Positions 1 to 64,000 of a DNA stretch of 64,000 bases are shown here, piece after piece (the first letter of the stretch is position 1; the number at the start of each line of letters is the position of its first letter). This DNA is from Chamaelirium japonicum (lineage: Eukaryota > Streptophyta > Magnoliopsida > Liliales > Melanthiaceae). The notes below the pieces were generated by a model, which saw nothing but the letters and a program-made list of their open reading frames with translations, did no database searches and had not been told where the DNA came from. The position numbers were made by a program, and so were the translations under genes. Where the stretch lies: positions 744,001 through 808,000 of the forward strand of contig CANTAL010000137.1 of NCBI GenBank assembly GCA_947650365.1. Reading direction: 5' to 3'.

Positions 1-846
1 TCGCATCACCTTCTGCCGGGTGGTGATGGTTCCGGTCCGTAGATCCTTCCAGAGGAAGGAGAAGTCCAGCGGGAGGACTTTCTCGAGGGTTCGACCCCCG
101 AGGAAGTCCAGAATCGCCTCGTCGAGCGATCTTTCGCGGGCTGCGGCGATGCACTTCTTCCCCTTTGGCCGATACTCCGCGATCTCCTTGAAGACAGGGA
201 GAGGCGGTCTGCCGGGAAGAGAGGGGACACCGGCTCGAGGACCTCGCCACTCGCCGTCGATCACGAACGGGTACGCTTTCCAGTACCGGTCTTTGTTCTC
301 GACGGCGGTGAACGGAAGCACCTCGCCGGAGCGGCCCGTGAGGTAGAACTGTCCACAGTCTACCTCACCGAAGAAGGGCCCCGGTTTGAGGAACCACTTC
401 TTCAGGAGGTAGGCTAGGGGGATCCTTACGTTTAGGGCTTCCTCGATGCGAGCAAGCCCATAGAGGATCCCCCACGAGTTTCCCGGAAGCTGGGCGGGGC
501 ATAAGCCCACCAGTTCCAGGAGCTCGCTGGCCAGATGGTTCAGGGGCAGCCGGAGCCCTGACCATAACTGCCCCACGGAGACCACGGTCCCCGAGAGCGG
601 CCTCCCGGAGCTCGGAAGAGGAAGAATGGCGAGCTCTTAGGGAATGCCCACCGTGGTTTGCAGGCAATCGGGGATGGGCGCACCCCCGATGACATGGAAC
701 CAAACGACGGCGGGCTCCTTCGGAGGCGCCTCTTCCCCTGAGCCCGGAGCCCGCACCGAGATGGGGGCGACATTTAGAGGCCCCTCTCGGGAGGACGCAG
801 CAGCAGCAGCAGCAGCTGAAGAAGCAGCAGCGGCAGAGGAAGCCAT
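1..846 (-). pseudogene. Broken gypsy-associated reading frame (putative plant transposon domain), runs off the left edge
   Basis: A minus-strand coding-like stretch starts at an ATG at 844-846 and continues past the window edge. It opens with an Ala/Ser-rich tract encoded by a GCT/GCA-type triplet run (about 797-846). Next comes a segment with VVWFHVIGG, then a part with RLPLNHLASELLELVG and GNSWGILYGLARIEEA, and later WKAYPFVIDGEW and PLDFSFLWKDL. The central pattern resembles the plant 'putative gypsy type transposon' domain (Pfam PF04195 as I recall it), found in gypsy-related elements. Codon use is strongly GC-rich, unlike the AT-rich satellite to the right. The copy looks broken, with about one break in the visible part, and I treat it as a fossil of an LTR-related element. 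A degenerate host gene carrying the same domain is the alternative. The family assignment is from memory of the domain and is only moderately sure. Confidence 0.5.
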
Positions 847-934
847 GAGCGGGAGGGCGCTAGCAAGCTGCGAGTAGAAGGCAAAGAAGGAAGGGAGAGC
901 TGTTTTTCACGCAGCGGTAAAAATCGCCCCCCGT

Positions 935-951
935 CCCCTATTTATAGGCAA
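935..951 (-). promoter_or_regulatory. TATA box upstream of the broken reading frame
   Basis: On the minus strand this reads TTGCCTATAAATAGGGG, a near-consensus plant TATA box with its core at 939-946. It lies about 90 bp upstream of the ATG at 846, so a start of transcription near 905-915 would give a short leader of about 60-70 nt. That geometry suits an ordinary Pol II gene or an internal promoter better than an LTR element, where a primer binding site and longer leader separate promoter and coding start. Function is inferred from sequence alone. Confidence 0.5.
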
Positions 952-1254
952 GTGAGAGACAGGTGAATCGATCCGCAGTTAATGCCCAAGCGCACGCGGT
1001 GAGGCGACGTGACGGCGATCGAAGCGACAGCTCGCTTCTTTCCAATCGTCGAGCGCCATGTGGGCCACGTGTGGAAAAGGCTGCGCCAGCGCCGACACTG
1101 TCATTTACTGACAAAAGAAGGGTGAATGAGGAGGAGACACGTGTCTCGCGCCGATCGGGGTCTCATGATGAGATTCGTTGTATCATCATTGAGCCTCACG
1201 CCGCATTTAAGGTGAAGCGACCGTTGGAGATTTGGTGCGATACCCAAGTCACAA
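952..1254. other. GC-rich spacer, no gene seen
   Basis: This lies upstream of the minus-strand TATA box. No coding pattern, RNA gene or repeat unit is visible apart from a small inverted repeat around CTCATGATGAG near 1163-1173. It may be upstream promoter sequence of the broken frame or the flank of a transposon. Confidence 0.4.
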
Positions 1255-1670
1255 GACCGCTCGCGGCAGGTGCCCGCAGCTCGCTCGAGGCAGACCCTGA
1301 CCGCATGTGACAAGCTCGCATCGGAAGGAGATCGCTCGTGGCTGACGCTCCCGGCCCGCCCAGCGTTTGAGAAATACTGGGAGTCAAAACTCTCGACGCA
1401 GACCGCTCACGGCAGGTGCCCGCAGCTCGCTCGAGGCAGACCCTGACCGCATGTGACAAGCTCGCATCGGAAGGAGATCGCTCGTGGCTGATGCTCATGG
1501 CTCGCCTAGCGTTTGAGAAGTACTGGCAGTCAAAGCTCTCGGCGCAGACCGCCCACGGCAGGTGCCCGCAGCTCGCTCGAGGCAGACCCTGACCGCATGT
1601 GACAAGCTCGCATCGGAAGGAGATCGCTCGTGGCTGATGCTCATGGCCCGCCCAGCGTTTGAGAAGTACT
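1255..1670. repeat. 146-bp tandem repeat, about 2.85 copies
   Basis: Three consecutive copies begin at 1255, 1401 and 1547, each opening with GACCGC (C/T)C(A/G)CGGCAGGTG. The period is exactly 146 bp, and copies differ at only a few positions. Each contains CAGCTCGCTCGAGGCAGACC, then ACCGCATGTGACAAGCTCGC, and ends near GTTTGAGAAGTACT. The third copy stops at about 1670, where a GAGCTC-rich array begins. Minisatellites of this kind are common in untranslated or LTR-proximal parts of plant gypsy elements; that link is an inference here. Confidence 0.93.
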
Positions 1671-1930
1671 CATGCAGGAGCTCGCCCAAGATCGCGCAGG
1701 AGCTCGCCCAAGTTCGCCTTTGCCTATGGATCTCATAGACCCTAGGATTCCAAGGGGTGGGGAACTCGCCCAGGAGCCCGCCTAAGCTCGCTCGGGAGCT
1801 CGCCAAGCTCGCCCCGGAGCTCGCCCAGGAGCCCGCCTAAGCTCGCTCAGGAGCTCGCCAAGCTCACCCCGGAGCTCGCCTAAGCTCGCCCAGGAGCTCG
1901 CCAAGCTCGCGCGAGAACTCGCTTGCAGTG
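1671..1930. repeat. GAGCTC-rich short tandem array
   Basis: This is an irregular array of roughly 20-24-bp units built from CAGGAGCTCGCC, AAGCTCGC and CCGGAGCTCGCC. It includes a 101-bp segment (1671-1771) that recurs at 1992-2092. Similar units occur inside the LTR copies at 2168-2358 and, on the other strand, at 26300-26550. The array therefore looks like part of the same element family's variable region. Confidence 0.85.
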
Positions 1931-1991
1931 GTAGCGGGAGTTAGACCGTCATGCATAACAAAGACATCGGCACCGCAAATGCACCTAGCTC
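1931..1991. other. Short non-repetitive spacer
   Basis: About 60 bp with no unit of the surrounding arrays and no coding signal. It separates the two copies of the 101-bp duplicated segment. Confidence 0.4.
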
Positions 1992-2092
1992 ATGCAGGAG
2001 CTCGCCCCTAGCTCATGCAGGAGCTCGCCCAAGTTCGCCTTTGCCTGCGGATCTCATAGACCCCAGGATTCCAAGGGGTGGGGAACTCGCCC
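1992..2092. repeat. Second copy of a 101-bp direct duplication
   Basis: This matches 1671-1771 closely. Both copies share CATGCAGGAGCTCGCCC, AAGTTCGCCTTTGCCT and GATTCCAAGGGGTGGGGAAC and end in AACTCGCCC. The distance between copies is 321 bp. A poly-C tract (about 2091-2105) follows immediately and marks the approach to the LTR copy. Confidence 0.88.
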
Positions 2093-2167
2093 TTCCCCCC
2101 CCCCCCATGCTAACCAAGTCACCTTGACAGGGAGCGAGCTTCACATTGGGCCGAAGGTGCTTTAGGC

Positions 2168-2358
2168 AAAAAGCTCGATCAGGAGCTCGCCCAAGCACGC
2201 TCAAGAGCTCGTCAAGCTCGTTCAGGAGCCCGCCTAAGCTCTCTCAGGAGCTCGCCCAAACGCGCCCAGGAGTTCGCCAAGCTCGTTCAGGAGCTCGCCT
2301 AAGCTCTCTCATGAGCTCGCCTAAGCTCTCTCAGGAGCTTGCCCAAGCTCGCCCCGAC
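2168..2358. repeat. GAGCTC array inside LTR copy 1
   Basis: Units of about 20-24 bp around CAGGAGCTCGCC and TAAGCTCTCT repeat with small changes. The solo LTR carries the same kind of array at the matching position (26300-26550), so it is an ancestral, length-variable part of this LTR. Confidence 0.85.
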
Positions 2359-2668
2359 CCCTGTTTATCGAAGAGGTTACCCCCGCGAGGTCCGACTCTT
2401 GATAAATATGGGCGAAAGGACGGAGCAGTGCCGGGTGAACTGGCCTTTGCTTCCTCCCTGAGATCGCCCAGACTTGAACATTCCAGAATAGACAGCTGGC
2501 AGCAACAAGAAAGATGCCCTCCCCCACTCAAACCGCCTGGCAGGCTTGACGACAGAATGTCAGGGCGCGAGTACCAAGGACTGTCAGACCCACACGAGCC
2601 AGAACGTGGGGGTCTAGAAGGCCCTGGAAGAATCTCCACGTGTCGGGCCACGGTAGGTCGCCGATTGC

Positions 2669-2675
2669 TATAAAT
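2669..2675 (+). promoter_or_regulatory. LTR TATA box, copy 1
   Basis: GCTATAAATGCTC lies about 200 bp before the LTR's right terminus. The identical motif is present in copy 3 (near 36606-36612). The position relative to the end suits a U3/R border, giving about 170-200 bp of R plus U5. It also defines the LTR as plus-oriented here. Confidence 0.6.
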
Positions 2676-4479
2676 GCTCACCCCCAGGCTCCATAGTACA
2701 GGTTCGAAATCCTTTTCCCTACCACTTTGGTATACAACAGCTCGCCGTTGTGCCACCGTGACTGACTTGAGTGTCGGAGGGTCTGCGCTCCTAAGGGAGC
2801 CAGCCGTTCTCACGTTCTCTTTTCTTTGTCTTGCAGGCAGCCCGCACGGACCAGCGAAAATTCCCCCAAATAGTATGAGTGAATTAGAACGGATAGTACG
2901 AATGAAGTAGAATGGATCGTATGAATGAATTAGAATGGATACATTCGTGCGAATGAATTAGAATGGATCGTATGAATGAATTAGAATAGATTGTGCGAAT
3001 GAATTAGAATGGATCGTACGAATGAATTAGAATGGATACATTCGTGCGAATAAATTAGAATGGATTGTATGAATGAATTAGAATGGATCGTACGAATGAA
3101 TTAGAATGGATCGTATGAGTGAATTAGAATGGATACGAAGGAATTAGAATGGATCGTACGAATGAATTAGAATGGATCATACGAATGAAATAGAATGGAT
3201 CGTACGAAGGAATTAGAATGGATCGTACGAAGGAATTAGAATGGATCGTACGAAGGAATTAGAATGGATCGTACGAATGAATTAGAATGGATATATTCGT
3301 GCAAATGAATTAGAATGGATCGTATGAATGAATTAGAATGGATCGTATGAGTGAATTAGAACGGATAGTACGAATGAAGTAGAATGGATCGTATGAATGA
3401 ATTAGAATGGATACATTCGTGCGAATGAATTAGAATGGATCGTATGAATGAATTAGAATAGATTGTGTGAATGAATTAGAATGGATCGTACGAATGAATT
3501 AGAATGGATACATTCGTGCGAATGAATTAGAATGGATCGTACGAATGAATTAGAATGGATCGTACGAATGAATTAGAATAGATTGCGCGAATGAATTAGA
3601 ATGGATCGTACGAATGAATTAGAATGGATCGTACAAAGGAATTAGAATGGATCGTATGAATGAATTAGAATGGATCGTGCGAATGAATTAGAATGGATCG
3701 TACGAATGAATTAGAATGGATCGTGCGAATGAATTAGAATGGATCGTACGAATGAATTAGAATGGATCGTACCAATGAGTACGAATGGATCGTACGAATG
3801 AATTAGAATGGATCGTATGAATGAATTAGAATGGATCGTACGAATGAATTAGAATGGATCGTGCAAATGAATTAGAATGGATCGTATGAATGAATTAGAA
3901 TGGATCGTACGAATGACCTAGAATGGATACATTCATGCGAATGAATTAGAATGGATCGTACGAATGAATTAGAATGGATCGTACGAATGAATTAGAATGG
4001 ATCTCACGAATGAATTAGAATGGATCGTACGAATGAATTAGAATGGATCGTACGAATGAATTAGAATGGATACATTTGTGCGAATGAATTAGAATGGATC
4101 GTACGAATGAATTAGAATGGATCGTATGAATGAATTAGAATGGATCGTACGAATGAATTAGAATGGATCATACGAAGGAATTAGAATGGATCGTACAAAT
4201 GAATTAGAATGGATATATTCGTGCAAATGAATTAGAATGGATCGTATGAATGAATTAGAATGGATCGTATGAGTGAATTAGAACGGATAGTACAAATGAA
4301 GTAGAATGGATCGTATGAATGAATTAGAATGGATACATTCGTGCGAATGAATTAGAATGGATCGTATAAATAAATTAGAATAGATTGTTGGAATGAATTA
4401 GAATGGATCGTACGAATGAATTAGAATGGATCATATTAATGAATTAGAATGGATCGTACGAATGAATTAGAATGGATAC

Positions 4480-4494
4480 ATTCGTGCACGATCC
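4480..4494. repeat. F-to-R satellite junction at GTGCAC
   Basis: A 28-bp type unit in F orientation ends ATTCGTGC and continues directly as ACGATCCATT in R orientation, with the self-complementary GTGCAC at the centre. No foreign DNA lies between the two orientations. Confidence 0.85.
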
Positions 4495-7259
4495 ATTCTA
4501 ATTCATTCGCACGAATGTATCCATTCTAATTCATTCGTACGATCCATTCTAATTCATTCGTACGATCCATTCTAATTCCTTCGTACGATCCATTCTAATT
4601 CATTCGTACAATTCATTCTAATTCATTCACACGAATGTATCTATTCTAATCCATTCGTACGATCCATTCTAATGAATTAGAATTGATCGAACGAATGAAT
4701 TAGAATGGATACATTCGTGCGAATGAATTAGAATGGATCGGACGAATGAATTAGAATGGATCGTACGAATGAGTAAGAATGGATCGTACGAATGAAATAG
4801 AATAGATCGTACGAATGAATTAGAATGGAACGTACGAAGGAATTAGAATGGATCGTACAAATGAATTAGAATGGATATATTCGTGCAAATGAATTAGAAT
4901 GGATCGTATGAATGTATTAGAATGGATCGTATGAGTGAATTAGAATGGATCGTACGAATGAATTATAATGGATCGTATGAATGAATTAGAATGGATACAT
5001 TCGTGTGAATGAATTAGAATGGATCGTATGAATGAATTAGAATAGATTTTGTGAATGAATTAGAACTGATCGTACGAATGAATTAGAATGGATACATTCG
5101 TGTGAATGAATTAGAATGGATTGTATGAATGAATTAGAATGGATCCTATGAATGAATTAGAATGGATCGTGCGAATGAATTAGAATGGATCGTACGAATG
5201 ATTTAGAATGGATCGTGCTAATGAATTAGAATTGATCGAACGAATGAATTAGCATGTTCGTGCTAATGAATTAGAATGGAACGTACGAATGAATTAGAAT
5301 GGATCGTGTGAAAGAATTAGAATGGATTGTATGAATGAATTAGAATGAATTCGTACGATCCATTCGAATTCATTCGCACGATCCATTATAATTCATTCAT
5401 ACGATCCATTATAATTCTTTCATACAATCCATTCTAATTCTTTCACTCATACGATCCATTATAATTCATTCATACGATCCATTACAATTCATTCATACGA
5501 TCCATTCTAATTCTTTCATACAATCCATTCTAATTCATTCGTACAATCTATTCTATTTCATTCGTACGATCCATTCTTACTCATTCGTATGATCCATTCT
5601 AATTCATTCAGACGAATGTATCCATTCTAATTTATTCGTACGATCCATTCTAATTCATTCGTACGATCCATTCTAATTCATTCGTACGATCCATTCTAAT
5701 TCATTCGTCCGATCCATTCTAATTCATTAGCACGAATGTATCCATTCTAATTCATTCGTACGATCCATTCTAATTCATTCGTACGATCCATTCTAATTCA
5801 TTCGTAAGATCCATTCTAATTCATTCGTACGATCCATTCTAATTCATTCATACGATCCATTCTAATTCATTCATACAATCCATTCTAATTCTTTCACACG
5901 ATCCGTTCTAATTCATTCGTAGGATCCATTCTAATTCATTCGTACAATCTATTCTATTTCATTCGTACGATCCATTCTTACTCATTCGTATGATCCATTC
6001 TAATTCATTCGGACGAATGTATCCATTCTAATTTATTCGTACGATCCATTCTAATTCATTCGTACGATCCATTCTAATTCATTCATCCGATCCATTCTAA
6101 TTCATTCGCACGAATGTATCCATTGTAATTCATTCGTACGATCCATTCAAATTCATTCGTACGATCCATTCTAATTCATTCGTAAGATCCTTTCTAATTC
6201 ATTCGTACGATCCAATCTAATTCATTCGCACGATCCATTCTAATTCATTCACACGAATGTATCCATTCTAATTCATTTGCACGATCCATTCTAATTCATT
6301 CCTATGATCTATTCTAATTCATTCGTACGATCCATTCTAATTCATTCTAATTCATTCATACGATCCATTCTAATTCATTTGTACGATCCATTCTTACTCA
6401 TTCGTATGATCCATTATGGATACATTCGTGCGAATGAATTAGAATGGATCATACGAATGAGTAAGAATGGATCATACGAATGAAATAGAATGGATTGTGC
6501 GAATGAATTAGAATGGATCGTAGAATGGATCAGAATAGATCATGTGAAAGAATTAGAATGGATTGTATGAATGAATTAGAATGAATTCGTACGATCCATT
6601 CGAATTCATTCGCACGATCCATTCTAATTCATTCATACGATCCATTCTAATTCTTTCACACGATCCATTCTAATTCACTGATACGATCCATTCTAATACA
6701 TTCATACGATCCATTCTAATTCATTTGCACGAATATATCCATTCTAATTCATTCGTACGATCCACTCTAATTCCTTCGTACGATCCATTCTAATTCATTC
6801 GTACGATCTATTCTAATTCATTCGTATGATCCATTCTAATTCATTCGCACGATCCATTCTAATTCATTCATAGGATCCATTCTAATTCATTCATACGATC
6901 CATTCTAATTCTTTCGCACGATCCATGCTAATTCATTCGTTCAATCTATTCTAATTCATTAGCACGATCCATTCTAATTCATTCGTACGATCATCCATTC
7001 TAATTAATTCGTATGATCCATTCTAATTCATTCGTACGATCCATTCTAATTCATTCATACAATCCATTCTAATTCATTCGTACGATCCATTCTAATTCAC
7101 TCATACGATCCATTCTAATACATTCATACGATCCATTCTAATTCATTTACACGAATATATCCATTCTAATTCATTCGTGCGATCCATTCTAATTCCTTCG
7201 TACGATCCATTCTAATTCATTCGTACGATCTATTCTAATTCATTCGTACGAATCGTACG

Positions 7260-7299
7260 ATCCATTCTAATTCATTCGTACGAATGAATTAGAATGGAT
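7260..7299. repeat. Perfect 40-bp palindrome at an R-to-F switch
   Basis: Two perfect 20-bp arms meet at the centre of CGTACG (7279/7280). The left arm is ATCCATTCTAATTCATTCGT and the right arm is its exact reverse complement. It is a clean, in-register strand switch of the satellite and could extrude as a hairpin or cruciform. Confidence 0.93.
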
Positions 7300-10200
7300 A
7301 CATTCGTGCGAATGAATTAGAATGGATACATTCGTGCGAAAGAATTAGAATAGATCGTATGAATGAATTATAATGGATCCTATGAATGAATTAGAATGGA
7401 TCGTGCGAATGAATTAGAATGGATCGTACGAATGAATTAGAATGGATCGTGCTAATGAATTAGAATTGATCGAACGAATGAATTAGCATGGATCGTGCTA
7501 ATGAATTAGAATGGATCGTACGAATGAATTAGAATGGATCGTGTGAAAGAATTAGAATGGATGGTATGAATGAATTAGAATGGATCGTACGAATGAATTA
7601 GAATGGATCGTACGAAGGAAATAGAATGGATCGTACGAATGAATTAGAATGGATCGTACGAATGAATTAGAATAGATCGTACGAATGAATTAGAATGGAT
7701 CGTACGAAGGAATTAGAATGGATCGTACGAATGAATTAGAATGGATCGTATGAATGAATTAGAATGGATACATTCGTGTGAATGAATTAGAATGGATCGT
7801 ATGAATGAATTAGAATTGATTTTGTGAATGAATTAGAACTGATCGTACGAATGAATTAGAATGGATACATTCGTGCGAATGAATTAGAATGGATTGTATG
7901 AATGAATTAGAATGGATCCTATGAATGAATTAGAATGGTCGTACGAATGAATTAGAATGGATACATTCGTGCGAATGAATTAGAATTGATCGTACGAATG
8001 AATTAGAATGGATCGTTCGAATGAATTAGAATGGATCGTACGAATGAATTAGAATGGATACATTCGTGCGAATGAATTAGAATGGATACATTCGTGCGAA
8101 AGAATTAGAATAGATCGTATGAATGAATTAGAATGGATCCGATGAATGAATTAGAATGGATCGTGCGAATGAATTAGAATGGATCATACGAATGAATTAG
8201 AATGGATCGTGCTAATGAATTAGAATTGATCGAACGAATGAATTAGCATGGATCGTGCTAATGAATTAGCATGGATCGTGCTAATGAATTAGAATGGAAC
8301 GTACGAATGAATTAGAATGGATCGTGTGAAAGAATTAGAATGGATTGTATGAATGAATTAGAATGAATTCGTACGATCCATTCGAATTCATTCGCACGAT
8401 CCATTCTAATTCATTTATACGATCCATTCTAATTTATTCATACAATTCATTCTAATTCTTTCACACGATCCATTCTAATTCATTCGTAGGATCCATTCTA
8501 ATTCATTCGTACAATCTATTCTATTTCATTCGTACGATCCATTCTTACTCCTTCGTATGATCCATTCTAATTCATTCGGACGAATGTATCCATTCTAATT
8601 TATTCGTACGATCCATTCTAATTCATTCGTACGATCCATTTTTATTCATTCGCTCGAATGTATCCAATCTAATCCATTCGTACGATCCATTCTAATCCAT
8701 TCGTACGATCCATTCTAATTCATTCGCATGAATGTAACCATTCTAATTCATTCATTTGATCCATTCTAATTCATTCGTACGATCCATTCTAATTCATTAG
8801 CACGATCCATGCTAATTCATTCGTTCGATCAATTCTAATTCATTAGCACGATCCATTCTAATTCATTCGTATGATCCATTCTAATTCATTCGCACGATCC
8901 ATTCTAATTCATTCATAGGATCCATTCTAATTCATTCATACGATCTATTCTAATTCATTCGCACGAATGTATCCATTCTAATTCATTCGCATGAATGTAT
9001 CCATTCTAATTCATTCGTACGATCCATTCTAATTCATTCGCTTGATCCATTCTAATTCATTCGTACGATCAATTCTAATTCATTCGCACGAATGTATCCA
9101 TTCTAATTCATTCGTGCGATCCATTCTAATTCATTCATAGGATCCATTCTATTTCATTCATACAATCCATTCTAATTCATTCGCACGAATGTATCCATTC
9201 TAATTCATTCGTACGATCAGTTCTAATTCATTCACAAAATCTATTCTAATTCATTCATACGATCTATTCTAATTCATTCACACGAATGTATCCATTCTAA
9301 TTCATTCATACGATCCATTCTAATTCATTCGTACGATCCATTCTAATTCCTTCATACGATCCATTCTAATTCATTCGTACGATCTATTCTAATTCATTCG
9401 TACGATCCATTCTAATTCATTCATACGATCCATTCTAATTCCTTCGTACGATCCATTCTAATTTATTCGTACGATCCATTCTAATTCATTCATACAATCC
9501 ATTCTAATTCTTTCACACGATCCATTCTAATTCATTTGTACGATCCATTCTAATTTATTCGTGCAATCCATTCTATTTCATTCGTACGATCCATTCTTAC
9601 TCATTCGTACGATCCATTCTAATTCATTCACACGAATGTATCCATTCGTACGAATGAATTAGAATAGATTGTACGAATGAATTAGAATGGATCGTACGAA
9701 TGAATTAGAATGGTTCGTACGAAGGAATTAGAATGGATCGTACGAATGAATTAGAATAGATCGTACGAATGAATTAGAATGGATCGTACGAAAGAATTAG
9801 AATGGATCGTACGAATGAATTAGAATGGATATATTCGTGCAAATGAATTAGAATGGATCGTATGAATGTATTAGAATGGATCGTATGAGTGAATTAGAAT
9901 GGATCGTACGAATGAATTAGAATGGATCGTATGAATGAATTAGAATGGATACATTCGTGTGAATGAATTAGAATGGATCGTATGAATGAATTAGAATAGA
10001 TTTTGTGAATGAATTAGAACTGATCGTACGAATGAATTAGAATGGATACATTCATGCGAATGAATTAGAATGGATTGTATGAATGAATTAGAATGGATCC
10101 TATGAATGAATTAGAATGGATCGTACGAATGAATTAGAATGGATACATTCGTGCGAATGAATTAGAATTGATCGTACGAATGAATTAGAATGGATCGTGC

Positions 10201-12491
10201 GAATGAATTAGAATGGATCGTACGAATGAATTAGAATGGATACATTCGTGCGAATGAATTAGAATGGATACATTCGTGCGAAAGAATTAGAATAGATCGT
10301 ATGAATGAATTAGAATGGATCCTATGAATGAATTAGAATGGATCGTGCGAATGAATTAGAATGGATCGTACGAATGAATTAGAATGGATCGTGCTAATGA
10401 ATTAGAATTGATCGAACGAATGAATTAGCAAGGATCATGCTAATGAATTAGAATGGATCGTATGAATGAATTAGAATGGATCAAATGAATGAATTAGAAT
10501 GGTTACATTCATGCGAATGAATTAGAATGGATCGTACGAATGGATTAGAATGGATCGTACGAATGGATTAGAATGGATACATTCGAACGAATGAATTAGA
10601 ATGGAACGTACGAATGAATTAGAATGGATCATACGAATAAATTAGAATGGATACATTCGTCCGAATGAATTAGAATGGATCATACGAATGAGTAAGAATG
10701 GATCGTACGAATGAAATAGAATAGATTGTACGAATGAATTAGAATGGATCGTGCGAATGATTTAGAATGGATCGTACGAATGAATTAGAATGGATCGTAC
10801 GAATGAATTAGAATGGATCGTGCGAATGAATTCGAATGGATCGTACGAATAAATTAGAATGGATACCTTTGTGCAAATGAATTAGAATGGATCGTATGAA
10901 TGAATTAGAATGGATCGTATGAGTGAATTAGAACGGATAGTACGAATGAAGTAGAATGGATCGTATGAATGAATTAGAATGGATACATTCGTGCGAATGA
11001 ATTAGAATGGATCGTATGAATGAATTAGAATAGATTGTGCGAATGAATTAGAATGGATCGTACGAATGAATTAGAATGGATACATTCGTGCGAATAAATT
11101 AGAATGGATCGTACGAATGAATTAGAATGGATCGTGTGAAAGAATTAGAATGGATTGAATGAATGAATTAGAATAGATCGTATGAATGAATTAGAATGGA
11201 TCGTACGAATGAATTAGAATGGATCGTACGAATGAATTAGAATGGATACATTCGTGCGAATTAATTAGAATAGATATATTCGTGCGAAAGAATTAGAATA
11301 GATCGTATGAATGAATTAGAATGGATCCTATGAATGAATTAGAATGGATCGTGCGAATGAATTAGAATGGATCGTACGAATGAATTAGAATGGATCGTGT
11401 GAAAGAATTAGAATGGATCGTACGAATGAATTAGAATGGATCGTGCGAATGAATTAGAATGGATCGTACGAATGAATTAGAATGGATACATTTGTGCGAA
11501 TGAATTAGAATGGATCGTATGAATGAATTAGAATGGATCATACGAATGAATTAGAATGGATCGTGTGAAAGAATTAGAATGGATTGTACGAATGAATTAG
11601 AATGGATCGTGCGAATGAATTAGAATGGATCGTACGAATGAATTAGAATGGATACATTCGTGCGAATGAATTAGAATGGATCGGACGAATGAATTAGAAT
11701 GGATCGTACGAATGAGTAAGAATGGATCGTACGAATGAAATAGAATAGATCGTACGAATGAATTATAATGGATCGTACGAAGGAATTAGAATGGATCGTA
11801 TGAATGAATTAGAATGGATATATTCGTGCAAATGAATTAGAATGGATCGTATGAATGTATTAGAATGGATCGTATGAGTGAATTATAATGGATCGTACGA
11901 ATGAATTAGAATGGATCGTATGAATGAATTAGAATGGATACATTCATGTGAATGAATTAGAATGGATCGTATGAAGGAATTAGAATGGATCGTGCGAATG
12001 AATAAGAATGGATCGTAAGAATGAATTAGAATGGATATATTTGTGCGAATGAATTAGAATGGATCGTATGAATGAATTAGAATGGATCGTACGAATGAAT
12101 TAGAATGGATCGTGCGAATGAATTAGAATGGATCGTACGAATGAATTAGAATGGATCGTACGAATGAACTAGAATGGATACATTCGTGCGAATGAATTAG
12201 AATGGATCGTACGAATGAATTAGAATGGATCTTACGAATGAATTAGAATGGATCGTACGAATGAATTAGAATGGATCGTACGAATGAATTAGAATGGATC
12301 TTACGAATGAATTAGAATGGGTTGTACGAATAAATTAGAATGGATCGTATGAATGGTTTAGAATGGATACATTCGTGCGAATGAATTAGAATGGATCGGA
12401 CGAATGAATTAGAATGGATCGTACGAATGAATTAGAATGGATCAAATGAATGAATTAGAATGGTTACATTCATGCGAATGAATTAGAATGG

Positions 12492-12723
12492 TTATCATGA
12501 TGAGGTGACCAACCTGATCATAGCTGCGAACTTATTTAGGTTATACGGGACCAATCCACTTAGTCTTCAACTCAGTGGACTACCATATAACCAGGGCTCT
12601 CTATTCCCTAAAGAACACGTAACTATGTTACGCACCTATATGCATCTCATATAATAATAACTATCAATCTTTATTAGACCATCACATAAAGTTTTACAAG
12701 CTTAGAACACATCAATCCCAACA
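12492..12723 (-). repeat. Partial left LTR of the copia element
   Basis: This matches 20350-20581 over its whole 232 bp with 5 differences and no length change. It carries the LTR terminus beginning TGTTGGGATTG on the minus strand, next to the polypurine tract. Its outer boundary abuts F-strand satellite. Confidence 0.95.
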
Positions 12724-12733
12724 ATCTCCCACT
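12724..12733 (-). other. Polypurine tract
   Basis: On the minus strand AGTGGGAGAT lies immediately before the LTR start TGTTGGG. This is the expected position and composition for the plus-strand primer in copia reverse transcription. Confidence 0.85.
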
Positions 12734-12860
12734 TGGTCTAGCGAAGCAAAACGGTTTTGACTCCCATCGCATCCACATGTCGCTCGAATGCCTTGGTAGG
12801 TATTGCCTTTGTGAAAGGATCAGCAACATTATCTGTAGATGCAATCTGTGTCACCGCTAC

Positions 12861-13730
12861 TCACCCTTGCTTTTGAAACTGTCGAATCAAGTGGAACTTG
12901 CGCTCGATGTGCTTCCCCTTTTGGTGATGTCTTGGCTCCTTTGCTTGTGCTACCGCCCCACTATTGTCGCAGTAAAGCACAATAGGTAACTGGGCCTCTG
13001 GTACGCACCCCAAATCTGTAAGGAATTTCTTGAGCCATACCGCCTCTTTGGCTGCCTCGCACGCTGCAACGTACTCAGCCTCTGTGGTAGAGTCTGCGAT
13101 GCATTTCTGCTTCACACTCTGCCAACTAACCGCTGCTCCTCCTAACATAAACACAAAACCTGATGTCGACTTTCTGGATTCCAAATCTGACATAAAGTCA
13201 GAATCAGTGTATCCAATCGGCATCAGTTCTTGTGCAGTGTAAACCAACTCATAGTCCCTTGTTCTACGAAGGTACTTGAGTATACACTTCACAGCTGTCC
13301 AGTGATCTGGGCCCGGATTCGACTGAAACCGACCCATCATTCCTACTGCGAAACAGATATCAGGCCTTGTACAATGCATAGCATACATTAGACTACCTAA
13401 TGCCGAAGCATAAGGTATCTTCTGCATTTCTGCTCTCTCCTCAGGTGTCTTAGGACATTGATCCTTAGACAGTTTTACGCCATGTCTAAATGGCACAAAA
13501 CCCTTCTTGGAGTTTTGCATGTCAAATCTAGCCATAACCTTATCTATATACGCAGCTTGTGATAGCGAGAGAATCCTGTTCTGGTGATCACGTGTTACCT
13601 TGATCCCCAAAACATAACTCGCTTCACCTAGGTCTTTCATATCGAACTGTGTTGACAACCAGACCTTTACCGTTGACAATGTTCCTACATCATTTCCAAT
13701 GAGTAGAATATCGTCTACGTAAAGTATCAA
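12861..13730 (-). mobile_element. Copia RT end and RNase H region (fossil part)
   Basis: The minus-strand translation begins with the reverse transcriptase catalytic motif YVDDILLIG. It continues through the copia-typical FDMKDLGEASYVLGI and LSQAAYIDKVMARF segments, then GSLMYAMHCTRPDICFAVG. The RNase H part follows with YTDSDF, SRKSTSGFVFMLGG, SWQSVKQKCIADSTTEAEY and HIERKFHLIR. These are textbook copia pol features (RVT_2 followed by RNase H). It is one part of the broken element above. Confidence 0.95.
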
Positions 13731-14339
13731 ATATACTACTGTGGTCTTATCAGTCCTCTTGTATACACATGGTTCATCCTTGTTTTGAGTAAATCCATAC
13801 GACTAGATTGCCTGATCAAAACGGATGTTCCAACTTCTAGATGCTTGCTTTAGTCCATAAATGGACTTCTGCAACTTGCAAACTAGATGTTCCTGACCCT
13901 CTGACTCAAAGCCTGGTGGCTGAATCATATAAATGTCTTCTTCCAAATTTCCATTGAGGAATGCTGTCTTGATATCTATTTGCCAGATCTCCTAGTTGTA
14001 ATGGGCTGCAATGGATAGGAGGATCCGAATAGACTTTATCATAGCTACCGGCGAGAAGGTTTCGGCAAAGTCGATCCCTTCTCTCTGGGTATAACCCTTG
14101 GCAACTAATCTAGCTTTATAAGTCTCTATTGTACCATCGGATCCTCTCTTCTTCTTATACACCTACTTACACCCAATAGGTTTAATATTAGATGATGGTG
14201 TAACAAGAGTCCAGACTGCGTTATGGGACATTGATTCAATTTCTGCCTCCATAGCCTTTTGCCAGTCAGAGCTATCAGAAGCTCCCACTGCCTCATCGTA
14301 GCTCAGTGGGTCATCCTCCTGACCCTCTGGATCAACCAA
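13731..14339 (-). mobile_element. Copia reverse transcriptase N-terminal region (fossil part)
   Basis: On the minus strand this region encodes recognisable reverse transcriptase pieces such as [48 protein letters not shown] and IYGLKQA. These are hallmark motifs of the copia RVT_2 domain. This stretch carries several of the element's breaks. Confidence 0.85.
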
Positions 14340-14894
14340 TTAGGTTTCTCTATAGTATCTGTCAGGAGCTCTGATGTTTCTCCCACTGTGATAAGGTGGT
14401 GGTGGTGTTACAGGATTAATAGGTTCTACAGTATCTAGTATATTATTATCTGTAATGTCAGCTCCCACTATGCTTTCGGATGCGCTCTCTGATCTAGTAC
14501 CCAGTAGCTCATCCAGAACTACCTTACTAGCAGGCTTGTGGTCCATAATATAATCATGTTCTAGGAAAATGGCATTCGTTGAAACGATTACCTTCTTTTC
14601 CTCAGGATCATAAAATAGCCCACCTTTAGTCTCTTTGGGATACCTTACAAACATACATGCTTTGGACTTTGGCTCTATCTTTTCCCTCTTGTCTATCCGC
14701 ACATGTGCAGGACATCCCCATATTCTGAAATGCTGTAGTGTTGGCTTTTGCCTTGACCACAGTTCTCTAGGGGTCTGAGGCACTGATTTAGATGGAACGT
14801 GGTTCAGAACATATACTGCTGTCTGAAGGGCATATCCCCAAAAGGTCATTGGTAAACAGGCATAACTCATCATTCTTCGAACCATGTCCAACAA
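14340..14894 (-). mobile_element. Copia integrase C-terminal region (fossil part)
   Basis: The minus-strand translation includes the integrase C-terminal pattern WGYALQTAVYVLNHVPSKS, FRIWGCPAHVRI, KACMFVRYPKETKGG and IFLEHDYI. An acidic/proline linker and the YHSGRNIRAPDRYY segment that precedes reverse transcriptase follow. The order and motifs match plant copia pol. Confidence 0.92.
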
Positions 14895-14927
14895 GGTTCG
14901 ATTCCTTCTCTCAGAGACTCCATTCTG

Positions 14928-15659
14928 TTATGGGGTACCTGGAGCAGTTAACTGGGATGTTATCCCATGCTCCACCAAATACTCAAGGAACTCGTCAGAT
15001 AGGTATTCGCCTCCTCGATCAGATCGAAGGGTTTTTATACATTTACCTGTCTGCTTTTCTACTTCAGCCCTGAACTCTTTGAACATGTCAAAGGATTCCG
15101 ACTTCCGATGCATAAGGTAAATGTAACCATATCTTGAGTAATCATCTGTAAAAGTGATGAAGTACTCATGGCCTCCTATCGCCTTGACGCTCATGGGTCC
15201 ATATACATCTGAATGGATTAACTCCAATACCTCAGTAGCTCTCACTCCTTGGCCTTTGAAGGCCCTCTTGGTCATCTTGCCTTCTAGGCAGGATTCACAG
15301 GTGGGAAGGATCTCCGTAGGATCTGTTTCCAGAAGCCCGGCCTTTACCAATCTATGGATCCTATCTAATGCAATATGCCCAAGCCGTAAGTGCCACAATT
15401 GGGTTAAATTCTCCGAAGGTTTCTTACGCTTAGATGAATTAACATTAAATACTGAAGTTATTATGTTATCTTTCTCAAATTTAGGACTGACAATATAGAG
15501 ATGATTCTGAACCATTCCTCTTATTATAAAAGTTCCATTCAGTTTTAAAGACACACCAGATGTATCAAAATAAACTGAATAACCTTCGTTAACTAAAGAA
15601 GAAACATAAATTAAGTTACGTCTCAAGGATGGTACATAAAAGACATCTCTAAGAGTCAA
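14928..15659 (-). mobile_element. Copia GAG-pre-integrase and integrase core (fossil part)
   Basis: The minus-strand translation shows LWHLRLGHIALDRIHRL and CESCLEGKMTKRAF, the HHCC zinc-binding region of integrase. The catalytic core follows with D in IHSDVYGPM, D in FTDDYSRYGYIYLM and E in SDRGGEYLS, the D,D-E triad region. An upstream segment (VPSLRRNLIYVSSL) is the usual lead-in from protease. Identity is not in doubt. Confidence 0.95.
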
Positions 15660-15662
15660 AGT

Positions 15663-16736
15663 CTAATTATTCGAAAAACTAAGAGTAACATCTCCTATAG
15701 CTTCAGCAGCAGCCACGGCCTCAGTTCCCATGCTAAAGGTCACCTCTCCATCAAGCAACCTTCTGCTTTCCCGAAACCCCTGAAGAGAGTTACAGGCATG
15801 GTTAGTGGATCCTGAATCCACAATCCAACTAGCAAAAGAACTATTACTTGAAAGAAATGATTCAACAACTAAGAGTTGTAAATTACCTTCTCCAGCATTC
15901 TGAGGCTTCTTGCAGTCCTTCTTCCAATGACCCTTCTGGCCACACCGGAAACACTTCGTGCCCGGTTTCTTTGATTCTCCAGACCCAGAGGCCCCATCAG
16001 AGTCCTGCACAGGCGCTGACTTAGGTTTCTTCTTATGTTTCTTGCCTTGAGGTTTACCAAGCTTCTTGAAGGATCTGTGTTGCACGTGAAGTGCTTCGCC
16101 CTTCTGCTTGAAGCCATCCTCAGCTGCTTGGAGAGCTCCCAGAAGCTCTGCATTTGTCATAGCCAACTTGTTCAAATTAAAGTTGGTGACAAAGCCTTCA
16201 AAGGCTCCAGACAGTGACGAGAGGAAGATGTCTGTCATCACCTCGCCTTCTAGCACAATGTTCATGGTCGCTAGTTCATTCTGGAACCCAAACATTTTCA
16301 TCATGTGTTCCCGAACCAGCGTCCCATTGGACATCTTAGTACCGACGAGTTTCTTGATGGTAAGGTATCGCGTAACGTGATTGTGACCTTCAAACATCTC
16401 CTTCAAATACAACATCATGTCAGAAGCGTCGGGCATCTCCTCGACTTGCTTCTGCAGAGTTGTTTGCAAGGATGCTATAATATAGCATTTATATAACTCA
16501 TTAGATTCCTTCCAGTCAGTGAATGCCTTTAACTGTGCCTCTGTGGCGTTGGGTCCTGGCAAATCTGGCTCAGGGTCATTCAGAGCTGACATGTGTTTAC
16601 CTATCCTTAAGACTAGGTACAGGTTGCGCTTCCAGTCCTCATAGTTGGGACCGGTAAGTTTGTGGTCATTTAGGATAGCGGACAGGGGGTCTAACTTGGT
16701 CATCTGAAAATAAAAGACTGAATATATGAGATGCAA
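15663..16736 (-). mobile_element. Copia gag and start of protease (fossil part)
   Basis: The likely gag start is the Met of MTKLDPLSAIL, near 16700, because copia gag commonly opens this way with LTGPNYEDWKRNLYLVL just after. The UBN2-type gag body includes SLSGAFEGFVTNFN. A basic stretch leads to the CCHC zinc knuckle CFRCGQKGHWKKDC, which binds RNA in the particle. The segment ends with the aspartic protease motif WIVDSGSTNHAC. It is part of the broken element. Confidence 0.95.
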
Positions 16737-18435
16737 GAAAACTTATTTTTATGGATTTTTAAAACAAGCTAATTATATCCATATGACAACGCTACCCTCA
16801 AGCGAAACTATCTCTATGGATTAATTAACCATATATGTAAGATCTCGGAGTAGGCTATACCTGTCCGAGGGGGCAATGTGCAGGTCTTTCGCTTACATGG
16901 GTCTTTCCCTTGACCCTATCCAAATCTGCCAACTACGGGCTTTGATGGACCATGGTTATCATTTGGCCAGTACCACGTGATCACCGTTGTCTTCGCAACG
17001 AATACCTCACGCGTACTTAGGATGCTTACCCACGAGCTTAGGCAATTACGGTACGGGAATTCTAACGGCCCCCACGAGGGTGAGTAAAGCCTGAACACTT
17101 GGCACCGTAATCGCTATATCCCGAAGGAGATCACTAAGTAGCTTGGCATAGAAAAACACAGCTCTCACCCGAGGGGGTTGTTGAGTTATGCCCTTCCACC
17201 CGAGTACGAAGTGATTAGCCGTGGAGGCCAGAGGATCTCTAAAAGTCCTCTATCACATCCCTTATAAATATATGAGGGTTATTTTGCGAGTATGAATTTA
17301 TGCAAATGCAAAGGTAGCGACCTCCTATATACTAGACCCTGCTCACACCATGCTCCTACTAGCGTTCAAGCCTTTCGCCTAGCATTAATCACTCTCGGAA
17401 TATCATAGTCCCTTCCTCAAGTGGATTTCTCCATTCAAGGGTCACATTACATATTCCAAGAGTATCGATGCTTTGCAAAATTGGTTATCACGCTAATGCT
17501 CTGGAGCTAATCCTAGAGTCAAACTCACTGGAAAGGACTCCCACTAGTCATGGCGCCTCGCTTATAGATTTGACAATTGATGTTCAATGGATCTCCATCT
17601 CATCTTTGATTTCGATGCTGGCCAAATAGGCACACCCGACTAATCGGGTGCTAACCTAATGGTGGCATAACCATATGTGATGGGATCTCACTAATATCAA
17701 AAGTCAACTAAATAATAGGCGTCATCTAGCGGGATCCTATCCTCAAACAGTCGCTTGGACCGGAGGGGAAAGGCATCCCTCTGAAAACTGATAATCACAT
17801 TATCTCATCGGGGTTCGATATGAAGCATAAAGAACTAATTAAAGAAAGCAACCATTTAAACTGAATTAAGTTCAGGGTCCGACCCCTGAACCTAATTAGC
17901 AAAGCGCAGGCCTCTAGCTTTCTTCGCAAGGTTCCTCGGTCCGGCTCCTTCGTCACGCTCGCGAACACTTTGCCGGATCGTCTTCATCCTCCAGGGTTCC
18001 ACTTTCGCTCCTGATGGTGGATTTCTTTGGCATAATTTTCTTCTCGATCTGTAACCGAAAAAGTCTAGTACGCTTCGAGCAAGTGCTCGCTCGTACACAA
18101 TTTCCTAGAAAGAAAAGAAAACACACCTAGGAAAAGGCCATGAGAAACCGAGGATGGTCAACCCCCATCACTCGCCCAATCTAAGGCTCAATTACATATC
18201 CACACACAGAAAGTAAATCCAGACAATTGCTAACTCGGGGTCTGACCCCCGGTAGCAAGCATAAAGCATAGATATAGATTTTTTATAGCGGCGCCCTGCA
18301 AGAATGATTAATAGAACAAGCACAATCTATACATATGCATGATCTAAGCGTAAGAACCACGATGATCTCACGCATTCATCATGCGCACACATGTTGGTTT
18401 CATGAAAAAAATGTGAAACGCACACCACTAATGCG
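16737..18435 (-). other. Long leader of the copia element
   Basis: About 1.7 kb lies between the primer binding site and gag. It contains only short chance frames and no recognisable protein. Leaders of this length are longer than in compact copia elements such as Tnt1. I see no embedded host gene fragment. Confidence 0.7.
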
Positions 18436-18447
18436 GCTCTGATACCA
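18436..18447 (-). other. Primer binding site, initiator Met-tRNA type
   Basis: The minus strand reads TGGTATCAGAGC, complementary to the 3' end of plant initiator Met-tRNA, two bases from the LTR end (CCAACA). This is the standard plant copia primer site and confirms both the LTR boundary and the element's direction. Confidence 0.95.
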
Positions 18448-18449
18448 AT

Positions 18450-20581
18450 TGTTGGAAGTTAATCCGGGTCAGAGGCTCGCAGCGGAAGCGATTTGGCGGT
18501 CGAAAGACCGTTCATGGTGCACGTTACACTATTTAAACTTTCATGGAAACTAATCTATATATGTGTGCATGTGTATGCACGAGAATCGAAAACCCCTAAC
18601 GGCAATCTAGCGTAATGATTAACTAGCATGCATGCAAATCATAATGCTCGCTAGATCTACATGTTAGATTACACATACCTTTCGTACGGATCTTTTAACC
18701 GCGGAGAATTGTCTTCTTTGTCGATGGAGACGGAAGATCGTTCGCGAAGATGCCGATGGTAAGAATGGAGATGTTGCCTTCTTGTTTACCCGATCTCACA
18801 CGATGCACGGAACATCGCTCTCGGATCTCTGAGTGCCTCCGAAGAACAACCCTTCTCCTTCTTCAGAACTCCACGCGAGGAAGACGAAGTAGCAAGCGGG
18901 AAACGGGGGATTGAATAGGGAGAGAACTAGAGAGATTAGAGAGAGAGGGGGTTCGGTTTTGCATCCATGGGGCCGGTGCCCCATAGGTCCTTTTATAGGG
19001 CCGGCCTACCCTCTTGGATAAGGATCCAAGGGGATAAAGACCTCCCACGATTATCTCTCCATTATCTCCTTTTTATCTCTCCGCGTATTTATCCGTTTTC
19101 CCACTTTTTAGGGCTCGATCTTAATCGTTTTATCGCCCCATCCCTATCTATATGGCCAGCCTTATAGATGAGGGATTCTTATCCCTACATCATAGGGCCG
19201 GCCCTAGCAAGGTGCCTCACTACTAGGGTCGGCCAACAGTGAGGTCCGACAGAGTGAGGTTTTTACCAAAAACGCCCCGACGCCTCATTTTGACCATTTC
19301 TAGCGTGCGATACCTAGCGGCCACTTCTTAAGTGATCTTTACTAGTTACCTACTATTAACTGAGGCCACCGGAGGGTGCCTCTAGCAAAGTCAACTAGTC
19401 AACTCGTAACATACCCCGGTGCATCGCACCTATGCAGCGAAGTTCACTTATGGCTAGGGATTACTACATGCGACTCTGCACTAGTCTCGGGCTCAACCCT
19501 TAGTACTCGTATGTAGTTACGCATCTACCGTGCTCTAGTGCCAAGCACACACGGAGCGTATACTTCTTTCTTCCTCATGCTTATGGTATTCCGAGGAGAC
19601 GGTTCAAGAACCGTATATAATGTTGATAAGGTGGAACCATCAGGGACCGGGATTCATGGCTTCCAACTCAAGCTCGATCGACACACTACCCGAGTGTACC
19701 ATCGATCCTCTGAGCTCGAGTTAACCTGCGTAGCCACCCAGAGTACGACGCAGGCTGCACTCCAATTCACCCAGACTTACTATGTTCTCCATCATACCCC
19801 TGCTCTCCGCTTAGTAGTGGTAAACCCGCTGTCCCTCCACTTGATGCCATGATTCACTTCGAGCGGTGAAGACTACCGTCAGACTCGAATAATCATATGA
19901 CTTGGTTCCTTCCAGGTTGACCTGTACATCGTACCTCTGATTACCCCGTCGAGTAATCGAACCCGGTCAACAGTCAAACTGATGACCACCAGGCCTGGGT
20001 TTGGTACAGTGTAAGTCACACCAAGGAACGCACCTCCCATCAGGGGTGTGGATGACCTGCAGGAGTGACACGCTAATGCAACGCCAGCCGGGTAACCCAG
20101 TACACCGTGGTTTTGGATCACTGCATATGGATCCTCACACATTGGTGCGCCAAAGCACCACGCAACTGGTTAGTCCATCAGACGTGGTTCCTCAAGGTTT
20201 AGGACCGTTTTACCCTAAGCAGAAACACGGCTTAGTGTACCAATGTCTGCTCACTGATCTGTACACCGTGTTAGTTCCGTTCAGCCACAGACACTGTGCC
20301 TGGTGATGACCATGGTGAAGACATCCCATGAACTGTCATCGCTAACAGCTTATCATGATGAGGCGACCAACCTGATCATAGCTGCGAACTTATTTAGGTT
20401 ATACGGGACCAATCCACTTAGTCTTCAACTCAGTGGACTACCATATAACCATGGCTCTCTGTTCCCTAAAGAACACGTAACTATGTTACGCACCTATATG
20501 CATCTCATATAATAATAACAATCAATCTTTATTAGACCATAACATAAAGTTTTACAAGCTTAGAACACATCAATCCCAACA
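18450..20581 (-). repeat. Full 5' LTR of the copia element (2132 bp)
   Basis: The LTR is bounded by TGTTGG at the left and CCAACA at the right on the plus strand, short inverted ends typical of LTRs. At 2.1 kb it is long for copia. A consensus TATA box at 18991-19000 divides it into a U3 of about 1.58 kb and R plus U5 of about 0.5 kb. The right end abuts R-strand satellite (CCATTCTAATTC) directly. Confidence 0.95.
18989..19001 (-). promoter_or_regulatory. LTR promoter TATA box
   Basis: The minus strand reads GCCCTATAAAAGG, a near-perfect TATA box inside the LTR. It predicts a transcript start near 18965. A weaker TATATAC-like site exists near 19612-19620 but is less consensus. Confidence 0.65.
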
Positions 20582-23500
20582 CCATTCTAATTCATTCGTA
20601 CAATCCATTCTAATTCATTCGCACGATCCATTCTAATTCATTCGTACGATCAATTCTAATTCATTCGCACGAATGTATCCATTCTAATTCATTCGTACGA
20701 TCCTGAATTAGAATGGATCGTACGAATGAATGGATCGTGCTAATGAATTAGAATGGATTATACGAATGAATTAGAATGGATCATACGAATTAATTAGAAT
20801 GGATCATACGAATGAATTAGAATAGATCGTACGAATGAATTAGAATGGATCGTACGAATGAATTAGAATGGATCGTGCGAATGAATTAGAATGGATCGTA
20901 CGAATGAATTAGAATGGATACATTTGTGCGAATGAATTAGAATGGATCATACGAATGAATTAGAATGGATCGTACGAATGAATTAGAATGGATCGTACGA
21001 ATGAATTAGAATGGATCGTGCGAATGAATTAGAATGGATCGTACGAATGAATTAGAATGGATCGTGTGAAAGAATTAGAATGGATCGTACGAATGAATTA
21101 GAATGGATCGTGCGAATGAATTAGAATGGATCGTACGAATGAATTAGAATGGATACATTCGTGCGAATGAATTAGAATGGATCGGACAAATGAATTAGAA
21201 TGGATCGTACGAATGAGTAAGAATGGATCGTACGAATGAAATAGAATAGATCGTACAAATGAATTAGAATGGATCGTACGAAGGAATTAGAATGGATCGT
21301 ACGAATGAATTAGAATGGATATATTTGTGCAAATGAATTAGAATGGATCTTATGAATGTATTAGAATGGATCGTATGAGTGAATTAGAATGGATCGTACG
21401 AATGAATTAGAATGGATCGTATGAATGAATTAGAATGGATACATTCGTGTGAATGAATTAGAATGGATCGTATGAATGAATTAGAATGGATCGTGCGAAT
21501 GAATTAGAATGGATCGTACGAATAAATTAGAATGGATACATTTGTGCGAATGAATTAGAATGGATCGTACGAATGAATTAGAATGGATCGTATGAATGAA
21601 TTAGAATGGATCGTACGAATGAATTAGAATGGATCGTGCGAATGATGAATGGATCGTACGAATGAATTAGAATGGATCGTACGAATGAACTAGAATGGAT
21701 ACATTCGTGCTAATGAATTAGAATAGATCGTACGAATGAATTAGAATGGATCGTACGAATGAATTAGAATGGATCTTACGAATGAATTAGAATGGATCGA
21801 ACGAATGAATTAGAATGGATCGTACGAATGAATTAGAATGGATCTTACGAATGAATTAGAATGGATCGTACGAATAAATTAGAATGGATCGTATGAATGG
21901 TTTAGAATGGATACATTCGTGCGAATGAATTAGAATGGATCGGATGAATGAATTAGAATGGATCGTACGAATGAATTAGAATGGATGAAATGAATGAATT
22001 AGATTGGTTACATTCATGCGAATGAATTAGAATGGATCGTACGAATGGATTAGAATGGATTGTACGAATGGATTAGAATGGATACATTCGTGCGAATAAA
22101 TTAGAATGGATCATACGAATGAGTAAGAATGGATCGTACGAATGAAATAGAATGGATTGTACGAATGAATTAGAATGGATCGTGCGAATGAATTTGAATG
22201 GATCGTACGAATGAATTAGAATGGATCGTGCTAATGAATTAGAATTAATCGTACGAATGAAATAGAATGGATGGTACGAATGATTTAGAATGGATCGTAC
22301 GAATGAATTAGAATGGATCGTACGAATGATTTAGAATGGATACATTCGTGCGAATGAATTAGAATGGATCATACGAGTGAGTAAGAATGGATCGTACGAA
22401 TGAAATAGAATGGATTGTACGAATGAATTAGAATGGATTCGTACGAATGAATTAGAATGGATACATTCGTGCGAATGAATTAGAATGGATCGTACCAATG
22501 AGTAAGAATGGATCGTACGAATGAAATAGAATGGATTGTGCGAATGAATTAGAATGGATCGTACGAATGAATTAGAATGGATCGTACGAATGAATTAGAA
22601 TGGATCATACGAATCAATTAGAATGGATCATACGAATGAATTAGAATGGATCGTACGAATGAATTAGAATGGATCGTACGAATGAATTAGAATGGATCGT
22701 ACGAATGAATTAGAATGGATCGTACGAATGAATTAGAATGGATCGTACGAATGAATTAGAATGGATCGTACGAATGAATTAGAATGGATACATTTGTGCG
22801 AATGAATTAGAATGTATCGTACGAATGGATTAGAATAGATCGTACGAATGGATTAGAATGGATACATTCGTGCGAATGAATTAGAATGGATTGTATGAAT
22901 GAATTAGAATGGATCGTACGATCCATTCGAATTCATTCGCACGATCCATTCTAATTCATTCGTACGATCCATTCTAATTCATTCATACGATCCATTCTAA
23001 TTCATTCGTACGATCCATTCTAATTCATTCGCAATCTATTCTAATTCATTCGTACGAATGGATACATTCGTGTGAATGAATTAGAATGGATCGTGTGAAA
23101 GAATTAGAATGGATCGTACGAATGAATTAGAATGGATCGTACGAATGAATTAGAATGGTTACATTCATACGAATGAATTAGAATAGATCGTGCGAATGAA
23201 TTAGAATGGATTCGTACGAATGAATTAGAATGGATACATTCGTGTGAATGAATTAGAATGGATCGTACCAATGAGTAAGAATGGATCATACGTATGAAAT
23301 AGAATAGATTGTGCGAATGAATTAGAATGGATCGCACGAATGTATCCATTCTAATTCATTCGTACGATCCATTCTAATTCATTCGTACGATCCATTCTAA
23401 TTCATTCGTATGATCCATTCTAATTAATTCGTATGATCCATTCTAATTCATTCGTACGATCCATTCTAATTCATTCATACAATCCATTCTAATTCATTCG

Positions 23501-25680
23501 TACGATCTATTCTAATTCACTCATAAGATCCGTTCTAATACATTCATACGATCCATTCTAATTCATTTGCACGAATATATCCATTCTAATTCATTCGTAC
23601 GATCCATTCTAATTCCTTCGTACGATCCATTCTAATTCATTCGTACGATCTATTCTAATTCATTCGTCCGAACCATTCTAATTCATTCGTACGAATGAAT
23701 TAGAATGGATATATTCGTGCTCGTGCGAATGAATTAGAATGGATACATTCGTGCGAAAGAATTAGAATAGATCGTATGAATGAATTAGAATAGATCCTAT
23801 GAATGAATTAGAATGGATCGTGCGAATGAATTAGAATGGATCGTACGAATGAATTAGAATGGATCGTGCTAATGAATTAGAATTTATCGAACGAATGAAT
23901 TAGCATGGATCGTGCTAATGAATTAGAATGGATCGTACGAATGAATTAGAATGGATCAAATGAATGAATTAGAATGGTTACATTCATGCGAATGAATTAG
24001 AATGGATTGTACGAATGGATTAGAATGGATCGTACCAATGGATTAGAATAGATACATTCGAGCGAATGAATTAGAATGGATCATACGAATGAATTAGAAT
24101 GGATCGTACGAATAAATTAGAATGGATACATTCGTCCGAATGAATTAGAATGGATCATACGAATGAGTAAGAATGGATCGTACGAATGAAATAGAATAGA
24201 TTGTACGAATGAATAAGAATGTATTCGTACGAATGAATTAGAATGGATCGTACGAATGAATTAGAATGGATCATACGAATGAATTAGAATGGATCATACG
24301 AATGAATTAGAATGGATCATACGAATGAATTAGAATGGATACATTCGTGCGAATGAATTAGAATGGATCGGACGAATGAATTAGAATAGATCGTACGAAT
24401 GAATTAGAATGGATCGTACGAATGGATTAGAATGGATACATTCGTGCGAATGAATTAGAATGGATTGTATGAATGAATTAGAATGGATCGTACGAATGAA
24501 TTAGAATGGATCGTACGACTGAATTAGAATGGATCGTACGAATGAATTAGAATGGATCGTACGAATGAATTAGAATGGATCGTACGAATGGATTAGAATG
24601 GATTGTACGAATGAATTAGAATGGATCCTACGAATGAATTAGAATGGATCGTGTGAAAGAATTAGAATGGATTGTATGAATGAATTAGAATGGATCGTAT
24701 GAAAGAATTAGAATGGATCGTGCGATTGAATTAGAATTGATCGAACGAATGAATTAGCATGGATCGTGCTAATGAATTAGAATGAAACGTACAAATGAAT
24801 TAGAATGGATCGTGTGAAAGAATTAGAATGGATTGTATGAATGAATTAGAATTAATTCGTACGATCCATTCGAATTCATTCGCACGATCCATTCTAATTC
24901 ATTCATACGATCCATTCTAATTCATTCATACAATCCATTCTAATTATTTCACACGATCCATTCTAATTCATTCGTAGGATCCATTCTAATTCATTCGTAC
25001 GATCCATTCTAATTCATTCGTACGATCCATTCTAATTCTTTCATACAATCCATTCTAATTCATTCGCACGAATGTATCCATTCTAATCCATTCGTACGAT
25101 CCATTCTAATTCATTCGTACGATCCATTCTAATTCATTCGTACGATCCATTCTAATTCATTCGTACAATCCATTCTAATTTATTCGCACGAATGTATCCA
25201 TTCTAATTCATTCGTACAATCCATTCTATTTCATTCGTACGATCCATTCTTACTCATTCGTATGATCCATTCAAATTCATTCGTATGATCCATTCTAATT
25301 CATTCATACGATCTATTCTAATTCATTCGTACGATCCATTCTAATTCATTCGCACGATCCATTCAAATTCATTCATACGATCCATTCTAATTCATTCATA
25401 CGATCCATTCTAATTCATTCCTACAATCCATTCTAATTCATTCGCCCGATCCATTCTAAATCATTCATACGATCCATTCTATTCGAATGGATCATGCGAT
25501 CCATTCGAATTCATTCGCACGATCCATTCTAATTTATTCATACGATCCATTCTAATTCATTCATACAATGCATTCTAATTCTTTCACACGATCCATTCTA
25601 ATTCATTCGTACGATCCATTCTAATTCATTCGTACAATCCATTCTATTTCATTTGTACGATCCATTCTTACTCATTCGTA
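20582..25680. repeat. 23-bp satellite array, section II
   Basis: This is the same unit as section I. Orientation order is R to about 20703, F to 22917, R to 23053, F to 23337, R to 23690, F to 24856, then R to 25680 with a tiny F flip at about 25482-25496. A 24-bp variant with GGATTCGTACGAATG occurs near 22438 and 23210. The segment near 20582 starts in R, whereas the satellite left of the copia element ends in F. Confidence 0.97.
23673..23708. repeat. Perfect 36-bp palindrome at an R-to-F switch
   Basis: Two 18-bp arms (left CCATTCTAATTCATTCGT) meet at CGTACG. It is the same class of junction as 7260-7299. Confidence 0.9.
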
Positions 25681-25685
25681 TGATC
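25681..25685. repeat. Target site duplication, left copy
   Basis: TGATC directly precedes the solo LTR terminus TGTTTGGGGG and is repeated exactly after the other terminus at 26648-26652. Confidence 0.93.
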
Positions 25686-26647
25686 TGTTTGGGGGATTTT
25701 TTCGCTGGTCCGTACGGGCTGCCTGCAAGACAAAGAAAAAGCGTTAGAACGGCTGGCTCCCGTAGGAGCGCAGACCCTCCGACGCTCAAGTCAGTCTCAG
25801 GTGCACAATAGCGAGTTGTGGTAGACGAAAGGGGAAGGGAATAGGGTTTCCAACCTGTACTATGGAGTCTGGGGGTGAGCATTTTTAGCAATCGGCGGCC
25901 TACCGTGGCCCGACACGTGGAGATTCTTCCAGAGCCTTCTAAACCCCCACGTTCTAGCTCGCGTGGGTCTCTGACGATTCTTGGAACTCGCGCCTCTGAC
26001 ATTCTTTGTCGTCGAGCCTGCCAGGCGATTTGAGTAGGGGAGAGCATCTTTCTTGTTGCTGCTAGGTGGCTATTCTGGGATATTCAAGTCTGGGAGGTCT
26101 CAAACTGACTTAGGCGGGCTTTCGTGGACCACGTTTGTCCACGTAGCTTCCGTGGGGTCTTGACACCTGGCTGCCCTTATGCTGCTCTATAGTGGGCGAC
26201 CTCCGGTAGGGAGCCAAGGCGAGCTCGCCCTCTATTGCTCTGCCTTCTCTTCCACATCTATCAAGAGTCGGACCTCGCGGGAGCGTCCTCTTCGATAAAC
26301 TGGGGAGTTCTGGCGAGCTTGGGCGAGCTCCTGAGCGAGCTTGATCGAGCTCCTGAGCAAACTTGGGCGAGCTCCTGAGCGAGCTTGGGCGAGCTCCTGA
26401 GCGAGCTTGGGCGAGCTCCTGAGCGAGCTCTTTGCCTAAGGCCCCTTCGGCCCAGCGCGGAGCTCGCTCCCTGGGCGAGCTCCTGCGCGAGCTTGGGCGA
26501 TCTCCTACGCGAGCTTGGGCGAGCTCCTGAGCGAGCTTTTAGCCTAAGCCCCTTCAGCCCAATGTGGATCTCGCTCCATGTCAAGGTGATTTGGTGAGCG
26601 CGGAGGGGGGGTGCGAACTCCAGGGCAGATTTCAGCTACCCCCAACA
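25686..26647 (-). mobile_element. Solo LTR, gypsy-like family (962 bp, fossil)
   Basis: The sequence is bounded by TGTTTGGGGG and CCCCCAACA, inverted TG...CA termini, and flanked by a perfect 5-bp duplication (TGATC). No internal region, primer site or second LTR is present, so this is a solo LTR left by recombination between two LTRs. By comparison with the TATA-bearing copies at 2093-2872 and 36508-36809 it lies on the minus strand. It carries the GAGCTC array (about 26300-26550), a two-fold repeated segment around GCCTAAG(C/G)CCCCTTC, and the CTTGCAGGCAGCC segment near its U5 side. The 5-bp duplication fits gypsy but also copia; the gypsy assignment is tentative. It looks whole as a solo LTR. 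Confidence 0.93.
26300..26550. repeat. GAGCTC array inside the solo LTR
   Basis: Repeated units such as GAGCTTGGGCGAGCTCCTGA are the reverse strand of the arrays at 1671-1930 and 2168-2358. Unit number differs between copies. Confidence 0.88.
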
Positions 26648-26652
26648 TGATC
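26648..26652. repeat. Target site duplication, right copy
   Basis: TGATC follows the terminus CCCCCAACA and continues straight into satellite (CATTCTAATTC), matching the left copy at 25681-25685. Confidence 0.93.
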
Positions 26653-26791
26653 CATTCTAATTCATTCGTACGATCCATTCTAATTCATTTGTACGATCCA
26701 TTCTAATTCTTTCACACGATCCATTCTAATTCATTCGTAGGATCCATTCTAATTCATTCGTACAATCTATTCTAATTCATTTGTACGATCC

Positions 26792-26831
26792 ATTCTAATT
26801 CATTCGTACGATCGTACGAATGAATTAGAAT
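26792..26831. repeat. Perfect 40-bp palindrome with a doubled CGTACG core
   Basis: The R-to-F switch reads CGTACGATCGTACG at its centre (26811/26812), with perfect 20-bp arms. The same core type recurs near 44972 and, with one change, near 63850. Confidence 0.92.
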
Positions 26832-29800
26832 AGATTGTACGGAATTAATTAGAATGGATTGTATGAATGAATTAGAATGGATACATTCGTGCGAATGAAT
26901 TAGAATGGATCATACGAATGAGTAAGAATGGATCGTACGAATGAAATAGAATGGATTGTACGAATGAATTAGAATGGATCGTACAAATGAATTAGAATGA
27001 ATCGTACGAATGAATTAGAATGGATCATACGAATGAATTAGAATGGATCATGTGAAAGAATTAGAATGGATTGTATGAATGAATTAGAATAGATCGTATG
27101 CATGAATTAGAATGGATCGTACAAAAGAATTAGAATGGATCGTACGAATGAACTAGAATGGATACATTCGTGCGAATGAATTAGAATGGATCATACGAAG
27201 GAATTAAAATGGATCGTACGAATGAATTAGAATGGATCGTACGAATGAATTAGAATAGAGCGTACGAATGAATTAGAATGGATCGTACGAAGGAATTAGA
27301 ATGGATCGTACGAATGAATTAGAATGGATCGTACGAATGAATTAGAATGGATATATTCGTGCAAATGAATTAGAATGGATCGTACGAATGAATTAGAATG
27401 GATTCATACGAATGAATTAGAATGGATACATTCGTGCGAATGAATTAGAATGGATCGTACCTATGATGAAGAATGGATCGTACGAATGAATAGAATGGAT
27501 CGTATGAATTAATTAGAATGGATACATTCGTGTGAATGAATTAGAATGGATCGTATGAATGAATTAGAATAGATTTTGTGAATGAATTAGAACTGATCGT
27601 ACGAATGAATTAGAATGGATACATTCGTGCGAATGAATTAGAATGGATTGTATGAATGAATTAGAATGGATCCTATGAATGAATTAGAATGGATCGTATG
27701 AATGAATTAGAATGGATCGTACGAATGAATTAGAATGGATCTTACGAATGAAATAGAATAGATTGTACGAATGAATTAGAATGGATTCGTACGAATGAAT
27801 TAGAATGGATACATTCGTGCGAATGAATTAGAATGGATCGTACCAATGAGTAAGAATGGATCATACGAATGAAATAGAATGGATTGTGCGAATGAATTAG
27901 AATGGATCGCACGAATGTATCCATTCTAATTCATTCGTATGAACCATTCTAATTCATTCGTACGATCCATTCTAATTCATTCGTATGATCCATTCTAATT
28001 AATTCGTATGATCCATTCTAATTCATTCGTACGATCTATTCTAATTCATTCATACAATCCATTCTAATTCATTCGTACGATCCATTCTAATTCACTCATA
28101 CGATCCATTCTAATACATTCATACGATCCATTCTAATTCATTTGCACGAATATATCCATTCTAATTCATTCGTACGATCCATTCTAATTCCTTCGTACGA
28201 TCCATTCTAATTCATTCGTACGATCTATTCTAATTCATTCGTATGATCCATTCTAATTCATTCGTACGATCCATTCTAATTCCTTCGTACGATCCATTCT
28301 AATTCATTTGTACGATCCATTCTAATTCATTCGTACAATCTATTCTAATTCATTCGTACGAATGGATACGTTCGTGTGAATGAATTAGAATGGATCGTAC
28401 GAATGAGTAAGAATGGATCGTACGAATGAAATAGAATGGATTGCGCGAATAAATTAGAATGGATCGTACGAATGAATTAGAATGGATCGTACGAAGGAAT
28501 TAGAATGGATCATACGAATGAATTAGAATGGATCGTACAAATGAATTAGAACAGATCGTACGAATGAATTAGAATGGATCGTACGAAGGAATTAGAATGG
28601 ATCGTACGAATGAATTAGAATGGATCGTGCTAATGAATTAGAATGTATCGAACGAATGAATTAGCATGGATCGTGCTAATGAATTAGAATGGAACGTACG
28701 AATGAATTAGAATGGATCGTGTGAAAGAATTAGAATGGATTGTATGAATGAATTAGAATGAATTCGTACGATCCATTCGAATTCATTCGCACGATCCATT
28801 CTAATTCATTCATACGATCCATTCTAATTCATTCATACAATACATTCTAATTCTTTCACATGATCCTTTCTAATTCATTGGTAGGATCCATTCTAATTCA
28901 TTCGTACAATCTATTCTATTTCATTCGTACGATCCATTCTTACTCATTCGTATGATCCATTCTAATTCATTCGGACGAATGTATCCATTCTAATTTATTC
29001 GTACGATCTATTCTAGTTCATTCGTACGATCCATTCTAATTCATTCGTACGATCTATTCTAATTCATTCGTACGATCCATTCCAATTTCATTCGTACGAT
29101 CCATTCTAATTCATTCGCTCGAATGTATCCATTCTAATCCATTCGTACGATCCATTCTAATCCATTCGTACAATCCATTCTAATTCATTCGCATGAATGT
29201 AACCATTCTAATTCATTCATTTGATCCATTCTAATTCATTAGTACGATCCATTCTAATTCATTCGTCCGATCCATTCTAATTCATTCGCACGAATGTATC
29301 CATTCTAATTCATTCGTACAATCCATTCTAATTCATTCGTATGATCCATTCTAATTCATTCGTAAGATCCATTCTATTTCATTCGTACGATCCATTCTAA
29401 TTCATTCGTACGATCCATTGTAATTCATTCGCACGAATGTATCCATTCTAGTTCATTCGTACGATCCATTCTAATTCATTCGTACGATCCATTCTAATTC
29501 ATTCGCACGATCCATTCTAATTCATTCGTACGATCAATTCTAATTCATTCGCACGAATGTATCTATTCTAATTCATTCGTACGATCCTGAATTAGAATGG
29601 ATCGTACGAATGAATTAGAATGGATACCTTTGTGCATATGAATTAGAATGGATCGTATGAATGAATTAGAATGGATCATAGTAATGAATTAGAATGGATC
29701 GTACGAATGAATTAGAATGGATCATACGAATGAATTAGAATGGATCTTACGAATGGATTAGAATGGATACATTCGTGCGAATGAATTAGAATGGATCGTA

Positions 29801-30139
29801 CGAATGAATTAGAATGGATCGTACGAATGAATTAGAATGGATCAAATGAATGAATTAGAATGGTTACATTTATGCGAATGAATTAGAATGGATCGTACGA
29901 ATGGATTAGAATGGATCGTACGAATGGATTAGAATGGATACATTCGAGCGAATGAATAAGAATGGATCGTACGAATGAAATTAGAATAGATCGTACGAAT
30001 GAATTAGAATAGATCGTACGAATGAATTAGAATGGATCGTAGGAATGAATTAGAATGGATCGTGTGAAAGAATTAGAATGGATCGTACGAATGAATTAGA
30101 ATGGATCGTGCGAATGAATTAGAATGGATCGTACGAATG

Positions 30140-30840
30140 AATTAGAATGGATCGTGCTAATGAATTAGAATTGATCGAACGAATGAATTAGCATGGATCG
30201 TGCATTCGTACGATCCATTCTAATTCATTCGTAAGATCCATTCTAATTCATTCGTACGATCCATTCTAATTCATTCGTACGATCCATTCTAATTCATTCG
30301 CACGAATGTATCCATTCTAGTTCATTCGTACGATCCATTCTAATTCATTCGTATGATCCATTCTAATTCATTCATACGATCTATTCTAATTCATTCATAC
30401 AATCCTTTCTAATTCTTTCACACGATCCATTCTAATTCATTCGTACGATCCATTCTAATTCATTCGCACAATCCATTCTATTTCATTCGTACGATCCATT
30501 CTTTCTCAATCGTATGATCCATTCTAATTCATTCGCACGAATGTATCCATAATGGATCATACGAATGAGTAAGAATGGATCGTACGAATGAAATAGAATG
30601 GATTGTTCGAATGAATTAGAATGGACCGTACGAATGAATTAGAATGGATACATTCGTGCGAATGAATTAGAATGGATCGAACGAATGAATTAGAATGGAT
30701 CGTACGAACGAATTAGAATGGATCGTACGAATAAATTAGAATGGATCGTACGAATAAATTAGAATGGATACATTCGTCCGAATGAATTAGAATGGATCAT
30801 ACGAATGAGTAAGAATGGATCGTACGAATGAAATAGAATA
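30140..30840. repeat. Higher-order block, copy A1
   Basis: The block contains an F-to-R switch (GGATCGTGCATTCGTACG, near 30203), then an R run, then the R-to-F switch ATGTATCCATAATGGATC (near 30550). The same ordered variants occur at about 48590-49265 and 61333-62000, and the second half again at 52540-53060. Confidence 0.85.
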
Positions 30841-33800
30841 GATTGTACGAATGAATTAGAATGGATCGTGCGAATGAATTAGAATGGATCGTACGAATGA
30901 ATTAGAATAGATCGTACGAATGAATTAGAATGGATCATGCGAATGAATTAGAATGGATCATATTAATGAATTAGAGTGGATCGTACGAATGAATTAGAAT
31001 GGATACATTCGTGCGAATGAATTAGAATGGATCGTGCGAATCCATTAGACTGGATCGTGCGAATGAATAAGAATGGATCATACGAATGAATTAGAATGGA
31101 TCGTACGAATTAATTAGAATGGATACATTCGTGCGAATGAATTAGAATGGATTGTATGAATGAATTAGAATGGATCGTATGAATGAATTAGAATGGATCA
31201 TACGAATTAATTAGAATGGATCATACGAATGAATTAGAATGGATCGTACGACTGAATTAGAATGGATCGTACGAATGAACTAGAATTGATTGTACGAATG
31301 AACTAGAATGGATACATTCATGCGAATGAATTAGAATGGATTGTACGAATGAATTAGAATGGATCATACGATTCATTCTAATTCATTCGTACGATCCATT
31401 CTAATACATTCGTACGATTCATGCTAATTCATTCGCACGATCCATTCTAATTCATTCGTACGATCCATTCTTATTCATTAATACGATCCATTCTAATTCA
31501 TTCGCACAATCCATTCTAATTCATTCGTACAATCCATTCTAATGCATTCGTATGATCCATTCTAACTCATTCGGTGGATCCATTCTAATTCATTCGTACG
31601 ATCTATTCTAATTCATTCGTACGATCTATTCTAATTCATTCGCACGAATGTAACCATTCTAATTCATTCATACGATTCATTCTAATTCATTCGTATGAGC
31701 TATTCTAATTCATTCATACGATCCATTCTAATTCATTCGTACGATCCATTGTAATTCATTCATACAATCCATTTAGATTCATTCGCACAAATGTATCCAT
31801 TCAAATTCATTCGTACGATCCAGTCTAATTCATTCGTACGATCCATTCTAATTCATTCGTACGATCCATTCTAATTCATTCGTACGATCCATTCTAATTC
31901 ATTCGCACAAATGTATACATTCTAATTCATTCGTACGATCCATTCTAATTCATTCGTACGATCCATTCTAATTCATTCGCTCAAATGTATCCATTCTAAT
32001 TCATTCGTACGATTCATTCTTACTCATTCGTATGATCCATTCTAATTCATTCGTACGATCCATTCTAATCCATTCGTACGATCCATTCTAATTCATTCGC
32101 ATGAATGTAACCATTCTAATTCATTCATTTGATCTATTCTAATTCATTCGTACGATCCATTCTAATTCATTCGTCCGATCCATTCTAATTCATTCGCACG
32201 AATGTATCCATTCTAATTCATTCATACGATCCATTCTAATTTATTCGTACGGTCCATTCTAATTCATTCTCACAATCCATTCTAATTCATTCGTACGATC
32301 CATTCTAATTCATTCTAATTCTTTCACACGGTCCATTCTAATCCATTCTAATTCTTTCACACGATCCATTCTAATTCATTCGTACGTTCCATACTAATTC
32401 ATTAGCACGATCAATGCTAATCCATTCGTTCGATCAATTCTAATTCATTAGCACGATCCATTCTAATTCATTCGTACGATCCATTCTAATTCATTCGTAC
32501 GATCCATTCTAATTCATTCGTACGATCCATTCTAATTCATTCGCACGATCCATTCTAATTAATTCGTACGATCAATTCTAATTCATTCGCACAAATGTAT
32601 CCATTCTAATTCATTCGCACGATCCATTCTAATTCATTCGTACGACCTATTCTAATTCATTCGTATGATCCATTCTAATTCATTCGTAGGATCTTAGAAT
32701 GGAATATACGAATGAATTAGAATGGATCGTACGAATGAATTAGACTATTCTTACTCATTCGTATGATCCATTCTAATATATTCGCACGAATGTATCCATT
32801 CTAATCCATTCGTACGATCCATTCTAATCCATTCATACGATCCATTCTAATTCATTCGCACAAATGTATCCATTCTAATTCAATCGTACGATCCATTCTA
32901 ATTCATTCGTACGATCCATTCTAATTCATTCATAGGATCCATTATAATACATTCGTACGATCCATTCTAATTCATTCGTACGATCCATTCTAATTCATTC
33001 ATACAATGCATTCTAATTCTTTCACACGATCCATTCTAATTCATTCGTACGATCCATTCTAAATCATTCGTGCAATCTATTCTATTTCATTCGTACGATC
33101 AATTCTAATTCATTCATAGGATCCATTCTAATTCATTCATACGATCTATTCTAATTCTTTCACACGATCCATTCTATTTCATTCGTACGATCCATTCTTA
33201 CTCATTGGTACGATCCATTCTAATTCATTCGTACGATCCATTCTAATTCATTCGTACGATCCATTCTAATTCATTCGTTCGATCCATTCTAATTCATTCG
33301 CACGAATGTATCCATTCTAATTCATTCGTACGATCCATTCTAATTCATTCGTACGATCCATTCTAATTCATTCGTAAGATCCATTCTAATTCCTTCGTAC
33401 GATCCATTGTAATTCATTCGTACGATCCATTCTAATTCCTTCGTACGATCCATTCTAATTCATTCGTACGATCCATTCTAGTTCATTCGTACGATCCATT
33501 CTAATTCCTTCGTACGATCCATTCTAATTCATTCGTACGATCCATTCTAATTCATTCGCGCAATCTATTCTAATTCATTCATACGATCCATTCTAATTAA
33601 TTCGTACGATCCATTCTAATTCATTCGCACGATCCATTCTAATTCATTCGCGCAATCTATTCTAATTCATTCGCACGATCCATTCTAATTCATTCGTACG
33701 ATCCATTCTAATTCTTTCACACGATCCATTCTAATTCATTCGTACGATCCATTCGAATTCATTTGTACGATCTATTCTAATTCATTTGTACGATCCATTC

Positions 33801-36507
33801 TAATTCATTCGTACGATCCATTCTAATTCCTTCGTACGATCCACTCTAATTCATTCATACAATCCATTCTAATTCTTTCATATGATCCAGTCTAATTCAT
33901 TCGTACGATCCATTCTAATTCATTCGTGCAATCCATTCTATTTCATTCGTACGATCCATTCTTACTCATTCGTACGATCCATTCTAATTCATTCACATGA
34001 ATGTATCCATTCGTACGAATGAATTAGAATAGATTATACGAATGAATTAGAATGGATCGTACGAATGAATTAGAATGGATCGTACGAAGGAATTAGAATG
34101 GATCGTACGAAGGAATTAGAATGGATCATACGAATGAATTAGAATAGATCGTACGAATAAATTAGAATGGATCTTACGAAGGAATAAGAATGGATCGTAC
34201 GAATGAATTAGAATGGATATATTTGTGCAAATGAATTAGAATGGATCGTATGAATGTATTAGAATGGATCGTATGAGTGAATTAGAATGGATCGTACGAA
34301 TGAATTAGAATGGATTGTATGAATGAATTAGAATGGATCGTACGAATGAATTAGAATGGATCGTGTGAATGAATTAGAATGGATCGGACGAATGAATTAG
34401 AATGGATCGTACGAATGAATTAGAATGGATCGTACGAATGAATTAGAATGGATCGAACGAATAAATTAGAATGGATACATTCGTCCGAATGAATTAGAAT
34501 GGATCATACGAATGAGTAAGAATGGATCGTACGAATGAAATAGAATAGATTGTACGAATGAATTAGAATGGATCGTGCGAATGAATTAGAATGGATCGTA
34601 CAAATGAATTAGAATGGATCGTACGAATGAATTAGAATGGATCGTGCGAATGAATTCGAATGGATCATACGAATGAATTAGAATGGATACCTTTGTGCAA
34701 ATGAATTAGAATAGATTGTATTAATGAATTAGAATGGATCATATGAGTGAATTAGAACGGATAGTACGAATGAAGTAGAAAGGTTCGTATGAATGAATTA
34801 GAATGGATACATTCGTGCGAATGAATTAGAATGGATCGTATGAATGAATTAGAATAGATTGTGCGAATGAATTAGAATGGATTGTACGAATGAATTAGAA
34901 TGGATACATTTGTGCGAATAAATTAGAATGGATCGTACGAATGAATTAGAATGTATCGTACGAATGGATTAGAATGGATCCTACGAATGGATTAGAATGG
35001 ATACCTTTGTGCATATGAATTAGAATGGATCGTATGAATGAATTAGAATGGATCGTAGAATGGATTTTACGAATGAATTAGAATGAATTAGAATGGATCG
35101 TACGAATGAATTAGAATAGATCATAGGAATGAATTAGAATGGATCGTGCAAATGAATTAGAATGGATACATTCGTGCGAATGAATTAGAATGGATTGGAC
35201 GAATGAATTAGAATGGATCGTACGAATGAGTAAGAATGGATCGTACGAATGAAATAGAATAGATCGTACGAATGAATTAGAATGGATCGTACGAAGGAAT
35301 TAGAATGGATCGTACGAATGAATTAGAATGGATATATTCGTGCAAATGAATTAGAATGGATCGTATGAATGTATTAGAATGGATTGTATGAGTGAATTAG
35401 ATTGGATCGTACGAATGAATTAGAATGGATCGTATGAATGAATTAGAATGGTTACATTCGTGCGAATGAATTAGAATAGATCGTACGAATGAATTAGAAT
35501 GGATCGTACGAATAAATTAGAATGGATCGTGGGAATGAATTAGAATGGATCGTACGAATGAATTAGAGTGGATCCACCGAATGAGTTAGAATGGATCATA
35601 CGAATGAATTAGAATGGATTGTACGAATGAATTAGAAGGGATTGTGCGAATGAATTAGAATGGATCATATGAATGAATAAGAATGGATCGTACGAATGAA
35701 TTAGAATGGATCGTGCGAATGAATTAGAATGGATCGTACGAATGAATTAGAATAGATCGTACGAATGAATTCGAATGGATCGTACGAATGAATTCGAATG
35801 GATCGTACGAAGGAATTAGAATGGATCGTACGAATGAATTAGAATGGATCGTACGAATGAATTAGAATAGATCGTACGAATGAATTAGAATGGATCGTAC
35901 GAAGGAATTAGAATGGATCGTACGAATGAATTAGAATGGATATATTCGTGCAAATGAATTAGAATGGATCGTATGAATGAATTAGAATGCATTGTATGAA
36001 TGAATTAGAATGGATCGTATGAATGAATTAGAATGGATCGTGCGAATGAATTCGAATGGATCGCATGATCCATTCGAATAGAATGGATCGTATGAATGAA
36101 TTAGAATGGATCGAGCGAATGAATTAGAATGGATTGTACGAATGAATTAGAATGGATCGTATGAATGAATTAGAATGGATCGTCTGAATGAATTAGAATG
36201 GATCGTGCGAATGAATTAGAATGGATCGTACGAATGAATTAGAATGGATCGTACGAATGAATTAGAATGGATCATACGAATGAATTAGAATGGATCGTAC
36301 GAATGAATTAGAATGGATCATACGAAAGAATTAGAATGGATCGTACGAATGAATTAGAATGGATCGTACGAAGGAATTAGAATGGATCGTACGAAGGAAT
36401 TAGAATTGATCATATTAATGAATTAGAATGGATCGTATGAATGAATTAGAATGGATCATTCGTACGATCCATTCTATTTCATTCGTACAATCCATTCTAA
36501 TTCATTC

Positions 36508-36809
36508 GTACCAAGGACTGTCAGACCCACGCGAGCCAGAACGTGGGGGTCTAGAAGGCCCTGGAAGAATCTCCAGGTGTCGAGGCACGGTAGGCCGCCG
36601 ATTGCTATAAATGCTCACCCCCAGGCTCCATAGTACAGGTTCGAAATCCTTTTCCCTACCACTTTGGTATACCACAGCTCGCCGTTGTGCCACCGTGACT
36701 GACTTGAGCGTCGGAGGGTCTGCTCTCCTAAGGGAACCAGCCGTTCTCACGTTCTCTTTTCTTTGTCTTGCAGGCAGCCCGCACGGACCAGCGAAAAATC
36801 CCCCGAACA
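36508..36809 (+). mobile_element. Partial LTR, same family (copy 3, fossil)
   Basis: This aligns without length change to 2571-2872 (302 bp each), with about 12 differences (4%). It carries the TATA box CTATAAATG, the GGTTCGAAATCC segment, a pyrimidine-rich tract ending TCTTGCAG, and the right terminus CCCCCGAACA. Only the promoter-proximal end of the LTR is present. The left boundary with satellite shares GTA with both partners. Flanks on both sides are R-orientation satellite. Confidence 0.92.
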
Positions 36810-39800
36810 AATGTAACCATTCTAATTCATTTATTTGATCCATTCAAATTCATTCGTACGATCCATTCGAATTCATTCGTCCGATCCATTCTAATTCATT
36901 TGCACGAATGTATCCATTCTAATTCATTCGTACGATCCATTCTAATTCATTCGTACGATCCATTCTAATTCATTAGTAAGATCCATTCTAATTCATTCGT
37001 ACGATCCATTCTAATTCATTTGTACGATCCATTCTAATTCATTCGCACGAATGTATCCATTCTAGTTCATTCGTACGATCCATTCTAATTCATTCGTACG
37101 ATCCATTCTAATTCATTCGCACGATCCATTCTAATTCATTCGTACGATCAATTCTAATTCATTCGCACGAATGTATCCATTCTAATTCATTCATACGATC
37201 CATTCTAATTCATTCGTACGATCCATTCTAATTCACTCATACGATCCATTCTAATACATTCATACAATCCATTCTAATACATTCGTACGAATGGATACAT
37301 TCGTGTGAATGAATTAGAATGGATCGTACGAATGAGTAAGAATGGATCGTACGAAAGAATTAGAATGGATTGCACGAATGAATTAGAATGGATCGTACGA
37401 ATGAATTAGAATGGATCGTGTGAAAGAATTAGAATGGATTGAATGAATGAATTAGAATGGATCGTACGAATGAATTAGAATGGATTGTACGAAGGAATTA
37501 GAATGGATCGTACGAATGAATTAGAATGGATCGTACGAATGAATTAGAATAGATCGTACGAATGAATTAGAATGGATCGTACGAAGGAATTAGAATGGAT
37601 CGTACGAATGAATTAGAATGGATATATTCGTGCAAATGAATTAGAATGGATCGTATGAATGTATTAGAATGGATCGTATGAGTGAATTAGAATGGATCGT
37701 ACGAAAGAATTAGAATGGATCGTATGAATGAATTAGAATGGACCGTGCGAAAGAATTAGAATGCATTGTATGAATGAATTAGAATGGATCGTATGAATGA
37801 ATTAGAATGGATCGTGCGAATGAATTCGAATGGATCGCATGATCCATTCGAATAGAATGGATCGTATGAATGAATTAGAATGGATCGGGCGAATGGATTT
37901 GAATGGATCGTATGAATGAATTAGAATGGATTGTATGAATGAATTAGAATGGATCGTGCGAATGAATTAGAATGGATTGTACGAATGAATTAGAATAGAT
38001 CGTACGAATGAATTAGAATGGATCATACGAATGAATTAGAATGGATCATACGAATGAGTATGAATGGATCGTACGAATGAAATAGAATGGATTGTACGAA
38101 TGAATTAGAATGGATACATTCATGCGAATGAATTAGAATGGATCGGACGATTGAATTACAATGGATCGTACGATTCATTCTAATTCATTCGTACGATCCA
38201 TTCTAATACATTCGTACGATTCATGCTAATTCATTCGCACGATCCATTCTAATTCATTCGTACGATCCATTCTTATTCATTCATACGATCCATTCTAATT
38301 CATTCGCACAATCCATTCTAATTCATTCGTACAATCCATTCTAATTCATTCGTATGATCCATTCTAACTCATTCCGTGGATCCATTCTAATTCATTCATA
38401 CGATCCATTCTAATTCATTCCCACAATCCATTCTAATTTATTCGTACGATCCATTCCAATTCATTCGTACGATCTATTCTAATTCATTCGCACGAATGTA
38501 ACCATTCTAATTCATTCATACGATTCATTCTAATTCATTCATATGAGCTATTCTAATTCATTCGTACGATCCATTCTAATTCATTCGTACGATCCATTGT
38601 AATTCAATCATACAATCCATTTAGATTCATTCGTACAAATGTATCCATTCAAATTCATTCGTACGATCCAGTCTAATTCATTCGTACGATCCATTCTAAT
38701 TCCTTCGTACGATCCATTCTAATTCATTCGTACGATCTATTCTAATTCATTCGTACGATCCATTCTAATTCATTCGTACGATCCATTCTAATTCCTTCGT
38801 ACGATCCATTCTAAATCATTCGTACGATCCATTCTAATTCATTCGTACAATCTATTCTAATTCATTCGTACGAATGGATACATTCGTGTGAATGAATTAG
38901 AATGGATCGTACGAATGAGTAAGAATGGATCATACGAATGAAATAGAATGGATTGCACGAATGAATTAGAATGGATCGTACGAATGAATTAGAATGGATC
39001 GTGTGAAAGAATTAGAATGGATTGTATGAATGAATTAGAATGGATCGTACGAATGAATTAGAATGGATCGTACGAAGCAATTAGAATGGATCGTACGAAT
39101 GTATTAGAATGGATCGTACGAATGAATTAGAATAGATCGTAAGAATGAATTAGAATGGATCGTACGAAGGAATTAGAATGGATCGTACGAATGAATTAGA
39201 ATGGATATATTCGTGCAAATGAATTAGAATGGATCGTATGAATGTATTAGAATGGATCGTATGAGTGAATTAGAATGGATCGTACGAATGAATTAGAATG
39301 GATCGTATGAATGAATTAGAATGGATACATTCGTGTGAATGAATTAGAATGGATCGTATGAATGAATTAGAATAGATTTTGTGAATGAATTAGAACTGAT
39401 CGTACGAATGAATTAGAATGGATACATTCGTGCGAATGAATTAGAATGGATTGTATGAATGAATTAGAATGGATCGTACGAATGAACTAGAATGGATACA
39501 TTCATACGAATGAATTAGAATGGACCGTACGAATGAATTAGAATGGATCATACGAATGAATTAGAAAGGATCATACGAATGAATTAGAATGGATCTTACG
39601 AATGAATTAGAATGGATCGTACGAATGAATTAGAATGGATCGTACAAATGAATTAGAAGGGATACATTCGTGCGAATGAATTAGAATGGATTGGACGAAT
39701 AAATTAGAATGGATCGTACGAATGAATTAGAATGGATCGTACGAATGAATTAGAATGGATCGTACGAATAAATTAGAATGGATACATTCGTCCGAATGAA

Positions 39801-42800
39801 TTAGAATGGATCATACGAATGAGTACGAATGGATCGTACGAATAAAATAGAATAGATTGTATGAATGAATTAGAAGGGATCCTACGAATGAATTAGAATG
39901 GATCGTGTAAAGGAATTAGAATGGATTGTATGAATCAATTTGAATGAATCGTATGAATGAATTAGAATGGATCGTGTGAATGAATTCGAATGGATCGTAC
40001 GAATTCATTCTAATTCATTCATACAATCCATTCTAATTCTTTCACACGATCCATTCTAATTCATTCGTACGTTCCATTCTAATTCATTAGCACGATCCAT
40101 GCTAATTCATTCGTTCGATCAATTCTAATTCATTAGCACGATCCATTCTAATTCATTCGTACGATCCATTCTAATTCATTCGCACGATCTATTCTAATTC
40201 ATTCATAGGATCCATTCTAATTCATTCATACAATCCATTCTAATTCATTCGCACGAATGTCTCCATTCTAATTCATTCGTACGATCAGTTCTAATTCATT
40301 CACCAAATCTATTCCAATTCATTCACACGAATGTATCCATTCTAATTCATTCATACGATCCATTCTAATTCATTCGTACGATCCATTCTAATTCACTCAT
40401 ACGATCCATTCTAATACATTCGTACGATCCATTCTAATTTCGAATGAATTAGAATGGATCGTACGAATGAATTAGAATGGATACATTCGTACGAATGAAT
40501 TAGAATGGATCGTACCAATGAGTAAGAATGGATCGTAATGGATAGTACGAATGAACTTGAATGGATACATTCATGCGAATGAATTAGAATGGATCGTACG
40601 AATTAGAATGGATCGTACGAATGAATTAGAATGGATCTTTCGAATGAATTAGAATGGATCGTACGAATGAATTAGATTGGATCGTACGAATGAATTAGAA
40701 TGGATACATTCGTGCGAATGAATTAGAATGGATCGGACGAATGAATTAGAATGGATCGTACGAATGAATTAGAATGGATCAAATGAATGAATTAGAATGG
40801 TTACATTCATGCGAATGAATTAGAATGGATCATACGAATGGATTAGAATGGATCATACGAATGGATTAGAATGGATACATTCGAGCGAATCAATTAGAAT
40901 GGATCGTACGAATGAATTAGAATGGATCGTACGAATGGATTAGAATGGATCCTACGAATGGATTAGAATGGATACCTTTGAGCATATGAATTAGAATGGA
41001 TCGTATGAATGAATTAGAAAGGATCATATTAATGAATTAGAATGGATCGTACGAATGAATTAGAATGGATACATTCGTGCGAATGAATTTGAATGGATCG
41101 TGCGAATCAATTAGACTGGATCGTGCGAATGAATAAGAATAGATCATACGAATGAATTAGAATGGATCGTACGAATTAATTAGAATGGATATATTCGTGC
41201 GAATGAATTAGAATGGATTGTGTGAATGAATTAGAATGGATCGTACGAATGAATTAGAATGGATCATACGAATTAATTAGAATGGGTCATACAAATGAAT
41301 TAGAATGGATCGTACGAATGAATTAGAATGGATCGTATGAATGAATTAGAATGGATACATTCGTGCGAATGAATTAGAATGAATTGTGCGAATGAATAAG
41401 AACAGATCGTGCGAATGAATTAGAATGGATCGTACGAATGAATTAGAATGGATCGTGCGAATGAATTAGAATGGATCGTACAAATGAATTAGAATGGATA
41501 CATTTGTGCAAATGAATTAGAATGGATCGTACGAATGAATTAGAATGGATCGTATGAATGAATTAGAATGGATCGTACAAATGAATTAGAATGGATCGTG
41601 CGAATGAATTAGAATGGATTGTACGAATGAATTAGAATGGATCGTACGAATGAACTAGAATGGATACATTCGTGCGAATGAATTAGAATGGATCGTACGA
41701 ATGAATTAGAATGGATCGTACAAATGAATTAGAATGGATCTTACGAATGAATTATAATGGATCGTACGAATGAATTAGAATGGATCGTACGAATGAATTA
41801 GAATGGATACATTCGTGCAAATGAATTAGAATGGATCGGACGAATGAATTAGAATGGATCGTACGAATGAATTAGAATGGATCGTACGAATGAATTAGAA
41901 TGGATCGTACGAATAAATTAGAATGGATACATTCGTCCGAATGAATTAGAATGGATCATACGAATGAGTAAGAATGGATCTTACGAATGAAATAGAATAG
42001 ATTGTACGAATGAATTAGAATGGATCCTACGAATGAATTAGAATGGATCGTGTGAAAGAATTAGAATGGATTGTATGAATGAATTAGAATGGATCGTATG
42101 AATGAATTAGAATGGATCGTGCGAATGAATTCGAATGGATCGTACGAATTCATTCTAATTCATTCATACAATCCATTCTAATTTTCCACACGATCTATTC
42201 TAATTCATTTGTACGTTCCATTCTAATTCATTAGCACGATCCATGCTAATTCATTCGTTCGATCAATTCTAATTCATTAGCACGATCCATTCTAATTCAT
42301 TCGTATGATCCATTCTAATTCATTCGCACGATCCATTCTAATTCATTCATAGGATCCATTCTTATTCATTCATACGATCTATTCTAATTCTTTCGCACGA
42401 ATGTATCCATTCAAATTCATTCGCACCAATGTATCCATTCTAATTCATTTGTACGATCCATTCTAATTCATTCCTACGATCCATTCTAATTCATTCGTAC
42501 GATCCATTCTAATTCATTCATACGATCTATTCTAATTCATTCATACAATCCATTCTAATTCTTTCACACGATCCATTCTAATTCATTCGTACGATCCATT
42601 CTAATTCATTCGCACAATCCATTCTATTTCATTCGTACGATCCATTCTTACTCATTGGTACGATCCATTCTAATTCATTCGCACGAATATATCCATTCTA
42701 ATTCATTCATATGAATCCATTCTAATTCATTCGTACAATCCATTCTATTTCATTCATACGATCCATTCTTACTCATTCGTATGATCCATTCTAATTCATT

Positions 42801-45800
42801 CGCACGAATGTATCCATTCTAAATCATTCGTGCAATCGATTCTAATTCATTCGTACGATCCATTCTAAATCATTCGTACAATCCATTCTATTTCATTCGT
42901 ACGATCAATTCTAATTCATTAGCACGATCCATTCTATTTCATTCGTACGATCCATTCAAATTCATTCGCACGATCCATTCTAATTCATTCGTACAATCCA
43001 TTCTATTTCATTCGTACGATTCATTCTTACTCATTCGTATGATCCATTCTAATTCATTCGCACGAATGTATCCATTCTAATCCATTCATATAATCCATTC
43101 TAATCCATTCGTACGATCCATTCTAATTCATTCGCATGAATGTAACCATTCTAATTCATTCATTTGATCCATTCTAATTCATTCGTACGATCCATTCTAA
43201 TTCATTCGTCCGATCCATTCTAATTCATTCGCACGAATGTATCCATTCTAAACCATTCATACGATCCATTCTAATTTATTCGTACGATCCATTCTAATTC
43301 ATTCGTAAGATCCATTCTAATTCATTCGTACGATCCATTCTAATTCATTCGTACGATCCATTCTAATTCATTCGCACGATCCATTCTAATTCATTCGTAC
43401 GATCCATTCTAATTCATTCGCACGAATGTATCCATTATAATTCATTCGTACATACGATCCATTCTAATTCATTCGCACGAATGTATCCACTCTAATTCAT
43501 TTGTATAATCCATTCTATTTCATTCGTACGATCCATTCTTACTCATTCGTATGATCCATTCTAATTCATTCGCACGAATGTATCCATTCTAATTCATTCG
43601 TACGATCCATTCTAATTCATTCGCACGATTCATTCTAATTCATTCGTAAGATCCATTCTAATTCATTCGTACGATCCATTCTAATTCATTCGCACGAATG
43701 TATCCATTCTAGTTCATTCGTACGATCCATTCTAATTCATTTGTACGATCCATTCTAATTCATTCGCACGATCCATTCTAATTCATTCGTACGATCAATT
43801 CTAATTCATTCGCAAGAATGTATCCATTCTAATTCATTCGTACGATCAGGAATTAGAATGGATCGTACGAATGAATTAGAATGGATTGTACGAATGAACT
43901 AGAACGGATACATTCGTGCGAATGAATTAGAATGGATCGTACGAATGAATTAGAATAGATCGTACGAATGAATTAGAATGGATCGTACGAATGAATTAGA
44001 ATGGATCATACGAATGAATTAGAATGGATCATACGAATGAGTAAGAATGGATCGTACGAATGAAATATAATGGATTGTACGAATGAATTAGAATGGATCG
44101 TACGAATGAATTAGAATGGATCATGTGAAAGAATTAGAATGGATTGTATGAATGAATTAGAATGGATCATATGAATGAATTAGAATGGATCGTGCGAATG
44201 AATTCGAATGGATCGTACGAATGAATTAGAATGGATCGTACGAATGAATTAGAATGGATACATTCGTGCGAATGAATTAGTATGGATACATTCGTGCGAA
44301 AGAATTAGAATAGATCGTATGAATGAATTAGAATGGATCCTATGAATGAATTAGAATGGATCGTGCGAATGAATTAGAATGGATCGTACGAATGAATTAG
44401 AATGGATCGTGCAAATGAATTAGAATTGATCGAACGAATGAATTAGCATGGATCGTGCTAATGAATTAGAATGGAATGTACGAATGAATTAGAATGGATC
44501 GTGTGAAAGAATTAGAATGGATTGTATGAATGAATTAGAATGAATTCGTACGATCCATTCGAATTTATTCGCACGATCCATTCTAATTCATTCACACGAT
44601 CCATTCTAATTCATTCATACAATCCATTCTAATTCTTTCACACGATCCATTCTAATTCATTCGTAGGATCCATTCTAATTCATTCGTACAATCTATTCTT
44701 TTTCATTCGTACGATCCATTCTTACTCATTCGTATGATCCATTCTAATTCATTCGGACGAATGTATCCATTCTAATTTATTCGTACGATCCATTCTAATT
44801 CATTCGTACGATCCATTCTAATTCATTCGTACGATCCATTCTTACTCATTCGTATGATCCATTCTAATTCATTCGTACGATACATTCTAATTCATTCGTA
44901 CGGTCCATTCTAATTCATTCGCACAATCTATTCTAATTCATTCGTACGATCCATTCTAATTCATTCGTACGATCGTACGAATGAATAAGAATGGATCGTA
45001 TGGAATGAATTAGAATGGATTGTATGAATGAATTAGAATGGATACATTCGTGCGAATGAATTAAAATGGATCATACGAATGAGTAAAAATGGATCGTACG
45101 AATGAAATAGAATGGATTGTACGAATGAATTAGAATGGATCGTAGAAATGAATTAGAATGGATAGTACAAATGAATTAGAATGGATCATACGAATGAATT
45201 AGAATGGATCGTATGAATGAATTAGAATGGATCGTACGAATGAATTAGAATGGATCGTGCGAATGAATTAGAATAGATCATACGAATGAATTAGAATGGA
45301 TCGTACGAATGAACTAGAGTGGATACATTCGTGCGAATGAATTAGAATGGATCGTACGAATGAATTAGAATGGATCGTACGAATGAATTAGAATGGATCA
45401 TACGAATGAATTAGAATGGATCATACGAATGAGTAAGAATGGATTGTACGAATGAAATAGAATGGATTGTACGAATGAATTAGAATGGATACATTCATGC
45501 GAATGAATTAGAATGGATCGGACGATTGAATTAGAATGGATCGTACGATTCATTCTAATTCATTCGAACGATCCATTCTAATACATTCGTACGATTCATG
45601 CTAATTCATTCGCACGATCCATTCTAATTCATTCGTACGAATGTATCCATTCTAATTCATTCGTACGATCCATTCTAATTCATTAATATGATCCATTCTA
45701 ATTCATTCGTACGATCGATTCTAATTCATTCGCACTATCCATTCTAATTCATTCGTACGATCCATTCTAATTCATTCGTATGATCCATTCTAATTTATTC

Positions 45801-48589
45801 GTTCAAATATATCCATTCTAATTCATTCGTACGATCCATTCTAATTCATTCGCACGATCCATTCTAATTCATTCGCACGAATATATCCATTCTAATTCAT
45901 TTGCACGATCCATTCTAATTCATTCCTATGATCTATTCTAATTCATTCGTACGATCCTTTCTAATTCATTCGCTTGAATGTATCCATTCTAATTCATTCG
46001 TCCGATCCATTCTAATTCGTTTATATGATCCATTCTAATTCGTTCGTACGATCCATTCTAATTCGTTCGTACGATCCATTCTAATTCATTCGTATGATCC
46101 ATTCTAATTCATTCCTACGATCTATTCTAATTCATTCGCTCGAATATATCCATTCTAATTCATTCGTTCGATCCATTCTAATTCATTCGCACGATCCATT
46201 CTAATCCATTCGTACGATCCATTCTAATTCATTCGTACGATCCATTCTAATTCATTCGTATGATCCATTCTAATTCATTCGTACGATCTATTCTAATTCA
46301 TTCATACAATCCATTCTAATTCATTCGCACGAATGTATCCATTCTAATTAATTCGTACGATCCATTCTAATTCATTCGTATGATCTATTCTTATTCATTC
46401 GCATGATCCAGTCTAATTGATTCGCACGATCCATTCTAATTCATTCGCACGAATGTATCCATTTTAATTCATTCGTACGATCCATTCTAATTCATTAATA
46501 TGATCCATTCTAATTCATTCGTACGATCTATTCTAATTCATATGCACAAAGGTATCCATTCTAATCCATTCGTAGGATCCATTCTAATCCATTCGTACGA
46601 TCCATTCTAATTCATTCGTACGATCCATTCTAATTCATTCGCTCGAATGTATCCATTCTAATCCATTCGTACGATCCATTATCCATTCTAATCCATTCGT
46701 ACGATCCATTCTAGTCCATTCGTACGATCCATTCTAATTCATTCGCATGAATGTAACCATTCTAATTCATTCATTTGATCCATTCTAATTTATTCGTACG
46801 ATCCATTCTAATTCATTCGTCCGATCCATTCTAATTCATTCGCACGAATGTATCCATTCTAATTCATTCGTACGATCTATTCTAATTCATTCGTACGATC
46901 CATTCTAATTCATTCGCACGAATGTATCCATTCTAGTTCATTCGTACGATCTATTCTAATTCATTCGTACGATCCATTCTAATTCATTCGCACGATCCAT
47001 TCTAATTCATTCGTACGATCAATTCTAATTCATTCGCATGAATGTATCCATTCTAATTCATTCGTACGATCCTAAATTACAATAGATCGTACGAATGAAT
47101 TAGAATGGATACCTTTGTGCATATGAATTAGAATGGATCGTACGAATGAATTAGAATGGATCATATTAATGAATTAGAATGGATCGTACGAATGAATTAG
47201 AATGGATACATTCGTGCGAATGAATTAGAATGGATCATGCACGAATGTATCCATTCTAATTCATTCGTACGATCCATTCTAATTCATTAATATGATCCAT
47301 TCTAATTCATTCGTACGATCCATTCTAATTCATATGCACAAAGGTATCCATTCTAATCCATTCGTAGGATCCATTCTAATCCATTCGTACGATCCATTCT
47401 AATTCATTCGTACGATCCATTCTAATTCATTTGCTCGAATGTATCCAATCTAATCCATTCGTATGATCCATTCTAATCCATTCGTACGATCCATTCTAAT
47501 TCATTCGCATGAATGTAACCATTCTAATTCATTCATTTGATCCATTCTAATTCATTCGTACGATTCATTCTAATTCATTCGTCCGATCCATTCTAATTCA
47601 TTTGCACGAATGTATCCATTCTAATTCATTTGTACGATCCATTCTAATTCATTCGTACGATCCATTCTAATTCATTCATACAATCCATTCTAATTTATTC
47701 GCACGAATGTATCCATTCTAATTAATTCGTACGAACCATTCTAATTCATTCGTATGATCTATTCTTATTCATTCGCACGATCCAGTCTAATTGATTCGCA
47801 CGATCCATTCTAATTAATTCATAGGATCCATTCTAATTCATTCGTACGATCCATTCTAATTCTTTCACACGATCCATTCTAATTCATTCGTACGATCCAT
47901 TCTAATTCATTCATACAATCCATTCTAATTCATTCGTACGATCCATTCTAATTCACTCATACGATCCATTCTAATACATTCATACGATCCATTCTAATTC
48001 ATTTGCACGAATATATCCGTTCTAATTCATTCGTACGATCCATTCTAATTCCTTCGTACGATCCATTCTAATTCATGCGTACGATCTATTCTAATTCATT
48101 CGTACGATCCATTCTAATTCATTCGTACGATCCATTCTAATTCCTTCGTACGATCCATTCTAATTCATTTGTACGATCCATTCTAATTCATTCGTACAAT
48201 CTATTCTAATTCATTCGTACGAATGGATACATTCGTGTGAATGAATTAGAATCGATCGTACGAATGAGTAAGAATGGATCGTACGAATGAAATAGAATGG
48301 ATTGCACGAATGAATTAGAATGGATCGTACGAATGAATTAGAATGGATCTTGTGAAAGAATTAGAATGGATTGTATGAATGAATTAGAATGGATCGTATG
48401 AAGGAATTAGAATGGATTGTACGAATGAATTAGAATGGATTGTACGAATGAAATAGATCGTACGAATGAATTAGAATGGATCGTACGAAGGAATTAGAAT
48501 GGATTGTGTGAAAGAATTAGAATGGATCGTACGAATGAATTAGAATGGATCATGCGAATGAATTAGAATGTATCGTACGAATGAATTAG

Positions 48590-49265
48590 AATGGATCGTG
48601 CTAATGAATTAGAATTGATCGAACGAATGAATTAGCATGGATCGTGCATTCGTACGATCCATTCTAATTCATTCGTAAGATCCATTCTAATTCATTCGTA
48701 CGATCCATTCTAATTCATTCGCATGAATGTATCCATTCTAGTTCATTCGTACGATCCATTCTAATTCATTCGTACGATCCATTCTAATTCATTCATACGA
48801 TCTATTCTAATTCATTCATACAATCCATTCTAATTCTTTCACACGATCCATTCTAATTCATTCGTACGATCCATTCTAATTCATTCGCACAATCTATTCT
48901 ATTTCATTCGTACGATCCATTCTTACTCATTCGTATGATCCATTCTAATTCATTCGCACGAATGTATCCATAGTGGATCATACGAATGAGTAAGAATGGA
49001 TCGTACGAATGAAATAGAATGGATTAGAATGGACCATACGAATGAATTAGAATGGATACATTTGTGCGAATGAATTAGAATGGATCGGACGAATGAATTA
49101 GAATGGATCGTACGAATGAATTAGAATGGATCGTACGAATGAATTAGAATGGATCGTACGAATAAATTAGAATGGATACATTCGTCCGAATGAATTAGAA
49201 TGGATCATACGAACGAGTAAGAATGGATCGTACAAATGAAATAGAATAGATTGTACGAATGAATT
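48590..49265. repeat. Higher-order block, copy A2
   Basis: Same ordered unit variants and same two inverted junctions as 30140-30840, including AATTGATCGAACG, TTAGCATGGATCGTGCATTC and CTAGTTCATTCG. Confidence 0.85.
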
Positions 49266-52200
49266 AGAATGGATCCTACGAATGAATTAGAATAGATCGT
49301 GTGAAAGAATTAGAATGGATTGTATGAATGAATTAGAACGAATTCGTACGATCCATTCGAATTCATTCGCACGATCCATTCTAATTCATTCATACGATCC
49401 ATTCTAATTCATTCATACAATCCATTCTAATTCTTTCACACGATCCATTCTAATTCATTCGTAGGATCCATTCTAATTCATTCGTACAATCTATTCTATT
49501 TCATTCGTACGATCCATTCTTACTCATTCGTATGATCCATTCTAATTCATTCGGACAAATGTATCCATTCTAATTTATTCGTACGATCCATTCTAATTAA
49601 TTCGTACGATCCATTCTAATTCATTCGTACGATCCATTCTAATTCATTCGTACGATCCATTCTAATTCATTCGTTAGATCCATTATAATTCATTCGTACG
49701 ATCCATTCAAATTCATTCGTCCGATCCATTCTAATTCATTCGCACGAATGTATCCATTCTAATTCATTCGTACGATCCATTCTAATTCATTCGCACGAAT
49801 GTATCCATTCTAGTTCATTCGTACGATCCATTCTAATTCATTCGTACGATCCATTCTAATTCATTCCCACGATCCATTCTAATTTATTCGTACGATCCAT
49901 TCTAATTCATTCGTATGATCTATTCTAATTCATTCGCACATATGTAACCATTCTAATTCATTCATACGATTCATTCTAATTCATTCGTATGAGCTATTCT
50001 AATTCATTCGTACGATCCATTCTAATTCATTCGTACGATCCATTGTAATTCATTCATACAATCCATTTAGATTCATTCGCACAAATGTATCCATTCAAAT
50101 TCATTCGTACGATCCAGTCTAATTCATCCGTACGATCCATTCTAATTCATTCGCACGAATATATCCATTCTAATTCTTTCGTACGATGAATTCTAATTCA
50201 TTCGTACGATTATCCATTCGTGCGAATGAATTAGAATGGATCGTGCATGAATGTATCCATTCTAATTCATTCGTACGATCCATTCTAATTCATTAATATG
50301 ATCCATTCTAATTCATTAGGACGATCCACTCTAATTCATATGCACAAAGGTATCCATTCTAATCCATTCGTAGGATCCATTCTAATCCATTCGTACGATC
50401 CATTCTAATTCATTCGTACGATCCATTCTAATTTATTCGCTCGAATGTATCCATTCTAATCCATTCGTACGATCCATTCTAATCCATTCATACGATCCAT
50501 TCTAATTCATTCGCATGAATGTAACCATTCTAATTCATTCATTTGATCCATTCTAATTCATTCGTACGATCCATTCTAATTCATTCGTCCGATCCATTCT
50601 AATTCATTCGCATGAATGTATCCATTTTAATTCATTCATACGATCCATTCTAATTCATTAATATGATCCATTCTAATTCATTCGTACGATCCATTCTAAT
50701 TCATTCGTACGATCCATTCTAATTTATTCGTACGATCCATTCTAATTCATTCGTAAGATCCATTCTAATTCATTCGTACGATCCATTCTAATTCATTCGT
50801 ACGATCCATTCTAATTCATTCGCACGAATGTATCCATTCTAGTTCATTCGTACGATCCATTCTAATTCATTCGTACGATCCATTCTAATTCATTCGCATG
50901 AATGTATCCATTCTAATTCATTCGTACGATCCATTCTAATTCATTAATATGATCCATTCTAATTCATTCGTACGATCCATTCTAATTCATATGCACAAAG
51001 GTATCCATTCTAATTCATTCGTACGATCCATTCTAATTTAGAATCGTAAGAATGAATTAGAATGGATACATTCGTGCGAATGAATTAGAATTGATCGTAC
51101 GAATGAATTAGAATGGATCATGCGAATGAATTAGAATGGATCGTACGAAAGAATTAGAATGGATCGTACGAATGAACTAGATTGGATACATTCGTGCGAA
51201 TGAATTAGAATGGATCGTATGAATGAATTAGAATGGATCGTACGAATGAATTAGAATGGATCTTACGAATGAATTTGAATGGATCGTACGAATGAATTAG
51301 AATGGATCGTACGAATGAATTAGAATGGATACATTCGTGCGAATGAATTAGAATGGATCGGACGAATGAATTAGAATGGATCGTACGAATGAATTAGAAT
51401 GGATCGTACGAATGAATTAGAATGGATCATACGAATAAATTAGAATGGATACATTCGTCCGAATGAATTAGAATGGATCATACGAATGAGTAAAAATGGA
51501 TCGTACGAATGAAATAGAAAAGATTATACGAATGAATTAGAATGGATCCTACGAATGAATTAGAATGGATCGTGTGAAAGAATTAGAATGGATTGTATGA
51601 ATGAATTAGAATGGATCGTATGAATGAATTAGAATGGATCGTGAGAATAAATTCGAATGGATCGTATGAATTCATTCTAATTCATTCATACAATCCATTC
51701 TAATTCTTTCACACGATCTATTCTAATTCATTCGTACAATCTATTCTATTTCATTCGTACGATCCATTCTTACTCATTCGTATGATCCATTCTAATTCAT
51801 TTGGACGAATGTATCCATTCTAATTTATTTGTACGATCCATTCTAATTCATTCGTACGATCCATTCTAATTCATTCTTACGATCCATTCTAATTCATTCG
51901 TCCGATCCATTCTAATTCATTCGCACGAATGTATCCATTCTAATTCATTCGTATGGTCCATTCTAATTCATTCGCACAATCCATTCTATTTCATTCGTAC
52001 GATCCATTCTATTTCATTCGTGCGAATGAATTAGAATGGATCGGACGAATGAATTAGAATGGATCGTACGAATGAATTAGAATGGATCGTACGAATGAAT
52101 TAGAATGGATACATTCGTCCGAATGAATTAGAATGGATCATACGAATGAGTAAGAATGGATCGTACGAATTTATTAGAATAGATTGTACGAATGAATTAG

Positions 52201-55200
52201 AATGGATCCTACGAATAAATTAGAATGGATCGTGTGAAAGAATTAGAATGGATAGTATGAATGAATTAGAATGGATCGTATGAATTAATTAGAATGGATC
52301 GTGCGAATGAACTCGAATGGATCGTACGAATTCATTCTAATTCATTCATACAATCCATTCTAAGTCTTTCACACGATTTATTCTAATTCATTCGTAGTAT
52401 CCATTCTAATTCATTCGTACAATCCATTCTTACTCATTCGTATGATCCATTCTAATTCATTCGGACGAATGTATCCATTCTAATTCATTCGTACGATCCA
52501 TTCTAATTCATTCGTAAGATCCATTCTAATTCATTCGTACGATCCATTCTAATTCATTCGTACGATCCATTCTAATTCATTCATACGATCCATTCTAATT
52601 CATTCATACGATCTATTCTAATTCATTCATGCAATCCATTCTAATTCTTTCACATGATCCATTCTAATTCATTCGTACAATCCATTCTAATTCATTCGCA
52701 CAATCCATTCTATTTTATTCGTACGATCCATTCTTATTCATTCGTATGATCCATTCTAATTCATTCGCACGAATGTATCCATAATGGATCATACGAATGA
52801 GTAAGAATGGATCGTACGAATGAAATAGAATGGATTGTGCGAATGAATTAGAATGGACCGTACGAATGAATTAGAATGGATACATTTGTGCGAATGAATT
52901 AGAATGGATCGGACGAATGATTTAGAATGGATCGTACGAATGAATTAGAATGGATCGTACGAATGAATTAGAATGGATCATATGAATAAATTAGAATGGA
53001 TACATTCGTCCGAATGAATTAGAATGGATCATACGAATGAGTAAGAATGGATCGTACGAATGAAATAGAATAGATTGTACGAATGAATTAGAATGGATCC
53101 TACGAATGAATTAGAATGGATCATGTGAAAGAATAAGAATGGATTGTATGAATGAATTAGAATGGATCGTATGAATGAATTAGAATGGATCGTGCGAATG
53201 AATTCGAATGGATCGTACGAATTCATTCTAATTCATTCATACAATCCATTCTAATTCTTTCACACAATCCATTCTAATTCATTCGTACGTTCCATTCTAA
53301 TTCATTAGCACGATCCATGATAATTCATTCGTTCGATCAATTCTAATTCATTAGCACGATCCAATCTAATTCATTCATACGATCCATTCTAATTCATTCG
53401 TACGATCCATTCTAATTCATTCGCACAAATGTATCCATTCTAATTCATTCATACGATCCATTCTAATTCATTCGCACGATCCATTCTAATTCATTCATAC
53501 AATCCATTCTAATTCTTTCACACGATCTATTCTAATTCATTCGTAGGATCCATTCTAATTCATTCGTACAATCTATTCTATTTCATTCGTACGATCCATT
53601 CTTACTCATTCGTATGATCCATTCTACTTCATTCGGACGAATGTATCCATTCTAATTTATTCGTACGATCCATTCTAATTCATTCGTACGATCCATTCTA
53701 ATTCATTCATATGATCCATTCTAATTCATTCGTATGATCTATTCTTATTCATTCGCACGATCCAGTCTAATTGATTCGCACGATCCATTCTAATTCATTC
53801 GCACGAATGTATCCATTCTAATTCATTCGTACGATCCATTCTAATTCATTAATATGATCCATTCTAATTCATTCGTATGATCCATTCGAATTCATTCGTA
53901 GGATTCATTCTAATTCATTCGTACAATATATTCTATTTCATTCGTACGATCCATTCTTGCTCATTCGTATGATCCATTCTAATTCATTCGGACGAATCTA
54001 TCCATTCTAATTTATTCGTACGATCCATTCTAATTCATTCGTACGATCCATTCTAATTCATTCGTACGATCCATTCTAATTCATTCATACGATCCATTCT
54101 AATTCATTCATACAATCCATTCTAATTCTTTCACATGATCCATTCTAATTCATTCGTACGATCCATTCTAATTCATTCGTACGATCCATTCTAATTCATT
54201 CTAATTCTTTCACACGATCCATTCTAATTCATTCGTAGGATCCATTCTAATTCATTCGTACAATGAGTAAGAATGGATCGTACGAATGAAATAGAATGGA
54301 TTGTACGAATGATTTAGAATGGATACATTCGTGCGAATGAAATAGAATGGATTGTGCGAATGAATTAGAATGGATCGTACGAATGAATTAGAATGGATCA
54401 TGTGAAAGAATTAGAATGGATTGTATGAATGAATTAGAATAGATTGTATGAATGAATTAGAATGGATCGTACGAACGAATTAGAATGGATCGTACGAATG
54501 AATTAGAATGGATCGTACGAATGAATTAGAATGGATCGTACAAATGAATTAGAATGGATCGTGTGAAAGAATTAGAATGGATTGTACGAATGAATTAGAA
54601 TGGATCGTGCGAATGAATTAGAATGGATCGTACGAATGAATTAGAATGGATCGTGCTAATGAATTAGAATGGATCGTACCAATGAGTAAGAATGGATCGT
54701 ACGAATGAAATAGAATGGATTGTGCGAATGAATTAGAATGGATCGTACGAATGAATTAGAATGGATCGTGTGAAAGAATTAGAATGGATTGTATGAATGA
54801 ATTAGAATAGATCGTATGAATGAATTAGAATGGATCGTACGAATGAATTAGAATGGATCGTGCGAATGAATTAGAATGGATCGTACGAATGAATTAGAAT
54901 GGATACATTCGTGCGAATGAATTAGAATGGATCGGACGAATGAATTAGAATGGATCAAAGGAATGAATTAGAATGGATCGTACGAATGAATTAGAATGCA
55001 TCGTACGAAAGGATTAGAATGGATATATTCGTGCGAATGAATTAGAATGGATCATATGAATGAATTAGAATGGATCGTATGAGTGAATTAGAACGGATAT
55101 TACGAATGACGTAGAATGGATCGTATGAATGAATTAGAATAGATACATTCGTGCGAATGAATTAGAATGGATCTTATGAATGAATTAGAATAGATTGTGC

Positions 55201-55429
55201 GAATGAATTAGAATGGATCGTACGAATGAATTAGAATGGATACATTCGTGCGAATAAATTAGAATAGATTGTATGAATGAATTAGAATGGATCGTACGAA
55301 TGGATTAGAATGGATCGTACGAATGAATTAGAATAGATTGCGCGAATGAATTTGAATGGATCGTGCGAATGAAATAGAATGGATACAAATGAATTAGAAT
55401 GGATCATACGAATAAATTAGAATGACGAT

Positions 55430-55760
55430 CCACTCTTACTCATTCGTATGATCCATTCTAATTTATTCGCACGAATGTATCCATTCTAATTCATTCGTAC
55501 GTCTAATTCATTCGTACGGTCCATTCTAATTCATTCGCACAATCCATTCTATTTCATTCGTACGATCCATTCTTACTCATTCGTATGATCCATTATGGAT
55601 ACATTCGTGCGAATGAATTAGAATGGATCATACGAATGAGTAAGAATGGATCATACGAATGAAATAGAATGGATTGTGCGAATGAATTAGAATAGATCGT
55701 ACGAATGAATTAGAATGGATCGTGTGAAAGAATTAGAATTGATTGTTTGAATGAATTAGA
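55430..55760. repeat. Higher-order block, copy B1
   Basis: The block has a distinctive shortened unit CGTACGTCTAATTC, then CGTACGGTCC, then the R-to-F switch GATCCATTATGGATAC. The same order recurs at about 59590-59920. The switch alone also occurs near 6416. Confidence 0.85.
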
Positions 55761-56833
55761 ATAGATCGTATGAATGAATTAGAATGGATCGTACGAATGA
55801 ATTAGAATGGATCGTACGAATAAATTAGAATGGATCGTACGAATGAATTAGAATGGATACATTCGTGCGAATGAATTAGAATGGATACATTCGTGCAAAA
55901 GAATTAGAATAGATCGTATGAATGACTTAGAATGGATCCTATGAATGAATTAGAATGGATCGTGCGAATGAATTAGAATGGATCGTATGAATGAATTAGA
56001 ATGGATCGTGCTAATGAATTAGAATTGATCGAACGAATGAATTAGCATGGATCGTGCTAATGAATTAGAATGGAACGTACGAATGAATTAGAATGGATCG
56101 TGTGAAAGAATTAGAATGGATTGTATGAATGAATTAGAATGAATTCGTACGATCCATTCGAATTCATTCGCACGATCCATTCTAATTCATTCATACGATC
56201 CGTTCTAATTCATTCATACAATCCATTCTAATTCATTCACACGATCCATTCTAATTCATTCGTAGGATCCATTCTAATTCATTCGTACAATCTATTCTAT
56301 TTCATTCGTACGATCCATTCTTACACATTCGTATGATCCATTCTAATTCATTCGGACGAATGTATCGATTCTAATTTATTCGTACGATCCATTCTAATTC
56401 ATTCGTACGATCCATTCTAATTCATTCGTACGATCCATTCTTACTCATTTGTATGATCCATTCTAATTCATTCGTACGATCCATTCTAATTCATTCATAC
56501 AATCCATTCTAATTCATTCGTAGGATCGATTCTAATTCATTCGCACTATCCATTCTAATTCATTCGTACGATCCATTCTAATTCATTCGTATGATCCATT
56601 CTAATTTATTCGTTCAAATATATCCATTCTAATTCATTCGTACGATCCATTCTAATTCATTCGCACGATCCATTCTAATTCATTCGCACGAATGTATCCA
56701 TTCTAATTCATTTGCACGATCCATTCTAATTCATTCCTATGATCTATTCTAATTCATTCGTACGATCCATTCTAATTCATTCTAATTCATTCGTACGATC
56801 CATTCTACGATCTATTCTAATTCATTCGTATAT

Positions 56834-56880
56834 TCCATTCTAATTCATTAGCACGATCCATGCTAATGAATTAGAATGGA
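56834..56880. repeat. Perfect 19-bp inverted repeat with a 9-nt spacer
   Basis: The arms are TCCATTCTAATTCATTAGC (56834-56852) and its exact reverse complement (56862-56880), separated by ACGATCCAT. It forms the left side of a very short F island (about 56864-56886) in an R run. Confidence 0.92.
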
Positions 56881-59589
56881 TCGTACGATCCAATCTAATT
56901 CATTCATACGATCCATTCTTACTTATTTGTATGATCCATTCTAATTCAATCGTACGATCCATTCTAATTCATTCGTACGATCCATTCTAATTCCTTCGTA
57001 CGATCCATTCTAATTCATTCGTACGATCCATTCTAATTCCTTCGTACGATCCATTCTAATTCATTAGTACAATCTATTCTAATTCATTCGTACGAATGGA
57101 TACATTCGTGTGAATGAATTAGAATGGATCGTACGAATGAGTAAGAATGGATCGTACGAATGAAATAGAATAGATTGCACGAATGAATTAGAATTGATCG
57201 TACGAATGAATTAGAATAGATCATGCGAATGAATTAGAATGGATCGTACGAATGAATTAGAATGGATCGTACGAATGAACTAGAATGGATACATTCGTGC
57301 GAATGAATTAGAATGGATCGTACGAATGAATTAGAATGGATCGTACGAATGAATTAGAATGGATCGTACGAATGAATTAGAATGGATACATTCGTGCGAA
57401 TGAATTAGAATAGATCGGACGAATGAATTAGAATGGATCGTACGAATGAATTAGAATGGATCGTACGAATGGATTAGAATGGATCATACGAATGAATTAG
57501 AATGGATCGTGCGAATGAATTAGAATGGATCGAACGAATGAATTAGAATGGATAGTACGAATGAGTAAGAATGGATCGTACAAATGAATTAGAATGGATT
57601 AGAATGGATCGTACGAATGAAATAGAATAGATTGTACGAATGAATTAGAATGGATTCGTACGAATGAATTAGAATGGATACATTCGTGGAAATGAATTAG
57701 AATGGATCGTACCAATAAGTAAGAATGGATCGTACGAATGAATTAGAATGGATCGTACGAAGGAATTAGAATGGATCGTACGAATGAATTAGAATGGATC
57801 GTACGATTGAATTAGAATGGCTCATACGAATGAGTAAGAATGGATCGTATGAATGAATTAGATTGGATCGTACGATCCATTCGAATTCATTAGCATGGAT
57901 CGTGCTAATGAATTAGAATGGAATATACGAAAGAATTAGAATGGATCGTAGAATGGATCGTACGAATGAATTTCAATGGATACATTTGTGCGAATGAATC
58001 TAAATGGATTGTATGAATGAATTAGAATGGATTGTACGAATGAATTAGAATGGATCATACGAATTAATTAGAATGGATCGTACGAATGAATTAGAATGGT
58101 TACATTCGTGCGAATTAATTAGAATGGATCGTACGAATGAATTAGAATGGATATATTCGTGCAAATGAATTAGAATGGATCGTACGAATAAATTAGAATG
58201 GATCATACGAATTAATTAGAATGGATCTTACGAATGAATTAGAATGGATCGTACGAATGAATTAGAATGGATCGTGCGAATGAATTAGAATGGATCGTAC
58301 GAATGAATTAGAATAGATCGTACAAATGAATTAGAATGGATCGCACGAATGGATTAGAATGGATACATTCGAGCGAATGAATTAGAATGGATCGTACGAA
58401 TGAATTAGAATGGATCATACGAATGAGTAAGAATGGATCGTACGAATGAATTAGAATGGATCGTACGAATGAATTAGAATGGATCGTACGAATAAATTAG
58501 AATGGATACATTCGTCCGAATGAATTAGAATGGATCATACGAATGAGTAAGAATGGATCGTACGAATGAAATAGAATAGATCGTACGAATGAATTAGAAT
58601 GGAATATACGAATGAATTAGAATGGATCGTAAAAATGAATTAGAATGGATCGTATGAATGAATTAGACTGGATCGTACGAATGAATTAGAATGGATCGTG
58701 TGAATGAATTCGAATGGATCGTACGATCCATTCTAATTCATTCATACAATCTATTCTAATTCATTCGCATGAATGTATCCATTCTAATCCATTCGTACGA
58801 TCCATTCTAATTCATTCGCACAAATGTATACATTCTAATTCATTCGTACGATCCATTCTAATTCATTCATACGATCCATTCTAATTCATTCGTATGATCC
58901 ATTCTAATTAATTCGTATGATCCATTCTAATTCATTCGTACGATCCATTCTAATTTATTCGTACGATCCATTCTAATTCATTCGTATGATCCATTCTAAT
59001 TAATTCGTATGATCCATTCTAATTCATTCGTACGATCTATTCTAATTCATTCATACGATCCATTCTAATTCTTTCGCATAATCCATTCTATTTCATTCGT
59101 ACGATCCATTCTTACTCACTGGTACGATCCATTCTAATTCATTCGCATGAATGTATCCATTCTAATTCATTCGTACGAATCCATTCTAATTCATTTGCAC
59201 GAATATATCCATTCTAATTCATTCGTACGATCAATTCTAATTCATTCGCACGAATGTATCCATTCTAATTCATTCGTACGATCCATTCTAATTCATTCAT
59301 ACAATCCATTCTAATTCTTTCACACGATCCATTCTAATTCATTCGTAGGATCCATTCTAATTCATTCGTACAATCTATTCTATTTCATTCGTACGATCCA
59401 TTCTTACTCATTCGTATGATCCATTCTAATTCATTCGCACGAATGTATCCATTCTAATTCATTCGTACGAATCCATTCTAATTCATTCGTACAATCCATT
59501 CTATTTCATTCGTACGATCCATTCTAACTCATTCGTACGATCCATTCTAATTCATTTGTACGATCCATTCTAATTTATTCGCACGATCC

Positions 59590-59920
59590 ATTCTAATTCA
59601 TTCACATGATCCATTCTTACTCATTCGTATGATCCATTCTAATTTATTCGCACGAATGTATCCATTCTAATTCATTCGTACGTCTAATTCATTCGTACGG
59701 TCCATTCTAATTCATTCGCACAATCCATTCTATTTCATTCGTACGATCCATTCTTACTCATTCGTATGATCCATTATGGATACATTCGTGCGAATGAATT
59801 AGAATGGATCATACGAATGAGTAAGAATGGATCGTACGAATGAAATAGAATGGATTGTGCGAATGAATTAGAATGGATCGTACGAATGAATTAGAATGGA
59901 TCGTGTGAAAGAATTAGAAT
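59590..59920. repeat. Higher-order block, copy B2
   Basis: Carries the same short unit (CGTACGTCTAATTC), CGTACGGTCC and R-to-F switch as 55430-55760, in the same order and spacing. Confidence 0.85.
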
Positions 59921-61332
59921 GGATTGTATGAATGAATTAGAATAGATCGTATGAATGAATTAGAATGGATCATACGAATGAATTAGAATGGATCGTACGA
60001 ATGAATTAGAATGGATACATTTGTGAATGAATTAGAATGGGTCGTATGAATGAATTAGAATGGATCGTACGAATGAATTAGAATGGATCTTATGAATGAA
60101 TTAGAATAAATCGTACGAATGAATTAGAATGGATCTTACGAATGAATTAGAATAAATCGTACGAATGAATTAGAATGGATCGTACGAATGAATTAGAATG
60201 GATACATTTGTGCAAATGAATTAGAATGGATCGTACGAATGAATTAGAATGGATCGTATGAATGAATTAGAATGGATCGTACGAATGAATTAGAATGGAT
60301 CGTGCGAAGGAATGAGAATGGATCGTACGAAGGAATTAGAATGGATATATTCGTGCAAATGAATTAGAATGGATCGTACGAATGTATTAGAATGGATCGT
60401 ATGAGTGAATTAGAATGGATCGTGCGAATGAATTAGAATTGATTGTATGAATGAATTAGAATGGATCGTACGAATGAATTAGAATGGATCGTACGAATGA
60501 ATTAGAATGGATCGTACGAATGAACTAGAATGGATACATTCGTGCGAATGAATTAGAATGGATCGTGCGAATGAATTAGAATGGATCGTACGAATGAACT
60601 AGAATGGATACATTCGTGCGAATGAATTAGAATGGATCGTACGAATGAATTAGAATGGATCGTACGAATGAATTAGAATGGATCTTACGAATGAATTAGA
60701 ATGGATACATTCGTGCGAATGAATTGGAATGGATCGGACGAATGAATTAGAATAGGTCGTACGAATGAATTAGAATGGATCGTACGAATGAACTAGAATG
60801 GATACATTCGTGCGAATGAATTAGAATGGATCATACGAATAAATTAGAATGGATCGTACGAATGAATTAGAATGCATCTTACGAATGAATTAGAATGGAT
60901 CGTACGAATGAATTAGAATGGATACATTCGTGCGAATGAATTAGAATGGACACATTCGTGCGAATGAATTAGAATGGATCGGACGAATGAATAAGAATGG
61001 ATCGTACGAATTAATTAGAATGGATCAAATGAATAAATTAGAATGGTTACATTCTTGCGAATGAATTAGAATGGATCGTACGAATGGATTAGAATGGATC
61101 GTACGAATGGATTAGAATGGATACATTCGAGCGAATGAATTAGAATAGATCGTACGAATGAAATTAGAATGGATCGTACGAATGAATTAGAATAGATCGT
61201 ACGAATGAATTAGAATGGATCGTGCGAATGAATTAGAATGGATCGTGTGAAAGAATTAGAATGGATCGTACGAATGAATTAGAATGGATCGTGCGAATGA
61301 ATTAGAATGGATCGTACGAATGAGTTAGAATG

Positions 61333-62000
61333 GATCGTGCTAATGAATTAGAATTGATCGAACGAATGAATTAGCATGGATCGTGCATTCGTACGATCCA
61401 TTCTAATTCATTCGTAAGATCCATTCTATATCATTCGTACGATCCATTCTAATTTATTCGTACGATCCATTCTAATTCATTCGCACCAATGTATCCATTC
61501 TAGTTTATTCGTATGATCCATTCTAATTCATTCGGACGATCCATTTTAATACATTCATACGATCTATTCTAATTCATTCATACAATCCATTCTAATTCTT
61601 TCACACGATCCATTCTAATTTATTCGTACGATCCATTCTAATTCATTCGCACAATCCATTCTAATTCATTCGTACGATCCATTCTTACTCATTCGTATGA
61701 TCCATTCTAATTCATTCGCACGAATGTATCCATAATGGATCATACGAATGAGTAAGAATGGATCGTACGAATGAAATAGAATGGATTGTGCGAATGAATT
61801 AGAATGGACCATACGAATGAATTAGAATGGATACATTCGTGTGAATGAATTAGAATGGATCGGACGAATGAATTAGAATGGATCGTACGAATGAATTAGA
61901 ATGGATCGTACGAATAAATTAGAATGGATACATTCGCCCGAATGAATTAGAATGGATCATATAAATGAGTAAGAATGGATCGTACAAATGAAATAGAATA
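61333..62000. repeat. Higher-order block, copy A3
   Basis: Third copy of the block at 30140-30840 and 48590-49265, with both inverted junctions (near 61386 and 61733) conserved. Confidence 0.85.
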
Positions 62001-63359
62001 GATTGTACGAATGAATTAGAATGGATCGTGCGAATGAATTAGAATGGATCGTACGAATGAATTAGAATGGATCGTACGAATGAATTAGAATGGATCGTGC
62101 GAATGAATTAGAATGGATCATATTAATGAATTAGAATGGATCGTACGAATGAATTAGAATGGATACATTCATGCGAATGAATTAGAATGGATCGTGCGAA
62201 TCCATTAGACTGGATCATGTGAATGAATAAGAATGGATCATACGAATGAATTAGAATGGATCGTACGAATTAATAGAATGGATACATTCATGCGAATGAA
62301 TTAGAATGGATTGTATGAATGAATTAGAATGGATCGTACGAATGAATTAGAATGGATCATACGAATTAATTAGAATGGATCATACGAATGAATTAGAATG
62401 GATCGTACGAATGAATTACAATGGATCGTACGACTGAACTAGAATGGATCGTACGAATGAACTAGAATGGATACATTCGTCCGAATGAATTAGAATGGAT
62501 CGTACGAATGAATTAGAATGGATCGTACGATTCATTCTAATTCATTCGTACGATCCATTCTAATACATTTGTACGATTCAAGCTAATTCATTCGCACGAT
62601 CCATTCTAATTCATTCGTACGATCCATTCTTATTCATTCATACGATCCATTCTAATTCATTCGCACAATCCATTCTAATTCATTCGTATATTCCATTCTA
62701 ATTCATTCGTATGATCCATTCTAATTCATTCGGTGGATCCATTCTAATTCATTCGTACGATCCATTCTAATTCATTCCCACGATCCATTCTAATTTATTC
62801 GTACGATCCATTCTAATTCATTCGTACGATCTATTCTAATTCATTCGCACGAATGTAACCATTCTAATTCATTCATACGATTCATTCTAATTCATTCATA
62901 TGAGCTATTCTAATTTATTCGTACGATCCATTCTAATTCATTCATACAATCTATTTAGATTCATTCGCACAAATGTATCCATTTAAATTCATTCATACGA
63001 TCCAGTCTAATTCATTCGTACGATCCATTCTAATTCATTCGCACAAATATATCCATTCTAATTCTTTCGTACGATGCATTCTAATTCATTCGTACGATCC
63101 ATTCTAATTTATTCGTACGATCCATTCTAATTCATTCGTACGATCCATTCTAATTCATTTGCACGAATATATCCATTCTAATTCATTCATACAATCCATT
63201 CTATTTCATTCGTACGATCCATTCTTACTCATTCGTATGATCCATTCTTATTCATTCGTATGATCCATTCTAATTCATTCGTACGATCCATTCTAATTCA
63301 TTCGTACGATCCATTCTAATTCATTCGCACGATCCATTCTAATTCATTCATACGATCCA

Positions 63360-63690
63360 TTCTAATTCATTCCTACAATCCATTCTAATTCATTCGCCCG
63401 ATCCATTCTAATTCATTCATACGATCCATTCTATTCGAATGGATCATGCGATCCATTTGAATTCATTCGCACGATCCATTCTAATTAATTCATACGATCC
63501 ATTCTAATTCATTCATACAATGCATTCTAATTCTTTCACACGATCCATTCGAATTCATTCGTACGATCCATTCTAATTCATTCGTACAATCCATTCTATT
63601 TCATTTGTACAATCCATTCTTACTCATTCGTATGATCCATTCTAATTCATTCGTACGATCCATTCTAATTCATTTGTACGATCCATTCTA
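63360..63690. repeat. Paralogous block with the empty site for the solo LTR
   Basis: This matches 25350-25680 plus 26648 onward, including the tiny flip ATTCGAATGGATCATGCG and the variant CATACAATGCATTC. At 63633-63637 it has a single TGATC where the other copy has the solo LTR between two TGATC. Confidence 0.88.
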
Positions 63691-64000
63691 ATTCATTCGT
63701 ACAATCCATTCTATTTCATTCGTACGATCCATTCTTACTCTTTCGTATGATCCATTCTACTTCATTCGCACGAATGTATCCATTCTAATTCATTCATACA
63801 ATCCATTCTAATTCATTCCGTACGATCCATTCTAATTCATTCGTACGATCATACGAATGAATTAGAATGGATCGTACGAATGAATTAGAATAGATTGTGC
63901 GAATGAATTAGAATGGATCGTACGAATGAATTAGAATGGATCGTACGAATGAATTAGAATGGATCATACGAATGAGTAAGAATGGATCGTACGAATAAAT

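Follow-up and report, generated by a model that had tools for sequence, protein, structure and literature searches.

The closest described counterpart of the locus analysed here is the Chio1/Chio2 satellite of Chionographis japonica, which binds CENH3, is built from 23- and 28-bp monomers and is the most abundant repeat of that genome, at about 16–17% (PMC10264360). Relative to Chio2, Chio1 has lost 5 bp and carries a 1-bp substitution, and the Chio units mix forward and reverse arrays (PMC10264360), an arrangement also described as a "frequently alternating orientation" (PMC12722358); no case nearer than Chio for satellite orientation was found by title in the literature searched. The published assembly comprises 1,526,137,861 bp in 3,786 primary contigs and is associated with HiFi libraries of 14, 15, 20 and 26 kb mean length (PMC10264360). 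The Chama satellite of Chamaelirium luteum, the centromere satellite of a sister genus, also has the 9-mer TTCGTACGA but differs in its 60-bp monomer and in its homogeneous arrays of consistent orientation (PMC12722358). Tyba, from Rhynchospora pubera, likewise forms a repeat-based holocentromere, yet has a 172-bp monomer and units of 15–25 kb (as described in PMC10264360). Interlocus gene conversion, inversions or eccDNA have been considered as routes by which a single satellite could have come to occupy about 100 megabase centromere units (PMC10264360, PMC12722358).

The window, by which is meant the whole 64,000-nucleotide stretch of contig C149 that was analysed, contains period-23 tandem arrays that TRF places at 2873–12463, 20704–62530, 62523–63850 and 63847–64000; higher-order periodicity is present at 120, 143 and 189 bp. 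The array extends past the window, up to the contig end at C149:841255. A scan of the window with the satellite core GAATTAGAATGGAT, allowing at most 4 mismatches, returned 2,176 matches, 1,206 on the plus strand and 970 on the minus strand, a handful of which are chance matches inside a retroelement (the run map has nine at 14–20 kb). Spacings of 23 bp (1,766 cases) and 28 bp (272 cases) separate same-strand cores; the array is a mixture of 23- and 28-bp monomers in which the shorter form is dominant. The first-pass annotation had described a plant satellite with a 23-bp unit over 2873..64000 and had proposed a tandem-repeat finder check; that check and the core spacing bear out the short 23-bp unit, but the single unit gives way to the monomer mixture and the continuous array to one that is broken by a copia element and two retroelement pieces.

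Along the window, a satellite segment of nine runs of alternating strand (2873..12491, from TRF, the run map and the junction list) is interrupted by a Ty1/copia LTR retrotransposon on the minus strand (12492..20581), which is recognised by its LTR pair (12492–12723 and 20350–20581, 232 bp, 97.8% identical) and by the Pfam domains RVT_2, rve and Retrotran_gag_2. The satellite strand is opposite on the two flanks of this element. According to the run map and junction list, the alternating array resumes at 20582..25684 and meets a GC-rich retroelement fragment with a 22-bp minisatellite (25685..26648, minus strand), which resembles window positions 1–2870 in reverse orientation. It continues at 26649..36511, is broken by a second GC-rich retroelement fragment, on the plus strand at about 36512..36809 (96% identical to 2571–2870, edges within a few bp) and then occupies 36810..64000, on its way to the contig end.

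The strand flips 69 times in the window when paired cores less than 80 bp apart are counted; 72 switches are obtained with every run counted and 58 without runs of fewer than three monomers. With the copia element excluded, the 74 single-strand runs total 50,728 bp, with a mean of 686 bp, a median of 545 bp and a maximum of 2,838 bp, in good agreement with the 65–70 reversals in about 52 kb and mean run of about 750 bp reported at first sight. Expressed in monomers, run length has a mean of 29.3 and a standard deviation of 23.9, where a memoryless process expects 28.8, so that the alternation is near memoryless.

By description, the window repeat is the published Chio1/Chio2 centromere satellite, although the match is not one made letter for letter. 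As in Chio1/Chio2, 23- and 28-bp monomers are intermingled and differ by 5 bp plus 1 bp (PMC10264360): read from the letters, the 28-bp monomer is the 23-bp monomer (GTACGAATGAATTAGAATGGATC) with ACATT and one substitution added, CGTGCG for CGTACG, the forms compared being GGAT-CGTACGAATG and GGAT-ACATT-CGTGCGAATG. The minus-strand monomer CATTCGTACGATCC contains both the 9-mer and the 8-bp dyad TCGTACGA, which are again points of likeness (PMC10264360); in our reading this dyad is the one described in PMC10264360, where its letters are published in a figure. Mixed forward and reverse arrays, seen here as the 69 flips, and a very high copy number with higher-order mixtures are shared as well (PMC10264360). 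Counting the two strands together, an exact satellite dimer is present 287,733 times in the genome searched (1,518,659,071 bp, 3,253 contigs), a figure for one dimer form and not for the total satellite fraction.

No feature was found in which the window repeat departs from the descriptions in PMC10264360. The comparison covered the description of the Chio monomers, whose letters are given in a figure and supplementary table of that paper, and this counts in favour of the rival view that the satellite or species is another, as yet undescribed one with no more than a resemblance to Chio. Against it, there is agreement with Chio in monomer lengths, in the 5 bp and the single base that separate the two forms, in the 9-mer and its dyad and in the mixture of orientations, and this rival is highly improbable. 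A new plant satellite was rejected on the strength of the Chio match, and the initial impression that the satellite was not recognised as described does not stand, for both the repeat, going by its description, and its mixed orientation are already published (PMC10264360, PMC12722358).

What the analysis adds is that old junctions, limited in number and present in thousands of copies genome-wide, seem to account for the flips. Clustering took 259 junctions, after those lying up to 32 bp from the end of a locus had been dropped. The 69 window junctions fall into 19 families, with 63 in families that have at least two window copies and 64 in families also found on another contig, C1; these counts are not independent, as the 30 C1 loci, several of them overlapping, were chosen by a match to family F00, whose presence on C1 is therefore by construction. 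In every one of the 23 families that have more than one member, the median join overlap lies between −4 and +14 bp, so that the flips are clean and without spacer, as had been claimed. If the 65–70 reversals were meant as separate events, that part of the claim is not supported, and as many independent inversions were rejected, since the flips reduce to 19 families. The number of founder events may well exceed 19 because F00, F03, F06 and F13 each mix more than one join.

The junction list and exact 47-mer counts give the scale of this copying. F00 accounts for 18 window flips (for example plus to minus at 5325..5383), seven of them with the exact 47-mer, which is present 10,328 times genome-wide (5,149 forward, 5,179 reverse). 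For F01, with seven window flips (minus to plus at 6374..6461), the count is 6,281 (3,179 forward, 3,102 reverse), and for F02, with eight (minus to plus at 38838..38919), it is 8,032 (3,988 forward, 4,044 reverse). Even F23, represented by one window flip (32656..32716), recurs 347 times (177 forward, 170 reverse) on at least seven scaffolds, and the 100 matches listed are all on C1–C7. The balance of forward and reverse copies is partly a product of arbitrary scaffold orientation; reverse copies of F02 are present in the same C1 region as forward ones. At the other extreme, the 47-mer of the F17 window junction is single-copy genome-wide and a 93-bp F00 junction string finds itself only, with no second copy in the genome. 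Two control joins of arbitrary phase gave 0 and 0 exact 47-mer copies genome-wide.

In 8 of the 12 families tested, the flanks adjoining the join on its two sides are both more alike than the random in-phase identity of 0.82, F12 being above this value on one side only and F03, F06 and F07 on neither. The excess is modest for F00 (0.87 against 0.82 random, standard deviation 0.075), and at 330–400 bp from the join most families have less identity than random monomers, because phase is lost. Self-matches of the window that start in satellite are inverted in 66 cases and direct in 62 (66 and 67 with the retroelement pairs). Matches between C149 and C1 cross at least two flips on both sides in 24 of 4,742 cases and none in 4,493, and blocks with up to four flips are common to the two contigs; C149 is unplaced and might be on the same chromosome as C1. 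Of the 82 junction places typed within C1, 25 are repeated at +164 kb; among shifts away from that value, the best gives 11. The families, the genome-wide 47-mers set against control counts of 0 and the shared multi-flip blocks make many flips look inherited and amplified, not made anew.

It is conceivable that the monomer palindromes (TCGTACGA and a longer dyad of the 28-bp form) keep making flips by fold-back or template switching, such that equal junctions are repeats of a hot spot. Hairpin-induced breaks were proposed in a 2025 paper (PMC12722358). Of the 23 multi-member families, 7 have a median join overlap of at least 7 bp, a level that about 10% of 5,918 simulated random joins reach (binomial P 0.005); this points the same way, as does a fold-back pair of about 1.2 kb (8376–9589 and 9646–10864, 94.8% identity). 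F02, the third largest family, may have originated repeatedly, since its 14-bp overlap lies at the palindrome of the 28-bp form. The two largest families, however, are nearly without join homology (2 bp in F00, 0 bp in F01), as are F04 and F05, and the ideal palindrome fold is found at 141 exact places genome-wide against the 10,328 copies of F00. Hence a palindrome hot spot was rejected as the whole explanation, although F02, among others, is indeed located at a dyad. The arms at the 69 flips have a mirror identity of 0.767, compared with 0.775 in 100 control pairs, and fold-back was on this ground rejected as a general explanation, although single fold-back pairs exist. F00 is moreover asymmetric and tied to a rare flanking variant, GAATTCGAATGG, which has 51 copies in the C149 sequence examined and lies within 45 bp of 26 of 32 F00 junctions. 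With blocks of several different flips common to contigs, recurrent flipping appears unlikely.

Far less probable is that the flips are false assembly joins. Assembly is difficult in satellite arrays, and this contig stops within one, but the HiFi libraries of the published assembly (mean 14–26 kb, 58.5x; PMC10264360), taking the window's genome to be that assembly, allow single reads to span many flips. Identical junctions are, besides, met again by the thousand, and one junction is known from seven scaffolds or more. The authors also report mixed orientation (PMC10264360), an observation that is not independent because it probably stems from the same assembly. Library length and this recurrence led to the rejection of assembly joins.

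The reading that we prefer, at a probability of roughly 0.83, is that the window holds the Chio1/Chio2 satellite of Chionographis japonica, in a megabase CENH3-binding unit, the species and CENH3 binding being inferred here from PMC10264360, and that its flips are mostly non-independent, limited founder junctions having been multiplied in blocks. A limited set of founder inversion junctions would arise first, in part at palindromes within the monomer and in part where homology is slight or absent. Carried along in blocks of multi-kb to more than 100-kb size, they would then increase in number and pass from one centromere unit to another. The blocks would be copied in either orientation, whether by segmental duplication, by ectopic exchange or by gene conversion; this molecular route and the origin of the founder flips are what we infer. 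Junction families, junction copy numbers and shared multi-flip blocks do not feature in the orientation passages of PMC10264360, and junction families were not found in print in the literature searched, PMC10264360 and PMC12722358 included.

The junction analysis matters a little more than the satellite finding as such. The flip junctions, rare and recognisable as they are, could be of use as marks in deciding among interlocus gene conversion, inversions and eccDNA. We lean, with some reserve, towards seeing the junctions as inherited barcodes of the Chio holocentromere: founder inversions numbering a few dozen would have been copied, without favouring either orientation, to tens of thousands of sites that lie on several chromosomes, inside blocks whose length can exceed 100 kb. 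If this is true, orientation-blind ectopic exchange between centromere units would be the engine spreading the holocentromere, and junction order could trace which unit seeded which.

The window covers C149:744001–808000. Its 23-bp tandem repeat starts at window position 2873, and the satellite array reaches the contig end at C149 position 841,255. A scan for the monomer core gives 2,176 matches in the window, 1,206 forward and 970 reverse, spaced inside runs by 23 bp (1,766 cases) or 28 bp (272). The satellite totals 50,728 bp in 74 single-strand runs (73 under a slightly different rule), with a mean of 686 bp and a median of 545 bp. Abutting runs meet in 69 flips, and the strand switches number 58 once runs of fewer than three monomers are excluded. 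The first-pass annotation had proposed 65–70 flips, an average run of about 750 bp and a satellite total near 52 kb, all borne out by these counts. Higher-order periods of 120, 143 and 189 bp (window 2873–64000) match a single 28-bp monomer combined with four, five and seven 23-bp monomers, respectively. Among 12 further C149 loci, L032, L033, L034, L039, L040 and L041 are wholly satellite; L031 and L038 consist almost entirely of it, L036 and L037 contain it in part, and L035 and L042 lack it. L042 lies at the opposite contig end (C149:1–10000), has about 15% GC and consists mostly of degenerate AATT/TTAA-rich repeats.

The 23-bp and 28-bp forms in the window are exactly ACATT plus one A/G substitution apart, and the monomers contain TTCGTACGA, given in PMC12722358 as a 9-mer common to Chio and Chama. 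The genome searched comprises 1.52 Gb in 3,253 contigs; the primary assembly of Chionographis japonica is stated in PMC10264360 to be 1,526,137,861 bp. The satellite is matched to Chio by the published description, not by consensus letters. It had earlier been taken as unrecognised, but its kind is already known and so, by description, is its identity (Chio; Kuo et al., PMC10264360). The flip finding is real and already known in kind.

Junctions were clustered on 56 bp round each flip, in either orientation and with a tolerance of 8 edits. Leaving out those at locus ends, the set drawn from the window, the remaining C149 loci and 30 C1 loci numbers 259 junctions, which fall into 37 families; 19 of these hold the window's 69. 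Families with at least two window copies contain 63 of the 69, and families also present in C1 loci contain 64. The C1 loci were picked via an F00 match and several overlap, so that their F00 counts follow from the selection itself and some of the other counts depend on one another. F00, F01 and F02 each occur in both orientations inside the window. F00, F03, F06 and F13 each contain more than one join, and 7 of the 18 window members of F00 carry its exact 47-mer, the string across the join. Genome-wide, this 47-mer is found 5,149 times forward and 5,179 reverse, that of F02 3,988 and 4,044 times, and that of F01 3,179 and 3,102 times. F23, with one window copy, has 177 forward and 170 reverse, its 100 listed places being on C1 (38), C2 (17), C3 (9), C4 (1), C5 (8), C6 (5) and C7 (22), and F17 has a single genome copy. 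The unflipped dimer occurs 143,361 times forward and 144,372 reverse; the genome-wide strand balance stems in part from arbitrary scaffold orientation. Two control joins, made by linking consensus letters at an arbitrary phase, have 0 copies genome-wide. The join expected of an ideal fold, placed precisely on the palindrome and flanked by consensus sequence, is its own reverse complement and has 141 places.

The whole explanation favoured here, at a probability of about 0.83, is that founder junctions of the Chio satellite were mostly inherited, multiplied and spread in blocks. Equal junctions could instead be repeated strikes of a hot spot, with flipping recurring at monomer palindromes. This is unlikely as a general account, although the joins of F02, the third largest family, overlap by 14 bp at the dyad that the 28-bp form carries, which runs counter to pure descent. 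The F00 join, in contrast, is asymmetric and linked to a rare variant, GAATTCGAATGG, which has 51 copies in the C149 sequence examined and lies within 45 bp of 26 of the 32 F00 junctions. The overlap at the join is 2 bp in F00 and 0 bp in F01, the two largest families, and homology targeting of these joins is therefore unlikely. In 70-bp windows adjoining the join (random in-phase identity 0.82, sd 0.075), flank identity is above random on both sides in F00 (0.87, modest), F01, F02, F04, F05, F08, F10 and F11, on one side only in F12, and on neither in F03, F06 and F07; the F07 flanks weigh a little towards repeated strikes. Flanks 330–400 bp from the join fall under the random value in most families because phase is lost.

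In 7 of the 23 families with at least two members the median overlap is at least 7 bp, compared with about 10% in a simulated set of 5,918 joins (binomial P 0.005), and therefore a minority of flips probably originate at monomer dyads. At window 7430–10864, three copies of about 0.9–1.2 kb (7430–8365, 8688–9629 and 9650–10552) alternate in orientation and are about 94–95% identical, which suggests local fold-back duplication or triplication. Mirror identity beside flips in general is not above controls (0.767 versus 0.775).

Blocks that span several flips are shared between contigs. Among 4,742 C1–C149 matches, 4,493 contain no flip, and 24 span at least two on both sides. The 30 flip-crossing matches listed include 11 that span at least two flips on both sides, and in 8 of these 11 the family labels agree in order; shared blocks include window 50137–52021 (four flips) and 48282–49970 (three flips). 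On C1, a shift of +164 kb brings 25 of the 82 listed F01, F02 and F23 places to within 300 bp of another, whereas the best shift elsewhere does so for 11, and this offset across C1:2518000–2852744 is probably a large tandem duplication within a centromere unit. Near-identical copies in the window satellite are inverted in 66 cases and direct in 62, and copying therefore looks blind to strand.

The array is not continuous: a copia element (window 12492–20581) and two retroelement pieces (25685–26648 and about 36512–36809) lie within it. The copia LTRs are 232 bp long and 97.8% identical, and no direct target-site repeat is seen at its flanks (12480–20593). The satellite sequences on its left, GAATTAGAATGG, and right, CCATTCTAATTC, are exact reverse complements of each other, and hence the satellite strand switches exactly across the element, possibly through inversion by recombination between two elements. 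GC-rich sequence fills the first 2.87 kb or so of the window, before the satellite, and positions 1–2870, 25685–26648 and 36512–36809 are pieces of a single GC-rich family, probably of retroelement type. Positions 2571–2867 and 36508–36804 are 96.6% identical, and two of the three pieces contain a minisatellite of about 22 bp, GAGCTCGCC. A single frame scanned over window 1–636 matched no Pfam family.

Founder inversions, seen as junctions, would have arisen first. Multi-kb blocks, whose sharing is seen between two contigs, would then have been amplified and moved between units in either orientation, probably by ectopic exchange or gene conversion, and conceivably via eccDNA. The available text of PMC10264360 and PMC12722358 puts forward interlocus gene conversion among its routes, and holds no account of inherited or amplified flips. 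The C149 locus would be part of a centromere unit by the role published for the satellite in PMC10264360. A founder-plus-transfer mechanism agrees with the authors' interlocus gene conversion and offers a way of testing such proposals, the addition made here being that many flips are likely to be inherited and amplified.
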